Shown here: positions 1-64,000 of the stretch, piece after piece
How positions within the stretch are numbered: the first letter of the stretch is position 1
Layout: each line of letters starts with the position of its first letter
NCBI GenBank assembly: GCA_902774185.1
Contig: CACYHE010000003.1
Location: 75,997-139,996 of the forward strand
Direction of reading: 5' to 3'
From: an uncultured Bacteroidales bacterium
GTDB lineage: Bacteria; Bacteroidota; Bacteroidia; Bacteroidales; Paludibacteraceae
DNA: 64,000 nt
Notes under the pieces: generated by a model
Database searches by the model: none
What the model was told of the DNA's origin: nothing
Seen by the model: only the letters and a program-made list of their open reading frames with translations
Made by a program: the position numbers and the translations under genes

Positions 1-1
1 G

Positions 2-103
2 CAGTATTTTAGCGTACATACGTATTCCCAACAAGAATGGGAAAATATGAGTTTTACGCCGTTTTATAAGAATGTAGAACAAGACAAAATCGTATTGGTA
101 TGA
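2..103 (+). CDS. MNT-type nucleotidyltransferase, C-terminal end only (antitoxin of HEPN/MNT pair)
   Basis: Only the last 33 codons are in the window; the reading frame is open from base 2 and ends at TGA 101-103. The end reads QQEWENMSFTPFYKNVEQ followed by a short hydrophobic finish, which resembles the C-terminus of small MNT-domain nucleotidyltransferases found upstream of HEPN genes. The stop overlaps the ATG of the next gene in an ATGA arrangement, so the two are translationally coupled. In this family the MNT protein is the antitoxin that modifies or masks the HEPN partner. The catalytic GSxxxG region lies outside the window, so the call rests on the tail and on the neighbour. Confidence 0.6.
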   Translation, partial: QYFSVHTYSQQEWENMSFTPFYKNVEQDKIVLV

Positions 104-495
104 GTCTCAATGATGAAGAAAGACAGATTCTCGTCAATCTGGAGAAAGAAAAAGCTTTGAATACGTATGCGGAAATTGACATCCTTCGTCAAGCAGGGCT
201 TTGGAATAATATTGCCAATAGATTGTATTATGCGGCGTTTCATGCCGTAAGTGCATTACTGATACATGATCGTCATAATTTCGGATCTCATCAAGGAGCA
301 GTTATAGGTCTGCATAATTATTATGTCAGAACAGGCATCCTCAGCAAGGAAGATGGAGCATTTTATTCGCAACTGCAAACTATGCGTGAAAAGAGCGATT
401 ATAGTTGTACGTATTATGCAACAGAAGAAGATACAGCTCCAAGAATTGAGCAAACAAAGCAATTTATAAATAAGGTGTTAGCCCTTATTGAATAA
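100..495 (+). CDS. HEPN domain protein (toxin of MNT/HEPN pair)
   Basis: 131 residues, all-helical in appearance, with the signature RLYYAAFHAV at residues 41-50 typical of minimal HEPN proteins (an R-x6-H arrangement, R41 and H48). HEPN toxins are often RNases kept inactive by the MNT partner, which here ends 4 bases inside this gene. No signal peptide or membrane segment, so cytoplasmic. The four-base overlap supports start 100. The family call is secure; whether the protein is an active RNase cannot be told from sequence. Confidence 0.85.
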   Translation: MSLNDEERQILVNLEKEKALNTYAEIDILRQAGLWNNIANRLYYAAFHAVSALLIHDRHNFGSHQGAVIGLHNYYVRTGILSKEDGAFYSQLQTMREKSDYSCTYYATEEDTAPRIEQTKQFINKVLALIE

Positions 496-631
496 CAATA
501 CCGCTGGTGCCGACAGCGTAAAAAAGCGGTGACATATTGAAAGGCGTTTATTGAAACGTTGTTCGCGACTAATCCGAATCTTCGCAAAATTCACACACAG
601 TCGTAGCAACAGCAATGAATGTCCATGAGGG

Positions 632-691
632 TATGTATTGATATGCCCACGCCCATCGAAGGGCGGGATGGGTAATACATATCGGGCGTGG
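632..691. other. Interleaved inverted repeats (possible pseudoknot)
   Basis: TATGTATT at 632-639 is complementary to AATACATA at 674-681, and CCACGCCC at 647-654 is complementary to GGGCGTGG at 684-691. The pairs interleave (A, B, A', B'), which is the order of an H-type pseudoknot. A smaller hairpin CGCCC/GGGCG (650-654/661-665) competes with the second helix. No promoter of the usual TAnnTTTG form is visible next to it. Confidence 0.4.
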
Positions 692-829
692 ATTTCGGTT
701 GTTTTTCTACTGTGTGGGGGATTGCGAAGCCCTGGATTAGCGTGAGGAACAAGTGAGCTTCACGCTTTTTGTGTATGTATATGGTCCAAAAGGGCCGAAA
801 AATGGTGCGAATGGTGGAGCACATACGTA

Positions 830-862
830 ATTGATACGTGATTGATACGTGATTGATACGTG
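830..862 (+). repeat. 11-bp tandem repeat, three copies
   Basis: ATTGATACGTG occurs exactly three times head to tail at 830-840, 841-851 and 852-862, and a fourth truncated copy ATTGA follows. It lies about 120 bases upstream of the antitoxin promoter. Confidence 0.9.
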
Positions 863-984
863 ATTGACCCGTCGAAGTTGAGGAAAGCCTGCTGCCTCAG
901 GGCTTAAAAAGAGAGGCAAAAAGATCTTTGACATACTGATATTACCGAAAAAAGAAAGAAATTTTGCAAAAATGTGCTGATATA

Positions 985-1016
985 TTTGCGTATGTCAGAA
1001 ATTTGTTGTACTTTTG
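985..1016 (+). promoter_or_regulatory. Bacteroidetes promoter of the antitoxin/PIN operon
   Basis: TTTG at 985-988 and TACTTTTG at 1009-1016 match the -33 and -7 elements of the Bacteroidetes primary sigma factor with a 20-base spacer. Transcription would begin near 1022, just upstream of the antitoxin ATG at 1053. Confidence 0.75.
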
Positions 1017-1052
1017 CACCGCAAAAGTTTAAACAATAAAAGGAAAGCGAAT

Positions 1053-1259
1053 ATGCAAGCAACAACAATGACACAGGGTGTTTATTTGAATATACCTCGT
1101 ACCGATTGGACGCTATTCCAAGAATTAGTTAACCGTTTTGGGTGGCAAGCCAAGACCAGCGAGCAGGTGTTGGACGAGTTCTTGAAAACCCGTCCGCAGA
1201 ATGTAGATCTTTCGGAGGAGGACATTATGAATGAAGTCCGCGCAGTGCGCTACGCATAA
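1053..1259 (+). CDS. Small antitoxin-like protein upstream of PIN toxin
   Basis: 68 residues from ATG 1053. An in-frame TTG at 1014 lies within the promoter and is unlikely to be used. No named domain is recognised. The C-terminal half (LDEFLKTRP, then an acidic DLSEEDIMNEV stretch) resembles small antitoxins that pair with PIN toxins. The stop TAA (1257-1259) shares its last base with the ATG of the PIN gene (TAATG), so the pair is coupled. It presumably binds and neutralises the toxin and may repress its own promoter, as is usual for such pairs; this is inferred from position. Confidence 0.7.
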   Translation: MQATTMTQGVYLNIPRTDWTLFQELVNRFGWQAKTSEQVLDEFLKTRPQNVDLSEEDIMNEVRAVRYA

Positions 1260-1660
1260 TGAAAGTTATTATAGATTGCAATGTGTGGGTTTCGTTCCTG
1301 TTGGGTTTTCAAAAGGAATTGATGTACAATGTGTTGAGAAACGAACATATTGATGTATATGTGTGTCCTCAGTTAATGCATGAGATTAGGGATGTAGCAA
1401 ATCGTCCGAAGATACGTAGCCGTATCAAAGATGATGATATAGACCAGTTGTTTCGACTTGTAAAAACGTATTGCATCAACAAAACTATTCTACTGGAAGC
1501 CGTTGTGTCAGTACGCGATCCAAAAGATTTATATCTACTTTCGCTATGTGAAACGGTGGATGCAAACTATATAATATCGGGAGATAACGATTTATTGGAT
1601 TTGCAAACCCATAAAAATACAAGAATAGTTTCTCCTGCTCAATTTAAAATGATTATTTAG
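1259..1660 (+). CDS. PIN-domain toxin, COG1569 type
   Basis: 133 residues covering a whole PIN domain. Candidate metal-binding acids are D6 in MKVIIDCNVW, E42, D87/D90 in RDPKDLYLL and D109/D111 in SGDNDLLDL, the order expected for an active PIN ribonuclease. In this family the protein is a sequence-specific RNase held inactive by the protein encoded just upstream. The start overlaps the antitoxin stop, which fixes it. Cytoplasmic, no signal peptide. A strong terminator follows 20 bases after the stop, so this is a two-gene operon. Confidence 0.88.
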   Translation: MKVIIDCNVWVSFLLGFQKELMYNVLRNEHIDVYVCPQLMHEIRDVANRPKIRSRIKDDDIDQLFRLVKTYCINKTILLEAVVSVRDPKDLYLLSLCETVDANYIISGDNDLLDLQTHKNTRIVSPAQFKMII

Positions 1661-1680
1661 AATCTCTAAAACAATTTATA

Positions 1681-1718
1681 AGCGGTAATATCAGTAATCA
1701 AGGTATTACCGCTTTTTT
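1681..1718 (+). terminator. Rho-independent terminator after PIN gene
   Basis: A perfect 10-bp stem AGCGGTAATA (1681-1690) / TATTACCGCT (1704-1713) with a 13-base loop, followed by a T-run to 1718. Confidence 0.9.
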
Positions 1719-1829
1719 GTGCGTGGCGGTGAACGAATGTCAAAGTGCAAAAAGTGCATAGCAAATTTTTAATAAACGGAAGACGAGCCGGGAAAGGATA
1801 TAGAAAAATAACATAAAAAATATAAAATC

Positions 1830-4800
1830 ATGAAAAAAATTAACTTAATCAAAGGGCTATGGAATGATAGCCATGAAAAACAAACACCGCAGACGTTCGG
1901 ACGGTATGCGGTAATGCTGTTGATGCTCCTCACCCTCGGTGTTGGACAGATGTGGGCGGATGCATGGGTCTGTCGTAAAACTGATGGAGGTGAAATTGCC
2001 ACTAAAACTGTTGGAGACAAGTTAAATGGTGGATCAGAGTGGCTTTATAAATTTGAAACTAATGGAGGTTGGGGCTCTGCCTCCGATGTCCAAGTCCTTG
2101 TCGGAACCTCAAATAGTCAGTATACAACAGTCAATGCCGATTGGGAGTATGATAGTGGAGATAACAAAGGCGTGAAAGGAGATATAGGAAGTGTGACTTT
2201 TGATAGAAGTGGAAAGTGGTATGCGGTAGGAAAATATTATGATTGTTACACGCAAGGAAAAGATGTTTGGTGTAGAAATACTACGTTATCCATGACGGGA
2301 AATACTCCTCCTTATTGGACGGTGAATCCACCTGCAGTAAGTAGTTTCTCTGTTGCTAGGAGTGGATATTTGGCAGGTAGCGGAACATCGGAAGATCCGT
2401 ATTTGGTGGCTAGCGGATCGACATTAACGTTAACGGGTAGTGGAAGTCAGGCTATTTCTGATGCTAATTCAAGTGTTAACTATAAGTTTGGTTCAGATGC
2501 TTATAGCACAACTGCGACAAAGAATATAACAGTTACATCTTCGGGCTCTATCGCTGTTAAAGCACGTTGTAAAAACACTTCTGCTTCACTGGATGGCGCA
2601 GAGACAGAAACAATAACGATATATTATGCTCCTGTCTCTGTCAAAGACATTACGGTTTATATCTATGTAGGAGGACATACTGAAGGAGACATTAACTCTG
2701 TAGAGATGAATGGCTGTACTCCTTACGTTGGAACCAAAGCCCTTACGGCCGTAAAAATTAACAATCGAGCAGCCGGCGATCCGAAATTCACGTTAAGCGG
2801 CAATTGGCTCTATTACACATTCACCAATGTAACGAAAGTATCAAACATTACTTGTGCCCGTTCCGGTGGTAATATCTTCACAGGAGAGATTACCGACAAT
2901 GTATATTACACCTACGAAGGAGCATCACTTCCCGGTCAATGCATTGCCAGAACGACACCTACTTGGAATGTAGCACCGGCAAATGGTGCTGCTGGTGGTT
3001 CCATGACTGCTACAATCAATAATGTGCCTGACGGAGCAACCGTTACATGGAGTTCTTCTGCTACAAGTTATGCTACTGTAGATGACGGTCTCATCTCTTA
3101 CGTTGCAGCAGGTTCTGCAACTATCAGCGCACGCATTCAAAAAGCAGCCGATGGAGACTACTGCGCTCTGGATGAGACTATATCTCAGGCTATCACCGTC
3201 ACCTCCGGTGCAACAGTAAGTGCAACGCGTGCCTGCCCTGAGTATGTTAGTACAAACTCTGGTCAAGTCAAACTTGACATTTCTTCTACAGGAGCAAGTA
3301 CCGGTTGGTACTATCGTGTATGTAACTCTACAAAAACCGCTTACTATGCACCGGATGAGCAATCTGCGGCAAGTAATACCTTGTCATGGACTATGAATGG
3401 TAGCCTTCCCACAGGGTCGAACACTCTTGTTGTGGAATTATATAATAGTGCTCGTCAACTTGTTTGTACCTCTTCCTCTGTAACCGTAAATGTTGAGATT
3501 GCCGAGTCTGTCACTATCTCAGCCGGTGCAAATGGTTCTGTAAGCCCATCGGGAACTGTCTATGCCAATAATAATCATGTACATCCGACCATTACTGCCA
3601 TACCGGATGAACACTATCATTTTAAAAACTGGACTTCCAGTAATGCAGCTGCATCGGTGGCGGATGCCAACAATGCTACAACAACTGTTACTGCAACCGC
3701 ATCGGGTTGTACCATCACCGCAAACTTCGCCGGAGACCAATATACGATAACCTACAAGGATCAAGGTGATGTAGCTTATTCCGGAAGCAATGAGGGTTCT
3801 CTACCAGCTACTCACACCTATGGAACGGCGACGGCATTGGTTAATGGCACAAAGAACGGTTATAATTTTGTAGAATGGTACACGGATGCATCCTGTACAA
3901 TTTCAGCAGGTTCTTCTATTGGCGCGACCGCAAAGACGAGCAATTTTACTCTTTACGCCAAGTGGACGGAGAATATGTCTGCATTATCGACTTCTTGTTC
4001 GTATAATGCCGGTACTCCGGGATATGCTGCTCCGACTGTTTCCAACTCGGCGACTAACGTAGGCTATGTAACCACACGAACTATTACGGCAACTGCCGCC
4101 GGAACGGGTTACACTTTTGCAGGTTGGACGCTGACGAACTGTACACGTACTGACGGAGGCGGCGCGACCGCAAACCCGATCACTGTTCGCTCGAATGGTG
4201 ATGGTGCAGCAGTAACTGTAGTGGCAAACTATAACGAGGTATTGACCACTAACTGGTATATCTCTGGTGATGGAAATGGTACGGGAACCGACTTGACGCC
4301 GGGCTCTCCTTTCTCCGGTTGGGGAACAAGTGGTACACGTATGCAGAAGAAATCCGGTTACTCGACAGTAGAAAAGTATTACTGCACATTCAATGTTACC
4401 ACTTTGGCAACAACAGATGATCATTTCCCGTTCCAGGTATATGATGGCACCAATCACCGAGGCTATAATGGATATTGGATTACTAAGGAAAATAACTCAA
4501 CAACCGTTTACACAGGTAATCCCACAAACATGAAGTTCCGTCCCTATATAGCAGGAACGTATGAGTTTGAGGTGGATAATACCGGTGCTAACCCGGTGTT
4601 GACCGTTCATTGGCCGGTTATTAATCAGTTGCGTATCTCGTCAGCAAGTCCGGCAGATGCGACCAATGTTAACAACTTTGACTTGGCAGACAAGGGAAGT
4701 AACAACTGGTCTGTAAAGCGGACATTAAATGCCAATACCACTTATACCTTCAAGATGGTATATGATGGTGCGTGGTATGGAGACGGTCATGCCTTTACGC

Positions 4801-7800
4801 GTGCTTCTAACACGACTACCGGTTTAGAAGATGGAGATAACATGACCCTAAAGACAGATGTTGCAGGGGAGTACACCTTTACGTTCAACTCCAGCAGTAA
4901 GAACTTGGAGATTACTTATCCGGCAGCATATACTGTTACCTACGGAGTTGGTACAAGTTATACTTCGATGGGTAGTGCGTCCACTTCGCCTTCTGTTACA
5001 TCCGGTAATTATGTGCTTGCAGGTACAGAGGTCGCATTTACTGCAACCCCGAACTTGGGATATAAGTTTGTGGGATGGTATAGAGAAGCAGCTTGTACGA
5101 ATCTGGTTAGTGCTTCCAATCCGTACGAGCAGACCATCAATGCGAACACGACCCTTTATGCGAAGTTTGAGTATCGGGTTCTGTATATCCACGCGGATTG
5201 GTTAAGTTGGGGTACTGCTCAGATGACGCAATCCACAGTCGATCGAGCTATCTATACTTATGAGATAGATCCGTTAGCGGTTAAGTCAGGAACCCCTTCT
5301 ACCGCAGAGGGAGGTCATCACTTCCACTTCGTGAATACCGCAGATAATCCAAATGACCACAAAGCCTACGACTATTATGGTGTGCATACTCCTACGGGAA
5401 GCGGCTATCTCGTAGATGGTGATATTCATTTAACGGACCCAGGTAATGCGACGATTCAATTTGACTTGACGCGTAAGAGCAAGATTACCATCACATTGAC
5501 TTTACAGACTATAGATGATGCTACAAAGCCGACTTTAAATATTGATGCTGATCCGTATTACACAGTGAATACGGCTAAAGGCGGAAGTGGTACTGCAGGA
5601 ACGAGTGTTTCGCCAGCTTCAGTAGAAGCACGTTCGGGCGCTAATTCAGCAGAAATAACTGCGTCTATTAATCCGGGTTATAGTTTAGTTAACTGGACAG
5701 CTTCCAGTGCCAATATAACTATTAATAGTCCTAATTCAACGACCACGACCGTTAGAGCATCTGCAGATGGTACCATAACAGCTAATGCAAGGGCTCACAC
5801 TTATACTATCCACTTTAATGGTCATGGCAATACCGGAGGTGGTACAGCAGACCAGGCGGCTGTTGTGTATGATGTGTCTACTGCGTTAACGGCCAATGGT
5901 TTCACAAAGACAGGTTATACCTTTGCCGGTTGGGCAACGAGTGAAGATGGAGAAAAAGTGTATGATGATGAGGATTCCGTTTTGGGGTTGACGACAACCG
6001 ATAATGGAACAGTTAATCTTTGGGCAGTATGGACTCCGAACCCGTACACTGTTGTTTTGGACAAGCAGACAAGCGCAGAAGGCTATGGAGGAAATGCTGG
6101 TACTGTAACAAATCAGACGGTAACGTTTGATGCAACACCGGCTGCCGTATCCGGCACTATGCCAAGTGCGGCAAACGGTTATGCTTTCATGGGATTCTAT
6201 AGCGCAACCGGCGGAAACGGCAGACGTTTCATTGATCCTTCGGGTAATTGGGTAACCAGCGCAGGTGATACCATCAGCGGAGGCAACTGGGTTCATGACG
6301 GCGATGTAACCCTCTACGCTTACTATAAGAAAGCAGAGATTACGAATCTGGCATTAGATGCAGCAACTGTAGAGCCGGAAGCGACGGTAGGTGTGACTCC
6401 GACTATTTCGCCGACGCCGGCAGGAACAACAATCATCTGCTGGGAGGTTCAATATGCAGCTACGGGCAATCCTCTTTCCCCGCAACCTGGTATGACGTGG
6501 AGTGCAGGTAAACTGACTTTCGATGCGCCTGCTGCAAGCGGTTTGTACAAGATTGTGGCTACCCTGAAGACCGGTGATGACTGCGACGGAGGAACGACTC
6601 TTAGTTCGAGTTTCGTTAACTTCCAAGTTGCCGGTAGTCATACGGTGACCGTCGCATACAAATACAGCGGTACAGACATCGCAGCTTCTACAAGTGTGAC
6701 CGGAAGACCGTTAGACTGGTCTGATCCTATTACTGCTCCGGATATCTTCGGGTATACGTTCGATCACTGGACTGCAGGTGATGGTATCACGTTGAGCGAA
6801 GACGGTGAGAGTGATTTTGGTGAGGATGAAAGTTCTTCGGCTACTATTTATATTAAAGCGATTTATGACGGTACGTTGACTGCAAACTATACCCCGAAGA
6901 GCCTTATATACTTCAAGAATACGCTTGGATGGAGTAGTGTTTATGTGAACTTCTATGGAGAGGATGGATACTGGGATGATAAGGGTTCCGGTAACAAATC
7001 TGTTACAAATCGCAACAAGGCGATGTCCCGTATTGGAGAGACCGATGTTTGGTACTACGACTATGGTGCAGCAAGTATCACTCCGACTAAATGGGTAGCA
7101 TTTACTCAAGACTCGCAAAACGGTGATGGTTCCGGCGCACAGAACTTCTGGGCATCAGGTACAGGAGAACCTGTTTCGTATCCTGCTCGTCGTGCGGATG
7201 ACTTGGCAGATAAGGCCGGTGAAACCGGTTTCTATGCTGCTACTCCTATGTTCGTTCCGTTAGCCGGACAAACGCCTATTACCAAAAACGAGAGTGGTGG
7301 AGGTAAGGCGCTGTACTACAACAGCGGTTACTGGACTAAGTATCTGCCGGGAACAGGTTATACTTTGGAGATTTATAACGCCGCGGGTAACTCAAAGCTC
7401 AAAGAGATGGACTTCTCTTCCGCAGATGAGTTGATGCCGATGAAGGCAGTAGCCGATTTGGAAGCCAATACAACCTATAAGTTCCAAATTAAGCGTCACG
7501 GCGACGTCTATCTGGGTAACTCGGGAACGATGACCTATACTAACCATGGTCAAAGCACCCCGTGGGAGATGACGAACTCCGGTTTTTCGATGTGCGGAAT
7601 TACCACCACTGCTGCCGGTGATTACACATTCAACTTCAGCTACTCAGCGAATGCTTCGAACCAATATCGTCTGCGTATATCGGTTGATTATCCTGTAGCG
7701 GATGGTGATTACCGATTGGTATATACTGATGGTACGCGTAGTGGTCGTCTCAAACCGTCTGCGATTGTGCAGAAAGAGAATGATGGCTCAGCTATTGTAT

Positions 7801-10142
7801 CGTTCTTCGTACGCCACAACCAAACACCGGTTCTGCGTATCCAACAGGCATCGGTAGATGGTTCGGGTAATATCACTTGGAATGAGTATCCTACTTCAGG
7901 AACACCGACTAACCAGATAACGGGTGCTATTGCTTCTGCAATCACCAAAGATACGGTTTATAACTTCAACTTATCAATGAACGGTAGCGGTGCGTTGTCT
8001 GTGGCAGGTGTAGAATATTACTCCGGTAATTACTATATCCGTACCGATGCAGCGAACAGCAAATGGGATAACTATCGCACCGATCCGGATCACTTGATGA
8101 CCTATTCGGAATACCTCAAGTCCGATGTCGGTTACACCCACTATTATACGCACTGGGTAAATAAAGACGATGTTGGACGCAAGAATGTGAAGTTTGTTAT
8201 CGCCAATGACTATAGTCCGTGTATATCGGATACATTAGCACGTGAAACCGCTTCCGGTACGTGGGCAAATATCGCTACATTTATGGAAGAAGGTGGTGAT
8301 TTGAAACGTAGTGCGAATGTCCGCTTCATGTGGGATATCAAGACGAACAACATCGCTCGCGCATATATTGATGGTGCACAAGAGGATGGTAGTGAGTTCT
8401 TGTTGCTACTCAGCAGTGATAGTAAGATAAAACAAGGAGAGACGACAAAGACGCAAGTTACTTTCTCCGATAATGGTAACTGGATTTATGAGGCCAATAT
8501 CAAAGCACAGCCGAATGCCCAAATTAAGTTGAAGTCTACTTGGGGTACGGGCGGTACAGCTATTGAGCAGTACTTTAAAGGCGCTTCTGATGACACAGAG
8601 ACTCTCGTAGGAGGTAGCGGAGATACCTGGTATGATTTCCGTCTGATATATGACTTTAAGACGAACCGCCTCATGGCATCCTATGTACCTGCTACAGGAA
8701 CCATCAGTACGGACATTCCTATCAATGCTGATGTGATGTTTATCCGTGAACACCAAGGAGATATTGCTCAGTTGACGTTTGTCGACGAAGGTGCTATCTC
8801 GGCGATCAAGACGGCTTACGGCGTAATGCGGTTCAACAAGTGGACGATTAATAACAAAGACAAGAGCACGCATGATCCGTTAGATCCGGACCTCTCTCGC
8901 TATGAGCGTGACTTGTTCTACATCTCGTTCCCGTTCCGTGTGAGCCTTGAGGAGGTATTTGGATTTGGTACGTATGGTACGCATTGGATCATTGAAGAGT
9001 ACGATGGCGCAGGACGTGCCGAGAAGGGCTTCTGGGCAGATAGTCCAACATTCTGGAAATTCATTACGAATCGTAAGGGTAAGTTCTTGGAGCCGAACAC
9101 GGGTTATCTCTTGGCTCTTGACTTAGATGTATTAGGTGAGGCTTCCGATGTATGGGCACATACTGACCAAGTAGAGTTATACTTCCCGTCCTATGGTAAT
9201 TTGGGGAATATTACTTCGTCGAGTGTAACTTACGAAGTTCCGGCACATACTTGTAACATTGGTCCGCGCTTCGAAGGAGGAGATGATCGTCGCATAAAGG
9301 ATAGTCACTGGAATGTAATGTCCGTTCCGACCTATATCAACACCACTAACGTAACGTTTGCTAATACAACGTGGATAACAGAAGGTGATGGACGATTAGG
9401 ACCCAACTTCCTCTACGAATGGAACTCGGCTTCTAATACATTAACAGCACGTTCAGGCGTGGGTTACACGTACCACGCTATGCACGCTTATATGGTACAG
9501 TACTGCGGTAATGTGACATGGTCGACTAGCGTAACACCGGCTGCAGCTCCGAATCGTAATCCTGACGCTCCGCAAGATGCGGAATATCGTCTGGAGTTGC
9601 GTCAGAATGATGTGGCTGTGGATCAGGCATTCGTTCGTCTGAGCGACGATGAGCATGTAACGACCGGCTTTGACTTCAACTACGATCTGTCGAAAGAGTT
9701 CAATAAGAACAAAGCGAATATCTACACGATGGTTACTACGCAGATGGAGGATGGTCCGTCGATCACCGAGACAGCAGGTAACTGTCTGCCGATGAGTGAA
9801 CAGACGACGGTAGTACCGGTAGGTGTTATCGCGAAGACGACGGGCGACTATACATTCGCTATTCCGGAAGGAACGAATGGAGTTGGTGTTACGCTGATCG
9901 ATAATGAGACGGGTATCCGCACCAGTCTGAGCGCATTGGATTACACGATTAACCTCCCGGCAGGTACGTACAATGAGCGCTTCGTTCTGGAGATCTCGCC
10001 GATACGTCCGATCAGTACTGATCTGGAGAATACAGAATACAGAATACAGAATACAGACGTACGCAAGGTGCTCATCGATAACATCCTGTATATCGTGAAG
10101 GATGGCGTGATGTATGATGCCCAAGGAAAGCGTTTACAATGA
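1830..10142 (+). CDS. Giant secreted multidomain surface protein (2,770 aa) with InlB-type repeats
   Basis: An N-terminal extension is followed by a hydrophobic signal core (about residues 27-44, ending QMWA). Recognisable modules: a BIG2-like Ig domain near 375-455, bacterial repeat modules ending in 'KNW' or 'ITANFA' near 545-635, an InlB B-repeat at about 638-714 (YNFVEWYTDA...LYAKW), two starch-binding-like beta modules near 808-1030, a further repeat near 1032-1113 (KFVGWYREA), another InlB repeat at about 1326-1402 (YTFAGWATS...LWAVW), and a long C-terminal region with FYISFPF and LDLDVLG motifs common in Bacteroidales surface giants. The end carries the short tail shared by other secreted proteins here (ILYIVKDGVMYDAQGK). 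An adhesive or glycan-binding role is likely but unproven. A 7-bp tandem repeat at 10027-10054 encodes the linker just before the tail. No clear promoter was found upstream. Confidence 0.8.
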   Translation: MKKINLIKGLWNDSHEKQTPQTFGRYAVMLLMLLTLGVGQMWADAWVCRKTDGGEIATKTVGDKLNGGSEWLYKFETNGGWGSASDVQVLVGTSNSQYTTVNADWEYDSGDNKGVKGDIGSVTFDRSGKWYAVGKYYDCYTQGKDVWCRNTTLSMTGNTPPYWTVNPPAVSSFSVARSGYLAGSGTSEDPYLVASGSTLTLTGSGSQAISDANSSVNYKFGSDAYSTTATKNITVTSSGSIAVKARCKNTSASLDGAETETITIYYAPVSVKDITVYIYVGGHTEGDINSVEMNGCTPYVGTKALTAVKINNRAAGDPKFTLSGNWLYYTFTNVTKVSNITCARSGGNIFTGEITDNVYYTYEGASLPGQCIARTTPTWNVAPANGAAGGSMTATINNVPDGATVTWSSSATSYATVDDGLISYVAAGSATISARIQKAADGDYCALDETISQAITVTSGATVSATRACPEYVSTNSGQVKLDISSTGASTGWYYRVCNSTKTAYYAPDEQSAASNTLSWTMNGSLPTGSNTLVVELYNSARQLVCTSSSVTVNVEIAESVTISAGANGSVSPSGTVYANNNHVHPTITAIPDEHYHFKNWTSSNAAASVADANNATTTVTATASGCTITANFAGDQYTITYKDQGDVAYSGSNEGSLPATHTYGTATALVNGTKNGYNFVEWYTDASCTISAGSSIGATAKTSNFTLYAKWTENMSALSTSCSYNAGTPGYAAPTVSNSATNVGYVTTRTITATAAGTGYTFAGWTLTNCTRTDGGGATANPITVRSNGDGAAVTVVANYNEVLTTNWYISGDGNGTGTDLTPGSPFSGWGTSGTRMQKKSGYSTVEKYYCTFNVTTLATTDDHFPFQVYDGTNHRGYNGYWITKENNSTTVYTGNPTNMKFRPYIAGTYEFEVDNTGANPVLTVHWPVINQLRISSASPADATNVNNFDLADKGSNNWSVKRTLNANTTYTFKMVYDGAWYGDGHAFTRASNTTTGLEDGDNMTLKTDVAGEYTFTFNSSSKNLEITYPAAYTVTYGVGTSYTSMGSASTSPSVTSGNYVLAGTEVAFTATPNLGYKFVGWYREAACTNLVSASNPYEQTINANTTLYAKFEYRVLYIHADWLSWGTAQMTQSTVDRAIYTYEIDPLAVKSGTPSTAEGGHHFHFVNTADNPNDHKAYDYYGVHTPTGSGYLVDGDIHLTDPGNATIQFDLTRKSKITITLTLQTIDDATKPTLNIDADPYYTVNTAKGGSGTAGTSVSPASVEARSGANSAEITASINPGYSLVNWTASSANITINSPNSTTTTVRASADGTITANARAHTYTIHFNGHGNTGGGTADQAAVVYDVSTALTANGFTKTGYTFAGWATSEDGEKVYDDEDSVLGLTTTDNGTVNLWAVWTPNPYTVVLDKQTSAEGYGGNAGTVTNQTVTFDATPAAVSGTMPSAANGYAFMGFYSATGGNGRRFIDPSGNWVTSAGDTISGGNWVHDGDVTLYAYYKKAEITNLALDAATVEPEATVGVTPTISPTPAGTTIICWEVQYAATGNPLSPQPGMTWSAGKLTFDAPAASGLYKIVATLKTGDDCDGGTTLSSSFVNFQVAGSHTVTVAYKYSGTDIAASTSVTGRPLDWSDPITAPDIFGYTFDHWTAGDGITLSEDGESDFGEDESSSATIYIKAIYDGTLTANYTPKSLIYFKNTLGWSSVYVNFYGEDGYWDDKGSGNKSVTNRNKAMSRIGETDVWYYDYGAASITPTKWVAFTQDSQNGDGSGAQNFWASGTGEPVSYPARRADDLADKAGETGFYAATPMFVPLAGQTPITKNESGGGKALYYNSGYWTKYLPGTGYTLEIYNAAGNSKLKEMDFSSADELMPMKAVADLEANTTYKFQIKRHGDVYLGNSGTMTYTNHGQSTPWEMTNSGFSMCGITTTAAGDYTFNFSYSANASNQYRLRISVDYPVADGDYRLVYTDGTRSGRLKPSAIVQKENDGSAIVSFFVRHNQTPVLRIQQASVDGSGNITWNEYPTSGTPTNQITGAIASAITKDTVYNFNLSMNGSGALSVAGVEYYSGNYYIRTDAANSKWDNYRTDPDHLMTYSEYLKSDVGYTHYYTHWVNKDDVGRKNVKFVIANDYSPCISDTLARETASGTWANIATFMEEGGDLKRSANVRFMWDIKTNNIARAYIDGAQEDGSEFLLLLSSDSKIKQGETTKTQVTFSDNGNWIYEANIKAQPNAQIKLKSTWGTGGTAIEQYFKGASDDTETLVGGSGDTWYDFRLIYDFKTNRLMASYVPATGTISTDIPINADVMFIREHQGDIAQLTFVDEGAISAIKTAYGVMRFNKWTINNKDKSTHDPLDPDLSRYERDLFYISFPFRVSLEEVFGFGTYGTHWIIEEYDGAGRAEKGFWADSPTFWKFITNRKGKFLEPNTGYLLALDLDVLGEASDVWAHTDQVELYFPSYGNLGNITSSSVTYEVPAHTCNIGPRFEGGDDRRIKDSHWNVMSVPTYINTTNVTFANTTWITEGDGRLGPNFLYEWNSASNTLTARSGVGYTYHAMHAYMVQYCGNVTWSTSVTPAAAPNRNPDAPQDAEYRLELRQNDVAVDQAFVRLSDDEHVTTGFDFNYDLSKEFNKNKANIYTMVTTQMEDGPSITETAGNCLPMSEQTTVVPVGVIAKTTGDYTFAIPEGTNGVGVTLIDNETGIRTSLSALDYTINLPAGTYNERFVLEISPIRPISTDLENTEYRIQNTDVRKVLIDNILYIVKDGVMYDAQGKRLQ

Positions 10143-10185
10143 TGCGAATGGTGCAAATGGTGAAATGGTGAAAATTATGATAGAT

Positions 10186-10536
10186 ATGAAAAAGTTTATG
10201 ATGATAATCATGGCGGTGGCGCTGATGGCGCTGCCGACCATGGCGCAACAGCCGGATTGGAAATCCACATCGACTATGCAAGGAACGGGAAGCGCTTATG
10301 CACCGCAGGTAATGGAGGTTGGCGCAACGACCGTACCGACGATCGCTACGACGACGGAGAGTTATTCGCCAGCAAAAGCACCCAGTGGTCCGCGTAGAGG
10401 TTTTGACCATGGTGCAGAAACCGGGCAATCTACTGAATTTCCTATCGGCGATGCGGTATTGCCTTTGATGCTGATGGCAATGCTTTTTGCGGGAGTGGTG
10501 TACACTCGCCGCAAGAAGCAGGCAGCTAAGAGCTAA
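10186..10536 (+). CDS. Small secreted protein with C-terminal membrane anchor
   Basis: 116 residues from ATG 10186 (MKKFMMIIMAVALMALPTMAQQ, a signal peptide). The in-frame ATG at 10114 would give an unlikely N-terminus inside the giant gene; ATG 10177 is a second possibility. After the signal peptide comes a Thr/Ser/Pro-rich stretch, then a hydrophobic segment (AVLPLMLMAMLFAGVVY) and a basic end (TRRKKQAAKS), like a single-pass membrane anchor with a positive stop-transfer tail. It follows the giant gene by 43 bases and probably shares its transcript, so it may help anchor or process the giant protein. Its stop codon lies inside a 7-bp tandem repeat. Function unknown. Confidence 0.65.
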   Translation: MKKFMMIIMAVALMALPTMAQQPDWKSTSTMQGTGSAYAPQVMEVGATTVPTIATTTESYSPAKAPSGPRRGFDHGAETGQSTEFPIGDAVLPLMLMAMLFAGVVYTRRKKQAAKS

Positions 10537-10551
10537 GAGTTAAGAGGTAAG
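10524..10551 (+). repeat. Heptad tandem repeat AGNTAAG x4 across a stop codon
   Basis: Four 7-base units at 10524-10530, 10531-10537, 10538-10544 and 10545-10551 (AGCTAAG, AGCTAAG, AGTTAAG, AGGTAAG). The stop codon of the small membrane protein (10534-10536) is in unit two. Confidence 0.9.
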
Positions 10552-10605
10552 AGTTTACCAAACCCTCCGAAAGGAGAGGTATTTTTCATAATATTTTTAT
10601 ATTCG

Positions 10606-10641
10606 CCACTGCCACTCGTGAGAGCCGCAGTGGTTTTTTTT
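10606..10641 (+). terminator. Rho-independent terminator of the giant-protein operon
   Basis: CCACTGC (10606-10612) pairs with GCAGTGG (10627-10633) and is followed directly by eight T residues. Confidence 0.85.
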
Positions 10642-10660
10642 GAATTTTTTTGTCAAAAAA

Positions 10661-10692
10661 TTTGCATATGTCAAAAAAAAGCAGTAATTTTG
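10661..10692 (+). promoter_or_regulatory. Promoter of initiator tRNA and nuclease gene
   Basis: TTTG at 10661-10664 and TAATTTTG at 10685-10692, separated by 20 bases. The expected start of transcription is about 20-25 bases upstream of the tRNA. Confidence 0.75.
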
Positions 10693-10722
10693 CACCCGCT
10701 TTCGTGAAAACGGGAGATATAG

Positions 10723-10797
<75 letters not shown>

Positions 10798-10799
10798 AT

Positions 10800-12074
10800 A
10801 TGAAAAAACACGTATTCTTTTTTCTGATCATTAGCACGCTCTCCGTTCATGCGGTGGAGCGTGTTTCGTTAGCGCAGCTTCAATCGGATTGGAGCCGGTA
10901 CTTGAATCACGACATTCAGCTCACTACGCCGCTTGTTGTATGCGGCAGTTTCTACGACAGTCTGCTGTTGGCACCGGAGCGTTTGTTCTGTCCCGAAGAG
11001 CGCGCAGTGGGTCTGGCGGATGGGGACAGTACGGCGTACTACGCGCTTGTGGCACAGAACTATCAGTCCAGCGTATGTCTGCATTGCCGTAATCAGTATT
11101 ACAAAGTGCGGACAGGGGACAAGGTGAAAGGCTTGAAAGTGCGTGTGACGGGAGAACGGCAGTTGCTGACGGGTAAGTCCATCTCTACCCGCCATGCGGC
11201 GCAGGACCGTTTGCCCAAACCGAAGAAAGGGGAGTTGCGTGTGGTAGGAGCGAATATCGAGAACTACTTCGCGGACTTAGGCGGTTATGCCCATAAACGT
11301 ACGACTACTGCCCAACAAGCCTTGAAGACGCAGAAATTAGTGAGCGCCATGCAGGCGATGCATGCCGATATCTTCGCTTGCTGCGAGATGCAGGTGGGAG
11401 ACAAAGCACCGAAAATGCTTTTAGCGGCATTGAACAAACAACGCAACCGTTATGCGTACGTGACGATGCCCATGTCGGATATCGATCGTATAGGCGGGTG
11501 TTTTATCTATGATAAGGAACGCGTGCGCCCGTACGCGCAACCGATATCGGCGTATAGCGATACCGCCGATCATTACTATGCCCGGATGTTTGCCGTAGGA
11601 TTCGAAGAGATAGCGACAGGGAAGAAGTTGATTATCGGTCTGAACCATTTCAAGTCCAAACGTCCCGGTCGTACCCAGTATGACACGAACATGCGTCGTA
11701 TGCAGAACGCCGATTCGCTGATGGCGATGTTGCCGCAGGCAGTGGAGATGTTCGGAGACGAGGATATATTGCTCTTAGGCGACTATAACTGCTACACACA
11801 GGAACAACCGATACAGGCTATCGTGCGTGCCGGGTATGCGGATATGTTACCGCTGGGCAATGCCGGTGATTACTCGTATAGTTTCCGAGGGGAAGCCGGC
11901 TACCTGGATCGCTGTTTTGCCAACCCGTCGATGGCGACGCAGATCGTACGCGTTCGTCCCTGGCATATCAATGCCGATTGGTACTACCAGCATGGCGCGT
12001 ATAAGATGAAGGACTCCTCCTTGCACCGCTATGCTGACCATGATCCCATCATTGTGGATATTCAGTTGCATTAA
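10800..12074 (+). CDS. Secreted endonuclease/exonuclease/phosphatase-family protein
   Basis: 424 residues from ATG 10800, which gives a normal signal peptide (MKKHVFFFLIISTLSVHA); the frame also runs back through the tRNA, but that part is not a gene. An N-terminal ~110-residue beta-rich part resembles an OB-fold. The catalytic EEP domain follows: NIENYF near 152-157, ACCEMQ near 195, NHFKSK near 283, GDYNCY with D328 and N330, and the final DHDP with D413, H414, D415. All expected acid and His positions are present, so it is probably active as a Mg-dependent nuclease or phosphodiesterase outside the cytoplasm. It starts two bases after the tRNA CCA and has no promoter of its own. Confidence 0.85.
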   Translation: MKKHVFFFLIISTLSVHAVERVSLAQLQSDWSRYLNHDIQLTTPLVVCGSFYDSLLLAPERLFCPEERAVGLADGDSTAYYALVAQNYQSSVCLHCRNQYYKVRTGDKVKGLKVRVTGERQLLTGKSISTRHAAQDRLPKPKKGELRVVGANIENYFADLGGYAHKRTTTAQQALKTQKLVSAMQAMHADIFACCEMQVGDKAPKMLLAALNKQRNRYAYVTMPMSDIDRIGGCFIYDKERVRPYAQPISAYSDTADHYYARMFAVGFEEIATGKKLIIGLNHFKSKRPGRTQYDTNMRRMQNADSLMAMLPQAVEMFGDEDILLLGDYNCYTQEQPIQAIVRAGYADMLPLGNAGDYSYSFRGEAGYLDRCFANPSMATQIVRVRPWHINADWYYQHGAYKMKDSSLHRYADHDPIIVDIQLH

Positions 12075-12151
12075 AAAATCACCTCAAAAGCGCTTGATTT
12101 TCGTTGTTTTTGATAAAAAATGCGTAAAAATGCACAATTTTTGAATTTTTG

Positions 12152-12183
12152 TTTGCATACGTCAAATAATTGTTGTATCTTTG
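12152..12183 (+). promoter_or_regulatory. Promoter of the small membrane protein gene
   Basis: TTTG at 12152-12155 and TATCTTTG at 12176-12183 with a 20-base spacer. The gene starts at 12433, so the transcript has an unusually long, A+T-rich leader of about 240 bases containing the structured element at 12238-12353. Confidence 0.75.
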
Positions 12184-12237
12184 CAGCGAATTTTTGATGT
12201 TATTAATTATTATAACCAAAAAAGTTTAAGAAAAATA

Positions 12238-12353
12238 GATTTATCGATTTTCTTTAATCGAATCTTTATTTTAAAACTACTCATTTAAATAAATTTAACG
12301 ATCACTTTTAAAACAAAGTTTTCTGATTTTTACAAAATCAAAATCAATAAATC
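12238..12353 (+). ncRNA. Structured leader element, copy A
   Basis: The ends pair: GATTTATCGATTTT (12238-12251) with AAAATCAATAAATC (12340-12353), one C-A mismatch. A second hairpin GATTTT-TAC-AAAATC (12325-12339) abuts the 3' strand. A central 16-mer TTTAAATAAATTTAAC (12284-12299) is identical in copy C at 40074-40089. Related copies lie at 31081-31202 and 40020-40139. It sits 80 bases upstream of the 12433 gene. Confidence 0.55.
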
Positions 12354-12432
12354 TTCAAAAAATACCAAAAAAATCCAAAAATTATTTAGATAGATCAAAA
12401 TTTTATTAACCCTTTAAAATATTTTAAAAATT

Positions 12433-12987
12433 ATGGATGCAAAACTTCTGAAAGAGAATGCAAAGTGCATTAAGTCTGTAGCAATGCTTTTTGCTATTGC
12501 AGGTATCGTATTTTCGGTATTCAAAATGATCCCCAGCTTCCTGAGCTCGGTTAGTTGGTATGCTACTTTGGCAGCTATGGTTCTCATCGTAGGTCTCGTT
12601 TACGCGTTCAACCTCTTTGATAAATTCGCTAAGGCTGTTAAGGAAGACGAAGTAAAGGCTTTCAAGCAATTCAAGTTGGCTGCTATCCTTTTCTTCTCTG
12701 CACTGGCTGTAGCTAACCTGCCGTTCATCGGTGGTTATTTTGCTGCTATCTGCGTAATCGTTGCTGCTGTATTCATGATGCTGGCTGCTAAGGCTTTGAA
12801 GGCTAATCAACCTGAGTTCAAGCTCATCTTCATTGCTGCTATCATCGGTATCGTAGCAGGTGTATTCGAGCTCATCGGTGCAATTCCTGTTATCGGCATC
12901 GTATTCAACGTAATCGGTCGTCTGGCTGACGTAGCAGTATTCGTTCTGATCCTCATTGCAGGTATCAAGTTCGGTAAGGCTGCATAA
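12433..12987 (+). CDS. Small multi-pass membrane protein, unknown function
   Basis: 184 residues with about five hydrophobic helices (near 15-35, 42-60, 80-97, 101-120, 132-178) and short charged loops such as KFAKAVKEDEVKAFKQFK. No signal-peptide cleavage site and no recognised catalytic motif. I do not recognise the family. It is monocistronic: its own promoter and long structured leader lie upstream and a strong terminator follows. Codon use looks like that of a well expressed gene (many GCT, GTA and CGT codons), and the leader suggests regulation at the RNA level. Confidence 0.75.
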   Translation: MDAKLLKENAKCIKSVAMLFAIAGIVFSVFKMIPSFLSSVSWYATLAAMVLIVGLVYAFNLFDKFAKAVKEDEVKAFKQFKLAAILFFSALAVANLPFIGGYFAAICVIVAAVFMMLAAKALKANQPEFKLIFIAAIIGIVAGVFELIGAIPVIGIVFNVIGRLADVAVFVLILIAGIKFGKAA

Positions 12988-13010
12988 GTTGCGGAAAAAC
13001 AAAATAAAAT

Positions 13011-13040
13011 AGAGAGTCCGATGGGCTCTCTATTTTTTTT
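13011..13040 (+). terminator. Rho-independent terminator
   Basis: AGAGAGTCC (13011-13019) pairs with GGGCTCTCT (13023-13031) with one T-G wobble, loop GAT, followed by a run of eight T at 13033-13040. Confidence 0.88.
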
Positions 13041-13234
13041 GTGTCTATCGTATGTCGCAATTTAAGAAAATAAACAAAGATAAACACTTTTAAATGCTTT
13101 CAATGCTTCGCATTCTGTGTATCAAACGCTTGAGCAGCTATATAAGTGAACTTCTCTATCTGCTCAATCCCCTTAATCCACACTCTCCGAGTAAAACCAT
13201 TTAAAAGCGATAAACATAGATTAAATTTAGTCTG

Positions 13235-14179
13235 CTATATGGATAGTCCCCTCACCACACAGATGCTGTAGAGCATGCCGATGAGCATGGTGAATTTGAC
13301 GACTTGCTGACAGGTCTTGTAATCCGACGGGATCTTCGCTGCCCAGAGTAACCAAAGGCTGCATAAGAGCGGTGTGACGATGCCAAAGAGGATATAACGC
13401 GTGCTGAGGCTGCTCCAACCGATAGGGAAGGGCAGAGCGTGATACCACAGATGACCGATGATAGCCAGGGTCAGGAGGATAAGACAGGTGACGAACACTT
13501 TGGTCCATTTATTACCCCATACAACCGGCATGGAGTGACATTCCAGTTCACGGTCTCCCATCTGGTCCTGCATGTCTTTGATGATCTCTCGGATCCACGT
13601 GAGCAGGAAGGCAAAGAGCGCAAAGCCGCCGAGCCATGCGTAGAGGTCATGCGGTAGGGTGAGGTAAGGGAGGATCGTCGCAAAACGCAGTTGGAGCAAG
13701 GCGGTGTTGGTCATGGCTACCAGCATAGGCGTCAGGGCAGCCAGCAGAGCGATGATCAGGTTTCCGACCATGAACAGGCGTTTGTAACTGGACGAATAGA
13801 ACCATAACAAACCCGGTACGACGACAAAGAGAATGCCCATCGTCAGGCTGCGTAATAAGATTGCCAAGACAATACCGCAAGCGATACCTAAACCGCTTAA
13901 AACCAGACTGAACCGCATAGCTGCCGGTTTGCTGATGGTACGCGTGACGATCACTTCGTCCGGTCGGTTGATGCGGTCTATCTTCACATCAAAATAATCA
14001 TTGATGACATATCCTCCTGCAGCAATCAGTACGATCGCCAACATGAGGAGTACCAGCATAAGCGTAGGCATCTGTTCGTCAAATGCCGCTTGCCGCAAGA
14101 TCGGTACGGCAACCCACTTCTCCATCAGCCACACCAAGGCACCGAGGAAAAGCAGGTTGCTCCACCGAACGAGGCGCAT
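13235..14179 (-). CDS. UbiA-family prenyltransferase
   Basis: 314 residues from ATG 14179; a TTG 12 codons upstream (14215) would start inside a 7-bp repeat and is less likely. Many membrane helices. The first prenyl-diphosphate/Mg motif is N60-D61-x2-D64-x3-D68 (NDYFDVKIDR) and the second acidic motif is DMQDQMGDRE. Bacteroidetes members are usually annotated as geranylgeranylglycerol-phosphate geranylgeranyltransferase-like, but the real acceptor is often unknown; a quinone or polar-lipid precursor is possible. It lies downstream of the GH13 gene on the same strand with 61 bases between, so it is probably co-transcribed. Confidence 0.85.
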   Translation of the reverse strand: MRLVRWSNLLFLGALVWLMEKWVAVPILRQAAFDEQMPTLMLVLLMLAIVLIAAGGYVINDYFDVKIDRINRPDEVIVTRTISKPAAMRFSLVLSGLGIACGIVLAILLRSLTMGILFVVVPGLLWFYSSSYKRLFMVGNLIIALLAALTPMLVAMTNTALLQLRFATILPYLTLPHDLYAWLGGFALFAFLLTWIREIIKDMQDQMGDRELECHSMPVVWGNKWTKVFVTCLILLTLAIIGHLWYHALPFPIGWSSLSTRYILFGIVTPLLCSLWLLWAAKIPSDYKTCQQVVKFTMLIGMLYSICVVRGLSI

Positions 14180-14201
14180 TATGTCTTTAAATAGTTCCAA
14201 A

Positions 14202-14229
14202 ATTTCAAATTTCAAATTTCAAATTTCAA
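14202..14229. repeat. Heptad tandem repeat ATTTCAA x4 between genes
   Basis: Four exact 7-base units (14202-14229), followed by a partial unit, fill the gap between the UbiA start and the GH13 stop. Confidence 0.92.
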
Positions 14230-14240
14230 ATTGCTCAAAA

Positions 14241-15881
14241 TTAGCGAATTTTGAGTATTACTCCTTTCCAGGCTCCTAATTTGAGTTCGACGATGCCGTC
14301 GGGCACAAAGGCGATGGATTGCTTGGAGCCGGTGAGCAAGTCGGTAGCCGTAGCTTGGGCTTTGCCTTCCAAACCGAGATAGACAAAGGCATCGTTCGGG
14401 ATGCGCACACGGATCATGTCTTCCCGATCGTGGAAGTTAACGACCACTAACAGCGTCTCCCCTTTGGTATGGCGGATAAAGGCGAACTGCTCATGTTTGT
14501 TAAACCCGTCCCCTTGGGCATAGGTGATATCGTACATGGCACCTTTCTGAATGGCTTTGTTATCGCGTGCCAAGGTGAGCAGTTTGCTATAGAAACCGCG
14601 TAACTCATGTTGCGCATCGGTCATCTTGGCGCCATCGAATTTCCCTTTGTTCGCCCAAGCCTGGATGCTCTTGATACCCCAGTAATCGAAAATGGTGGTA
14701 CGTCCGTCGATGCCGGAGAACCCTTCCATATCCATACCTCGTTCGCCTACTTCCTGGCCGGAGTAGATCATCACCGGACATTGGTTGAGCGTAGCCGCTA
14801 CGATCATCGCCGGTTCCGCACAACGGCCGCTACCGCACCAGAAACCGGAAGCGATACGTTGCTCGTCATGGTTCTCGAGGAAATAGAGCATGTGGTTGAT
14901 GCGCGCTTCGCCGTGTTGCAACCATTGGGCCGTGATGCCTTCAGCAGGATACCCTTTGCTGGTCACTCCACGCAGGTAATCGTACATACCCACTTTGTCG
15001 TACAGGTAATCAAAGCCGGCAGCTAGGTATGCGTCGTACTGGTTGGGATCGTAGCACTCGCCGATGAAGATGAATTTCTTATGTTTCTTACGCACTGCGG
15101 CAATTGCCCAAGCGAAGAACTCGACAGGCACCATCTCCGCCATATCGACGCGCACACCGTCAATGCCTTTGTCCGCCCAGAAGAGCAGGATATCGCGCAT
15201 CTTGATCCATGTGTTAGGAATGGGGTTGAACTGTTTCTCTCTGCCCCCCTGGTAGAAGACGCCGTAGTTCAGTTTGACGGTCTCATACCAATCGTTCTCC
15301 GAAGGATGGGAGGTGAAACAGTCGTTACCGGTTACCTTGGCAGGAAACTCTTCGTATCCCTGAAGGTCCTTGTCCATCGTGAAGCGTTCTCCGGGCAGGT
15401 AGTAGAAGTTATTGAGCGGAGAGAACGCCCATTCGGGATGATCGGTCTCGCCTAAGTCTTCCACTCCTTTGGGTTTGCAAACACTCTTGTATTCACGTGC
15501 CACGTGGTTGGGAACGAAGTCGATGATGACACCGAGACCGGCATCATGGGTACGTTGCACGAGTGCTTCAAATTCCTCCATACGTTTGGCTTCGTTCTTC
15601 GCCAAGTCCGGATCTACATCGTAGTAATCGGTGATGGCGTATGGGGAACCGGCTTTGCCTTTGGTGATGGCAGGGTTGTTGTAGTGAGCAGTGGCATGGC
15701 GGATGACGCCGGTGTACCAGACATGCGTAGCCCCCAAGTCCACGATGGACTTGAGAGCACGCTCGTTGATGTCTATAAACCGTCCGCAACCGTTCTCTTC
15801 CTTCGTTCCGTTATGTTTGCGCGTCTCGTTGTAGTTGGCAAACAAACGAGGGAAGAGTTGATAAATGATGAGTTTATTCAT
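14241..15881 (-). CDS. GH13 alpha-amylase family glycosidase, cytoplasmic
   Basis: 546 residues from ATG 15881 (MNKLIIYQLFPRLF); eight extra upstream codons in the same frame lack support. The GH13 barrel motifs are present in order: IDFVPNHV, GVRVDMAE with nucleophile D246, IGECYD with acid/base E275, and ENHDEQR with D339. No signal peptide, so it probably acts inside the cell on imported alpha-glucans or glycogen-like storage. A short beta-sandwich typical of GH13 domain C follows at the end. It sits behind ackA on the same strand (65-base gap filled partly by an 8-bp repeat). Exact specificity cannot be read from sequence. Confidence 0.9.
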   Translation of the reverse strand: MNKLIIYQLFPRLFANYNETRKHNGTKEENGCGRFIDINERALKSIVDLGATHVWYTGVIRHATAHYNNPAITKGKAGSPYAITDYYDVDPDLAKNEAKRMEEFEALVQRTHDAGLGVIIDFVPNHVAREYKSVCKPKGVEDLGETDHPEWAFSPLNNFYYLPGERFTMDKDLQGYEEFPAKVTGNDCFTSHPSENDWYETVKLNYGVFYQGGREKQFNPIPNTWIKMRDILLFWADKGIDGVRVDMAEMVPVEFFAWAIAAVRKKHKKFIFIGECYDPNQYDAYLAAGFDYLYDKVGMYDYLRGVTSKGYPAEGITAQWLQHGEARINHMLYFLENHDEQRIASGFWCGSGRCAEPAMIVAATLNQCPVMIYSGQEVGERGMDMEGFSGIDGRTTIFDYWGIKSIQAWANKGKFDGAKMTDAQHELRGFYSKLLTLARDNKAIQKGAMYDITYAQGDGFNKHEQFAFIRHTKGETLLVVVNFHDREDMIRVRIPNDAFVYLGLEGKAQATATDLLTGSKQSIAFVPDGIVELKLGAWKGVILKIR

Positions 15882-15909
15882 GTGTGTTGTGTTTTTCTTT
15901 GGCAAAATA

Positions 15910-15940
15910 CTAGGAACCTAGGATCCTAGGACCCTAGGAT
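15910..15940. repeat. Octad tandem repeat CCTAGGA(N) between ackA and GH13 gene
   Basis: Units CTAGGAA, CCTAGGAT, CCTAGGAC, CCTAGGAT follow one another. Each unit contains the palindrome CCTAGG. Confidence 0.88.
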
Positions 15941-15946
15941 GACTAG

Positions 15947-17137
15947 TTAAACTAACGCGGCGGTGTCGGATGCAATCATGAGTTCTTCGTCGGTCGGGAT
16001 GAGACAAACGGTTACTTTCGAACCCGGCTTGGAGATAATACGCTCTTCGCCACGCACTTTGTTGGCTTCGTCATCTACCTCGATACCGAGGAAGCTGAGG
16101 CCTTTCATGATCTGGGCACGGATATACGGATCGTTCTCACCGATACCGGCGGTGAAGACGAGGATGTCGAGACCGTTCATCGCTGCGGCATAGGCACCGA
16201 TATACTTGATGGTACGATAGATGAACATCTTACGTGCGAGGTCCGCACGTTTGTTGCCGGCATTGATAGCTGCTTCGATATCACGGCAGTCGCTGGACAC
16301 GCCCGATACACCGAGCAGACCGGATTTCTTATTGACGAGGTTGTTGAATGCCGCGGTGTCGAGGTGCTCCTTATCCATAATGAAAGTAGCTGCGCCGAGG
16401 TCGAGATCACCGGCACGGGTACCCATGACAAGACCTTCCACCGGCGTGAGGCCCATGGAGGTATCTACGCTCTTGCCGTCCAAAACGGCGGTACAACTAC
16501 CACCACCTCCGATGTGGCAGGTAACAATTTTCTTGCCTTTCGGATCGACACCTAAATATTCGCATACGCGTGCGGATACGTAACGGTGACTCGTTCCGTG
16601 GAAACCGTAACGACGAATCGCATATTTCTCATAGAGTTCATACGGGATCGCGTACATGTACGCATAGTCCGGCATGGTCTGATGGAAAGCGGTGTCGAAG
16701 ACAGCAACCTGCGGTACGCCCGGCAGGATCTTCTCGATTGCATCGATACCTTTGAGGTTAGCCGGGTTATGCAGAGGAGCGAGATCGATGCATTGGATGA
16801 TCTCTGCCTTCACTTCCGGCGTGATGAGTACGGACTTGTTGAATTTCTCTCCGCCATGAACGACACGGTGACCGACTGCGTTGATCTCCTTAAGGTCTTT
16901 GAGAACGCCAATCTTGGCGTCTACGAGTTTCTCGAGGATGAGTTCGATACCTACGGTATGCTCCGGCATCGGTTTCTCGAATTTTACTTTCTCACCGTTG
17001 GGTAATTTGACTTGCAGGAAGGAGTCCGGTAAACCGATTTTCTCGATACCGCCTTGTGCCAATACCGACTTGCTCTCCATCTCAAAGAGCTTGTATTTAA
17101 TACTACTGCTACCGCAGTTAAGAACCAGAATGTTCAT
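15947..17137 (-). CDS. ackA: Acetate kinase
   Basis: 396 residues, the usual length. Begins MNILVLNCGSSSIKYKLF (phosphate-binding first strand of the ASKHA fold), contains RRYGFHGTSHRYVS with the catalytic His-Gly-Thr-Ser-His segment, CHIGGGGSC for nucleotide binding and TAGIGENDP near the C-terminus. It converts acetyl phosphate and ADP to acetate and ATP in the cytoplasm. It lies 30 bases downstream of pta on the same strand, the standard order for mixed-acid fermentation, so this organism probably makes acetate with ATP gain. Confidence 0.97.
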   Translation of the reverse strand: MNILVLNCGSSSIKYKLFEMESKSVLAQGGIEKIGLPDSFLQVKLPNGEKVKFEKPMPEHTVGIELILEKLVDAKIGVLKDLKEINAVGHRVVHGGEKFNKSVLITPEVKAEIIQCIDLAPLHNPANLKGIDAIEKILPGVPQVAVFDTAFHQTMPDYAYMYAIPYELYEKYAIRRYGFHGTSHRYVSARVCEYLGVDPKGKKIVTCHIGGGGSCTAVLDGKSVDTSMGLTPVEGLVMGTRAGDLDLGAATFIMDKEHLDTAAFNNLVNKKSGLLGVSGVSSDCRDIEAAINAGNKRADLARKMFIYRTIKYIGAYAAAMNGLDILVFTAGIGENDPYIRAQIMKGLSFLGIEVDDEANKVRGEERIISKPGSKVTVCLIPTDEELMIASDTAALV

Positions 17138-17168
17138 ATTTGTGATTTGTGATTTTAGATTTGTGATT
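17138..17168. repeat. Heptad tandem repeat ATTTGTG in the pta-ackA gap
   Basis: Units at 17138, 17145, 17152 and 17159 (ATTTGTG, ATTTGTG, ATTTTAG, ATTTGTG) fill the whole spacer from the ackA start codon to the pta stop codon. Confidence 0.92.
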
Positions 17169-18166
17169 TATTTAATCGCCTGGTTGGCAGTGATTACTAC
17201 CATTTGTACGATGTCTTGCACTTTGCAGCCACGGCTGAGGTCATTGACCGGCGCTGCGATACCTTGGAGAATCGGTCCTACAGCATCGGCTCCGCTGAAA
17301 CGCTCAACGAGTTTGTAACCGATGTTACCTGCCTGTAAATCAGGGAAGACGAGTACGTTCGCTTTGCCGGCTACCGGGCTACCCGGTGCTTTGGTTTTGG
17401 CTACGGATTCAACGAGCGCGGCGTCTGCCTGGAGTTCACCGTCCAGTTGCAGCTCCGGTGCCATCTCTTTGGCGAGACGGGTAGCTTCGGAAACCTTATC
17501 GACCAGTTCATGCTTGGCACTGCCTTTCGTGGAGAAAGACAACATCGCTACGCGTGGTTCGATACCTGCGATAGCGCGTGCTGTTTCTGCCGTGGAGACA
17601 GCTATTTCTGCCAGTTGTTTTGCATCCGGATTCGGGTTGACAGCGCAGTCCGCGAAAAGCAGGAATCCGTTCTCTCCCAGCTGTTTAGCCGGTGTGAACA
17701 TGAGGAATGCACCGCTGACGATGGAGCAACCGGGTTTGGTCTTGAGGATCTGGAAAGCGGGACGAATGGTGTCGGCTGTGGTGCCACGTGCACCGGCTAA
17801 CTCGCCGTCCGCATCACCGGCTTTGATCATCAAGCAACCTAAGTACAAAGGATCCTGTGCTTTCTTGGCCGCTTCCTCCTCGGTCATACCTTTGCTCTTG
17901 CGGAGTTCGAAAAGCAGGTTGGCATACTGAGGCATCTTCGGATCATGGATCGGATCTACGATCTTCGCCTCCGAGATATATTGGTATCCCTTCTCGGAAG
18001 CCATGCTTTTGATCGTCTGAGGGTCACCAATCAAAATAAGCTGCGCAATCTTGTCTTTCAACAAAATGTTCGCAGCCTCTAAGGTACGGGGTTCATCACC
18101 CTCCGGCAACACAATGCGCTGTGGATTTGCTTTCGCACGTGCTACCATTTGTTGTAAAATGTCCAT
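17168..18166 (-). CDS. pta: Phosphate acetyltransferase
   Basis: 332 residues, the short single-domain form. Clear family segments: RIVLPEGDEPRTLEAA at 17-32, GSAKHELVDKV, DGELQADAALV and NVLVFPDLQAGNIGYKL. It makes acetyl phosphate from acetyl-CoA and phosphate; together with the downstream ackA it forms the acetate-forming pathway. First gene of the minus-strand operon pta-ackA-GH13-ubiA-like. A -7 promoter box lies about 75 bases upstream. Confidence 0.97.
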   Translation of the reverse strand: MDILQQMVARAKANPQRIVLPEGDEPRTLEAANILLKDKIAQLILIGDPQTIKSMASEKGYQYISEAKIVDPIHDPKMPQYANLLFELRKSKGMTEEEAAKKAQDPLYLGCLMIKAGDADGELAGARGTTADTIRPAFQILKTKPGCSIVSGAFLMFTPAKQLGENGFLLFADCAVNPNPDAKQLAEIAVSTAETARAIAGIEPRVAMLSFSTKGSAKHELVDKVSEATRLAKEMAPELQLDGELQADAALVESVAKTKAPGSPVAGKANVLVFPDLQAGNIGYKLVERFSGADAVGPILQGIAAPVNDLSRGCKVQDIVQMVVITANQAIK

Positions 18167-18194
18167 AATTATATAGTGTTTTATTATTTCATAA

Positions 18195-18226
18195 GGTATC
18201 CCGGAATACCGGTATCGCGGTATCTC
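18195..18226. repeat. Octad tandem repeat GGTATCNC / GGAATACC
   Basis: Four 8-base units GGTATCCC, GGAATACC, GGTATCGC, GGTATCTC upstream of pta. A related tract with shared CGGAATACCGGTA lies at 27708-27741. Confidence 0.88.
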
Positions 18227-18239
18227 GTTAAAATCGGTG

Positions 18240-18247
18240 CAAATTTA
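18240..18247 (-). promoter_or_regulatory. -7 promoter box of pta operon
   Basis: The minus strand reads TAAATTTG here (TAnnTTTG form). A -33 TTTG candidate is the complement of CAAA at 18273-18276, at a rather long 25-base spacing, so only the -7 box is well supported. It is divergent from the OmpA-gene promoter. Confidence 0.5.
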
Positions 18248-18306
18248 CAAAAAAAAATTCATATCTGCAATACAAAGTGCAAAAAAAAATTTTTTTTACC
18301 AAAATA

Positions 18307-18338
18307 TTTGGTCATGTCAAAAAAAAGTTGTACCTTTG
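18307..18338 (+). promoter_or_regulatory. Promoter of the OmpA/LysM gene
   Basis: TTTG at 18307-18310 and TACCTTTG at 18331-18338 with a 20-base spacer, 42 bases upstream of the ATG at 18381. Confidence 0.78.
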
Positions 18339-18380
18339 CACCCGAATTGCAAATTTTGTAATCAAATAACACTTTTTCTT

Positions 18381-20156
18381 ATGAAAAAAGGTATACTTAT
18401 AGTATCATTATTGTGTATCTCCTTCTCGCTGATGGCGCAGGAGGAAGTGGCTGCAGAGCAGCAGAAAGATTCCATCAAGGGTGTACACCCGTACAAGTTG
18501 GAAGAGAATGCGAAAGGCATCAAGCCGGAGATCGCTCACTGGAGTATTATCCCGCATTTCGGATTTAGTGCCTTCGATGGTGATTTTAACACGTACACCG
18601 ATGAAATGAAGCACCGTGTAGCGGTTCCTACAGTCGGTTTGGCAGTTGAGTACAACTTCACGCCGGTATGGAACGTGGGTGTTGAGTACATGTACGACAT
18701 GTACACCGTTACGGGTAAGAGCGGTAAGGACGACAACGGTAACCCGCTGCAGAATGCGGATACGCTGTTGAACGGTCACATGCACAAAGCCGGTGCGTAT
18801 GTATCGATGGATGTGATCAACCTGTTCTTCCCCCGTGCTCAAAAGAAGATCGTATCGTTCCTGCCGTATTTCGGAGCCGGTGGTGCATGGTACAAACGTT
18901 CTGCGTACTACATGGATGACTACAGCCGTGTCACAGGAGACAACCCGACGCACCAACGCGGCAATACCGCTAATTATATCAACGCGGATGGAGATAACGC
19001 TCCGGAGTATGACAAGGACTATCGCATGATTGGTTATATCCAAGCCGGTGCTAATCTGGATTTCAACCTCAACCGTACTATCGCTTTGGGTATTCGTGCG
19101 AACTATACGTATTTCACGCGTGACTACGTGGACGGTCGTGGCTACTTCAACCATAGTGAATATACTGCAGCGTCGAAGAACAACGACGGTATTTTCGATA
19201 TCACGGCTAACCTGCGTTTCAAGTTAGAGGCTGTATCCAAATCGCACCCGCGTAACATGCCGTCTTTCGATGCATTCGACAAGTTGCTGGATGCTACCGA
19301 GCCGACTTACATGCCGCATGACACAACGATCATCATCTATCGTCATGACTCGATCATCATTCGTGAGTACGAGAAATGTAAACATCAACCGCGTATCTTC
19401 AATGTTTATTTCGACAACGACAAGTATAACTTGAAGAACGAAGCATTGACGACCATCCAAGAGGCTGCTTCCGTAATGGAGGACGATGCAAGTCTGTATG
19501 CAGTTGTTATCGGTTACTGCGACAACACAGGTTCGAAGGCTCACAACTACGAGTTGGGTGATAATCGTGCGAAGAACGTATATGAGGAGTTGAAGGAAGA
19601 GTATCAGATTCCGGCAGACCACATCTATAATGCAGGTGTAGGTAAGATCGCTGCTCGTCGTAGCACGAAGTCCTTCGGTCCGAACAGACGTGTATCCATC
19701 CACTTGGTTGACAAAGAGACGTTCGAGTTGATGAAGATGGAGTTGCAAGGTAAGAGCGAAGAGCGTAACATGGACGAGTCAGAGCCTGTAACGCTGGAGA
19801 ACTCGCAACGCGTACGTGTTCCGAAGTTGGAAGAGGCTGAAGAGCAAGAAGAGACGATACCTCTGTCCGAGACCGCTCGTAAAGAGAAAGTGAACGCATA
19901 CAAAGAGCGTACGCACGAGACCGTAGTGGTTGAGAAGGGTATGACGTTGTCTAAGTTGGCTCGTCAGTACTACAACAACACCTTGTGCTGGGTATATATC
20001 TACATGGCCAATACGGACGTAATGCCGACTCCGGACGCTTTCAAAGAGGGCATGGAGTTGAGGATTCCTGAATTGACCAAAGAGGAGATGCAGTTGGAGC
20101 CGAAGGATTGCATTCGCTTGTACAGCATCACCGCACGTGAGAATGCGAAGAAATAA
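18381..20156 (+). CDS. OmpA-family outer membrane protein with C-terminal LysM domain
   Basis: 591 residues from ATG 18381 (MKKGILIVSLLCISFSLMAQ, signal peptide); the frame is open upstream but that region holds the promoter. N-terminal half is an aromatic, alternating beta-barrel sequence (about 50-290). An OmpA-like peptidoglycan-binding domain spans about 340-446 (NVYFDNDKYNL, IGYCDNTGSKAHNYELGDNRAKNV, FGPNRRV). After an acidic linker, a LysM-like domain at about 516-568 begins VVEKGMTLSKLARQYYNN. It should tie the outer membrane to the cell wall. The CAT tRNA follows after 17 bases and probably shares its transcript. Confidence 0.9.
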   Translation: MKKGILIVSLLCISFSLMAQEEVAAEQQKDSIKGVHPYKLEENAKGIKPEIAHWSIIPHFGFSAFDGDFNTYTDEMKHRVAVPTVGLAVEYNFTPVWNVGVEYMYDMYTVTGKSGKDDNGNPLQNADTLLNGHMHKAGAYVSMDVINLFFPRAQKKIVSFLPYFGAGGAWYKRSAYYMDDYSRVTGDNPTHQRGNTANYINADGDNAPEYDKDYRMIGYIQAGANLDFNLNRTIALGIRANYTYFTRDYVDGRGYFNHSEYTAASKNNDGIFDITANLRFKLEAVSKSHPRNMPSFDAFDKLLDATEPTYMPHDTTIIIYRHDSIIIREYEKCKHQPRIFNVYFDNDKYNLKNEALTTIQEAASVMEDDASLYAVVIGYCDNTGSKAHNYELGDNRAKNVYEELKEEYQIPADHIYNAGVGKIAARRSTKSFGPNRRVSIHLVDKETFELMKMELQGKSEERNMDESEPVTLENSQRVRVPKLEEAEEQEETIPLSETARKEKVNAYKERTHETVVVEKGMTLSKLARQYYNNTLCWVYIYMANTDVMPTPDAFKEGMELRIPELTKEEMQLEPKDCIRLYSITARENAKK

Positions 20157-20158
20157 CT

Positions 20159-20170
20159 CGGATTAATCCG
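20159..20170. other. 12-bp perfect palindrome between OmpA gene and tRNA
   Basis: CGGATTAATCCG lies three bases after the stop codon and three bases before the tRNA. It could be a processing hairpin; it has no T-run and so is not a terminator. Confidence 0.5.
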
Positions 20171-20173
20171 GGA

Positions 20174-20248
20174 GGTCCCATAGCTCAGTTGGTTAGTAGC
20201 ACCTGACTCATAATCAGGGGGTCCTTGGTTCAAGCCCAAGTGGGACCA
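20174..20248 (+). tRNA. tRNA with CAT anticodon (elongator Met, or Ile2)
   Basis: Acceptor GGTCCCA (20174-20180) pairs with TGGGACC (20241-20247); anticodon stem CCTGA/TCAGG encloses CTCATAA; T-arm CTTGG/CCAAG with loop TTCAAGC. CCA is not encoded (ACGA follows). The first pair G1-C72 rules out an initiator. The D-stem GCTC/TAGC has a C13-U22 mismatch. Met versus lysidine-modified Ile2 cannot be decided by eye. Confidence 0.88.
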
Positions 20249-20250
20249 CG

Positions 20251-20282
20251 ACAGGAGGATAGTCCCGCGACTATCCTCCTGT
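20251..20282 (+). terminator. Long hairpin after tRNA, probable transcript end
   Basis: A perfect 14-bp stem ACAGGAGGATAGTC (20251-20264) / GACTATCCTCCTGT (20269-20282) with loop CCGC. There is no T-run afterwards, so it may be a processing or protective hairpin and not a true intrinsic terminator. Confidence 0.6.
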
Positions 20283-20305
20283 TCGATTAAAAAACAGCAG
20301 AATAT

Positions 20306-22264
20306 ATGAAACATCAAATCATCACTTTTTGTGTCGCCGTTGTCCTGTTGGGCGCGTGTGCGCGTACGAATAAGCAGACCATGGATACTTCTTCTCAACC
20401 GCTTGGCGTGGCGCAGGCGCGTGCGTTGTGGACACCGGAAGATGGTTCACAAGCGGAGTTTGACCAATTGGTTAACGACTATCTGTGTACGACCGACAGT
20501 GAGCGCGTGGCGCTCTTTGAGTCCTTGAGCAGGATCTTCGAGAACTGCTACCAATCCGCAGACATGCTGACGGTAGAGTTGTTACGTCCGACGCAGTTGA
20601 CGAATGCAGCGGAACCGCAAGTGCCGGATTGGATCATGTCCGGTTATAGTCCTTTAGCGCATTTCTCCGATGACATGTTCGCCAATAAGTTGGCGTTCAT
20701 CACTATTATGAACTTCCCTCATTACAGTCTGGAAGAGAAGAATACGTTAGGTGCGCACTGGACGCGACAGGAGTGGGCGTTCGCACGCATGGGTGATATA
20801 TTTACGGAACGCGTGCCTGCGCGTGCGACTGCGCACGTGGCTCAAGCGTTTGCCGATGCAGAGAACTACATCGCCGATTATAATATCTATATGGGTAATC
20901 TGCGGACGGAAGACGGTAGGCAACTGTGGCCCGAAGACAAAGTGCTGCTTAGTCACTGGAACCTGCGGGATGAGTTGAAAGCTTTGTATGGGGCGCCGGA
21001 CGGGCAGGAGAAACAGGAGATGATTTATCAGGTGATGCAACGTATCGTGGAGCAGTCGATACCTGCGCAAGCGATCAATAACCCCGATTATATATGGCAA
21101 CCGTATGCGGTTACCTTCGACGAGTCAGAACCGTACACGCGATATGAGCGCATATTGGGTAACGCGCATGCGATGTTTGAGCAAGATCCCTATTGTCCTT
21201 CTGCGCCTACGGCTATTCAGCGAAATTTCGAATCCGGTATGGAGATCCCTGCGGCAGAGTTGGACAGTCTCTTCCGGGCTTTGGTAGGTTCGGAACAAGT
21301 GCAGCAGGTAGCATCTGTCATTCGGGAACGCTTGGGTAGGGATCTTCGTCCGTACGACATCTGGTATGACGGTTTCAAGGCGCGTGCCTCGATGGATGAG
21401 GATCAGTTGTCGGTTACGACAAGGGCGTTGTATCCCGATGCCAATGCGTTTGCTGCGGATATGCCGCGTCTGCTGACGAAGATGGGTTTCTACAGCGAAG
21501 ATGCACGGGAGATTGCACGACATATTGTGGTGGAACCGGCACGCGGTTCGGGTCACGCTTGGCCTTGCTTGGGTCGCAAAGAAGATGCTCGTCTGCGTAC
21601 ACGTATTCCGGATGCGGGTATGGATTATAAGGGGTATAACATCGCCGTTCATGAGTTTGGTCACTGCGTGGAGCAGGTACTGGACATGTATCAAATCGAC
21701 TATTACATGCTCTCCGGTGTACCCAATACGGCTTATACCGAAGCATCTGCTTTCCTTTGGCAACAACGGGATTTGCGATTGTTACCTAATAACGGTGAAC
21801 GGTTAGCGGTTAGCGGTGAACGGGACGAAGTCTATGACCAATTCTGGTCCATGTATGAGATCATGGGTGTGAGTCTGGTGGACATGCAGATGTGGCAGTG
21901 GATCTATGCGCACCCGAAGGCGACGCCGAAACAGTTGTGCGAAGCGACGATGCAGATCGCCAAGGAAGTATGGAATCAGTATTACGAACCTGTCTTGGGT
22001 GAACATGACTGTATCTTGCTGGCGGTGTATAGCCATATGGTGAACGCTCCGATGTATCTGCCCAATTATCCCTTGGGACATATCGTGCAGTATCAGTTGG
22101 AGGAACATCTGGCGCAATACAATAATCCGCAAGATTTTGCACAAGAATACCGGCGTATCTACCGTTTGGGCAGGTTGACTCCTAAACAATGGATGATTCA
22201 GGCCGTTGGAGAGGCGCCTTCTATTGAACCGATTCTGCGTGCTGTGGATGCCTATAAACAATAA
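20306..22264 (+). CDS. Lipoprotein zinc metallopeptidase (HEFGH type)
   Basis: 652 residues with a lipoprotein signal (VVLLGAC, C18), so probably anchored in the outer or inner membrane. The zinc motif H449-E-F-G-H453 (VHEFGHCVEQV) is followed 26 residues later by E479 in TEASAF, a spacing close to that of M3-type thimet peptidases. The rest of the sequence is not clearly M3, so the family is open. It is the first of six plus-strand genes up to 27706 and is separated from the next by six bases. A heptad tandem repeat at 21794-21828 encodes NGERLAVSGER in its C-terminal half. Confidence 0.78.
   Translation: MKHQIITFCVAVVLLGACARTNKQTMDTSSQPLGVAQARALWTPEDGSQAEFDQLVNDYLCTTDSERVALFESLSRIFENCYQSADMLTVELLRPTQLTNAAEPQVPDWIMSGYSPLAHFSDDMFANKLAFITIMNFPHYSLEEKNTLGAHWTRQEWAFARMGDIFTERVPARATAHVAQAFADAENYIADYNIYMGNLRTEDGRQLWPEDKVLLSHWNLRDELKALYGAPDGQEKQEMIYQVMQRIVEQSIPAQAINNPDYIWQPYAVTFDESEPYTRYERILGNAHAMFEQDPYCPSAPTAIQRNFESGMEIPAAELDSLFRALVGSEQVQQVASVIRERLGRDLRPYDIWYDGFKARASMDEDQLSVTTRALYPDANAFAADMPRLLTKMGFYSEDAREIARHIVVEPARGSGHAWPCLGRKEDARLRTRIPDAGMDYKGYNIAVHEFGHCVEQVLDMYQIDYYMLSGVPNTAYTEASAFLWQQRDLRLLPNNGERLAVSGERDEVYDQFWSMYEIMGVSLVDMQMWQWIYAHPKATPKQLCEATMQIAKEVWNQYYEPVLGEHDCILLAVYSHMVNAPMYLPNYPLGHIVQYQLEEHLAQYNNPQDFAQEYRRIYRLGRLTPKQWMIQAVGEAPSIEPILRAVDAYKQ
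21794..21828 (+). repeat. Heptad tandem repeat inside the metallopeptidase gene
   Basis: Five 7-base units GGTGAAC, GGTTAGC, GGTTAGC, GGTGAAC, GGGACGA, read through in frame. Confidence 0.88.
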
Positions 22265-22270
22265 ATCGCA

Positions 22271-23815
22271 ATGATCATGAAACGATGGATGTTATTGATT
22301 GCAGCAGGATGTTTGTTTGCTGCTGTGTATGGAGAATCCGTTACTTATACGGCAGATAACACGACGGTTTTCTCCAATCCTGAGCGAGGGTTCATAACGA
22401 TGTTAGAGGGTCATCTGACCAAAAGCAAACCGTATGCCGTCAAAGGGAAAGAGAGTACGTTAGACAGCTATAAATCCAAGGAGAGTATGTCCATCGTGCT
22501 GGTGCATTACTATCTGGATAATTTTGTTTCGAAGTCCACTCTGCCGGATGCCGTTTTGAACGGTTTTGATGCGGATATGCAGGTGTTGCGCAGCAAAGGG
22601 ATGAAAGCTATCGTCCGTTTTTCGTACACCAATACAACGTACATGAACGGGGATGAGGAGTCCGCAAAGGATGCCACATGGCGGGTAGCCAAGAGTCATA
22701 TCAACCAGTATAAATCGCATTGGCAGGCGAATGCGGATGTCATCTTCTGTTTTCAAGCCGGTATCGTAGGCGCATGGGGAGAGTGGTATTTTTCCGATAA
22801 CTACGGTAACCAATCGGGTCATATCAATGATGCGCGCAGAGAGGTGATCGACTCGTTATTGTCGGCCGTACCGCATGACCGTTGTATCCAATTACGTACG
22901 CCGCTCTTCAAGACCGATTATGTCGGAGATACGGAGCCTTTGACAGCAGAAGAAGCGTATAAGGGTACGCCCAAAGCTCGTCTGGCTCAACATAACGACG
23001 CTTTTTTGTACGACTATGACAACATGGGCACTTACGAGGATACCGCTACGCAGAAGCCGTGGTTAGCGCAAGAGACGCTGTATGTGCCTATTGGCGGAGA
23101 GACCGATATCACAGAAGCGGATAAGGCACAGAAATGGGCTACGTATGAGAAGACGACGGCTGAGATGAGTCGTTTGCATTGGACGTTCATCCAAAGCGGG
23201 TATGCGGAGACGACCACGAACATGTGGCGTAATAACGGTACGTTTGAGGAGTTGAACCGCAAGATGGGTTACCGGTATCAGTTGGTGAGCGGTACGTATA
23301 GCGACCAGGTGGAGGCAGGGCATAAGATGTCGGTTAATATGCAGATCCGTAATGCCGGTTATGCACCGCTGTATAATGAGCGGCCGGTGTATCTGGTGTT
23401 GAAGAGTAATCAGAATTCAGTATTCAGTATTCAGCTCAAAGCCGATCCTCGTCGTTGGTTACCGAACGGTGTGGTATCAACCATTGATGAGCAAGTCACC
23501 GTACCGGTTACGGTACCTGCCGGCACGTATGAGTTATACCTCTATTTACCGGACGCATACCCTTCGATTGCTTCTAATCCTGCCTATGCCATTCGTTTTG
23601 CCAATGAAGGCGTATGGGAGGCCTCTACGGGTATGAATAAACTGAACGCAACGGTGACTGTTACGGAAGGACAAAATCCGCCGGAAGGACTGCAACAACC
23701 GGTAGAAGGGAAGCAAGGACAAGCTTTCGATGTGTTAGGTCGACCGGTGGATGCGGATTCGTATCAAGGTGTTGTCATCCGGAACGGACAGAAGACGATA
23801 CACGTCGGACAATAA
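22271..23815 (+). CDS. DUF4874/DUF4832 secreted protein, paralog 1
   Basis: 514 residues with a signal peptide (MIMKRWMLLIAAGCLFAAVYG). The N-terminal DUF4874-like part has NPERGF near 36-41, a (beta/alpha)-barrel-like pattern with MKAIVRFSYTNT and VGAWGEWYF, and HNDAFL further on; the C-terminal DUF4832-like part ends in a beta-sandwich (NAGYAPLYNERPVYLVLKSN). The tail FDVLGRP...GVVIRNGQK resembles a sorting tail. The Glu in GxWGEWY and the Arg, Lys and Asp motifs are shared by all three paralogs here, which suggests an enzyme, perhaps a glycosidase; no activity is known to me. Seven bases after the peptidase gene and 13 before paralog 2. Confidence 0.82.
   Translation: MIMKRWMLLIAAGCLFAAVYGESVTYTADNTTVFSNPERGFITMLEGHLTKSKPYAVKGKESTLDSYKSKESMSIVLVHYYLDNFVSKSTLPDAVLNGFDADMQVLRSKGMKAIVRFSYTNTTYMNGDEESAKDATWRVAKSHINQYKSHWQANADVIFCFQAGIVGAWGEWYFSDNYGNQSGHINDARREVIDSLLSAVPHDRCIQLRTPLFKTDYVGDTEPLTAEEAYKGTPKARLAQHNDAFLYDYDNMGTYEDTATQKPWLAQETLYVPIGGETDITEADKAQKWATYEKTTAEMSRLHWTFIQSGYAETTTNMWRNNGTFEELNRKMGYRYQLVSGTYSDQVEAGHKMSVNMQIRNAGYAPLYNERPVYLVLKSNQNSVFSIQLKADPRRWLPNGVVSTIDEQVTVPVTVPAGTYELYLYLPDAYPSIASNPAYAIRFANEGVWEASTGMNKLNATVTVTEGQNPPEGLQQPVEGKQGQAFDVLGRPVDADSYQGVVIRNGQKTIHVGQ
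23415..23434 (+). repeat. Heptad repeat ATTCAGT inside DUF4832 paralog 1
   Basis: ATTCAGT, ATTCAGT, ATTCAG, encoding part of NQNSVFSIQ. The same tract occurs at the matching place of paralog 2 (24955-24974). Confidence 0.9.
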
Positions 23816-23828
23816 AGTGCTATATACC

Positions 23829-25352
23829 ATGAAAAAAGTTCTCTTGTCTTTGGTCGCTTTATGGCTGTTGAGTACGTCTGTAGTGCTTGCAGAGAAGGTG
23901 ACGTACACGCCGGATAACAAGACGGTATTCCGTAATCCGGAACGGGGATTTACGGAAGAGTTGAGTTATAAGGTGTCGGATAGTCATCCGAATGTAGTGA
24001 AAGGCAATATCAGCAGCAGTTGGGGCGCGTCGGAGAAACGCAGTCTGGTGGTGGTATTGTATAATTTCAACAAGTTCAAGAGCAAGGATCTGTCCGATAA
24101 GGTGTTGGCCGGTTTTGATGAAGACATGCAGGAGTTACGCAAGTACGGATTGAAATGCGTACTGCGTTTTGCATATACGGAGACAGAGAACGATAAGGTG
24201 GACGCTACGCCCGAATGGGTCAAACGGCATTTGGAGCAACTCAAACCGCATTTGGCAGCTAATGCCGATGTGATTTATGTGTTGGAGGCAGGTTTTGTAG
24301 GCGTATGGGGCGAGTGGTACTACACTTCCAATTATACGAATGAGAGTCAGCATATGAATAGCAAACGGCGAAAGGTAGTGCAGTACCTATTTGATAATGC
24401 ACCGGAAGACCGGTTTATCTTATTCCGCTATTCGATGTTGAAGACCGAGTATTTCGGAGACAAGACCGCATTGAGTGCAGCAGAGGGTTTTTCAGGAACG
24501 ATGCGTGCCCGTTGGGGATGTCATAACGATGCTTTTCTCAATAACTGGGGCAATGATGGCACGTATGCCAGTACCAATAAAGACGATGACCCGGCAGTTC
24601 GTGCGTATGTAGCGCAAGAGACGTTGTATGTGCCTAATGGCGGGGAGACGAATGTGGAGAGTAGTAGTTTGGCAGAGAGCGTCTATACGAAAGCACCGGC
24701 AGAGATGGCAGAGTACCACTGGTCGTTCTGCGGTACGTCGTATGCAACGCAGGTGACCGGTCTTTGGCGCAGCAGTGGTATCTTTGATACGCTGAACGTG
24801 CATATGGGATACCGGTATAATTTGTTGGAAGGGAAGTTCGGCGATGAGGCGGCTCCAACGGGAAAGTTGAACGTGAGCATACGGCTTCGTAATGACGGAT
24901 ATGCACCGATCTATAATGAGCGGCCGGTGTATCTCGTGCTGAAGAGTAATCAGAATTCAGTATTCAGTATTCAGTTGAAGGCCGATCCGAGATGGTGGTT
25001 ACCGAACGGGAGAGTGAGTTGGATCAGTGAGCAGGTGACGATACCTGCCGACCTGCCGGAAGGTACGTATCACTTGTATCTCTATATGCCGGACAAATAT
25101 GAGGCGATCCGGGACGATGCCCGTTATGCGGTTCGGTTGGCGAATAAAAACATATGGGATGAGAATACGGGATATAATGATTTGGGCGCTGAGGTGGTGA
25201 TTTCTAACCAAGCTCCTTTGGATCCAGGCGTGTTACCGGAAGGAGTGGAGGTGGTCATTAATCAGCCATCAGTAGTCAGTCCTCGGAAAGTGATACAAGA
25301 TGGAATATTTTATATAGTAATGCCAGATGGAAAAAAACACTATTGTCTTTGA
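23829..25352 (+). CDS. DUF4874/DUF4832 secreted protein, paralog 2
   Basis: 507 residues from ATG 23829 (MKKVLLSLVALWLLSTSVVLA, signal peptide). The same layout as paralog 1: NPERGF, LKCVLRFAYTE, EAGFVGVWGEWYY, HNDAFL, GGETN and the C-terminal sandwich with RNDGYAPIYNERPVYLVL. The C-terminus reads KVIQDGIFYIVMPDGKKHYCL, the start of the shared sorting tail but lacking its final YNxxGxxx part. The last 26 bases overlap the start of the HAD gene, so the tail appears to have been cut short. Role as for paralog 1: candidate polysaccharide-active enzyme at the cell surface. Confidence 0.82.
   Translation: MKKVLLSLVALWLLSTSVVLAEKVTYTPDNKTVFRNPERGFTEELSYKVSDSHPNVVKGNISSSWGASEKRSLVVVLYNFNKFKSKDLSDKVLAGFDEDMQELRKYGLKCVLRFAYTETENDKVDATPEWVKRHLEQLKPHLAANADVIYVLEAGFVGVWGEWYYTSNYTNESQHMNSKRRKVVQYLFDNAPEDRFILFRYSMLKTEYFGDKTALSAAEGFSGTMRARWGCHNDAFLNNWGNDGTYASTNKDDDPAVRAYVAQETLYVPNGGETNVESSSLAESVYTKAPAEMAEYHWSFCGTSYATQVTGLWRSSGIFDTLNVHMGYRYNLLEGKFGDEAAPTGKLNVSIRLRNDGYAPIYNERPVYLVLKSNQNSVFSIQLKADPRWWLPNGRVSWISEQVTIPADLPEGTYHLYLYMPDKYEAIRDDARYAVRLANKNIWDENTGYNDLGAEVVISNQAPLDPGVLPEGVEVVINQPSVVSPRKVIQDGIFYIVMPDGKKHYCL
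24955..24974 (+). repeat. Heptad repeat ATTCAGT inside DUF4832 paralog 2
   Basis: Same tract and reading frame as at 23415-23434; probably inherited by gene duplication. Confidence 0.9.
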
Positions 25353-25995
25353 TTTAGGCGGCGTGATCATCAATCTGAATGTGCCGCGTTGTGTGGGTAA
25401 TTTCAAGAAACTGATGCATGAGGAATATATCCGCACGGTGTTGGGAATTGACGATGAAGGTGAAGGCGTGGTAGCTGTCAGTGCGGCTACCAAGCAGTTG
25501 ATGCACGATTATGAGTACGGGAATATATCGACGGAGGAGTTTTTGAAGACTCTGCAGGCATATTGTTTTCCGGGAACGACCATTGAGCAGATCAAGTCGG
25601 CTTGGTTAAGCATGCTGGATGAATTACCGCAAGAGCGGTTGGATTATATAAAGGGGTTACGGGAGAAAGGTTATCGAACTATTCTGCTGTCTAACTCGAA
25701 CGAGTTGCATTGGCAGCCCATTTGGGATCAATATCATCTGGGCAGTTATTTCGATGCCGTGTTCGCTTCGCAGATGCTCCATATGGCCAAACCGAACCAA
25801 GAGATATTTGATTATGTGGTGCGGGAAGCGAAGGTCGATAGTGTCCATACCATCTATGTCGATGACCTGGAGAAGAACCGCAAAGCCGGAGAACAATTTG
25901 CCGGTTGGCAAACCGTCAGTTCCATAGAGGAACTAAAAGACCGCTATGCTCAAAGAGAAAAGACCGCTGACGCTCAAAGAAAAAAGCGGCTTTGA
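25327..25995 (+). CDS. HAD-superfamily hydrolase (sugar-phosphatase-like)
   Basis: 222 residues. Motif I is VFDLGGVI at 7-14; here the second catalytic Asp of DxD is replaced by Gly (DLGG), as in HAD proteins of the HAD-IA variant 3 type (YihX-like alpha-D-glucose-1-phosphate phosphatases). Motif II LLSNSNE near 119, the motif III Lys in KPNQEIF, and motif IV YVDDLEKN near 178 follow. Cytoplasmic. It overlaps the DUF4832 gene by 26 bases, so translation is coupled. The basic tail (QREKTADAQRKKRL) comes from a repeat-like stretch of CTCAAAGA and looks extended. With the next gene, a sugar 1-kinase, it may balance sugar-1-phosphate pools (inference). Confidence 0.85.
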   Translation: MEKNTIVFDLGGVIINLNVPRCVGNFKKLMHEEYIRTVLGIDDEGEGVVAVSAATKQLMHDYEYGNISTEEFLKTLQAYCFPGTTIEQIKSAWLSMLDELPQERLDYIKGLREKGYRTILLSNSNELHWQPIWDQYHLGSYFDAVFASQMLHMAKPNQEIFDYVVREAKVDSVHTIYVDDLEKNRKAGEQFAGWQTVSSIEELKDRYAQREKTADAQRKKRL

Positions 25996-26041
25996 GTCCC
26001 ATAGGGAAAGTCTTCCGAATTTTGACTTTATACTATAAATT

Positions 26042-27115
26042 ATGAAAGAGATTTTAAATCATTTTGCTATTTGGAATGAAGTAAGTGAACCGCAACCGCT
26101 GCGGATCGGGTTTATCAATGATTCGTTTGTGGTTCCTGCGAAGCGGGTAGGAGAGACTTCGTACTGTCTGCAACGTATAAACCATCATATCTTCAAAGAT
26201 GTAGAAGGGCTGATGCGCAATATAGAAATCGTGACGACGCATATCCGGGAGAAGTTACTTATTGCGCGAGAAGAGAATATCGACCGAAAGGTGTTGCATC
26301 TGGTTCCGACCAAAGAAGGGAAGATGTATTATAAGACGCCGCAAGGGGATTATTGGCGTTTGTATGTGCTGGTTGAACCGGCTACGTCGCAAGAGAAAGT
26401 GACCCCGATGTCGGCTGAACTGACCGGACAAGCTTTTGGACGTTTTCAAAGACAGTTAGCCGACTTGCCGTTTAATGCGCTCTGCGAATCGATTCCGGAT
26501 TTTCATAATATGGAGTTTCGTTTGAAGCAGTTGGATGAAGCGTTGGCAGCTGATGCTGCAGGACGTAAAGCGGCATGTAAGGATATCATCGAATGGATCA
26601 ATAAGCGTAGGGAGACCATGTGTCTGGCAGAGATCCTATTCCGTGAAGGCAAACTGAAGAAACATATCAACCACTGTGATACGAAGGTGAACAACGTGCT
26701 CTTTGACGAGCAGGGACGCCCGATCTGTATTGTGGACTTGGATACGGTGATGCCGGGATTCGTATTTAGTGACTTCGGTGATTTTATGCGAACGGCTGCG
26801 AATACGGGACTCGAAGATGATCCGAACCTGGATAATATCCATGTGGATCTGGAGATCTTCGAAGCCTATGCAAGAGGATACCTCAAAGAGGCAACGTTTT
26901 TGACGGAATTGGAGAAGGAACTGTTGCCCTACGGTTGCCGGTTGTTGAGTTACATGCAGACCGTGCGATTCTTCACCGACTATATCAACGGCGACACCTA
27001 TTATAAGATTGCCTATCCGGAGCATAATATTGTTCGTACCAAAGCGCAGTTACGGCTTGTCGAAGAACAAGAAAAGGTGGAAGAGCAAATGCGGAGCATT
27101 ATAGCTCGTTTGTAA
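26042..27115 (+). CDS. NahK-like sugar 1-kinase (aminoglycoside phosphotransferase fold)
   Basis: 357 residues. A kinase of the APH/choline-kinase fold: the catalytic loop is INHCDTKVNNVLFD (H-x-D-x4-N) around 216-226 and the metal-binding DLD is in IVDLDTVMPG around 236. The N-terminal region LRIGFINDSFVV fits the phosphate-binding part. It resembles bifidobacterial N-acetylhexosamine 1-kinase (NahK), which phosphorylates GlcNAc or GalNAc at C1 after release from host glycans. Cytoplasmic. The place beside surface glycan-degrading genes supports use on imported amino sugars. Confidence 0.85.
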   Translation: MKEILNHFAIWNEVSEPQPLRIGFINDSFVVPAKRVGETSYCLQRINHHIFKDVEGLMRNIEIVTTHIREKLLIAREENIDRKVLHLVPTKEGKMYYKTPQGDYWRLYVLVEPATSQEKVTPMSAELTGQAFGRFQRQLADLPFNALCESIPDFHNMEFRLKQLDEALAADAAGRKAACKDIIEWINKRRETMCLAEILFREGKLKKHINHCDTKVNNVLFDEQGRPICIVDLDTVMPGFVFSDFGDFMRTAANTGLEDDPNLDNIHVDLEIFEAYARGYLKEATFLTELEKELLPYGCRLLSYMQTVRFFTDYINGDTYYKIAYPEHNIVRTKAQLRLVEEQEKVEEQMRSIIARL

Positions 27116-27143
27116 TTTGTCATTTGTAATTGGTGATTTATGA
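27109..27143 (+). repeat. Heptad repeat bridging stop and next start codon
   Basis: Five units TTTGTAA, TTTGTCA, TTTGTAA, TTGGTGA, TTTATGA. The kinase stop TAA (27113-27115) and the next ATG (27140-27142) both lie inside the tract. Confidence 0.92.
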
Positions 27144-27706
27144 TTTTAAAGATAGATCAGGTCAATTGGCCGGAAGCATTTCCAGAGAAGCCGGAAGTGA
27201 GGGTAGAGGTGAGCAATGACCATGAGGCATTGTACCTGAGATGGCATGTGAAAGGGGAACAACTGCGCGCAGTGACGACGCAGGATCAAGGTCCGGTGTG
27301 GGAAGACTCGTGTGTGGAGTTCTTCTGTCAGGTGCCTGGAGAGGATCACTACTTCAATTTTGAGTGCAATTGTATCGGTGCTATGGTGGGTTCCCGTCGC
27401 AAAGGCAGAGCCGAAGAGGTGGTACCGTTGACGCCCGAGCAGATGGCACGTATTGAGCGGAAATGTGACTTCCCGAGAGAGGCTTTTGAGGAGAGAGACG
27501 GCTTGTTTGAGTGGACGGTGGAGGAACGGATACCGCTGGATCTGATTTTCCAACAGCCAATAGCCAAGGGCCAAAAACTAAGAGCTAATTTCTATAAATG
27601 TGCAGATAAAACCAAACGGCCGCACTTTGTAAGTTGGCAGCCGATTGATTTACCGAAGCCGGATTTTCATTGTCCTCAGTTCTTCGGAACTATTGTTCTG
27701 GAATAG
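27140..27706 (+). CDS. Carbohydrate-binding family 9-like protein
   Basis: 188 residues and no signal peptide. The segments LYLRWHVKGEQLRA, VWEDSCVEFFCQV and YFNFECNCIGAM are typical of the CBM9-like family (DOMON-type beta-sandwich); the family is often found near sugar-degrading enzymes and not always as a true binding module. Last gene of the plus-strand set, followed at once by the octad tract and then by a convergent minus-strand gene. A heptad repeat at 27555-27589 encodes QPIAKGQKLRAN in a loop near the C-terminus. Confidence 0.8.
   Translation: MILKIDQVNWPEAFPEKPEVRVEVSNDHEALYLRWHVKGEQLRAVTTQDQGPVWEDSCVEFFCQVPGEDHYFNFECNCIGAMVGSRRKGRAEEVVPLTPEQMARIERKCDFPREAFEERDGLFEWTVEERIPLDLIFQQPIAKGQKLRANFYKCADKTKRPHFVSWQPIDLPKPDFHCPQFFGTIVLE
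27555..27589 (+). repeat. Heptad repeat inside CBM9-like gene
   Basis: Units AGCCAAT, AGCCAAG, GGCCAAA, AACTAAG, AGCTAAT, read through in frame. Confidence 0.85.
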
Positions 27707-27707
27707 A

Positions 27708-27741
27708 CGGAATACCGGTACACCGGAATATCGGTATCCCG
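27708..27741. repeat. Octad tandem repeat CGGAATAC / CGGTATCC
   Basis: Units CGGAATAC, CGGTACAC, CGGAATAT, CGGTATCC between two convergent genes. Same family as the tract at 18195-18226. Confidence 0.88.
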
Positions 27742-27749
27742 AAAGAAGG

Positions 27750-30700
27750 TTATTCTATTTTCTCGCCGAGCAACGAATAGATATTTTTCGAGCGCCGAAT
27801 ATAGACATGTCCGTTTTGGATGAACTTCTGCGATGTTGGCATATCGGATTTTACGATGTCAATGCCGTCTCCTTCCTCTACGTTCTCTGATTTCCATTGT
27901 GCCGTAGGTTCCGGAGCCGACCAGTTGTCGCGGTCATCGGCAGCGAAGGCACCGTAGTAGTATATCTGTCCTACGACAGCCGTAGGATCAAAGCAATGTT
28001 CCTCTGTGCCTCGGTAGATCTCCGTTCCATCGGTAGGAGAGGTGGGGAAGGCATTGTCATTGCGAACGATGACAGTCTGCGCATAGTCTGGTGCCGGAAT
28101 GACTTCTCCGCCTAAACTGAGATCATCCAGAAAGAACGTTCCGGAAACGGGGTTACCTGTAGAGACACCGAACGAGATACGTACTAAACCTTCGCATTGG
28201 TTACGCTCATCGGTGTTTCCGTACCAATCAAAAGCACTCAAAGTACGCAAATCGACGGTGTAGGTCTGCCACGTATTTTTGCCGAGTGTGAACTTCTCCG
28301 TGTACCACCAGTCTTCGTGATTGTTAGCCATGTTTTTGCATACCAGACGGATAGCGGTGGAAGAACCGTTTCCTTTCATTCTGAAGCTTAGCACCGGTGT
28401 CTGGTGCATATCTACCGGTTCGTCAAACACATAATCGGCAGCAGCGGTGGTCCACGCGGCAGTGATGCTGTAGTCACATTTGAGCGTTCCGTCCACATTG
28501 CTGATCTGCATGGATGAACCTTCTTCTATGTTGGTCTCCATCTTGTCCACGCCGTCACTGAAATCCGTCAATGGATTATCGATATGTATGAGGCGAGTGG
28601 GGTTTTTCCAAAGGATAAGGTACTTTTCGTTGTTCTTATATCCCGTCATAGCTGTTGGAGCCGGAGGAGGAGTAAGGTCTTCAAGGAGGTTGACAACGGG
28701 TTTGTTATTACTCTGATAGGTCTTTCCGCCGGAAGTGACGAAGGCATAGAGGTAGTATTTTCCTTTAGGGAAGATATTGCGCGTATGCCACATGTATTTC
28801 TCCGTCGAAGCAGGAAGGTTGGTGACGATAGGTGTCAAGGAAGCCGGGTCGGTGAGGTCCGGTGTCTGCGCACAATAGAGAGATACGATCGCATTGCCGG
28901 AAGGATCAAAGGTACACCAACGCAGCATGATCGAGTCTTCGGAACTCACTTCGGTGGCAGGAACGGTGAAGTTAACGGCAGGTGTGATGACTTCGTTGTC
29001 GTGCAAGAACGTATAGGTATAGAATGGATTTCCGACGGAATCGTATGCCGTGAGGGCGATAGACGAAGCGTCCGCACTCATGTCCAGCGTTGAGAAACAA
29101 GATACACGGCGGTAGTACATGGAGTACTTATAGTCTTTGATCTGCTTCTGTTGGTCGTAGTTAGCGTCACGACCGCAGCCCGGACGGAGATAATGGACGC
29201 CGTCTTTATAGAGGTGCTCGAACGAATGGTCATCGCCGGAGAGGGAGATGATACGTTTGTTGTATGGGGCGCCCGCATATTTCTCAAGCAATGGAGCGGC
29301 CTGTTTGGGTTCTTCAGACCATTGCCCGTGATAACCGGAGGTATAGATACCTACATGGTGGCAGACGATGATCCAGGGACTCGTACTTGCGTTTAATACG
29401 GAGTCGAGCCATTGGTACTGCCGGCTTCCTTTCTTAAACTTCGGACTGGATTCATCGAAATTGAGATTAAGAACAACTACATCTGCATTCCCATAGACGA
29501 AGTGGAAATAGGATTCTCCACGTGGGTCGATGGTATCTCCTTCGGAGGCACCTTCGTGGGAGAACTGGTGGAAGTAATCGTAGAACGACGACCAACGGAG
29601 ACCACGCGGGTCACCTGTCTCGTGGTTTCCCGGGGAAGACATACAAGGCACTTGGCTGAGGAATGGTGCGCCCGGGGTGAAGTAGTAGTTATTCCAGTTG
29701 CGGTCATTACCCTTAGAGGAGACGAAGTCACCATTCATAAGAGCAATGTCGCAATTGAGGGAGCAGATGAAATCCTGCATGTTCGACCAGTTCTTGCAGG
29801 CGTTGCCGTGGATATCGCTGATGGAGAAGATACGATAGGCGGTACCGGGTTTGGGTGCAGTTTTGGTACTGCATATTTTATCAAAGCGACGGGTAGCAGA
29901 TGCGCCTACGGTGAAGTAATACCTGGTGTTAGGTTTCAGGTCGGTAAGGGTGACTACATGAACGTACCCCTCGCCTTCCACATTCCAGCCGCTATTGGTG
30001 GAAACCTGTTTGTCGAGATTATTCGGGTCTGTGCCGTACATAACGAGCGCATCGGCAGCTCCGGTCTCGTCAGCCATCTGCCAGAGCACTTTGACGGAGT
30101 TGGTCGTCGGAGCCATGGAGTACGGTTGTTTATAGGGCTCGTAAGGTTCGCCGGACTTGTCGTACTCTTCGGACGAAACACCCCAACGCGGGTCACCGAG
30201 CGTACTGTTGTCTGTTCCGGCGTTGATCGCCGGGCTGTTGGCATAGAGTTGGAAGTTTCCGTTACCCGGATCCATGAAATAGGGATTACGGGTCAGGCAT
30301 GCCGCCTGCGAACCGCCTGAACCAACTTTTACGGGCGCATGGAACGCGAGACAGTTATGCACATAGGAGTCGGAGCCATATACCGCAAAACTGTTCGTGT
30401 TCTCCCTCTCTTCGGGGTTCATATAGATGCAGTTGGTGATATGGCATTTGTCGAGGTTGGCGGGATAGACTCCGCGGGTGTCGGTGGAGTTATAGAAGGT
30501 GCAGTGGTCGATGATTGCGGTGCCGGTAATCGGTGCTACGGCACTTCCTCCATAGAGATAGATGAAACGACCGGTACCGTTGGCGCCGCCGTCGAAGGTA
30601 CAGTTGGTGATCGCGACGTTCTTGACACGCGTCGGCGCCGAATCGATATAGATGGCACGATTCTCGTTCGCCGATTCGTTTCCCATACGAAAGACACAAT

Positions 30701-31043
30701 TCTGTACGCTGAAGTTAATCGGCGCGGTAGCGGTAACCTTGAGCAAGTCATAGGAACAGACGAAGGTCACGCCCTCCAGCGAAAAGTCCGCATTGACCTC
30801 AATCCGTTTGGTCGTTTTTACTACCGGTTGTGCTCCTTCCGCCGCTTTGACGGTTAGAGGCACCGACGTGGTGATGGTTGAAGTCTCGTTATACTCGCCG
30901 GAGGTTAGGACGAGGACATCACCTGAGGCGGCGTTGGTGACGGCCGTCCGGAGGGTGCCTGAGCCAGGCGTGACGTTAATTACGGCTGCGTGCAGCGTTG
31001 CATAAAAAATTGCGTAACAAAGAAATAACGATATGCGTTTCAT
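27750..31043 (-). CDS. Secreted beta-helix / metallophosphoesterase fusion protein
   Basis: 1,097 residues from ATG 31043 (MKRISLFLCYAIFYATLHA, signal peptide); 22 in-frame codons upstream lie in the structured leader region. Order: right-handed beta-helix (about 20-290); purple-acid-phosphatase-like FN3 domain (about 310-390, LKPNTRYYFTVG); calcineurin-like phosphoesterase with SDIHGN near 408, MNGDF, PGNHETG near 474, CHHVG and SGDDHSF near 602 (GDDH in place of the usual GHxH); Ig-like domain; CBM-like jelly roll near 790-980 (FFLDDLSLGG); and the shared sorting tail QKFIQNGHVYIRR. Probably a surface phosphodiesterase or phosphatase that grips a polymer with its helix domain. Downstream of two related genes. 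Confidence 0.85.
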   Translation of the reverse strand: MKRISLFLCYAIFYATLHAAVINVTPGSGTLRTAVTNAASGDVLVLTSGEYNETSTITTSVPLTVKAAEGAQPVVKTTKRIEVNADFSLEGVTFVCSYDLLKVTATAPINFSVQNCVFRMGNESANENRAIYIDSAPTRVKNVAITNCTFDGGANGTGRFIYLYGGSAVAPITGTAIIDHCTFYNSTDTRGVYPANLDKCHITNCIYMNPEERENTNSFAVYGSDSYVHNCLAFHAPVKVGSGGSQAACLTRNPYFMDPGNGNFQLYANSPAINAGTDNSTLGDPRWGVSSEEYDKSGEPYEPYKQPYSMAPTTNSVKVLWQMADETGAADALVMYGTDPNNLDKQVSTNSGWNVEGEGYVHVVTLTDLKPNTRYYFTVGASATRRFDKICSTKTAPKPGTAYRIFSISDIHGNACKNWSNMQDFICSLNCDIALMNGDFVSSKGNDRNWNNYYFTPGAPFLSQVPCMSSPGNHETGDPRGLRWSSFYDYFHQFSHEGASEGDTIDPRGESYFHFVYGNADVVVLNLNFDESSPKFKKGSRQYQWLDSVLNASTSPWIIVCHHVGIYTSGYHGQWSEEPKQAAPLLEKYAGAPYNKRIISLSGDDHSFEHLYKDGVHYLRPGCGRDANYDQQKQIKDYKYSMYYRRVSCFSTLDMSADASSIALTAYDSVGNPFYTYTFLHDNEVITPAVNFTVPATEVSSEDSIMLRWCTFDPSGNAIVSLYCAQTPDLTDPASLTPIVTNLPASTEKYMWHTRNIFPKGKYYLYAFVTSGGKTYQSNNKPVVNLLEDLTPPPAPTAMTGYKNNEKYLILWKNPTRLIHIDNPLTDFSDGVDKMETNIEEGSSMQISNVDGTLKCDYSITAAWTTAAADYVFDEPVDMHQTPVLSFRMKGNGSSTAIRLVCKNMANNHEDWWYTEKFTLGKNTWQTYTVDLRTLSAFDWYGNTDERNQCEGLVRISFGVSTGNPVSGTFFLDDLSLGGEVIPAPDYAQTVIVRNDNAFPTSPTDGTEIYRGTEEHCFDPTAVVGQIYYYGAFAADDRDNWSAPEPTAQWKSENVEEGDGIDIVKSDMPTSQKFIQNGHVYIRRSKNIYSLLGEKIE

Positions 31044-31080
31044 GGTATTAATATTATTAAAAGAAAAATACAGAAAAAAT

Positions 31081-31202
31081 TGATGATTGATTTTTAGTAC
31101 TGCGTACATGAGTCTTATTTCGCTAAAATGCTCTTTAAAATAATTTTAACGATCATTTTACCAAAATAATCCTCATCTCTTCGAGATAATAATCAATCAT
31201 CA
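31081..31202 (+). ncRNA. Structured element, copy B
   Basis: TGATGATTGATT (31081-31092) pairs with AATCAATCATCA (31191-31202); inner hairpin ATCTC-TTC-GAGAT (31175-31187). The order and the loop match copies A and C on the plus strand. Here it lies 37 bases upstream of a minus-strand gene start, so it is antisense to that gene and no plus-strand gene follows; strand is therefore uncertain. Confidence 0.5.
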
Positions 31203-31276
31203 CAAAAATACCAAAAATTCATTTTTCTTTCAAAATAAACAATCAGCGATAAACATAGATATATTTTATCCCCAAA

Positions 31277-31313
31277 ACAAGGATGGCGAGTCATGCGGAC
31301 TCGCCATCCTTGT
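31277..31313 (-). terminator. Strong terminator hairpin after the 51-aa peptide gene
   Basis: A perfect 16-bp stem: CAAGGATGGCGAGTC (31278-31292) with its complement at 31298-31312, extended by A-T at 31277/31313, loop ATGCG. On the minus strand the stem is followed by TTTTGGGG, a weak T-run. Confidence 0.78.
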
Positions 31314-31342
31314 ATGGAGAGTGCGTAAAGCACTCTGGGATT

Positions 31343-31498
31343 TTACATCGGATCAACGATAGGCGAACCACCACCGGATTCACCACCTAAATCCATTCCG
31401 GAATTGCCGTCCAAACCAGAACCGGCACTGGCAGCGCAGATTGTATTTGCTACAAATGCAACTGACGCTGTGCTTGGTATAATATAGTTCTTTTTCAT
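31343..31498 (-). CDS. 51-aa 'YIIP' peptide, paralog of the 48-aa peptide
   Basis: 51 residues, ATG at 31498. Begins MKKNYIIPSTASVAF, has NTICAASAG in the middle and a Gly-rich end (MDLGGESGGGSPIVDPM). The other small peptide (34953-35099) shares YIIPxT, NxICxxS and LGGxSxG, so both are real and related although too short for most gene callers. It starts 42 bases downstream of the beta-helix gene on the same strand and is followed by a strong hairpin. There is one Cys and no obvious export signal. Function unknown; a peptide signal or a modified peptide precursor (cut after LGG) is speculation. Confidence 0.65.
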   Translation of the reverse strand: MKKNYIIPSTASVAFVANTICAASAGSGLDGNSGMDLGGESGGGSPIVDPM

Positions 31499-31509
31499 AA
31501 CCAAAAATA

Positions 31510-31547
31510 TTTACGATTTAACGATTTACGATTGAACGATTTATTGG
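31510..31547. repeat. Tandem repeat TTTACGA / TTTAACGA (7-8 bp)
   Basis: Units TTTACGA, TTTAACGA, TTTACGA, TTGAACGA between the 51-aa peptide and the stop codon of the upstream beta-helix gene. Confidence 0.82.
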
Positions 31548-34500
31548 ATTTTTGCGCCCATTACATTGTAGCGTACACCGTCGATGGTGATGATGAGTTG
31601 TCCGTTCTCAATAGTCTTGAAGGACTTGCTCTCAGCGCCTACGAGGTCGATAGCGGTAACCACTTGACCTTGTGCAACGATACGCGCACGTTTAACAGCA
31701 TTGGCAGCACTCGGTACATTGACGCGGAAGTATGCACGCATACCCTTGATCGGAGTAGCTGTTTGCGAGAAGTACAATAGATCGTTCGGACCCAAGAAGA
31801 GGTTGTTCTCACCAGCCGGAACTTCGCTCTTGATAAAGTTACCAATGAAGTCAACATAGGTGCTGGACGTATTAGCCGGTACTTCTGACAGGATCTGTAC
31901 ACCTTCGAATTGCGGATTAACCACATCGGCCGAAGTTTTGATCAGGTACGGAGTACCGTGATAGATATCGCTTGCAGGATCTACGTTGAGTGTAAGAACC
32001 TCATTTTCGTAAGCGGTAGTACCCAGCGTGTATAATTCAACATCACTACCGAAGATAGCTTTCGTCTGTGTGCCATCCACATCGAACGGCAGGCAGATGG
32101 TATTATACATACCTGCAACGATCGTACGAGTGAGTTGTACGTTTACAGCATCGCCATCTTTGTACGAAATCCAAGCGTTGTTGTCCTCTGCCATTTCGTC
32201 CAATACAACAACAGTAGGAGGTACAATCTCGGTGAAGGTGATACCATGGAGAGCACCATGAGACCATTGTTGACTGTTGATGACCTTAATGGTATAGTTA
32301 CCTGCTGCCGGAATATTCAAATGGTCTTCCAATGCAATATTTCCACCATCCCACTTAGTTGCCTCTGTTTCTGCAGCACTGCCAAGGAGTGTTGTGCCGT
32401 CGTACAATTCAACGGTAAGGATGTGTCCTGAAGTAGCGATGTTGAGTTCAACGGCTAATTCACAAGCAGCATCAGCATGGATATTCCAAAGAGCGTATTC
32501 AGTTGTCGGAGTACCATTGTCGTTGTATGTAATATCACCGTTAGCAGCATGATACATCTTCAACGTACCGCCGTCCTCTTTGAGCAACATAGCGTCAGCA
32601 CCAAGGATTTGACCGGGAACATTTGCTACTTCTCCACCTGCGTAAGCGAACTCAATGCTATGCAGGATAGCGCTTGACCATTGTTTCTGGTTGGTCAACT
32701 TAACGATATAGTTACCAGCAGCAGGGATATTGAGAGCCGGTAATGCAATAGTACCGGTTGCACTGGTGGAAGCTGCTTCAGCAGTAGAAACAATCGGTTC
32801 TCCGTTCAGATCTGAGTACAACTCAACAAGGAATTGGTGTCCGCTCGCTGAACCTGAGGTCGGCGGAACTACGTTCAACGTAACATCCATTCTGCCATAT
32901 TTGGTAGCATTGATATTCCAATAAACGTACTCGCCAAGAGGACTACCATTATCTCCGTATTTCAAGTCACCATTCTCCAGTTTGGACACTTTCAAATTAC
33001 CATTATCAACAAGAACAGCCTCTTCACCGATAAGTTCATCTGCCGGAATATTCATGGTTGCACCACCAAGGTACTCAAATTGAATACTGTGCAGGATGGC
33101 ACTTGACCATTGTGTTTGGTTAGTCAATTTTACGATGTAGTTACCTACAGCAGGGATATTGATGGAGTTAGCCAGAACGCGTGCGCCAGTTCCACTGGTA
33201 GCAGCTACTTCTGCAGCAGAAGCAATCGGTTCTCCGCTCAAATCAGAGTACAACTCAACCAGGAAATTGTGCGTACTAGCCGAACCTGAAGTTGGTGGAA
33301 CTACGTTCAGCGTCACTTTCATGTCACCGCGTTTGGTAGCATTGATGTTCCAATAAACGTACTCGCCAAGAGGAGTTCCGTTGTCACCATATTTCAAGTC
33401 GCCGTTCTCTTGTTTAGACACTTTCAAACTACCATTATTAACAAGAACAGCCTCTGCACCTACTAATTCCTCTGCAGGAACAGTAACAATTGCACCTCCA
33501 ACATAAGCGAGGGTAATGCTGTTTATCTTAGCAGAAGACCAACTTTGATCATTGTGTAATATAACGGTGTAATCTCCAGCTGCCGGAATTGAGAGCGGAT
33601 TCGGAAGATCAATATCACCATCATGACTACTCTGCGCCGGTTCGGCAACTTGGGCCACTTGATTTCCGTTAGCATCTAAGAGTTCTATCCTAAAGATATG
33701 ACCACTTGAAGAACCATTGGTCATATTCAGAGTTGCTTTAACAGCGCAAGCTCTGGTAGCATGGATTTTCCATGTAGCCGTACCGCAAACAGATTTGTCA
33801 TTGTAATACAAATAAGCATCATCGCTATTATACCAAATGTTTCCGGAGATAAGTGCTTTCTCACCCACAAAGGCATAAGGAGAAACGAAATTCGTCTCGG
33901 GCAGCACTTCTGCGGAGTACCAACGCGGGTCACCGAGGTCAGAACCATCGGTAGCAGCACCACGTGCCGGAGAGAGGTTCATGGTAGTCCAATCGCCGGC
34001 GAGAGAGAAATCGCCATTAGCGGCATCGGCGAAGAGAGGATCGGCGATGAAGCAACCCGTTTTGGTTACATTGCTTTGCATGCCATAGCCAGAATCTTGG
34101 GTATAATTGAAAACGAGGCAGTTGTTGGCTGCGACTTTGTCGCGAATTGTTCTAACACCGCCTATGCTTTCCGGCATAGCAAAGATACAATTGGATACAG
34201 TTGCACCGCTTGCCAAACTTACTTTACCGATTGCAGCGTAATCCGTGTTCATTGCCTGCACATTATAGAATGTACAATGGTCAACGAGGATTGAACCGGA
34301 AGTCGCGCGGCTATCAATAACACCTGCTGAGAAATTTGCAGAGGTAGCGATATTTGCAAAAGTAGAGTTGGTTATGCTCAAATCGTTGTAACCGGTGTTC
34401 TCCACAAAAACAACACTCTTCATGCAGTCATGGAAATAGCAATTGTCAATCGTGATAGCATCTAATCTTCTTGATGATGTAGCCTCAATCATGGCTTTTT

Positions 34501-34903
34501 CTTTAGTCCAACCATAGAACTCACAACCATTGAGGACGACACGTTTGTTTTCTGTATCATCGGCAGCAACAATCACATAGTCATAACTGCCAATTGTGCT
34601 ACAATCAAACTTGACGTTGATAAACTCAGCTTTAGCACCTTCTTTCAAGCGAACCGGGCAAACCGTTCTGATAATTACTTCGGCGCCTGCGGCAGCGCGG
34701 ACTGTCAACTCTTTACCGGTAAAAGCAAGATAGTTACCCGACTCTTCGTAGGTTCCGGCAGCCATTTCAATAATGTCACCTGAAGCTGCGCTATTCAGCG
34801 CTGCCTGCACAGCGTTTGGTGTAGTGTTGTCAATGTTAATCACATCAGCATTAATTGCTAATGATAGCACTAATGCCGGAATAAGTAAAAATAATTTTTT
34901 CAT
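31541..34903 (-). CDS. Surface beta-helix protein with four tandem binding-like modules
   Basis: 1,120 residues from ATG 34903 (MKKLFLLIPALVLSLAINA, signal peptide). A right-handed beta-helix like DUF4957/DUF5123 or chondroitinase B folds covers about 20-335 (repeated NCxF and DHCTFYN). Four modules of about 135-140 residues follow at roughly 338-475, 475-615, 616-757 and 758-890, each ending IPAxGNYxVKLTNxxxWSSAxLHSIxF; they look like carbohydrate-binding beta-sandwiches. Modules 2 and 3 are nearly identical, also in DNA. Then comes a surface-protein C-terminal part (IVAGMYNTICLPFDV) and the sorting tail KTIENGQLIITIDGVRYN. A polysaccharide-binding or lyase role is likely. Confidence 0.82.
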   Translation of the reverse strand: MKKLFLLIPALVLSLAINADVINIDNTTPNAVQAALNSAASGDIIEMAAGTYEESGNYLAFTGKELTVRAAAGAEVIIRTVCPVRLKEGAKAEFINVKFDCSTIGSYDYVIVAADDTENKRVVLNGCEFYGWTKEKAMIEATSSRRLDAITIDNCYFHDCMKSVVFVENTGYNDLSITNSTFANIATSANFSAGVIDSRATSGSILVDHCTFYNVQAMNTDYAAIGKVSLASGATVSNCIFAMPESIGGVRTIRDKVAANNCLVFNYTQDSGYGMQSNVTKTGCFIADPLFADAANGDFSLAGDWTTMNLSPARGAATDGSDLGDPRWYSAEVLPETNFVSPYAFVGEKALISGNIWYNSDDAYLYYNDKSVCGTATWKIHATRACAVKATLNMTNGSSSGHIFRIELLDANGNQVAQVAEPAQSSHDGDIDLPNPLSIPAAGDYTVILHNDQSWSSAKINSITLAYVGGAIVTVPAEELVGAEAVLVNNGSLKVSKQENGDLKYGDNGTPLGEYVYWNINATKRGDMKVTLNVVPPTSGSASTHNFLVELYSDLSGEPIASAAEVAATSGTGARVLANSINIPAVGNYIVKLTNQTQWSSAILHSIQFEYLGGATMNIPADELIGEEAVLVDNGNLKVSKLENGDLKYGDNGSPLGEYVYWNINATKYGRMDVTLNVVPPTSGSASGHQFLVELYSDLNGEPIVSTAEAASTSATGTIALPALNIPAAGNYIVKLTNQKQWSSAILHSIEFAYAGGEVANVPGQILGADAMLLKEDGGTLKMYHAANGDITYNDNGTPTTEYALWNIHADAACELAVELNIATSGHILTVELYDGTTLLGSAAETEATKWDGGNIALEDHLNIPAAGNYTIKVINSQQWSHGALHGITFTEIVPPTVVVLDEMAEDNNAWISYKDGDAVNVQLTRTIVAGMYNTICLPFDVDGTQTKAIFGSDVELYTLGTTAYENEVLTLNVDPASDIYHGTPYLIKTSADVVNPQFEGVQILSEVPANTSSTYVDFIGNFIKSEVPAGENNLFLGPNDLLYFSQTATPIKGMRAYFRVNVPSAANAVKRARIVAQGQVVTAIDLVGAESKSFKTIENGQLIITIDGVRYNVMGAKIQ

Positions 34904-34952
34904 ACTATTAAATATTTTAGTTAGTAATAAAATAGTTGCACAATAAGCCGTG

Positions 34953-35099
34953 TTAGAACGGTAGTTGGTTGGGGTCAGAGCCATTAGAAGCGCCTCCGAG
35001 GTGGATATCTTCCTCACTATGAACTGAACCTACGCAGATAGCGTTGAGTTGGCAGATTTGCTGCGCGTTTGTTGCGGGTATTATATAATGACGTTTCAT
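34953..35099 (-). CDS. 48-aa 'YIIP' peptide
   Basis: 48 residues, ATG at 35099: MKRHYIIPATNAQQ, then LNAICVGSVHS, then an acidic stretch and LGGASNGSDPNQLPF. It is a paralog of the 51-aa peptide at 31343. It begins 51 bases downstream of the 982-aa beta-helix gene and ends 49 bases upstream of the next beta-helix gene. Each peptide therefore lies directly behind one beta-helix gene. Function unknown. Confidence 0.62.
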   Translation of the reverse strand: MKRHYIIPATNAQQICQLNAICVGSVHSEEDIHLGGASNGSDPNQLPF

Positions 35100-35108
35100 A
35101 ACTAAATT

Positions 35109-35155
35109 AATTTACGATTTTACGATTTATTGAACCATTTAATCATTTAGTCATT
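35109..35155. repeat. Degenerate 7-8 bp tandem repeat (ATTTACG type)
   Basis: ATTTACG, ATTTTACG, ATTTATTG, then ATTTAATC, ATTTAGTC, spanning the stop codon of the 982-aa gene. Confidence 0.75.
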
Positions 35156-38099
35156 GGAGTTTGACTCCCATTGCGTTATAACGAACACCGTCACGGATGA
35201 TGATGAGTTGTCCGTTCTCGATCAGCTTTTGGCCATTGGCATTCGGTTGCTCCATAATCAATTCAATCTCTGTAGCGACTTGTTCGTTCTCTATTATGCG
35301 TGCGCGCTTGACCGCACCTGCGGGCACGTCGTGAATAACAAAGTACGCGCGCATACCTAAGATAGGCATATTCACCGTCGGGAAATAGAGGGTGTTGTTC
35401 GCGCCCATGAAGAGGTTGTTCGGATCGGCAGGGATTTCATCTTTTATGAAAGTACCGACGAAGTTAGCATTGGTCTTCGTCGTTGTAGCCGGTGTTTCTC
35501 TTGTGAATTTTACGCCTGTGAAGACAGGATTTACGATGTCACGAGAAGTCTTAATCAAATGCGGAGTGCCGGGATACATGCCAGATGTCTGCTCAAAACT
35601 CAGATCCAGAACCTGACCTTCTTCTACAAGATCAGCACTCTTTAAGGTGCGAAGTTGTACATCTGCGCCGAAGATGTCTTTTGCTTGTGCAGAAGTGACC
35701 TCAAAGGGCAGGCAAATGGTGTTGTACATGCCGGCTTTGATCGTACGGATAATTTGTACATCGTATAAAGGACCTTCAGCTTCCGGAACTACAACTTTTC
35801 CTACCCAAGATTCGTTGCTCGTGGCTGCTTCATCAAGAGTAACGACACCTGCCGGTTCGGTAACTACGAAGCTTGTGAGGTGTCCTTTTGAGAAGCTACG
35901 AGTGTTTTCTACTTTAACGAAGTAGGATCCTGTATTCAACGCGAAGTAGTGTGTTAATGTTTTATCTCCGGAACCCGGGCTTGACTCATAGTAATCCAGT
36001 ACATTATCGAGATTATCCAGAATTGTTATTTTGTAGCTCTGTTCGTTGGTGCTGGTAACGCCCATCGTGAAGAGGAACAAACCGTCATGGTCGGTCGTTA
36101 CTTCCCATTGAGCCCATTCTCCTCGTGGGTCTTTATCTGCACCGGGTTCATTAAAATAGAGCATGCCATCGGTAATATTTGCCTTCTCGCTCAGAACGGC
36201 ATTGGAGAAAGCAAGCGTATTTGGCAGTTCAGTAGCAGTTGCTACAACCGGAGCGAAGACTACACTTGTGACTTTGGCTTGTGAACCGCTTGGTGCATTA
36301 GTTACTTTTACAACATAGTTTTTACCACCGATAAGATTTACGCGACCTAATTCAAGAGCAAGACCGTCACCGGTAGTGTTAACAAAAGAACCTTCCGTTA
36401 CAGAAGCGACCGGTTCTGCTTCTTCGTCTTCATAAATAGCGATTGTGAAGCCATGAGCATAATCCGTATTGACATTAACGGTTAGATCGTAGTACTTGGT
36501 TTCGGATGTTGCAATATTCCATTTAATCCAAGCATCAGAGGTACTACTGGATGGATATTGGATATAAGTCTTTTCGTTGTCACGTGTACAACCCGAGAAC
36601 CATACGTCAGTTACATTGAGAGTGGTATTGGCATCCGTAGCGATGTCCTTTACGGCACCGCCTTCGTATGTCAAAGTGATTTTCTCAAGGATAGCACTTG
36701 ACCAACTTACTGCGTTAGTTAATACGATTGTATAGTCGCCTTCTTCAGGAATATTTAGCGTTCCTGGGAAAATGATGTCGTTATCATTGTCGCTGCGAGC
36801 GGCAGAAATCGCGCTCACTTCATCTCCGTCAGCATTGTAAACAGTGAGTGTGAGAGTGCATCCGCTTGTAGATTCTGCTTCTCTATCCGCTACTGCGCTT
36901 ATGCGGCAGGTTCTTCCGATATGCAGTTTCCATTTAGCTGTACCATTCTCAGAATTGTTATAATATTCGATATGATTGCTGGCATTTAAACGAATATTGC
37001 CCTTCAACTGTGCTTTTGTTCCAAGCAAGTCATACGCAGAAGCGAAACTGGTAGAAGGAATCGTCTCGTCTGTGTACCAACGCGGATCACCGAGGTCAGA
37101 GCCATCGGTAGCAGCTCCGCGAGCAGGAGAGATAGAGCCTGTCGACCAGTTTCCATCGTAGGTGTATCTGTTGTTGGCAAGGTCGTTAAAAAGCGGGTCG
37201 GCAACAATATTACCGGTAACCGTCGGACCACTTTGATGCCCACTGGATGAGTGATCCAAACCACATACAAGGCAGTTGTTTATATTTCCACCATAGCAGG
37301 AAGTAGCATTGCGCTTTTGTTTCTGATTCGGACCTTTTACAAAGATACAATTGGAAATCGTAACATCCGTCAAGTGGTATGGACGAATTGCCGAATGATC
37401 TGTGTTGATAGTCGGGTTGTCATAAAACGTACAATGGTCAATAATCACTTTAATAGCATCGGTGTTGCTCGTACCGTACGGTTTAATATCTATCGTGCTT
37501 GTATAATTCTTTAAGGAATCCGATTTAGCAACCGTTGAGTTTGTGAAGACAAGTTTGTCGCAGGTCTGTCTTCCCTCCGTTCCGCTTGCTTCGAAATACA
37601 CGATATTCTTTTTGTTGTTGTGGAAATAGCAGTTGTTTACAATTAAAGAATCCATGTGGACATCCGATTTAGCACGGAAGACCTCATTTTTGATATCATA
37701 GAATTCACAATTATCAAAAATCAAACTGCTGGCAGATACATCATACGCACGGAAATAGTAATCATAAGACCCTTGAACACTTCCATCAAATTTGATGCCT
37801 TGGAATTTCACCTTTGCTGATGCTGTTAATTGTGCATAAGCTTCCATTTGCACTACAGGGTGTGCGCCCTCAGCAGCCTTGATGGTAATACTCTTGTTAA
37901 GCGCAAGATAGCCACCAGTTTTGGGCTCAAAATACGTACCATCCGCAAGAACAATCTCATCACCAGCCGCCGCATAATATACTGCTTTACGCAGGTTGTC
38001 ATTTTCGCCATAAGGCGATGTCGGAGTGATGTTGATCGTCGTTGCATTAACCGCGATCGAAAGCGTTAAAACCGAAATAAGAAGGAAAAATTTTTTCAT
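35151..38099 (-). CDS. Surface beta-helix protein with three binding-like modules
   Basis: 982 residues (MKKFFLLISVLTLSIAVNA, signal peptide). Same layout as the 1,120-aa protein: beta-helix at about 20-320 with DHCTFYDNP, then three module repeats of ~130 residues (LNIPEEGDYTIVLTNAVSWSSAILEKI; a second more divergent; a third with GSYFVKVENTRSFSKG), then the C-terminal part IKAGMYNTICLPFEV and the tail KLIENGQLIIIRDGVRYN. First gene of the minus-strand set 38099-27750. A -7 promoter box lies at 38176-38183. Probably exported by a type IX system; role in holding or cutting a polysaccharide is inferred. Confidence 0.82.
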   Translation of the reverse strand: MKKFFLLISVLTLSIAVNATTINITPTSPYGENDNLRKAVYYAAAGDEIVLADGTYFEPKTGGYLALNKSITIKAAEGAHPVVQMEAYAQLTASAKVKFQGIKFDGSVQGSYDYYFRAYDVSASSLIFDNCEFYDIKNEVFRAKSDVHMDSLIVNNCYFHNNKKNIVYFEASGTEGRQTCDKLVFTNSTVAKSDSLKNYTSTIDIKPYGTSNTDAIKVIIDHCTFYDNPTINTDHSAIRPYHLTDVTISNCIFVKGPNQKQKRNATSCYGGNINNCLVCGLDHSSSGHQSGPTVTGNIVADPLFNDLANNRYTYDGNWSTGSISPARGAATDGSDLGDPRWYTDETIPSTSFASAYDLLGTKAQLKGNIRLNASNHIEYYNNSENGTAKWKLHIGRTCRISAVADREAESTSGCTLTLTVYNADGDEVSAISAARSDNDNDIIFPGTLNIPEEGDYTIVLTNAVSWSSAILEKITLTYEGGAVKDIATDANTTLNVTDVWFSGCTRDNEKTYIQYPSSSTSDAWIKWNIATSETKYYDLTVNVNTDYAHGFTIAIYEDEEAEPVASVTEGSFVNTTGDGLALELGRVNLIGGKNYVVKVTNAPSGSQAKVTSVVFAPVVATATELPNTLAFSNAVLSEKANITDGMLYFNEPGADKDPRGEWAQWEVTTDHDGLFLFTMGVTSTNEQSYKITILDNLDNVLDYYESSPGSGDKTLTHYFALNTGSYFVKVENTRSFSKGHLTSFVVTEPAGVVTLDEAATSNESWVGKVVVPEAEGPLYDVQIIRTIKAGMYNTICLPFEVTSAQAKDIFGADVQLRTLKSADLVEEGQVLDLSFEQTSGMYPGTPHLIKTSRDIVNPVFTGVKFTRETPATTTKTNANFVGTFIKDEIPADPNNLFMGANNTLYFPTVNMPILGMRAYFVIHDVPAGAVKRARIIENEQVATEIELIMEQPNANGQKLIENGQLIIIRDGVRYNAMGVKLQ

Positions 38100-38175
38100 G
38101 GTATGTGGTATTTCTTTGTTATCAAAATTGTTTGTTTAATAGGCAATTGCTAACTGTACTTTGCAAAATCGGGTG

Positions 38176-38183
38176 CAAAATTA
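38176..38183 (-). promoter_or_regulatory. -7 promoter box of the beta-helix gene set
   Basis: The minus strand reads TAATTTTG here, 77 bases upstream of the ATG. No clear TTTG -33 box at 20 bases; a TTTCGAAA site (38221-38228) lies further upstream. Confidence 0.5.
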
Positions 38184-38220
38184 CAAAAAATATATGGAAC
38201 ACGCATGTATATATACGAGG

Positions 38221-38336
38221 TTTCGAAATATGTAGAGAATGAGGAATATGAGAAATGGATTATAGTTGGTTGATATATAGGAGATTACAAGTATGTTTAT
38301 GGATGTAAAATCTTATTTCGGAATGTTTCGAAATAA
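38221..38336. promoter_or_regulatory. TTTCGAAA-type operator sites in divergent spacer
   Basis: TTTCGAAA occurs at 38221-38228 and 38326-38333; the second is part of an inverted repeat TTATTTCG (38313-38320) / CGAAATAA (38329-38336). The same motif occurs in the deoR promoter region at 53781-53788, which makes DeoR-type control likely. Confidence 0.55.
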
Positions 38337-38383
38337 AGAGTATATGTATTTTGATATAAAAATGTAAAAAAGTGGTCAAAAAA

Positions 38384-38415
38384 TTTGGATATTTGTGATT
38401 TTTTTTGTATCTTTG
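38384..38415 (+). promoter_or_regulatory. Plus-strand promoter 1 upstream of SIS gene
   Basis: TTTG at 38384-38387 and TATCTTTG at 38408-38415 with a 20-base spacer. CGAAATAA (38420-38427), an operator half-site, covers the expected start of transcription. Confidence 0.7.
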
Positions 38416-38452
38416 CAGTCGAAATAAGAAAATGTGATTGTTTAGGGTTTTT

Positions 38453-38522
38453 AAGGGTTATTATAACGGGCTAATAACAGGGTGATAACCAGGTAACGAC
38501 GCGCTAATAACGCGCTTTTTTT
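38453..38522 (+). ncRNA. Possible short RNA or attenuator with repeat units and T-run
   Basis: Downstream of promoter 1 a degenerate repeat of about 11 bases (GGGCTAATAAC and relatives) can fold (GGTTATTA with TGATAACC). It ends in a short hairpin GCGC-TAATAAC-GCGC (38501-38515) followed by seven T. A transcript of about 100 bases may stop here. The terminator stem is only 4 bp, so this is tentative. Confidence 0.35.
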
Positions 38523-38611
38523 AGCTTTTTACCACGAGAAAACCACGTGATTTCTACGATACATTTACTATCAAATCAAAAAATCGAAAACATCCCATCT
38601 ATTTTGATTTT

Positions 38612-38745
38612 TTTCGAAAGGTTACGAAACGTGAAATGAAACATGTAATGTATTAGTTTTCAGATGATTGTGAATTATTGTTTCGAAACGGGGCGCAAAA
38701 GGTTGGATGATTGTTTCGAAGATTGCGAAAAAAGTAGTAATTTTG
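38612..38745 (+). promoter_or_regulatory. Operator sites and promoter 2 of the SIS operon
   Basis: TTTCGAAA at 38612-38619 (followed by GGTTACGAAAC) and 38681-38688, and TTTCGAA at 38714-38720. The last lies about where the -33 box of promoter 2 should be; its -7 box is TAATTTTG at 38738-38745. The ATG is at 38834. Binding of a repressor at 38714 would block this promoter. Confidence 0.6.
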
Positions 38746-38833
38746 CGTCGCGTTCGGCAATAAGCGCGCGAAAAGCCTATGGCTTGGTTTACATCAGGGA
38801 CCCCAATAGCTTTAAATTCAAACACAAGATATT

Positions 38834-39988
38834 ATGGCAAACACAGGTTTTACATTCAATGAGATCCATCAGCAACCGGCGATGTGGCGTAAGGAGCTGG
38901 CGGCATTATTAGCAAAGAAAGAAGAGATTCGTGCGTTTATGCACAAGTATTTGACTCCGGACACGGATATCGTGTTGACGGGTGCCGGTACGTCAGCATT
39001 TATCGGTGACGCGTTGCAGCCGGTAATGCGCGGTATGTGGCATAATGTTCGTTCGGTTGCTACGACGGATATCGTGACGCACGCAAAATACTTGCTGGAC
39101 GAGGAGCGTCCGTTGCTGCTGATCAGTTTTGCGCGTTCGGGAAACAGCCCTGAGAGCGTGGCGGCGGTAAATCTGGCAAACAAGATTTGCAAGAACGTGG
39201 CACATGTGTATATTACGTGTAACAAAAATGGTAAGCTTGCTAAGCAAGCCAATGGTGAGAATGGTGACGCTGCGCTTAATGGTGGAAAGGACAATATCCT
39301 GTTGCTGCTGTTGCCGGAAGAGACGGACGACAAGAGTCTGGCGATGACGAGTTCGTTCTCGACGATGCTGCTGACCTGTCTGATGCTCGGTCATATCGAC
39401 ACGCTGGACAAGGATCAGGAGATGATCGAGAAGACGGCCAAGAACGCGGAGGCTGTAATGGCAGAGTACGAAGAGAAGTTGAAAGAGATCGCCAACCGTC
39501 CGTTTGAGCGCGGTGTGTTCCTGGGTTCGGGTGCGCTGAAGGGTATTGCTGAAGAGTGCCATCTGAAATTGCAGGAGTTGACCGACGGTGCAGTGGTTTG
39601 TAAGTTCGATAGTTTCTTGGGATTCAGGCATGGTCCTAAGGCAGTGGTGAACAGCAAGTCGATCGTGGTGTATCTGATGACCGAGCAAGAGGATGTACAA
39701 CGGTATGAGCGTGATCTGGTGAAGCAGGTGGATGCGAACAACACACCGGTGGCACAGATCATCGTCATTGCCGGTAAGGCACCGGAGTTGCCGGGTGTGA
39801 AGGCTGATCTCGTGGTTCGCATGCCGTATGGACCGAAGGAAAATGATTTCTACGGTATCGTGGCTTACGTGCTGGTTGGACAGCTGCTGGGCTACTACGC
39901 TTCGTTGGCACACGGGTTGAATCCGGATGCACCGAGCGTAAGCGGAAACATCCACAGAGTGGTTGAGGGCGTTACGATTTACGAGTGA
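38834..39988 (+). CDS. agaS: AgaS-type SIS-domain sugar isomerase/deaminase
   Basis: 384 residues with two SIS domains: first near 35-215 (DIVLTGAGTSAFIGDAL, LLISFARSGNSPESVAA), second near 220-370 (GVFLGSGALKGIAEECHLKLQEL, FRHGPKAVV). This matches AgaS, the galactosamine-6-phosphate deaminase/isomerase that yields tagatose 6-phosphate. Cytoplasmic. The next gene encodes the tagatose-bisphosphate aldolase subunit and a PfkB kinase lies in the same direction, so the three-step route is complete. A 9-bp repeat (AATGGTGAG, AATGGTGAC near 39254-39271) adds an insertion NGENGD between domain parts. Confidence 0.86.
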   Translation: MANTGFTFNEIHQQPAMWRKELAALLAKKEEIRAFMHKYLTPDTDIVLTGAGTSAFIGDALQPVMRGMWHNVRSVATTDIVTHAKYLLDEERPLLLISFARSGNSPESVAAVNLANKICKNVAHVYITCNKNGKLAKQANGENGDAALNGGKDNILLLLLPEETDDKSLAMTSSFSTMLLTCLMLGHIDTLDKDQEMIEKTAKNAEAVMAEYEEKLKEIANRPFERGVFLGSGALKGIAEECHLKLQELTDGAVVCKFDSFLGFRHGPKAVVNSKSIVVYLMTEQEDVQRYERDLVKQVDANNTPVAQIIVIAGKAPELPGVKADLVVRMPYGPKENDFYGIVAYVLVGQLLGYYASLAHGLNPDAPSVSGNIHRVVEGVTIYE

Positions 39989-40019
39989 TTTATATTATAG
40001 AAAAAAACATAAAAAACAC

Positions 40020-40139
40020 TGATTATTGATTTTAGTATTTCATACCAATGAGTCTTTGTTTCATCAGTCCATTTTTAAATAAATTTAACATGACCTGACA
40101 AAACAAATACTCATCTCTACGAGATAAAATCAATAATCA
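40020..40139 (+). ncRNA. Structured leader element, copy C
   Basis: A perfect 15-bp terminal helix TGATTATTGATTTTA (40020-40034) with its complement at 40125-40139; inner AGTATTT/AAATACT (40034-40040/40105-40111); hairpin ATCTC-TAC-GAGAT (40113-40125). ATGAGT (40048-40053) can pair alternatively with ACTCAT (40109-40114). It ends 36 bases upstream of the aldolase subunit ATG. Confidence 0.58.
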
Positions 40140-40175
40140 GACATAAACACACAAAACATTTTAATCTCAAAGTAT

Positions 40176-41405
40176 ATGAAAAAGACAGAGCATATTCTCC
40201 AGGTGATGGAGGAGAGAAAGAAAGCTACCGGAGTTCCCATGACGTTGTTTGCGGCATGTCCGAACTCCTTGTCCGTAATCAAAGCATCGTTCCGTGCAGC
40301 GAAACGTAATAACGCGCCGATCTATTTCGCGACGACGCTGAACCAAGTCGATTGCGACGGTGGTTACACCGGTATGACGCAGGAAGCGTTCACGAAGATC
40401 TTGGCACGTGAGGCTGCGGCTGTGCATTATACGGGTCCGTACGTAGTGGCTATCGATCACGGAGGTCCGTGGTTGAAGGACAAACAATCGATTGAGCGTT
40501 GGGACACCGAACGTGCGATGGATGGCGTGAAGAAGAGTTATGAGGCTGCTATCATGGCAGGCTATGACCTGATTCACGTTGATCCGACGGTAGATATTTT
40601 CCTGCCGAAGGGTGAGATTATTGATATTCATGTTGTGGTTAAACGTACCGTAGAGTTGATCAAGCATGCCGAGGACTTCCGCAAGGCACAGGGTATTGCT
40701 CCTATTTCGTATGAGGTAGGTACCGAAGAGGTTCATGGCGGTCTGGCAGACGAGAAGACGTTTGACACGTTCCTGGAGGGTTTGAAAGCCGGTTTGCATG
40801 AGGTTGGTCTGGACGATGTATGGCCTTGCTTCATTGTAGGTAAGGTAGGAACCGACCTGCATACGACGTTCTTTGATCCGGAGGTTGCTCGTAAACTGAC
40901 GGCGAAGGTTCGTCCTTATGGAAGCTATATCAAGGGTCACTATTCTGACGATGTGGAGAACCCGGAGGACTATCCGAAGGCAGGTATGGGTGCTGCGAAC
41001 GTAGGTCCGGAGTTCACGATGAACGAGTACGACGCGTTGGCTGAGTTGGAAGAAGAAGAGAAGAAACTGTATGCAGAGGGTAAGGTGGCTCAGTTGAGTA
41101 ACATGACCCAAGTGCTCTGGCAATGCGTCTATGAGTCCAACCGTTGGAAAAAATGGTTGCACGGTGAGGAGGTTGGCAAAGACCTGAAGGACTGCACGCC
41201 GGAGAGACAACTTTGGTTGGTTAAGACGGGTTGCCGTTATATCTGGCAGAAACCGGAGGCATTGGTTGCAAGACAGGCGTTGTATGAGAATCTGGAGCGT
41301 CTGGGTATCCATGCAGAAGAAGTGGTACTGATGCGTATCGAGCACAATATGGACAAGTATTATAATGCGTTCAATATTGTGAATTTGAATGACTATCTCA
41401 AATAG
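40176..41405 (+). CDS. Class II tagatose-1,6-bisphosphate aldolase, non-catalytic subunit (GatZ/KbaZ/AgaZ-like)
   Basis: 409 residues, about the usual length of the GatZ/KbaZ family (tagatose-6-phosphate kinase-like Pfam family). Recognisable segments: GVPMTLFAACPNSLSVIKASF, LNQVDCDGGYTGMT, VAIDHGGPWLKD, LIHVDPTVD, EVGTEEVHGG and FIVGKVGTDLHT. In E. coli this subunit stabilises the catalytic GatY/KbaY aldolase; no catalytic partner is in this window, so it may be encoded elsewhere. Whether this subunit alone has activity is not known. Downstream of agaS with the structured element C in its leader. Confidence 0.88.
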   Translation: MKKTEHILQVMEERKKATGVPMTLFAACPNSLSVIKASFRAAKRNNAPIYFATTLNQVDCDGGYTGMTQEAFTKILAREAAAVHYTGPYVVAIDHGGPWLKDKQSIERWDTERAMDGVKKSYEAAIMAGYDLIHVDPTVDIFLPKGEIIDIHVVVKRTVELIKHAEDFRKAQGIAPISYEVGTEEVHGGLADEKTFDTFLEGLKAGLHEVGLDDVWPCFIVGKVGTDLHTTFFDPEVARKLTAKVRPYGSYIKGHYSDDVENPEDYPKAGMGAANVGPEFTMNEYDALAELEEEEKKLYAEGKVAQLSNMTQVLWQCVYESNRWKKWLHGEEVGKDLKDCTPERQLWLVKTGCRYIWQKPEALVARQALYENLERLGIHAEEVVLMRIEHNMDKYYNAFNIVNLNDYLK

Positions 41406-41439
41406 TTGAGAGTTGAGAGTTGAAAGTTGAGAGTTGAGA
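41405..41439 (+). repeat. Heptad tandem repeat GTTGAGA x5
   Basis: Units at 41405, 41412, 41419, 41426 and 41433 (the third is GTTGAAA). It starts at the last base of the aldolase subunit stop codon. Confidence 0.95.
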
Positions 41440-41460
41440 GAAGTCGTCTAGTAGATAGTT

Positions 41461-42831
41461 ATGAAGAGACACTATTCTATATTCTTTTTGGCGCTGGTGA
41501 CCGTGATGCTCCTCGGGGCATGCGGATGTGAGAAGCCGAAGGATGAACCGCAGCCACAGGAGCAGGCAGAGGTATGGCCGAAAGACACGACGGTGGTTGA
41601 ACCGGAAGATATGATCTGGAGCGGTAGGCCGTGTTTCAACCTGACGTTGGAGAACACGGACACGGCTGAAGCCCGTATCCCCGTCAAGGTGTTGATGACC
41701 ACCGACACCAAACAAAAGGCGCTGGAGATGTTGGATACCGTTACACTTGCCGCCAACACGAAGAAGAATTTCGCGTTCACTACGCCGAAGAATATGGAGC
41801 CGGGATTCTATCGTGCCGTTTGTTTCGTGAAAGGAAAGACAGCCCGCAATTTTGTATTCGGTGTTGATCCTTTTGATATCGTTTCGGAACCGGATATGCA
41901 GGAGGATTATACGGATTACTGGCAAACGGCTAAGAACCAGTTAGCCGCTTTGGATATGAACGCTGTCTTGAAGGAGATCACGGATAAGAGTTCGTCGGCA
42001 CGGAAAGTTTATCTGGTGGAGATGAACTCTGTTCCGGATGGTTTGGACGGAGAGCCGGTAACGATTCGCGGTTATTACTGCGAACCGACGGACGGCGCGA
42101 AACATCCGGTGTTGATTCATTACTACGGCTATGACACACAAGGCAGTACGTCGAAATGCGAATGTCCAGTAGGCGGCAATTCGAACTATGCGGAGTTTTA
42201 TTTATCGCATCGTGGTCAGTATCTGAATAACCGTCCGGCATCGACCCATAATCCGGGTATTGATGAGGATTGCGTAAATATCTACGGTGATTGGTTTGCT
42301 TATAATTTCGGTGACAAGGACGGTTATTATTACCGTGGCGCATTCATGGATGCTTTACAGGCGGTACGTTTTATGGCGAGCCGTGAGACGAGCGATATGA
42401 GTCATCTGTTTGCAGAAGGATCGAGTCAAGGCGGTGCGTTGTGTTATGCGGCAGCCGGATTGAGTGATTATCCGTTCACGGCGATTACCGCGAACGTGGC
42501 GTTCTTGGGTGATTTTCCGGATTACTTCAAGATCGTAGGTTGGCCGGCAGAGACCGCCAAAAGGGAGGCTAAGAAGAAAGGAATGACAGACGAGCAGATG
42601 TATGCGTTCTTGTCTTATTTTGACACGAAGAACTTAGCGACCCGTATCTCGTGTGCCGTGTTGGCGACGAGCGGGTTGATGGACGCGACTTGTCCACCGC
42701 ATACGAATATCGCGCCGTATAACCTTATTAAGAATGATCAAAGCGAGTACTATTTCTATCCGGAGATGACACATGACTATCCGAGAAACTGGTATTCGAT
42801 GATAGAACAATTTAGAAGAAAATTTCTTTGA
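41461..42831 (+). CDS. Lipoprotein acetyl esterase, CE7 (acetyl xylan esterase/cephalosporin deacetylase) type
   Basis: 456 residues with a lipobox (VTVMLLGAC, C22). An N-terminal beta domain (about 40-140) precedes an alpha/beta hydrolase: PVLIHYYGYDTQG (oxyanion region), RGQYLNNRP (the RGQ motif of CE7), AEGSSQGG with the nucleophile Ser, ATSGLMDATCPPHTN with the acid Asp, and MTHDYPRNWY with the catalytic His. It should remove acetyl groups from a sugar polymer at the cell surface. It sits between the aldolase subunit gene and the PfkB gene. Confidence 0.88.
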   Translation: MKRHYSIFFLALVTVMLLGACGCEKPKDEPQPQEQAEVWPKDTTVVEPEDMIWSGRPCFNLTLENTDTAEARIPVKVLMTTDTKQKALEMLDTVTLAANTKKNFAFTTPKNMEPGFYRAVCFVKGKTARNFVFGVDPFDIVSEPDMQEDYTDYWQTAKNQLAALDMNAVLKEITDKSSSARKVYLVEMNSVPDGLDGEPVTIRGYYCEPTDGAKHPVLIHYYGYDTQGSTSKCECPVGGNSNYAEFYLSHRGQYLNNRPASTHNPGIDEDCVNIYGDWFAYNFGDKDGYYYRGAFMDALQAVRFMASRETSDMSHLFAEGSSQGGALCYAAAGLSDYPFTAITANVAFLGDFPDYFKIVGWPAETAKREAKKKGMTDEQMYAFLSYFDTKNLATRISCAVLATSGLMDATCPPHTNIAPYNLIKNDQSEYYFYPEMTHDYPRNWYSMIEQFRRKFL

Positions 42832-42860
42832 TGTGTAATGTTTAATGTGTAATGTGTATG
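42829..42860 (+). repeat. Heptad tandem repeat TAATGTG bridging stop and start
   Basis: Units TGATGTG, TAATGTT, TAATGTG, TAATGTG, TATG. The esterase stop TGA (42829-42831) is in the first unit and the kinase ATG (42858) ends the tract. Confidence 0.93.
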
Positions 42861-43805
42861 AAGAACTTTGATATTATCGCTTTAGGCGAATTGAACGTGG
42901 ATCTGATATTGAATCAGATTGAGAGTGAGCCGGAGATCGGTAAGGAGAAATTTGCGAAGCAGATGACCTTGACCTTGGGTAGTTCGACAGCTATCTTCGC
43001 TGCCAATGCTGCGGCTTTGGGTGCCAAAGTGGCATTCTGCGGTATGATCGGCAACGACAGTTTCGGTGATCTGGTAGAGACGAGTCTGCAAGCGAAGGGG
43101 GTTGATACCCGTTATCTGATTCGTCAAGACAAGTACGCGACGGGTGCTACGATCTGTATGAGTTACGATGAGGACCGTGCGAACCTGACGTATCAAGGCG
43201 CAATGGATTTCATGTCGCTGGACGACATCAATCCGGAGGTATTTAAGGAAGCAAAACATATTCATATCTCGTCTATCTTTATGCAGAGCGGTATCAAACG
43301 CGATTTGATAAAGATTCTGGAGCTGTGCAAAGCGAACGGTGTGACCACGTCGTTGGATACGCAGTGGGATCCGGTAGAGGCATGGGATCTGGATTATACG
43401 AAGGTATTGCCGTTTCTGACGGTGTTTATGCCGAATGAGACAGAGCTTAAGTTCTTGACGAAGAGCGCTACGTTGGAAGAGGCGATCGAGAAGATTCGTC
43501 CGTATGCCAATGCCGCTGTTATCAAGTGTGGTAGCAAGGGTAGTTTGCTAATGCGGAAGGGTCAACCCGACCGGATGCAGAAAGCCTTGCTGAACGAGCA
43601 TGTGGTAGATTGCATCGGTGCCGGTGACAGTTTCAACAGCGGTTTCATCACCCGTCTGGCTGCAGGTGACGACTTGGCAAGATGTCAGGAGTACGGCAAT
43701 ATGACCGGTGCGGTGAATACGACGGCTGCAGGTGGTACGACGGCGTTCACCAATCGAGAGGACGTAGAGCGGATCGGTAGAGAACGGTTTGGATTTACGA
43801 TTTAA
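42858..43805 (+). CDS. PfkB-family carbohydrate kinase
   Basis: 315 residues from ATG 42858; ATG 42852 two codons upstream is equally in frame. PfkB features: an N-terminal NVDLILNQ and GSSTAIFAANAAALG-type sugar-binding region, and the C-terminal signature DCIGAGDSFNSGFI with the catalytic base Asp (GAGDS). Substrate by context is tagatose 6-phosphate (to 1,6-bisphosphate), between the agaS and aldolase steps; ribokinase-like or fructokinase activity is possible from sequence alone. Cytoplasmic. Confidence 0.88.
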   Translation: MKNFDIIALGELNVDLILNQIESEPEIGKEKFAKQMTLTLGSSTAIFAANAAALGAKVAFCGMIGNDSFGDLVETSLQAKGVDTRYLIRQDKYATGATICMSYDEDRANLTYQGAMDFMSLDDINPEVFKEAKHIHISSIFMQSGIKRDLIKILELCKANGVTTSLDTQWDPVEAWDLDYTKVLPFLTVFMPNETELKFLTKSATLEEAIEKIRPYANAAVIKCGSKGSLLMRKGQPDRMQKALLNEHVVDCIGAGDSFNSGFITRLAAGDDLARCQEYGNMTGAVNTTAAGGTTAFTNREDVERIGRERFGFTI

Positions 43806-43855
43806 TCATTTACGATTTGGTCATTTATTGTGTCATTTAGGCATTTAGCCATATT
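43803..43855 (+). repeat. Degenerate heptad tract (ATTTACG/CATTTAG) entering the next gene
   Basis: ATTTACG, ATTTGGT, CATTTAT, then CATTTAGG and CATTTAG. It covers the PfkB stop codon and the GTG start of the next gene. Confidence 0.8.
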
Positions 43856-46154
43856 ATGTTGCTTATCGCTGGCGATGCATTTGTCAGCAGGGGTGCGCTA
43901 TGTGAGTACGGAGGGGTACGAAGGTTACGACGCCGAGTCGCGTGAGCATGCCGTACGTACCATTCAGTTAGCCATGGACTTCTGTCAGGCAGGGGACACG
44001 CTCTTGATCGAAGAAGGGACGTACCATGAAGGGTTTATCGTCAAAGACGGCGTGACGGTGATCGGTGAAGGCACAGTGATCTTAGACGGTTCAGATATGC
44101 CTATGCGCTTAGTGACCTGCGAAAACGACTGTCAGCGTCCTACCCGCATCGAGCATCTCATCCTTCAGAACGCCCGACATGACGAACGAGGCGGAGCTGC
44201 CTGGCTGCGCGGAAAAGTGACGATGAAAGACTGCATCATCCGCGGTTGCAGTGGGTTGCAATGCGGAGGGGTGTTGATCAAAGGAGATTTGCCGGAAGCC
44301 AGTGCGTTAGGTGCGAAGTTGGAAGAATGTGTGATACATAACTGTACCGCTACGGGTCATATGTGGCCGGATGCAGGCGGTGTGGCGAATTTCGACGGTA
44401 CGCTGACGCATTGCACGATAGCCAATAACTACGGTGACCGGTACGGCGGTATTCATTCGGAGAGTTCGGTTTATGCCTGCACGATGTGGGGTAACCGCAA
44501 TGAGTACGGGTTTGTGGATCCGGCTAACTACGTGTCCGATGAGAGTGAGTCGGGTGAGAGTAGGGCAGACGAGGGTTTCGAAGATCATTTCTTTGCGAAG
44601 CCGTGGTTGGATAAGGACAATGAGGCGGAGAACGGTCCGCATTTCGTAGATCCTGCCACGTTTGCCGGTGTACCGCAGACGGATGCCGAAGAGGCGATCC
44701 TGTTGGTTGCCGATTATCGTGTCGGGAAACCGTCGCATCGCATTGCCAAGATGGCACCGGCGCAGCGCAGAGATGATCCGGCAGATTATACGCTGTATGA
44801 GAAAGCCGAATATACTGTTCCGTCTTTTGTTGCGCATCTAATAGATGCGAGTGTAGTTTTGCAAGCCAAGGAGGACCCGTATTGCATGGTGGCTACCATC
44901 AACGGGGATCCAAAGACAAGGATGGGTTTCTGTTGGTTCACGAATGAAGGCGTGAAAGAGGGAGTGGTGGAAATTAAGGAGCAAGGAACAAGGAACAAGG
45001 ACGAGGGACAATGGTCCACTATTGCTGCTACAGTTACGACTACTCCACCGCTACATTATGCGATATCGAGTTCGGGTGTGTTGAACGCAGCGAAGATAGA
45101 TAAGCATACGGCATTCCGTTACGAGAGTCATAAGGCGGTGGCGGAAGGTCTGAAGCCGGGTACGGAGTACTATTGGCGCGTGGGCTATGAGGGGCACTGG
45201 AGTGAGATCGGTCATTTCCGAACAGCGGATGCCGAGCAAGGAGCGTTCTCGTTTATCTACATGACGGACAGTCATATTCAAAATAAGGAATACGTGGACG
45301 CTGCGCGCTTGTGCGCGGAGGCGGTCGCGCGTTATGAAAAGAATGCCCGTTTCTGTGTGTTCCCCGGTGATTTTGTGGATACCGGAACGGAGAACAACAG
45401 CGAATGGGAATGGGAACGGTGGTTCGAGGAGGCTTTGAAACCGGTGATTATGCAGATGCCGATTGTGCCGACGGACGGTAACCATGACGACTCGCCGCTA
45501 CTGAACTACAGTTATCATTTTAATACGGATACGACTTTTAATGCCGAGACGAGTATCCGTCCGCAATTCGCCGGAATCAATTATAGTTTTGTTTACGGAG
45601 ACATGCAGTTGGTTGCTTTTTCGATGCAGGACTGGTGGCGCGGGGAGTATGACATGCAGACGAAGAAGTCGGAGTACCTGGAGCGAGATTTAGGCGGGTG
45701 GTTCAGAAGGCAGGTAGCGAAAGCACCGGATGCCCGGTGGCGTGTAGGATTGGTGCATAAGAACCTGTTCTCCGGTTCGGATCATCAGCGAGACAAAGAG
45801 ACGCCTTTGCTGCGCGCCGCGATGCTGCCGGTAATGAAGGAATGTAAGATGAACCTGGTGCTGCAGGGACATGACCACTGTTACGAAGTAATCGGTCCGG
45901 TGGACAGTACGTTGTATTTCATCGGTGCAACCTGTGGTGCCAAACGTTATGCGCCGTTGACGCGCGAAGAGATGGACGCCAGTAAACATATCCATCGGGT
46001 GGAGAACTATTTTGATTTGTTCCAGCAACCCTTTGCGCAACCCGGTGCACCGAGTTACACCCGTGTGACGGTGAAGAAAGACGCCTTGGTGCTGGAGACA
46101 TTCAAGGTGCTGGAAAACGGAAGGATTAAATTGTTTAATACGATATCGTTATGA
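43830..46154 (+). CDS. Secreted beta-helix / metallophosphoesterase, short form
   Basis: 774 residues from GTG 43830, which gives the signal peptide MSFRHLAILCCLSLAMHLSAG; the first in-frame ATG (43875) would lose it. Beta-helix at about 22-230, then a linker and PAP-like domain (MVATINGDPKTRMGFCWFTNEG), then the phosphoesterase with YMTDSH near 480, FPGDFVDTG, TDGNHDDS near 549 and QGHDHCYEV near 681. All metal-ligand positions are present. It ends at FKVLENGRIKLFNTISL without the sorting tail seen in its paralogs and overlaps the next ATG by four bases. A heptad repeat at 44976-45010 replaces the linker before the PAP-like domain end. Confidence 0.82.
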   Translation: MSFRHLAILCCLSLAMHLSAGVRYVSTEGYEGYDAESREHAVRTIQLAMDFCQAGDTLLIEEGTYHEGFIVKDGVTVIGEGTVILDGSDMPMRLVTCENDCQRPTRIEHLILQNARHDERGGAAWLRGKVTMKDCIIRGCSGLQCGGVLIKGDLPEASALGAKLEECVIHNCTATGHMWPDAGGVANFDGTLTHCTIANNYGDRYGGIHSESSVYACTMWGNRNEYGFVDPANYVSDESESGESRADEGFEDHFFAKPWLDKDNEAENGPHFVDPATFAGVPQTDAEEAILLVADYRVGKPSHRIAKMAPAQRRDDPADYTLYEKAEYTVPSFVAHLIDASVVLQAKEDPYCMVATINGDPKTRMGFCWFTNEGVKEGVVEIKEQGTRNKDEGQWSTIAATVTTTPPLHYAISSSGVLNAAKIDKHTAFRYESHKAVAEGLKPGTEYYWRVGYEGHWSEIGHFRTADAEQGAFSFIYMTDSHIQNKEYVDAARLCAEAVARYEKNARFCVFPGDFVDTGTENNSEWEWERWFEEALKPVIMQMPIVPTDGNHDDSPLLNYSYHFNTDTTFNAETSIRPQFAGINYSFVYGDMQLVAFSMQDWWRGEYDMQTKKSEYLERDLGGWFRRQVAKAPDARWRVGLVHKNLFSGSDHQRDKETPLLRAAMLPVMKECKMNLVLQGHDHCYEVIGPVDSTLYFIGATCGAKRYAPLTREEMDASKHIHRVENYFDLFQQPFAQPGAPSYTRVTVKKDALVLETFKVLENGRIKLFNTISL
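44976..45010 (+). repeat. Heptad repeat inside the phosphoesterase gene
   Basis: Units AAGGAGC, AAGGAAC, AAGGAAC, AAGGACG, AGGGACA, encoding KEQGTRNKDEGQ. The paralog at 46151 has no repeat at the matching position. Confidence 0.9.
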
Positions 46155-47962
46155 AGAAGATTTACGTTTTACTGTTGGCGTGTTGCATGGTGATGAGCCT
46201 ATATGCTACCCCCTTAGAGTTGGATCCGGAAGAGGTGTTGGCAGACACGATGTATGCTCGTGAAGACCACACGATGCCTTCCTACATTGCTTTTTTAGTA
46301 GCGAAACGCGCTGCGGTAGCTGATCCTACGCAAGCTAATCTGCAAGCATTGGTGGATAAAGTAGCCGCATTGCGTCCGAAAGAAGACCCCTATAACATGG
46401 TAGCCACCATCAACGGCGATCCGAAGACGAGAATGGGTTTCTGCTGGTTTACCAATGACGGTGTGTTGGATGGCGAAGTGCAGTTGGTTGCGAAAGAGAA
46501 TGCAGAAGAGTCTGATTTTGAGACCGATGCTATCACTTTTGCTGCCACACCGACTCAAACTAAAAAAATATGCTATACCGGTATCGCTTCCTATATCGTC
46601 ACTGCAACGGGTCTTCCTGTCAAAGAGAAACTTCGTTATATCAGTCATAAAGCATTGGCTGAGGACTTGATGCCGGGTACGGCTTATAGTTGGCGTGTCG
46701 GTTATGAAGGGCACTGGAGTCCGATTGCGCATTTCCGCACGGAAGATGAGCATCAAGGGGAGTTTTCGTTCCTATACATGACGGACAGCCATTTGATGAA
46801 TCCGACCTATATCAATGATGCTCGCCGTTGTGCCATCGCGGCAGTGAACACCGTGCCGGACGCCAAGTTCTGTGTGTTCCCCGGTGATTTTGTGGAGGAT
46901 GGTGCGGCACTGAACAGCGAATGGGAATGGGAGCGTTGGTTTGAGGAATCGCTGGAACCGGTGATCAAGAAGATGCCGATTGTGCCGACGGACGGAAATC
47001 ATGACGACAGTCAGAACCTTAACTATACTTACCACTTCAATACCGATAACACGTTTAAGGAAGTGTATAAGAAACCGCAGTTCGACGGCATCATCTATAG
47101 TTTCGTTTATGGCGATGCGTTGTTCCTAGTGTTCTCGATGCAGGATTATTGGCGTGATAACTATACCATCAACGGCTGGAGTTCCACCTCGACCTATTTG
47201 GACGGTCATCTCGGTCCTTGGTTCCGCTCACAGGTAATCGCTAATCCGGATACGAAGTACCGTATCTCGTTGGCGCACTTTAATCTCTTCTCGGGATCGG
47301 ATCACTCTACCGATGTAGCGCCTCCTATGTTCCGCGCATGTATGTTACCGGTTTTCAAAGACTGTGAGATTGATGTGGCGCTGCAAGGTCACGACCATAC
47401 GTATGAGGTGATCGGTCCGGTAAATCCGGATGACTGTACGCCAATCTTGGATGCTATCAGTGACCGAGAGATTGTAGAAATAGACAATAACAAAAACCGC
47501 ACGGGCTATAAGGGAGGTACATATCGCACGGATGATGGTACGTTCTATTTTATCGGCGCAACCTGTGGTCATAAGCGTTACTATCCGCATAGTCGTGAAC
47601 GCATGGAAAGTGAGTACACGGAGGATCCGAACACTTTAAGAGACGACAAGCATCATAATGTAAAGAATTATTTTGATTTGTTCACCGGTATGTTCGGTCA
47701 GCCGGAAGCACCTTCGTTCACCAAGGTTACCGTGAAGGAGGACTGCTTGGAGTTCAATTCCTACACGGCGCATAGCGACGGAACGGCTACACTCTTCAAT
47801 ACGATGCGTGTTGTTCGTACCAAGGAGCACTCCGTGCCGCAAGGTTTAGAGACGCCGGAAGTGATAGTTAACAGGAATAAGTTCATTGAGAACGGTATGC
47901 TGTTCATTCGCAAAAACGGTCACACTTACAATGCGATGGGACAAGTGGTAAGTGATAGATAA
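46151..47962 (+). CDS. Secreted metallophosphoesterase without beta-helix
   Basis: 603 residues with signal peptide MKKIYVLLLACCMVMSLYA. Compared with its neighbours the beta-helix is missing; it begins directly with the segment YIAFLVAKRAAVADPTQ and the PAP-like domain (YNMVATINGDPKTRMGFCWFTNDG). Phosphoesterase ligands: D212 and H214 (MTDSH), D246 (PGDF), N283, H284 and D285 (GNHDD), H414 and H416 (GHDH). The tail KFIENGMLFIRKNGHTYN is the shared sorting tail. It starts inside the stop of the previous gene (ATGA), so the two are coupled. Likely releases phosphate from an outer-surface substrate. Confidence 0.88.
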   Translation: MKKIYVLLLACCMVMSLYATPLELDPEEVLADTMYAREDHTMPSYIAFLVAKRAAVADPTQANLQALVDKVAALRPKEDPYNMVATINGDPKTRMGFCWFTNDGVLDGEVQLVAKENAEESDFETDAITFAATPTQTKKICYTGIASYIVTATGLPVKEKLRYISHKALAEDLMPGTAYSWRVGYEGHWSPIAHFRTEDEHQGEFSFLYMTDSHLMNPTYINDARRCAIAAVNTVPDAKFCVFPGDFVEDGAALNSEWEWERWFEESLEPVIKKMPIVPTDGNHDDSQNLNYTYHFNTDNTFKEVYKKPQFDGIIYSFVYGDALFLVFSMQDYWRDNYTINGWSSTSTYLDGHLGPWFRSQVIANPDTKYRISLAHFNLFSGSDHSTDVAPPMFRACMLPVFKDCEIDVALQGHDHTYEVIGPVNPDDCTPILDAISDREIVEIDNNKNRTGYKGGTYRTDDGTFYFIGATCGHKRYYPHSRERMESEYTEDPNTLRDDKHHNVKNYFDLFTGMFGQPEAPSFTKVTVKEDCLEFNSYTAHSDGTATLFNTMRVVRTKEHSVPQGLETPEVIVNRNKFIENGMLFIRKNGHTYNAMGQVVSDR

Positions 47963-48007
47963 AAGAGGAAAGACAAAAGACATATGATAATTTTAAATTT
48001 TTAAACC

Positions 48008-51000
48008 ATGAAACGATTTTTACTATTTTTGACGCTTAGTACAGCGGTGCTGTGCGCGTCAGCAAGTAACAGGTACATTTCTCCGACGGGTAATGACGGA
48101 GACGGTAAGTCATGGGCGAATGCCAAGACAACGATTGGTGCTGCCAAATGGGATGTAGGCGTCGGTGACACTATGTTTATTGCCGAAGGAGTGTACAATG
48201 AACAAATCCCCGTGCAAGACGGTGCTACGTATCTCGGTGGTTACAATGCGGAGACGGGAGAGCGTGATATTGAGCAATATCAGACTATTATAGATGGTAC
48301 GGATATTGACAATTATCTTATCGTCAGATATCTGGGAGATGGAGAATCTTATCCTACCCATCCAAGTTTGATTGAAGGTTTTACACTGCAAAACCTTGTT
48401 AATTCGAAATGGGGAGGCGGTGCAATCTTCCTTCGCGGTAATATGACGGTAAGTCGCTGCCAATTTATCAATTGCAAGGGAACGAATGACGATGCCGGTG
48501 CTGGAGCCATTTTTATTGAGAAGGACGTTGCTCCCCAGCCACCTCATGTCATCGATTGTGTTTTTGAATTATGCGAGGGTCTCAAAGCCGCCGCTATCTA
48601 CAACAATGGTCCCGGTATCATCGAGAATTGTATTTTCCGCGGATGTTCGGGAACAAGGGCTGTGCTTCGTAATTACAATGCGGAAGGACAAGTTCGCAAT
48701 TGTGTGATTTACAACAATGCTATCACCGGCAGTTCAAGCAAGGTTCTTGAGAATAACGGAACTGCCATCAATATGACGATTTGCAACAACTATTCTGACG
48801 AATATGCAAGTTACACAGGTGGGTCTGCCAAAATGTACAACTGCGTCATGTGGGGTAACCAATCGGCTTCCGGATTTGCAAGTGAACCGAACTATATCTC
48901 CAGTTCCAGTACTTCCGGCTACAATGTAGCAGACCATGGATCCTCTTCTTCCAAATTCATATCTGTTTCTTTGGCAGCGGATAACAATGCTGCAACAGGT
49001 CCGAACTTTCGTAACCCGACAGGTTTTGTGGGTGTTCCGAAGACGGATGTAGAGATAGAAGCAATGCGTAACGCGGACTTCTCGCTGACGGATGCTTCGA
49101 CGGCGTTGTTGGACAAGGGAGATGCTACGGTAGCTCCGGCTACAGACGTTGACGGAGTGGTTCGTCCTAAAGGTAATGGTATTGATATCGGAGCCTATGA
49201 GTTTGATCCGAATGCAGAGGTTATTGCTGTGACGGGTGTAAGTATTGTACCGACATCAATAGAGATTATTGAAGGTCGTACGGGTACGTTGATGGCGCAA
49301 GTAGAGCCTTCTAATGCAAACAACAAACGTGTCACTTGGTCGATTGACAACGAGGCCATCGCTACGATTAAGAATGGAGTGGTAACCGGTGTGAAGGAAG
49401 GTACGACAACGGCGCGCGTGAAGACGCAAGACGGTGAATATACCGCTGCAGCTACGGTAATTATTACGCCGAGACCGCCTGTAAAATATCCTCAAGAGGT
49501 GCTGGACGCTGAGGCTACCTATAAGATTGAGGATTATACGATTCCGAGTTTCATCCCGTTCCTGGTAGCTAAACAAGAGGCGAAGATCGATAGTGCGAGT
49601 CCGGATGTAACACCGGAGATGATTGAATCGATTGCCGGTAAGTTGGAGGTGATGAATGCGGCTATTAAGAAGTTGCAACCGAAAGAGATGCCGTATAATC
49701 AGATTGCCACGGTGTATGGAGACCCGGCAACGCATATGGGTTTCTGCTGGTTCACGAACGGCGGTATCAAGGAAGGTAAGGTGCAGTTGATTGCGAAAGC
49801 CGATGCTACAGTCGAGGATTTTGAGACCTGTGATTGCCTCATTATGCTGAATGCCCAAACAACCGATGCTACGCTGCACTATACTCCGATTCAGGCTAGT
49901 GAGAGTCCGAAGTACGATATCTGTACGGCAGCCGGTTTACCGCGTAATACGAAGTTCAAATATGTAAGTCACAAAGCGCAGGCTACGGAACTGACACCCG
50001 GTACGACATATAGTTGGCGTGTCGGTTATGACGGAAACTGGAGTGAGATAGCACAGTTCGTTACTAAAGATGAGAACCAAGGTGATTTCTCGTTCGTTTA
50101 TATGACCGATAGTCATATTCAGGATGCGGAATATATCGAGCAGGCTCGTCAATGTGCCGAAGCGGTGGTTAAGAATGAGAAGGATGTGAAGTTCTGTATT
50201 TTCCCGGGTGATTTCGTAGATACGGGTGGTGAGACTAACTCGGAGTGGCAATGGGAGCGCTGGTTCGAAGGCTCGATGCGTCCGATGCTGAATGCGATGA
50301 CAGTTGTGCCGACCGATGGTAACCATGACGACAGTCCGAGTCTTAACTACGATTATCACTTCAACACCGATTGGGGTTTTGCGAATGCAGCCGAGACCAA
50401 GCCGCAATTCAAGGGTATCACCTATAGCTTCGTTTATGGCGACGTGCTGTTCCTTGTTTATTCGCTGCAAGACTGGTGGCGAGCAAGTGGCAGTAGTGAC
50501 AAACAGATGGTTTCATCGTATTTGAGTAAGGATGTACGAAATTGGTTCTTGGATCAAGTGGCGAAATATCCGAATACCAAATACCGCGTAACGCTGTCAC
50601 ACAAGAATGTGTTCTCCGGTGCCGGTCACCATACGGACGATGAGTGTCCGCTTATCCGTGAGTTGATGTTACCGATTTTGAAAGAATGTGAGATTGACTT
50701 GGCTATCCAAGGTCACGACCACTGCTATGAGGTGATGGGACCGGTTAATCCGGATACCCGTATGGTCATCGAGAACGCTATTGAGAATGTAGAGCGTGTT
50801 GCTCCGGAAGAGACCTCCAGATGGGGACGCAAGGAGAACAAGACCGGTTTGGAAGGCGGTACGTTTACAACGAATGACGGTACACTCTATTTCATCGGCG
50901 CCACCTGCGGTCGTAAGCGTTATGAGCCGTATAACCGCGCCACGATGGAGGAAGAATATACCACCGATCCGAGTATCTTGTTTGACTACAAGCATCATAA

Positions 51001-51310
51001 TGTGAAGGACTTGTTTGATCTGTTTACTTCTAAGTTCGGTCAACCCGGTAGTCCGTCGTACACTCGCTTCAATGTAACGGGCGAAGGTATCGAGATGGTT
51101 ACCTACAAGACGGATGAAGCGGGCAATAAGGAGGTTTACAATACGATTCATGTGAAACGTACCAAACCGCATACCGTTCCGCAAGGATTGGAAGATGTGA
51201 ATGTAGAGATGAACGTGCGCGATGGTGAGAAATTCATCCGGAATGGACAGTTGTTTATCAAGAAAGATGGTAAGATTTATAACGTTATTGGGCAGAAAGT
51301 TGCCCAATAA
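48008..51310 (+). CDS. Secreted beta-helix / Ig-like / metallophosphoesterase protein
   Basis: 1,100 residues, signal peptide MKRFLLFLTLSTAVLCASA. Beta-helix at about 20-395 (RYISPTGNDGDGKSWANA, PRHB-type), a BIG2-like Ig domain at about 404-490 (VTGVSIVPTSIEIIEGRTG), PAP-like domain near 560-690 (YNQIATVYGDPATHMGFCWF), phosphoesterase from about 695 (YMTDSHIQ near 699, FPGDFVDTGGE, TDGNHDDS, QGHDHCYEV near 901) and the tail EKFIRNGQLFIKKDGKIYN. Same family as the two upstream genes, with an added Ig spacer. Metal ligands are intact. Confidence 0.86.
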   Translation: MKRFLLFLTLSTAVLCASASNRYISPTGNDGDGKSWANAKTTIGAAKWDVGVGDTMFIAEGVYNEQIPVQDGATYLGGYNAETGERDIEQYQTIIDGTDIDNYLIVRYLGDGESYPTHPSLIEGFTLQNLVNSKWGGGAIFLRGNMTVSRCQFINCKGTNDDAGAGAIFIEKDVAPQPPHVIDCVFELCEGLKAAAIYNNGPGIIENCIFRGCSGTRAVLRNYNAEGQVRNCVIYNNAITGSSSKVLENNGTAINMTICNNYSDEYASYTGGSAKMYNCVMWGNQSASGFASEPNYISSSSTSGYNVADHGSSSSKFISVSLAADNNAATGPNFRNPTGFVGVPKTDVEIEAMRNADFSLTDASTALLDKGDATVAPATDVDGVVRPKGNGIDIGAYEFDPNAEVIAVTGVSIVPTSIEIIEGRTGTLMAQVEPSNANNKRVTWSIDNEAIATIKNGVVTGVKEGTTTARVKTQDGEYTAAATVIITPRPPVKYPQEVLDAEATYKIEDYTIPSFIPFLVAKQEAKIDSASPDVTPEMIESIAGKLEVMNAAIKKLQPKEMPYNQIATVYGDPATHMGFCWFTNGGIKEGKVQLIAKADATVEDFETCDCLIMLNAQTTDATLHYTPIQASESPKYDICTAAGLPRNTKFKYVSHKAQATELTPGTTYSWRVGYDGNWSEIAQFVTKDENQGDFSFVYMTDSHIQDAEYIEQARQCAEAVVKNEKDVKFCIFPGDFVDTGGETNSEWQWERWFEGSMRPMLNAMTVVPTDGNHDDSPSLNYDYHFNTDWGFANAAETKPQFKGITYSFVYGDVLFLVYSLQDWWRASGSSDKQMVSSYLSKDVRNWFLDQVAKYPNTKYRVTLSHKNVFSGAGHHTDDECPLIRELMLPILKECEIDLAIQGHDHCYEVMGPVNPDTRMVIENAIENVERVAPEETSRWGRKENKTGLEGGTFTTNDGTLYFIGATCGRKRYEPYNRATMEEEYTTDPSILFDYKHHNVKDLFDLFTSKFGQPGSPSYTRFNVTGEGIEMVTYKTDEAGNKEVYNTIHVKRTKPHTVPQGLEDVNVEMNVRDGEKFIRNGQLFIKKDGKIYNVIGQKVAQ

Positions 51311-51370
51311 CGCAAATCCATAAGTTTAATCAATTAACCTTTTTTATTAACCAATTAAATTTAAATTATT

Positions 51371-52846
51371 ATGAGAAAACTATTCTCTCTCTTTGCAGCG
51401 ATGCTGGTAGCATTTGTTGCAAACGCAGCGGTGATTAACATCACCAATGAAACTCCCGATGCTCTTCGTCTGGCACTCAACGGCGCTTCCGACGGAGATG
51501 AAATCGTTATGGCTGCCGGTACGTACGTAGAGTCCAACGGCGACTACATCGCTTTTGATGACAAAGCAGTAACCGTAAAGGCTGCTGAAGGTGCCGAGGT
51601 TATTATCCAACCCCAAGTGCCTATTACCGTTTCTAATGGCGGTCATGCCATCTTCGAAAACGTTAAAATCGATGCTTCCCGTTTGACTGAATTGGCAGAT
51701 TGGTATGAGCACCTTCTTTATGTTAATGATGCTAATCCTAACGGATGTACATTCCGTGGCTGCGAGCTCTATGGTTTTAATCTCAACAAGTCGATGTTCT
51801 ACTGCAACAATACCAATAAGGTGGCAGCGATGAAATTTGAGAACTGCTACTTCCATGATATTATGAAGAGCATTATCTTTGTTGAGAACACTGAAGGTAA
51901 GCCGATGGTAAGTGTTAAAAACTGTACTTTCGCTAATATCTCTACCAATACGGAGAGTTACTGGGCAGGTGTTATTGATGTTCGCGCTACTGAAGCTACC
52001 CTGACCGTTGACCATTGTACGTTCTACAATGTAATCCCGATGAACACGGATTACTCTTGTGTTTCGAAAATTACGCTCGCTAAAGGTACTGCTTCCAACT
52101 GTATCTTTATGCTCCCGACCGCACAGGATGGTATCCGTGCTATGCGTGGTGTAACCGCTACCAACTGTATTACCTTCAATTACCTGAAGGATAACGGTAC
52201 CGGTATCCATTCTTCTGTTACCCAGAACAACTGCGTTCAAGTGGATCCTGCTTTCGTAGATCCGGACAACGGTAACTTCACCTTAAGTGAGGGTTCTCCT
52301 GCTCTGACGATGAATGACGGTGAGCCGATCGGTGACCCGCGTTGGGTACCCTCAGTGGAGCCTGTTGAGCCGCTCATGAAGACTATCTATTGCAAGATGG
52401 CTCAAGACTGGTGGAAGGCTGATGGCGCAGCTGTGGGAATCTATGCTTGGGGCGATAACAGCGCACAGTTGGCTGCATATCCAGGCGTACGTATGGCTCC
52501 GGTTGAGGGCGAAACGGATATCTGGTCAATCGAACTCGACATCAACACCTATCATATGTGTATCTTCACCCGCGTAAACGGCGAAGGTGACGTTGCTGAC
52601 TGGGGTGCAAAGACAGCTGACCTCACGATCCCGACCGATGACAACGATATGTTCACGATTACCTCTGAGGCTGCTGTTTGGGGCGACCCGGGTTGCGCAG
52701 GTATATGGTCTAAATACGGCGAAGGTCCGGAAGGCATTATTAATACGAATGCTGCGGTTAAGACCGTGAAGATTATTGAGAACGGACAAGTCGTGATCAT
52801 CAAGAACGGTGTACGTTACAATGTATTGGGTACGGTGATCCGTTAA
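51371..52846 (+). CDS. Secreted beta-helix protein with starch-binding-like module
   Basis: 491 residues, signal peptide MRKLFSLFAAMLVAFVANA. Beta-helix of the DUF4957/DUF5123 type at about 20-335 (FENCYFHDIMKS, DHCTFYNV), closely related to the two large minus-strand proteins. A C-terminal ~115-residue module (IYCKMAQDWWKADGAAVGIYAWGD) looks like a CBM26/starch-binding-type domain. The tail VKIIENGQVVIIKNGVRYN is the shared sorting tail. Last gene before a strong terminator, so the operon 38834-52846 may end here. Confidence 0.82.
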   Translation: MRKLFSLFAAMLVAFVANAAVINITNETPDALRLALNGASDGDEIVMAAGTYVESNGDYIAFDDKAVTVKAAEGAEVIIQPQVPITVSNGGHAIFENVKIDASRLTELADWYEHLLYVNDANPNGCTFRGCELYGFNLNKSMFYCNNTNKVAAMKFENCYFHDIMKSIIFVENTEGKPMVSVKNCTFANISTNTESYWAGVIDVRATEATLTVDHCTFYNVIPMNTDYSCVSKITLAKGTASNCIFMLPTAQDGIRAMRGVTATNCITFNYLKDNGTGIHSSVTQNNCVQVDPAFVDPDNGNFTLSEGSPALTMNDGEPIGDPRWVPSVEPVEPLMKTIYCKMAQDWWKADGAAVGIYAWGDNSAQLAAYPGVRMAPVEGETDIWSIELDINTYHMCIFTRVNGEGDVADWGAKTADLTIPTDDNDMFTITSEAAVWGDPGCAGIWSKYGEGPEGIINTNAAVKTVKIIENGQVVIIKNGVRYNVLGTVIR

Positions 52847-52865
52847 ACCATACGGACATAAGAAA

Positions 52866-52894
52866 AACAGCTCACTTCGGTGGGCTGTTTTTTT
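52866..52894 (+). terminator. Rho-independent terminator of the 38.8-52.8 kb gene set
   Basis: AACAGCTCAC (52866-52875), loop TTCG, GTGGGCTGTT (52880-52889), one T-G wobble, followed by a T-run to 52894. Confidence 0.92.
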
Positions 52895-52941
52895 GTTGTA
52901 CCATACGTTTTCAACCGTCAATACCTTACTGATTCAAACAC

Positions 52942-53718
52942 TCACGCTACTCGTACCTCTACTCCCGCAGCCTTTAGTTTGCCGGTCATACCGGTGGGAA
53001 TAGCGTTATCTGTGATAATATAATCTAACTCGTTGGCATTTGCTACATGCACAAAACTGCGTTTATTGAATTTCGACGAATCGAAGACGGCTATCACTTT
53101 TCCTGCCTGCTGGATCATGATTTGGTTCAGCAAGGCTTCCTCCATACTCGGTGTGGAGACACCATTCTCAATCGAGAAGGAATCGACGCCGAGGAATAAC
53201 TTGTATCCGCTGAAATTACGGAGTACCGAAAGCGCCAAGGGCCCTACCATCGAAAGACTGTTCACCCGTACGTTTCCGCCCAAGAGCACCACATCGAAAC
53301 GCTTGTAGTTCATCAACTCCGTTGCGATATTCATTGCATTGGTCAGGATGCGCAGATGTTGGAATTTGCCCAGATGACGCGCCACTTCCAGCGTCGTGGA
53401 ACCGGAGTCCAACATGATAAAGTCCCCGTCTTTAATCAGTTTGACCGCTTCTTCTCCGATACGTTGTTTCTCCCGAATGTTAAACATTCGTTTCTTCTCT
53501 ACGGCGGTCTCTTCATTCGTATTCTCGATGGGTTTGCGCATCGCCCCTCCCCGAGTGCGGAGAAGGAGATGACGGTTTTGAAGAATCGTCAGATCCTTTC
53601 GAATCGTAACTTCCGAAATACCTGTTTCGCGACTGATTTCAGTCACTTGTACTTCTTCTTTCTGCTCTAACAGACGTAGAATCAGCGCTCTGCGCTCTTT
53701 TGCGGATGAACTGTTCAT
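52942..53718 (-). CDS. DeoR/GlpR-family transcriptional regulator
   Basis: 258 residues. DeoR-type winged HTH at about 8-60 (LRLLEQKEEVQVTEISRETGISEVTIRKDL, then RTRGGAM), and the DeoRC sugar-phosphate sensor domain with GDFIMLDSGSTTLEVARHL near 97, MVGPLALSVL and FDSSKFNKRSF. Such proteins repress sugar operons and are released by a phosphorylated sugar. Its promoter (-33 and -7) contains a TTTCGAAA site in the spacer; the same site occurs before the agaS operon. Autoregulation and control of the agaS-kinase set is inferred. Confidence 0.92.
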   Translation of the reverse strand: MNSSSAKERRALILRLLEQKEEVQVTEISRETGISEVTIRKDLTILQNRHLLLRTRGGAMRKPIENTNEETAVEKKRMFNIREKQRIGEEAVKLIKDGDFIMLDSGSTTLEVARHLGKFQHLRILTNAMNIATELMNYKRFDVVLLGGNVRVNSLSMVGPLALSVLRNFSGYKLFLGVDSFSIENGVSTPSMEEALLNQIMIQQAGKVIAVFDSSKFNKRSFVHVANANELDYIITDNAIPTGMTGKLKAAGVEVRVA

Positions 53719-53723
53719 GATAT

Positions 53724-53759
53724 TATTGACGATTGGACGATTTACGATTGGACGATTCC
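53724..53759. repeat. 7-8 bp tandem repeat ATTGACG / ATTGGACG upstream of deoR
   Basis: Units ATTGACG, ATTGGACG, ATTTACG, ATTGGACG, between the regulator ATG and its promoter. Confidence 0.85.
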
Positions 53760-53764
53760 GGCTG

Positions 53765-53836
53765 CAAAATTACAACAAATTTTCGAAATATGCAAATAAA
53801 AAGTTTCGGTTTTGTTTTTCGAAACATTACGAAAGT
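53765..53836 (-). promoter_or_regulatory. deoR promoter with TTTCGAAA operators
   Basis: Minus strand: -33 TTTG (complement of CAAA 53793-53796) and -7 TAATTTTG (complement of 53765-53772), 20-base spacer. TTTCGAAA at 53781-53788 lies within the spacer. A second site, TTTTTCGAAACATTACGAAA, lies just upstream at about 53815-53835 and resembles the one at 38610-38630. Confidence 0.7.
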
Positions 53837-53919
53837 ACAAATATATTTCATAACGTATTGATTGTGTGTAAATTGTATGTTTCGATAAAAAATTAAACTT
53901 TTTTGTGTATTATGCGATA

Positions 53920-53951
53920 CTTGCGTAATTGGGAAAAAAGCAGTAATTTTG
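53920..53951 (+). promoter_or_regulatory. Promoter of amidohydrolase-GH36-SusC/D set
   Basis: -7 box TAATTTTG at 53944-53951; the -33 box is CTTG at 53920-53923 with a 20-base spacer, one base off consensus. A partial operator TTTCGATA lies upstream at about 53879. Confidence 0.6.
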
Positions 53952-53981
53952 CACGCAAAATTGAATAAAAATCAACACACC

Positions 53982-55082
53982 ATGAAAAAGTTTTCTAACA
54001 CACTCATCTTCCTTGCCGCATTGGCATTCGTTGCTTGTTGTAATAAATCTGCTACGGTTGAATCTCCGGCAGATAAGGTGCTGCTGAAGGATTTTAATCC
54101 GGTGGTAGTGAATAATATTCCCGTAACTCAAGTGGAGCGTGCGAAGTTCGACATCATTGATATGCATGCGCATGACTATGCAGAATCAGAGGCGGACATC
54201 GCACAATGGTGCAAGACGATGGATGAGGTCGGTGTGCTGAATACCGCCATTATGCATTGCTCTTGGATCGGTCGTCCGTTTGAGGAATATGTAGCTGCTT
54301 ATGCGCCGTACAAAGATCATTTCCGCTTCTGGTGCTGTTTCGATTATACGGATATTGACAGCGAGGAAGGTATTGCGAAAGCTTGTGAGACCCTTGAGCG
54401 CTATCATAACGAATTAGGCGCTGTGGGAGTAGGTGAGTTAGGCGATAAAGGCGAAGGTGATACTTATGCGCGTCCTACGGACGGAAAGGATATCCATATT
54501 GATGACCCGCGTGTAAAACCGCTTATACAGAAGGCTGCGGAGCTTAAGATGCCGATCAGTATTCATATCGCTGAGCCGTACTGGATGTATCTTCCGATGG
54601 ATGAGACGAACGATGGTCTGGTGAACGCCGTTACTTGGCATGTGGACACTACCAACTGCTACGGATATGACAAGTTGATGGCTACTTTCGAAAATGCCGT
54701 TCGTGAGAACCCGAATGCCATTTTCATCGCTTGCCATTATCTGAATATGAGTCACGATTGGCCGCGTTTGGGTGCATTGCTGGATAAATATCCGAATATG
54801 TATGTAGATATCTCTGCCCGTGTAGCCGAATCTGCGCATACGCCGCGCGCTACGCGTGAGTTCCTTATTAAGTATCAGGACCGTGTGCTGTTTGGTACCG
54901 ACAACGGTATGGATGCGGAGATGTATCGCAATATCTTCCGTGTGCTGGAGACCAATGACGAGCATTTCTATGTTCCCGAGTACGGTTATCATTGGGCATT
55001 GAGCGGATTCAACCTGCCGGATGAGGTACTGAAGAAGCTCTATCATGATAACGCAGAACGAATCTTAACGGAATATCGATAA
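53982..55082 (+). CDS. Lipoprotein amidohydrolase (TIM-barrel metal-dependent hydrolase)
   Basis: 366 residues from ATG 53982 (MKKFSNTLIFLAALAFVACC, lipobox); eleven upstream in-frame codons come from the promoter region. Amidohydrolase-2/COG2159 motifs: IIDMHAHDYA (metal HxH) near 49-54, SIHIAEPYW (metal His), FIACHYLNM (His) and VLFGTDNGMD (catalytic Asp). The substrate is unknown: a deacylation, lactone opening or decarboxylation would all be possible for the family. Membrane-anchored, outside the cytoplasm. First gene of the set that continues with GH36, SusC and SusD. Confidence 0.82.
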   Translation: MKKFSNTLIFLAALAFVACCNKSATVESPADKVLLKDFNPVVVNNIPVTQVERAKFDIIDMHAHDYAESEADIAQWCKTMDEVGVLNTAIMHCSWIGRPFEEYVAAYAPYKDHFRFWCCFDYTDIDSEEGIAKACETLERYHNELGAVGVGELGDKGEGDTYARPTDGKDIHIDDPRVKPLIQKAAELKMPISIHIAEPYWMYLPMDETNDGLVNAVTWHVDTTNCYGYDKLMATFENAVRENPNAIFIACHYLNMSHDWPRLGALLDKYPNMYVDISARVAESAHTPRATREFLIKYQDRVLFGTDNGMDAEMYRNIFRVLETNDEHFYVPEYGYHWALSGFNLPDEVLKKLYHDNAERILTEYR

Positions 55083-55143
55083 TTTACGATTTATTCATTT
55101 ACCATGTACCATTTATTTGGTCATTTAGATATTTAGTCATTTA
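55082..55143 (+). repeat. Degenerate heptad tract between amidohydrolase and GH36 genes
   Basis: ATTTACG, ATTTATT, CATTTAC, CATGTAC, CATTTAT and later ATTTAGA, ATTTAGT, filling the spacer from the stop codon to the next ATG. Confidence 0.8.
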
Positions 55144-57011
55144 TGAAAAAGGCGATATATCTCATAGTAGCGGCGATGATGGTTGCTTGTTGTCCGAAGC
55201 AGGATACGGCTTTAATATGTGCTGAAGCGGATATGCAGGTTTTTCCGTTCAGTGAGAACGGCATGAAGGTGACGAAACACCAGACGGTTAGTCCGGTAGA
55301 AGGTGTTGAGGGACTGGAGATTATTGAGACATACTTTGTGAACGAGGGAAAGCCTGTGACGGTGAAGGCCTATGAGTTATGCCGCACGCAGGTAGAGGCG
55401 AAAGATACGGTGGTATGGTCATTGCAGCCGAGTAGCACCAGTGCCCGTCTGGACTGGGTATTGCCGGTGACGGAAGGTTTTGAGAAGGAGAATTATCTGG
55501 GTATGAATAACTCCGATTACGGAGGCGGTATTCCGATGGTGGACCTTTGGCAGCGTGACGGAGGTATCGCTATCGGTTTGTTCGAACCGGTGCTGCGAAT
55601 GATCTCGATGCCGGTAGAATGGAAGCGCTACGACAATAAAGTGACGATGGCATTGCGGTATAATCTGCCAGAGCCGATCGAATTGGCGAAGGGAGATACC
55701 TTATATTGCTTCAAGGCTTTCCGTTATAACCACAAAGGCGATTATTTCAATGCGCTCCGTACGTTCAGCGACTATATGCAAGCAAACGAGGGTGTGGAGA
55801 TGAGACCGTCTGAACCGGAGGCGTTTGAACCAGTTTGGTGCGCATGGGGCTACGGTCGTCCGTTTAAGATGAACATGGTGTTAGGTACGCTGGACAAGGT
55901 AAAAGAACTCGGTTTCACTTGGGTGGATATCGATGACGGTTATCAGATTGCCGAAGGCGACTGGAATACGAATGAACTTTTCCCCGGAGGCGACAAAGAC
56001 ATGCGCCATATTACGGACGAGGTTCACAAACGTGGTCTGAAAGCCAAATTATGGTGGGCTCCGCTGGCTGCAGATCCCGATACCAAACTTGTCAAAGAGC
56101 ATCCGGAGATGTTGTTGCTTACCGAAGAGTGGGCACGCGAATATATCACATGGTGGGACAGTTGGTATCTGTCGCCGGTAAACCCGGAGGTGGATAAATA
56201 CACCACGGATTTGTTGAAGATGTTTTTGGACAGATGGGGTTTTGACGGATTGAAGATTGACGGTCAACATCTGAATTGCTGTCTGCCGGATTATAACGAG
56301 TTGACGGGTTTGGAGAGTGCATGGGAGGCTCCGGAGCAGATGCCGACCTATTTCCGAAAAGTTTATGAGCAGGCACGTGCTATGAAACCGAATGCCGTTA
56401 TTCAGGTTTGTCCGTGTGGTTGTGCGGTGAACTATTTCTTGGTTCCGGAGATTAACCAAGCGGTAGCTTCCGATCCGATGTCGTCCCGCCAAGTGCGAAT
56501 GAAACGCAAGGCGTATGCAGCGATGGCCCCCGGGTTGGCATATTACGGAGACCACGTGGAGTTGACGGACAACGGCAATGATTTTGCTTCGCAGATAGGT
56601 ACGGGTTCGGTTATTGGAACGAAGTTCACGTGGCCCAAAGATAATCCGGACTGGGCAGAAGGTCCGTTCCTTCTGACGCCGGAGAAAGAAGCATTGGTTC
56701 GCAAATGGATGAAGATTTTCAAGGAGAATAATCTGGCGCGTGGCGAATATCTGAATCTCTATACATGGGGATTTGATTATCCGGAGGCACATGTGATTCG
56801 TCAGAACGATGCCATGTATTATGCGTTCTATATCGATGATGATCCTGCATTTGACGGAACGCTGGAATTGCGCGGGTTGGATGCCAATAAGACCTATACG
56901 GCTATTGAGTACACGGCAGATGAACCGCGTTCATTTGAGGTGAATGGGGCAGATCCGAAGATAGAGGCGAATTTTGAACGGAGTTATCTGATTAAGGTAA
57001 TTGAGAATTGA
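55143..57011 (+). CDS. GH36-type alpha-galactosidase lipoprotein
   Basis: 622 residues with a lipobox (VAAMMVACC). An N-terminal beta-sandwich (about 25-220) is followed by a TIM barrel: WCAWGYGRPF, FTWVDIDDGYQ, WWAPLAADPD, FDGLKIDGQH with nucleophile D373, and ASDPMSSRQVR with acid/base D444 (both numbered from ATG 55143). A small C-terminal domain ends the protein. These are the marks of clan GH-D, family 36-like. It should remove terminal alpha-galactose or related residues (alpha-GalNAc activity also exists in this clan) at the cell surface. Between the amidohydrolase and susC genes in the PUL. Confidence 0.86.
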   Translation: MKKAIYLIVAAMMVACCPKQDTALICAEADMQVFPFSENGMKVTKHQTVSPVEGVEGLEIIETYFVNEGKPVTVKAYELCRTQVEAKDTVVWSLQPSSTSARLDWVLPVTEGFEKENYLGMNNSDYGGGIPMVDLWQRDGGIAIGLFEPVLRMISMPVEWKRYDNKVTMALRYNLPEPIELAKGDTLYCFKAFRYNHKGDYFNALRTFSDYMQANEGVEMRPSEPEAFEPVWCAWGYGRPFKMNMVLGTLDKVKELGFTWVDIDDGYQIAEGDWNTNELFPGGDKDMRHITDEVHKRGLKAKLWWAPLAADPDTKLVKEHPEMLLLTEEWAREYITWWDSWYLSPVNPEVDKYTTDLLKMFLDRWGFDGLKIDGQHLNCCLPDYNELTGLESAWEAPEQMPTYFRKVYEQARAMKPNAVIQVCPCGCAVNYFLVPEINQAVASDPMSSRQVRMKRKAYAAMAPGLAYYGDHVELTDNGNDFASQIGTGSVIGTKFTWPKDNPDWAEGPFLLTPEKEALVRKWMKIFKENNLARGEYLNLYTWGFDYPEAHVIRQNDAMYYAFYIDDDPAFDGTLELRGLDANKTYTAIEYTADEPRSFEVNGADPKIEANFERSYLIKVIEN

Positions 57012-57033
57012 TAATTGACAATTGATAATTTAA
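57006..57033 (+). repeat. Heptad tandem repeat AATTGAT x4
   Basis: Units AATTGAT, AATTGAC, AATTGAT, AATTTAA, beginning inside the last codons of the GH36 gene (stop TGA 57009-57011). Confidence 0.93.
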
Positions 57034-57050
57034 CCAAAAATACTAATTAT

Positions 57051-60000
57051 ATGAAACGAATCCAAACAATCTTTTTTTGCTTGACGTTGGCATTGGCATC
57101 TTTTGCTGACATCAACGTAAAAGGTACGGTTATTGATGCTGACGGCTCAGAACCGTTGATTGGTGTGAGTATCCTTGTCAAAGGATCGACCGTTGGTACA
57201 GTAACTGACTTCGACGGTAATTTCGAGCTCACCGTGCCGGATAAGGCGACATTGCAATTGTCGTATATCGGCTACAAAACGATTGAACTGCGTGCTATCG
57301 AAAACATGCAGATTATCATGGAAACAGACGCTCAGCAGTTGCAGGAGGTTGTCTCCCTCGGTTATTCGGCAGTCAAGAAAGCCGAGTTGAGTTCTGCCGT
57401 AGTAACGGTTGACGCAGAGAAGTTGACGGACGTCACTACTTCTGATGTGGGCAATATGCTGCAAGGAAAGATAGCCGGTGTGCAGATCAGCAATTCTACC
57501 GGTCAGCCCGGTGCCGGTGCACAAATCCGTATTCGCGGTACAGGTTCTATCACAGCAGCAGCTGATCCTGTTTATGTAGTAGATGGCGTTATGGGTGGTC
57601 AGTTCAACCCGAACGATGTAGAGAGTATCTCTGTATTGAAAGACGCCGGAGCAACCGGTATCTACGGTGCAGCGGCAGCCGGTGGTGTAATCGTTGTTAC
57701 CACCAAGTCGGGTAAGCGTAATGAGAAACCGCGTATTAATGTACGCGCAACGGTAGGTTCTACTCAACCGCTCTTTGGTAATTTCGTTCAGATGCGTTCA
57801 GAGGAGTTGTTCGATTACCATAAGCAGATGTATAATGCCAAAGGTATCAAGGGTGATTTGTTCAATGCTCTTCGTCCGATCACTTTGCTGGAAGAGGACC
57901 ATGATTGGCAGAACTATTTCTTCAAGAACGGTCTGACACAGAACTACTATGTTTCTATCTCCGGAGGTGGTCAGAAATTAGGTTACTATGCTTCTTTTGA
58001 TTACTACAATCAGGAGGGTACATTCATCAAGACCGGTTTTGAGAAGTTCTCGGGTCGTTTGAACCTTAATGCCGAAGTTGCTAAGTGGCTTGACATACGC
58101 TTAAGTACTTATTTCGACAAATCGAGTTCGGAGAGTGAAGGTTCTTGGCGAATGATGAATGATGCTTACTATAAACTGCCGTGGGATGATCCGTATGATA
58201 AAGACGGCAATCTGGTTTATATCGACAAATCCGTTCGTTCGGATAATGGTCAGGCATGGTATTCGCAGGATAAATGGAACGCATTGCATAACACGCAATA
58301 TGATTACTCGAAAGGTGGCGGTTTGGCAATGGGTGTAGATCTGCAATTGAATTTTCATATCACCGATTGGTTGACGTTCCAATCCAGCAACCGTTTTTCG
58401 CACAGTCACGGTAAATGGACGGCTTATGAAGATCCTCGTACCTATCACCCGGAATATCCGGACGGATATATGGAGGAGGATTTTGATCAGTCCAACTCTT
58501 TCGGAACGACCAATATTTTGAAAGCCCAATACCAATGGGGAGCTCACTCTGTCAATGGTATGATCGGTCATGAGTATGGTGTTTGGAAGACCGAATATAC
58601 GACTACAGCCGGTACGGGTATGCCGAATGGTGTTGATGCTCTCAATGCAACTGTTCCGAATGATGTAACCGGTTACAACGTGCCGGGAGCAGGTTGGGCC
58701 GCATTCATCCAAGCCGGTTATGACTATGACAAACGCTATTTCATCAATGCAACGTTCCGTGCTGAGGCAAGTTCCATTTTTGCACCGGAGCACCGTGTGG
58801 GTTATTTCCCGTCTGTTGCAGCCAGCTGGTTGATCAGTAATGAGGCATTCATGAAGGATCAGAAAGTGGTTACTTTCCTCAAGTTGCGTGCAAGTTACGG
58901 TATCACGGGTAACAACAATATCCCGGCGTACAAGTACTTGGCTACATACGCGCTGAAGGAGAAGAGCCAGAACAAGACTACGGCTACCGCAACCCGTTTG
59001 AGTAACCCGAAATTATGTTGGGAGACCGCTAACATGGCTGCTATAGGTGTTGATTTGACGTTCATTGATCGTTTCGATATGTCTATTGACCTTTACAACA
59101 CGGACAATACGGGTCTGTTGCTGAATGTGCCGGTAGCACCTTCGACAGGATTCTTTGAGGTTACTCAGAACTCCGGTACTGTTCGTAACCAAGGTATCGA
59201 ATACCGCTTGGACGCCCAAGTGCTGAAGATGAAAGATGTTCGTTGGGATATCGGATTCAATATCGGTTTCAACCGTAACCGTGTTACTTCGTTACCGAAC
59301 AACGAACCATTCCTGCAAAGTGCCAGTGCCGTTAACCAAGAGGTTAATGTAGGTCAGGATATCTACTCGTGGTATATGAAAGAGTGGGCAGGAGTTGACC
59401 CGGCTAACGGTGATCCGTTGTGGTATTTGTGGGATAAGGAAGCGAAGGACTACGTCTATGACGCAGCCGGCAACAAGATGACCACCAATGACTATAACAA
59501 AGCCACCGAGCATGTGGTTGGTAAAGCGACTCCGATTTTCCAAGGTGGTTTGAGCACGCAAGTAAGTTGGAAGGGTTTGAGCTTGAGCATCAATACCAAC
59601 TTCACCTATGGCAATAAGGTATTTAACTACACGCGTGTTGCCGGTGATGCGGACGGAGCTATCTTAGGTATCAGCCAATATTCCATCAAGGATTCCAAAC
59701 TCGGATGGAATCGTTGGGAGAAACCGGGTGACGAGGCTACTCACCCGAAGGGTGTATTGAACGGAAACAAGGGATCGAATAACATCTCCTCTCGTTATCT
59801 GGAGGATGGTTCATTCTTCCGTCTGAAGAATATTACCATCAGTTACGACTTCTGCGCTACGCTTATTCCGAAGAAATACATGAGCAAGTGCCGTGTCTTC
59901 ATCTCGGCAGACAATATTGCCACAGCGACCAAGTTCTCAGGTATGGATCCGGAGGTAAGTATCACGACATCTACCTACTCGTTGGCAGGTATGTATGCGG

Positions 60001-60053
60001 ATCAGTATCCGGTAGCCCGTAATATTGTGGGAGGTATTGAGATTGAGTTCTAA
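57051..60053 (+). CDS. susC: SusC/RagA-family TonB-dependent outer membrane transporter
   Basis: 1,000 residues from ATG 57051 (MKRIQTIFFCLTLALASFA, signal peptide). A carboxypeptidase-D-like Ig domain at about 20-95 (VKGTVIDADGSEPLIGVSI...LSYIGYKT), TonB-box region, plug domain near 110-230 (VGNMLQGKIAGVQIS, IRIRGTGSI, YVVDGV), then the 22-strand barrel, ending in Phe. Imports oligosaccharides delivered by the SusD lipoprotein, energised by TonB. It follows the GH36 gene and precedes susD, the diagnostic order of a PUL. Confidence 0.97.
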   Translation: MKRIQTIFFCLTLALASFADINVKGTVIDADGSEPLIGVSILVKGSTVGTVTDFDGNFELTVPDKATLQLSYIGYKTIELRAIENMQIIMETDAQQLQEVVSLGYSAVKKAELSSAVVTVDAEKLTDVTTSDVGNMLQGKIAGVQISNSTGQPGAGAQIRIRGTGSITAAADPVYVVDGVMGGQFNPNDVESISVLKDAGATGIYGAAAAGGVIVVTTKSGKRNEKPRINVRATVGSTQPLFGNFVQMRSEELFDYHKQMYNAKGIKGDLFNALRPITLLEEDHDWQNYFFKNGLTQNYYVSISGGGQKLGYYASFDYYNQEGTFIKTGFEKFSGRLNLNAEVAKWLDIRLSTYFDKSSSESEGSWRMMNDAYYKLPWDDPYDKDGNLVYIDKSVRSDNGQAWYSQDKWNALHNTQYDYSKGGGLAMGVDLQLNFHITDWLTFQSSNRFSHSHGKWTAYEDPRTYHPEYPDGYMEEDFDQSNSFGTTNILKAQYQWGAHSVNGMIGHEYGVWKTEYTTTAGTGMPNGVDALNATVPNDVTGYNVPGAGWAAFIQAGYDYDKRYFINATFRAEASSIFAPEHRVGYFPSVAASWLISNEAFMKDQKVVTFLKLRASYGITGNNNIPAYKYLATYALKEKSQNKTTATATRLSNPKLCWETANMAAIGVDLTFIDRFDMSIDLYNTDNTGLLLNVPVAPSTGFFEVTQNSGTVRNQGIEYRLDAQVLKMKDVRWDIGFNIGFNRNRVTSLPNNEPFLQSASAVNQEVNVGQDIYSWYMKEWAGVDPANGDPLWYLWDKEAKDYVYDAAGNKMTTNDYNKATEHVVGKATPIFQGGLSTQVSWKGLSLSINTNFTYGNKVFNYTRVAGDADGAILGISQYSIKDSKLGWNRWEKPGDEATHPKGVLNGNKGSNNISSRYLEDGSFFRLKNITISYDFCATLIPKKYMSKCRVFISADNIATATKFSGMDPEVSITTSTYSLAGMYADQYPVARNIVGGIEIEF

Positions 60054-60088
60054 TGGATGTGGAATGTTTAATGTGTAATGTTTAAATT
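60054..60088 (+). repeat. Heptad tandem repeat TTAATGT between susC and susD
   Basis: Units TGGATGT, GGAATGT, TTAATGT, GTAATGT, TTAAATT, starting right after the susC stop. Confidence 0.9.
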
Positions 60089-60095
60089 GAGAATT

Positions 60096-61793
60096 ATGAA
60101 AACAAAAGCATTATATTTAACCGTAGCACTCGGAATGATGCTCGGTTTCGCAAGTTGCGATCTCAACTATTATCCCTCGGATGAGTTGAACGCCAATGTG
60201 CTGTTGTCTGATCCGGCAGGTGCGGAATATATTGTGGACGGATGCTATGCGATGCTCAAGAACGAATATGAGTATATCGAGTACGCTTCCAGCAATTCTT
60301 ACGTACGCCACTATATGCAGATGGCAGAGTTCCCCGGAGATAACACGACCTTGGCTAACCGTACTACGGATCCTTTGTTCCAGGCTACCTGTTATAAGAT
60401 GACCGACAACCTCAAGAACGTAGGTTTATTCTGGTGGATCGGTTACCGCGTTATCTTCTCGGCGAACACCGTTATTGAGGGTTATGCAGAAGGACAGAAT
60501 GCCGAATGTGACCAATTGATCGGAGAGGCCTATTTCCTTCGTGCCATGTGTCATTTCCAGATGGCGACCATCTTCTCTAAACCGTACGTTCTTGGTCGTG
60601 ATAACTTAAGTGTTGTACTTCGTACAAGTACCAATACGAGCGAGACTCATCGTGCTACAGTCGGTGAGGTGTACGATCAAGTGGTAGCGGACCTTTGGAA
60701 AGCATCGGAGTTGATGAAGAAGTCTCGTGGCAATGCCGGTTATGCATGCAAAGATGCAGCTCTTGGTTTGTTGAGCCGTGTATATCTATATGAGGAGAAG
60801 AATGACTCCGTATTGTATGTGATTGACCAAATGGGTGATCCGACGACGCATCTTGATCCGGACTACGAGCACTATTTCGCCAATGCGCTGAAGAGCAAAG
60901 AGAGTTTGTTCTGCGTGGCACATACCACTCTGGAGAACCGTGGTCAAGCCAGCATCGGTAGTATGTACAACGGTGACGGTGGCGGATGGGCAGAAGTATA
61001 TTGCTCGGATCCGTTGCTGAACCTCTATGAGCGCTATCCGATGGATATTCGCTATACTGGATATATCAAACCTCAGTATGCAGCGGATAACAAGGATCAG
61101 GTTTATTTTGCCATTCCGGATGAGGAAACGGGTTCCAGTACCTATCTTTGGGCGGATCTTAAGACGGAAGCAAGCACCGGTAACAGATATTGCATGATAG
61201 AAGGTAGTAAATACACCATTTCTGAAGAGAAAGTGAACGGTAAGGGTGAGATAGACGCAAATGGCGAATATACGCAGTATTACATTACCTACAAGGGTGA
61301 AAAATACAATGCGCGTCTTACCAAAAATATGGTTAAGTACACGACGATCTTGTCGCCGAACTACTGGGTAACCAAATTCGGTTATCAAGACGGTCTGCCT
61401 CAATTGTCTTCTCCAGTCTTCCTGCGTTGGGGTGAGGTGGTACTGAACCGTGCTGAGGCTGAAGCGAAGTTAGGTCAGTATGCAGCTGCTATCAGTGATG
61501 TCAACGCACTTCGTACGCGTGCAGGTATTCCGACGGAAGGTTTGTTTGAGTATGGCACCAAGATGCACGGCTATGACAATGTGCTGGATATCGTACTGGA
61601 TGAGCGCCGCATGGAGCTGGCATTCGAAGGACACCGTATGTTCGATGTCTATCGTAACCGCCGCAACATGGATCGTCAATTCGGAGGTGTTCAACCGTGG
61701 GAGATTGTCAAGTACACGGATGACAAGATCCAATTCCCGATTCCTTACGGAGAGACATCCGTAAGTCATATACCGCAGAATCCCGGTTATTAA
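60096..61793 (+). CDS. susD: SusD/RagB-family glycan-binding lipoprotein
   Basis: 565 residues from ATG 60096 (MKTKALYLTVALGMMLGFASC, lipobox, C21). SusD features: YPSDEL near the start, the TPR-like helical region (AYFLRAMCHFQMATIFSKPY), and the C-terminal LDERRMELAFEGHRMFDVYRNRR that is highly typical. Binds the target glycan at the cell surface and hands it to SusC. Its stop lies 57 bases upstream of the PKD lipoprotein gene. Confidence 0.96.
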   Translation: MKTKALYLTVALGMMLGFASCDLNYYPSDELNANVLLSDPAGAEYIVDGCYAMLKNEYEYIEYASSNSYVRHYMQMAEFPGDNTTLANRTTDPLFQATCYKMTDNLKNVGLFWWIGYRVIFSANTVIEGYAEGQNAECDQLIGEAYFLRAMCHFQMATIFSKPYVLGRDNLSVVLRTSTNTSETHRATVGEVYDQVVADLWKASELMKKSRGNAGYACKDAALGLLSRVYLYEEKNDSVLYVIDQMGDPTTHLDPDYEHYFANALKSKESLFCVAHTTLENRGQASIGSMYNGDGGGWAEVYCSDPLLNLYERYPMDIRYTGYIKPQYAADNKDQVYFAIPDEETGSSTYLWADLKTEASTGNRYCMIEGSKYTISEEKVNGKGEIDANGEYTQYYITYKGEKYNARLTKNMVKYTTILSPNYWVTKFGYQDGLPQLSSPVFLRWGEVVLNRAEAEAKLGQYAAAISDVNALRTRAGIPTEGLFEYGTKMHGYDNVLDIVLDERRMELAFEGHRMFDVYRNRRNMDRQFGGVQPWEIVKYTDDKIQFPIPYGETSVSHIPQNPGY

Positions 61794-61850
61794 TTCAAAC
61801 CGCGATTAATAATAAAACGTTTTATTAATTAATTTAATTTTTCTAACACA

Positions 61851-62822
61851 ATGAAAAAATGCTTTATTTTCGCAAGTATTATTGCTGCAGTAGCATTACT
61901 TGCAACCTCTTGTAAATCGAAGGGTGACGCGCCGACCGCACGTTTCGGCTACACTTCGAATGAGCTTGAAGTAACCTTCGTTAACCTTTCGAAGGATGCT
62001 ACGTCCTATTTATGGGACTTTGGTGACGGTTCTGCAACCGACACAGCCACAGCTCCTGTTCACGTTTATCCGTCTTACGGCGATTATACCGTTAAGTTGG
62101 TGGCTAAGAATGCTGCCGGTGAGGCTGTTTATACCGACGAAGTATCGCTGGTTAAGCGTATCATCGCTATCGATGGTGACTTCTCCGATTGGGAGGCTAT
62201 TGACGATATCGTTGCTAAAGTAGAAGCAGACGAGCGCGCAGCAGAAGACTATTTCTACAACGCCAAGTTCGTTCGTGACGGTCAATTCATCTATTTCTAT
62301 TTGGAGTTTGATGGTGCGAAAGAAGATTGGGATGTAGTTATCGACGAGGAGACTGGCGATACGGAAATCCAGCACGACTATGCTGTTAAGCATATGTCTT
62401 TGTGGCTCAACTTGGACGATGCTCTGGGTTGCGACATTTGGTGGTGGGCAGCCGGTGCGCACATTGACTTCTTGATTGAAGGCAGTTTCGAGGATAAATT
62501 CGAAGGTGCAACCGTTTATCAGACTCCGGAACAGCTGAATGGTGGTGATAACACTGATTGGGAATGGACTGAAACCGGTATCGCCGGCGCCGTTTCTTCT
62601 TGCGAGGCAAAGATTTTGGAGAACAATCATATGGCTATCGAAGGTAAGATCATGACGATTTTGTTCCCGATTCAACAAGGAGAGTTGGTTACGATGGGTA
62701 TCGGTGCATTGGCTCCGGATTGGGGAACCTATACCGGTCGTCTGCCGCAGACTACGATGGAGGATGGCGGTACCGAGACACTGGGTGCCTTGATCGAAGT
62801 TCCTCTAGTAGAGGCTGAATAA
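61851..62822 (+). CDS. PKD-domain lipoprotein, probable surface glycan-binding protein
   Basis: 323 residues, lipobox (AALLATSC, C21). A PKD domain at about 27-103 (YLWDFGDGS, YPSYGDYTVKLVAKN), followed by a region of about 210 residues starting IDGDFSDWEAI and rich in Trp and acids (DIWWWAAGAHIDFLIEG), which has the look of a DOMON/CBM9-like carbohydrate-binding domain. Position right after susD suggests the SusE/SGBP-type role: an extra surface glycan-binding protein. A terminator follows. Confidence 0.8.
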   Translation: MKKCFIFASIIAAVALLATSCKSKGDAPTARFGYTSNELEVTFVNLSKDATSYLWDFGDGSATDTATAPVHVYPSYGDYTVKLVAKNAAGEAVYTDEVSLVKRIIAIDGDFSDWEAIDDIVAKVEADERAAEDYFYNAKFVRDGQFIYFYLEFDGAKEDWDVVIDEETGDTEIQHDYAVKHMSLWLNLDDALGCDIWWWAAGAHIDFLIEGSFEDKFEGATVYQTPEQLNGGDNTDWEWTETGIAGAVSSCEAKILENNHMAIEGKIMTILFPIQQGELVTMGIGALAPDWGTYTGRLPQTTMEDGGTETLGALIEVPLVEAE

Positions 62823-62836
62823 TACTGTTTAATACT

Positions 62837-62880
62837 AACGGGAACCGTTCCATACGGGGCGGTTTCCCGTTGGTTTTATT
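62837..62880 (+). terminator. Rho-independent terminator after the PUL lipoprotein
   Basis: AACGGGAACCG (62837-62847) pairs with CGGTTTCCCGTT (62860-62871) with one bulge, followed by TTTTATTT. Confidence 0.82.
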
Positions 62881-62912
62881 TATCATTTTTATACCCTTTA
62901 AATACTTGCACT

Positions 62913-64000
62913 ATGCGTCATATCCATTTGTTTATATTATTGTTGGCATGCTCATTTGCGGCATGTACCGATCCTGATGTTAAGACCGATAATTTGCACC
63001 ACGAATCATTAAAGGCAAGTTATGAACTTTTCCCCAATCCCGAGCGTGGTTTTCATCATTTTAAGGAATATTTCTGTCCGATTCCGACTCCGCTCAATGC
63101 CGGATCGGTTCAGACGATTTATGATTTGGGTTACACCCTTATCCTAACCAACTATTACCTGACTGACTATATGGATGCTCCTATTCCTGAGGAGTATCTG
63201 GATGTTATTCGTCAAAACATGCAGGCGCTGCGTGAAGGCGGCTGTAAATGTATTCTTCGTTTTGCCTATACGAATTCGGACAAGAAGCAACCTTACGAAG
63301 CGCCTCTTGAGACGATTTTACTACATATATCCCAAATTAAGCCTATTCTTCAGGAGAATGCGGATGTCATCTATGTGATGGAAGCCGGATTTATCGGGGC
63401 ATGGGGCGAGTGGTACTATACCACCCATTTCAAACAAAACCCGCAAACGGATGCGGACTACGCACCTCGTCGTGAAGTGTTGGATGCCTTGCTGGATGCA
63501 CTGCCAGCAGAGCGTCAGATATGCGTTCGTACGCCGAAGTTCAAAATGCGTTGTTACGGATGGACTTTACAAGATACTTTGACACGTGCGGAGGCATTCG
63601 CCAATACGGCTAAGGCTCGTTTGGCTTCTCATGATGATGCCTTTATGGCCAATACTTCCGATATGGGTACGTTCAAGACGGTGGCTGACCGCCAGTATTG
63701 GGAGGCGGAGACGAAGTACACTATTTACGGCGGAGAGTCCAACCAACCGGGTTCGTATGCCAATTGTGACAATACGACGGCTCAGATGCAGGCGATGCAT
63801 ATGTCGTATCTGAATATCAGTTACCACAAGACGGTGATTGCCCGTTGGCAGAGCGGCGGTTGTCTGGATGACATGCGTCGTCTGTTAGGTTACCGTTTGG
63901 TGGGTACGGATGTGGCTACCACCATGACGCCGAAAGCAGGCGAGGAATTGAAAGTGGTGATTACGTTGCAGAACGAAGGTTTTGCTGCGCCGAAAAATCC
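62913..64000 (+). CDS. DUF4874/DUF4832 lipoprotein, paralog 3 (3' end outside window)
   Basis: At least 362 residues; the frame is open to the window end. Starts MRHIHLFILLLACSFAACTD with a lipobox at C18, unlike the other two, which have plain signal peptides. NPERGFHHF near 43, CILRFAYTN, then EAGFIGAWGEWYYTT near 155, RTPKFKMRCYG, HDDAFM and YGGESNQ. The end reached, LQNEGFAAPKNP, is the start of the C-terminal sandwich seen in paralogs 1 and 2. The shared WGEWY and DDAF motifs support a common catalytic site. Confidence 0.82.
   Translation, partial: MRHIHLFILLLACSFAACTDPDVKTDNLHHESLKASYELFPNPERGFHHFKEYFCPIPTPLNAGSVQTIYDLGYTLILTNYYLTDYMDAPIPEEYLDVIRQNMQALREGGCKCILRFAYTNSDKKQPYEAPLETILLHISQIKPILQENADVIYVMEAGFIGAWGEWYYTTHFKQNPQTDADYAPRREVLDALLDALPAERQICVRTPKFKMRCYGWTLQDTLTRAEAFANTAKARLASHDDAFMANTSDMGTFKTVADRQYWEAETKYTIYGGESNQPGSYANCDNTTAQMQAMHMSYLNISYHKTVIARWQSGGCLDDMRRLLGYRLVGTDVATTMTPKAGEELKVVITLQNEGFAAPKN

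What the first reader, a model, noticed from the sequence alone, without database searches (positions are those of the whole stretch)
10027..60088. Heptad tandem repeats of many different sequences at gene junctions
At least eight gene junctions carry a tandem repeat with a strict 7-bp period but a different unit at each site: 10524 (AGNTAAG), 14202 (ATTTCAA), 17138 (ATTTGTG), 27109 (TTTGTAA), 41405 (GTTGAGA), 42829 (TAATGTG), 57006 (AATTGAT), 60054 (TTAATGT). Looser 7-8 bp tracts occur at 31510, 35109, 43803, 53724 and 55082. Most touch or span the stop codon, and some also hold the next start codon (27109, 42829). Because the period is shared but the sequence is not, these did not spread as copies; something makes 7-bp repeats from local sequence. 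Heptanucleotide STRRs are known in some cyanobacteria; I know of no described equivalent in Bacteroidales.
Basis: partly seen in the sequence, partly recalled or inferred. Interest (0 to 1): 0.85.

Follow-up and report, generated by a model that had tools for sequence, protein, structure and literature searches.

The report
Genome-wide seven-base tandem repeat arrays
This gut bacterium is littered with short arrays repeated every seven bases, at gene ends and inside genes; relatives carry different arrays at the same spots, which suggests that copying of the chromosome keeps writing and rewriting them.

Summary
In detail: all eight listed junctions carry ~7-bp arrays. In 464 kb of this genome, 76 arrays have period 7, against 0 at 5 or 6, 11 at 8 and 11 at 11; 21 of 76 overlap a stop codon, 1.7 expected.

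The reading needs three corrections. (1) Units are not unrelated: 95 arrays use 47 unit types, null ~90, and genomes of one genus favour different units. (2) Arrays are not confined to junctions: 37 of 76 lie inside predicted genes, in forms without in-frame stops. (3) The 'looser' tracts at 31510, 35109, 43803 and 55082 are copies of a ~62-bp dispersed element.

The same junction or loop carries different arrays, or none, in relatives. Junction arrays follow the inferred leading strand (53 of 63) rather than gene sense (29 of 58). A held-out test met the strand prediction (12 of 15), but sense was also biased there (9 of 11).

Best account: replication-coupled slippage and template switching, tolerated at junctions and loops. 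Heptamer arrays are known in Xanthomonas, Nostoc, Beggiatoaceae and some Bacteroidetes; this is a new variant.

The parts
10027..10057 (+). period-7 array, unit AGAATAC, 4.4 perfect copies, inside the 8.3-kb gene 1830-10142
10524..10553 (+). period-7 array AGNTAAG overlapping the stop codon of gene 10114-10536
14200..14232 (+). period-7 array ATTTCAA (sense strand TTGAAAT) between the alpha-amylase-family gene (-) and the UbiA-family gene (-); overlaps the predicted TTG start of the latter
15910..15939 (.). period-8 array CTAGGAWC between ackA and the amylase gene
17138..17169 (+). period-7 array ATTTGTG filling the pta-ackA junction: overlaps the pta stop codon, abuts the ackA start
21791..21823 (+). 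period-7 array AACGGTK inside gene 20306-22264; the orthologue in L019 carries an ACCAATC array at the same place
23405..23434 (+). period-7 array AGTATTC inside a DUF4874/DUF4832 gene
24945..24975 (+). same array in the neighbouring DUF4874/DUF4832 gene
27109..27146 (+). period-7 array ATTTGTN spanning the stop of 26042-27115 and the start of 27140-27706
31509..31549 (+). copy of the ~62-bp dispersed ATTTAC element, at the stop of a gene on the - strand
35110..35153 (+). copy of the ~62-bp dispersed element, at the stop of a gene on the - strand
41404..41440 (+). period-7 array AGTTGAG at the stop of gene 40176-41405
42827..42858 (+). period-7 array AATGTGT spanning the stop of 41461-42831 and the start of 42852-43805
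43793..43852 (+). copy of the ~62-bp dispersed element, spanning the stop of 42852-43805 and the predicted GTG start of 43830-46154
44976..45001 (+). period-7 array AAGGAAC inside the metallophosphatase-family gene 43830-46154
47957..47982 (+). weak period-7 tract AGACAAA at the stop of 46151-47962
53725..53757 (+). period 7+8 tract ATTGACGATTGGACG upstream of a DeoR-family gene (-); resembles the dispersed element but was not an HMM hit
55082..55143 (+). copy of the ~62-bp dispersed element filling the stop-to-start gap
56998..57030 (+). period-7 array AATTGAN at the stop of 55143-57011 and a predicted TTG start at 57015
60057..60085 (+). period-7/14 array AATGTKT 4 bp after the stop of 57015-60053, holding the start of 60078-61793

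Best explanation
The arrays are by-products of chromosome replication that this genus keeps producing and rewriting. During replication the nascent strand slips or switches template in steps of seven bases (less often eight or eleven) and adds heptad copies, either from a local seed or by pairing briefly with another array in the same genome. Where the extra DNA is harmless (right after a stop codon, in the short spacer before a start, in a protein surface loop) it survives; elsewhere it is removed. Because arrays can seed one another, each lineage builds up its own favoured units. Because the process differs on the two sides of the replication fork, arrays tend to lie in one orientation relative to replication.

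Shown here: the period; the positions; units shared within and differing between genomes; replacement or absence at orthologous sites; presence inside genes; association with the strand inferred to be leading. Inferred: slippage and template switching as the process, array-to-array copying as the source of shared units, that the loops are at the protein surface, and neutrality.
For: Sharp period: and, in a second sample. Over 1.0 Mb around mutS in 59 genomes of the genus, this one included, the periods are 7:83, 11:33, 8:19, 9:4, 12:3, 10:2, 6:1, 5:0.

Tolerated sites: 21 of 76 at stops against 1.7 expected. Among units within one substitution of a reference, AAAGTTG inside genes is reversed in 8 of 10 and stop-free AAAGTCG is in sense in 7 of 8, while at junctions between same-strand genes AAAGTTG lies in sense in 7 of 8.

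Turnover: 11 of 36 relatives have an array in or beside the pta-ackA spacer, with different units (sequences). Two sites of one gene carry different arrays in a few of 52 genomes and none in most, read by eye. A MutS loop carries heptad inserts in G017, G053 and G006 of 57 genomes, but not in G051, whose mutS is 95% identical in DNA to that of G017.

Copying: the two insert sites in the G053 mutS share a 56-base segment with two differences by my reading; the ~62-bp element matches 18 places in ~490 kb.

Local seeding: the ATTTGAA unit at the UbiA start; an 11-bp array in G051 is the G017 sequence plus exactly 22 bp.

Replication: with strand score |0.1| or more, 53 of 63 junction arrays lie on the inferred leading strand, loci 26:4, p 6e-5, against 29 of 58 in gene sense; without threshold 73 of 107, loci 39:18, p 0.008. 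With the gene on the leading strand 24:5, on the lagging strand 24:5 (my sums). The same heptamers outside arrays 1863:1621; period-11 arrays 15:14. Held-out stretches 12 of 15, p 0.035, loci 4:1.
Against: The leading strand is inferred from fourfold-site skew in stretches of about 20 kb, not from a mapped origin; skews of + and - genes agree in sign in only 46 of 88 loci. The unit families were chosen after seeing the data. Many loci are orthologous (around ackA or mutS), so not fully independent. In this genome gene sense is biased as well: AAAGTTG-like junction arrays 19 sense to 4 antisense, against 22 to 27 in relatives, and 9 of 11 in the held-out set, where only two arrays lay between lagging-strand genes (1:1). 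So strand and sense are not separated within this genome. Arrays inside genes show no leading-strand bias (18 of 29; 9 of 28 in the held-out set, leaning the other way).

Plain slippage does not predict a step of exactly 7, nor zero at 5 and 6. The G017 mutS insert has no visible seed in G051; it could also be an old insert lost in G051, since G053 has a similar one. Unit similarity rises only modestly with proximity (18 near pairs of 74 within 3 kb, 10.2 expected, p 0.009). Within-genome unit sharing is not seen in G017 (5.6%).
Confidence: 0.45

Rival explanations
1. Purely local polymerase slippage with a preferred 7-base step (the contact length of the polymerase), each array growing from its own site, as proposed for heptamer repeats in bacteria.
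For: The proposal is cited in PMC4692102 (passage). The units at the amylase-UbiA junction match local sequence around the start codon. The 11-bp array in G051 is an exact local duplication relative to G017.
Against: Units are shared across the genome far beyond chance and differ between genomes of one genus, e.g. AAAGTTG 251 against ATTTGTN 3 hits in G050 and 2 against 121 in G005. The mutS insert of G017 has no visible seed in G051. Genomes of the genus range from 0 to 335 hits of one unit family.
Confidence: 0.25
2. The arrays are binding or processing sites in mRNA or DNA, kept by selection at gene ends and starts (translation coupling, mRNA stability, or a buffer of stop codons in all three frames).
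For: Strong contact with stops and starts. 28 of 44 junction arrays between same-strand genes in this genome have stops in all three sense frames, against 13 of 44 in antisense; AAAGTTG-like junction arrays of this genome are 19 sense to 4 antisense. Translational roles were proposed for TAACTGA repeats (PMC4679880, abstract and passages).
Against: About half the arrays lie inside predicted genes; orthologous junctions mostly lack them (11 of 36 have one); over all loci with a clear strand score sense orientation is 29 of 58; nearly complete genomes such as G011, G028 and G038 have almost none of the three unit families counted.
Confidence: 0.12
3. A mobile element or dedicated enzyme (REP-type transposase, reverse transcriptase, or a replication-coupled writer not yet known) inserts ready-made arrays.
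For: The ~62-bp dispersed element; the mutS insert in G017 absent from its 95%-identical relative; genome-specific units; orientation following the inferred fork direction.
Against: Y1 transposase (PF01797) and reverse transcriptase (PF00078) models find nothing in the window's genome, which has the highest count of the AAAGTTG family (the genome is 87% complete). A Y-family polymerase looked linked at first but G005 and G022 lack a match and are rich in arrays; three-unit total p 0.07. Flanking repeats or target duplications were not tested systematically.
Confidence: 0.15
4. Assembly artefact of metagenome bins.
For: The genus relatives fetched by name are titled as metagenome-assembled or uncultured.
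Against: Arrays of ~30 bp are shorter than usual reads (recalled); assemblies of many samples show them; the isolate Bacteroides gallinarum DSM 18171 carries arrays upstream of its ackA (L047).
Confidence: 0.02

Closest known systems
GGGAATC heptamer repeats of Xanthomonas and GGGGA(C/T)T repeats of Nostoc (PMC4692102, abstract start and passages seen)
   Same: Heptamer tandem arrays, 186 and 183 in two Xanthomonas genomes, close to stop codons, differing in length and sequence between close relatives.
   Different: There one G-rich consensus, 89-93% intergenic in Xanthomonas, no leading/lagging preference. Here many AT-rich units, about half inside predicted genes, a strand preference, and units that differ by genome.
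TAACTGA direct repeats of Beggiatoaceae, cyanobacteria and some Bacteroidetes, including Paludibacter (PMC4679880, abstract, passages and section 12 seen)
   Same: Short heptamer arrays touching stops and starts; patchy across relatives; present in Bacteroidetes.
   Different: There one fixed unit, with related heptamers rarely or never repeated in the main genome. Here a network of related units with genome-specific preferences.
Heptanucleotide STRRs of cyanobacteria (recalled; a line about Calothrix seen in PMC4692102)
   Same: Heptanucleotide tandem arrays of several units.
   Different: Different phylum; STRR units were not compared here.
REP elements and their Y1 transposases (recalled)
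   Same: Dispersed short sequences near gene ends.
   Different: Heptad arrays show no palindromic core by eye, and there is no PF01797 match in this genome.

Membership tests
Xanthomonas-type GGGAATC heptamer repeats | tandem heptamer arrays of at least two units | tested here: met
Xanthomonas-type GGGAATC heptamer repeats | units follow GGGANTN | tested here: not met
   the commonest units are AAAGTTG, AAAGTCG, AAATTTC, AACTCTC, AAAATTG, AAAGGTG, AACACAG
Xanthomonas-type GGGAATC heptamer repeats | about 90% intergenic | tested here: not met
   39 of 76 outside predicted genes; 43 of 97 in the second sample
Xanthomonas-type GGGAATC heptamer repeats | close to the stop codon of the neighbouring gene | tested here: met
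   21 of 76 overlap a stop, 1.7 expected
Xanthomonas-type GGGAATC heptamer repeats | no leading/lagging preference (PMC4692102) | tested here: not met
   53 of 63 junction arrays on the inferred leading strand; 12 of 15 held out; the strand is inferred, not mapped
TAACTGA direct repeats | unit TAACTGA in tandem | tested here: not met
   not among the 47 canonical unit types found in the 464-kb sample
TAACTGA direct repeats | related heptamers rarely in tandem | tested here: not met
   91 of 95 units connect through single substitutions
Cyanobacterial STRRs | heptanucleotide tandem units in intergenic DNA (recalled) | tested here: inconclusive
   heptads yes, but about half lie in predicted genes; STRR units not compared
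REP elements with Y1 transposase | Y1 transposase (PF01797) in the genome (recalled) | tested here: not met
   0 matches in G000, 22 of 61 genomes in the genus have one; the genome is 87% complete
Contingency-locus simple repeats | copy number varies between cells of one strain and switches a gene (recalled) | not testable with these tools
   no population or long-read data at hand

The most novel reading that the evidence does not exclude
A replication-coupled 'writer' (a polymerase accessory, primase variant or strand-annealing protein) lays down heptads in a fixed step of seven and a fixed orientation to the fork, with unit sequences that it copies from arrays already in the genome. Each lineage would then carry its own evolving heptad vocabulary, written into gene junctions and protein loops alike, and a change of vocabulary would sweep the genome between sister species.
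Probability: 0.15. Interest if true: 0.88.

Novelty: new variant of a known kind. Interest (0 to 1): 0.6.

Why it matters
Why bacteria over-represent heptamer repeats has been left at a guess about polymerase contact length (cited in PMC4692102). One genus whose genomes range from almost none to hundreds of hits of a single unit family, with units that differ between relatives, the same gene sites hit repeatedly, and a strand bias seen for period 7 and not for 11, makes the question testable by comparison and by mutation accumulation. It also means that short insertions in conserved proteins of these bacteria, MutS among them, can be products of a repeat process rather than adaptations.

Tried and rejected
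Loss of mismatch repair: a mutS1 match over the curated cut-off is found in 56 of 61 genomes, among them the richest (G000, G050, G015, G030). Of the other five, G040 and G046 have partial matches, G031 and G059 only a weaker match of the kind most genomes have as a second hit, and G018 (54% complete) none; three of these five (G018, G046, G059) are array-rich. Dropped as a general cause.

Y-family polymerase (PF00817): no match in 13 of 61, 12 of them with 14 or fewer AAAGTTG hits, but G022 (95 hits) and G005 (121 ATTTGTN hits) lack it and are rich; total of three unit families p 0.07 without control for descent. Dropped.

Reverse transcriptase (PF00078) and Y1 transposase (PF01797): no match in G000. 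Dropped as present-day causes.

Shared flanks: one DNA query brought 30 further matches in the genome (40 of 96 candidates scored), 23-50 bp long, on or close to the two arrays in the query; two of them run about 20 bp beyond.

Base composition as the cause of orientation: non-array intergenic DNA has G/(G+C) 0.521 on the inferred leading strand, and single heptamers outside arrays split 53:47; too weak for 84%.

Direct comparison of G017 and G051: only 25-30 kb of the fetched stretches aligned, one stretch being counted twice; 12.5 kb of that is 97.5% identical and holds no period-7 array, so indel statistics could not be made.

Controls that failed: the 'read backwards' control of the AAAGTTG pattern is the same heptad in another rotation, so it is no control. 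In one search the backward pattern TGTTTAN turned out to be a real unit in some genomes and was then used as a third unit family.

Rows dropped: one search counts by class exclude units more than one substitution from a reference; searches exclude arrays outside the chosen families (18 of 108) and, where a threshold is given, stretches with weak skew; one search counted 36 of the 37 loci L009-L045 (L045 has no upstream sequence); one search lacks G018 and G031.


Full report
WHAT WAS CHECKED. The window lies on contig C3 of a 2.19-Mb, 35-contig, 87%-complete genome. The closest acetate kinases found (L009-L027, L042, L045) are 89-94% identical and come from records titled Paludibacteraceae or Bacteroidales, many from rumen or gut. 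Tandem Repeats Finder reports arrays at all eight listed junctions. A lag scan of the window at score >=13 finds 12 arrays of period 7, one each of periods 8, 11, 21 and 22, four of 14 and three of 15; twenty third-order Markov resamples average 0.05 at period 4 and 0.0 at the others.

GENOME SCALE. In the window plus 20 stretches (464 kb) there are 76 arrays of period 7 at score >=14, 11 of period 8, 11 of period 11, 2 each of 9 and 10, 0 of 5 and 6; 36 at 14 and 8 at 15 are partly the same arrays. A second set of 20 stretches (400 kb) has 97 of period 7, 1 of 6, 5 of 8, 8 of 9, 12 of 10, 4 of 11 and 6 of 12. In 1.0 Mb around mutS from 59 genomes of the genus: 83 of 7, 33 of 11, 19 of 8, and 10 of periods 5, 6, 9, 10 and 12 together. 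The finding therefore extends to the genus, with 11 and 8 as minor periods.

POSITION. My own simple gene finder (305 genes) was used. Of 76 arrays, 21 overlap a stop codon (random 1.7, highest of 200 draws 6), 15 lie within 10 bp of a start (2.6), and 37 lie inside predicted genes (62.8 expected). Of the 39 outside genes, 21 overlap a stop (1.6 expected for random intergenic placement). In the second sample 20 of 97 overlap a stop and 54 of 97 are inside predicted genes. Some predicted genes may be wrong or have wrong starts, and a few have low scores (for example L105:10882-11676 with three arrays). Others are secure: the Pfam-supported genes of the window and the 795-residue gene with orthologues, itself included, in 52 genomes.

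UNITS. With a threshold of 12, 95 arrays use 47 unit types up to rotation and strand, AAAGTTG ten times; in 30 draws, 95 random intergenic heptamers use 84 or more types, none more than three times. 91 of the 95 are linked by single substitutions (null average 63, highest 79). So the units form a family. Inside genes the family is filtered: of units within one substitution, AAAGTTG, which carries TGA in sense, is reversed in 8 of 10 cases, while stop-free AAAGTCG is in sense in 7 of 8. At junctions between same-strand genes AAAGTTG is in sense in 7 of 8; 28 of 44 such arrays have stops in all three sense frames and 13 of 44 in all three antisense frames; 0 of 46 arrays inside genes have them in sense, as they must.

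GENOME DIALECTS. Counts of three unit families in 61 genomes of the genus differ strongly: AAAGTTG from 0 (G011, G013, G028, G038) to 335 (this genome) and 251 (G050); ATTTGTN 202 here, 121 in G005, 3 in G050; TGTTTAN 117 in G058, 36 here (hits overlap, so one array gives several). Over all 216 arrays sampled, 13.0% of within-genome pairs from different loci are within one substitution against 6.4% between genomes; this genome 14.2%, G051 9.9%, G017 no excess (5.6%). On a mutS tree the preferences follow clades in part, by eye. In 198 genomes of the phylum AATTGAN arrays occur in 60, mostly at low number; this genome has the most hits (91).

TURNOVER AT ORTHOLOGOUS SITES. At the pta-ackA junction 11 of 36 relatives have an array of period 7, 8, 11 or 14, with different units (sequences). 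In several, the array sits between the stop codon and a conserved ATATCATG leader (my reading). At the amylase-UbiA junction some relatives have arrays whose unit resembles the start region ATTTGGAA while others have the bare junction. Inside genes: window gene 20306-22264 has AACGGTK where L019 has ACCAATC; two sites of the 795-residue gene carry AAATCGA, ATCATCA, TCAGCCR, GCTAACA and other arrays in a few genomes and none in most of 52, read by eye. Between G017 and G051 two aligned sites carry arrays of different units. In MutS, one loop carries heptad inserts in G017, G053 and G006 of 57 genomes; G041 and G020 have inserts there that are not heptads. By alignment to solved MutS it falls after residue 140 of the bacterial protein in entry 7ai5, in what I recall as the connector domain. 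G051, whose mutS is 95% identical to that of G017, lacks 36 bases there and has no obvious seed; loss in G051 cannot be excluded. The two G053 inserts share a 56-base segment with two differences, which points to copying.

DISPERSED ELEMENT. The 'looser' tracts at 31509, 35110, 43793 and 55082 belong to one ~62-bp element; the copy at L105:14598-14659 reads AATTTACGATTTAACGATTTACGATGTACGATTTATTTAATCATTTAGCCATTTAGTCATTT. There are 18 matches in ~490 kb of this genome, several of them partial. With a refined model there are 37 matches over the loci searched (19 in this genome), and all nine loci with two or more copies have them in one orientation. Relative to same-strand gene pairs 26 are opposite and 8 in sense.

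ORIENTATION. A score for the leading strand was made from fourfold-degenerate sites, corrected for the mean skew in sense. With |score| >=0.1, 53 of 63 junction arrays of the chosen families lie with the chosen form on the inferred leading strand (26 loci against 4), while 29 of 58 lie in gene sense; with no threshold 73 of 107 (39 loci against 18) and 52 of 96. Summing the strong cases by gene strand: 24 to 5 with genes on the leading strand and 24 to 5 with genes on the lagging strand. Single heptamers outside arrays are 1863 to 1621; by the G-rich side, period-11 junction arrays are 15 to 14 and period-8 ones 11 to 6. Arrays in genes show no bias (18 of 29). The dispersed element is 22 of 25 at the same threshold (12 loci against 3), some by common descent, and 26 of 37 without threshold. 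I wrote down a held-out test before fetching new stretches. The strand prediction was met (12 of 15, p 0.035; 28 of 41 without threshold) but the prediction of about 50% gene sense was not (9 of 11), because few of those arrays lay between lagging-strand genes; arrays in genes were 9 of 28. The G050 part of that test could not be fetched. In this genome AAAGTTG-like junction arrays are 19 sense to 4 antisense, in relatives 22 to 27. I therefore regard the strand link as likely, not proven; in this genome alone it is not separable from gene sense.

MECHANISM. The bias towards the inferred fork direction, exact local duplications such as the 22-bp difference at the 11-bp array, step size and tolerance-driven placement fit slippage during replication. 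Unit sharing, genome dialects and seedless inserts need more: copying from other arrays by template switching is the simplest addition. A dedicated writer cannot be excluded. Known candidates tested (mismatch repair loss, Y-family polymerase, reverse transcriptase, Y1 transposase) did not fit.

COMPARISON. Heptamer arrays have been described in Xanthomonas and Nostoc, near stop codons, with no strand preference in Xanthomonas (PMC4692102, passages), and as TAACTGA in Beggiatoaceae, cyanobacteria and Bacteroidetes including Paludibacter, where other heptamer repeats were mentioned in Gramella, 'A. sublithincola' and Elizabethkingia (PMC4679880, abstract, passages and section 12). I found no description of genome-specific heptad vocabularies, of arrays inside genes on this scale, or of a strand bias in Bacteroidales in searches (listings seen; PMC4060949 passages also seen) of an open-access library, which lacks most subscription papers.

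Noticed in passing
window 823-867; L092:7436-7480, L104:330-374, L105:8561-8605: 11-bp arrays are a second, rarer class; three of them at unrelated places of this genome are nearly identical over ~45 bp (TATTGGGTGATTATAGGG...), so they too recur as copies.
   Followed up: partly
L075:11195-11325, L081:11195-11315, L062:11198-11291 and 12270-12391, L066:12369-12460, L047:9889-9994: In Bacteroidaceae-like relatives heptad arrays come as inverted pairs flanking about 18-66 bp, also between genes of the same direction, so the junction could fold into a long hairpin.
   Followed up: no
L013, L016, L025 and L027 upstream of ackA; window 25935-25986: Other short repeats with GACCGC...GCG or GCTCGCTTAC cores sit in the same junctions, hinting at a wider set of small dispersed elements.
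   Followed up: no
61 genomes of the genus: Y-family polymerase genes are patchy (no match in 13 of 61) and of at least three kinds by score.
   Followed up: partly
dispersed element copies: Letters agree within a copy: copies with ATTTACG tend to have AACG and TACG, copies with ATTTACC tend to have GGTC and TACC, as if units were homogenised within each copy (by eye).
   Followed up: no
window 10723-10797 and 20174-20249: Two tRNA-Met (CAT) genes on the + strand within 10 kb.
   Followed up: no
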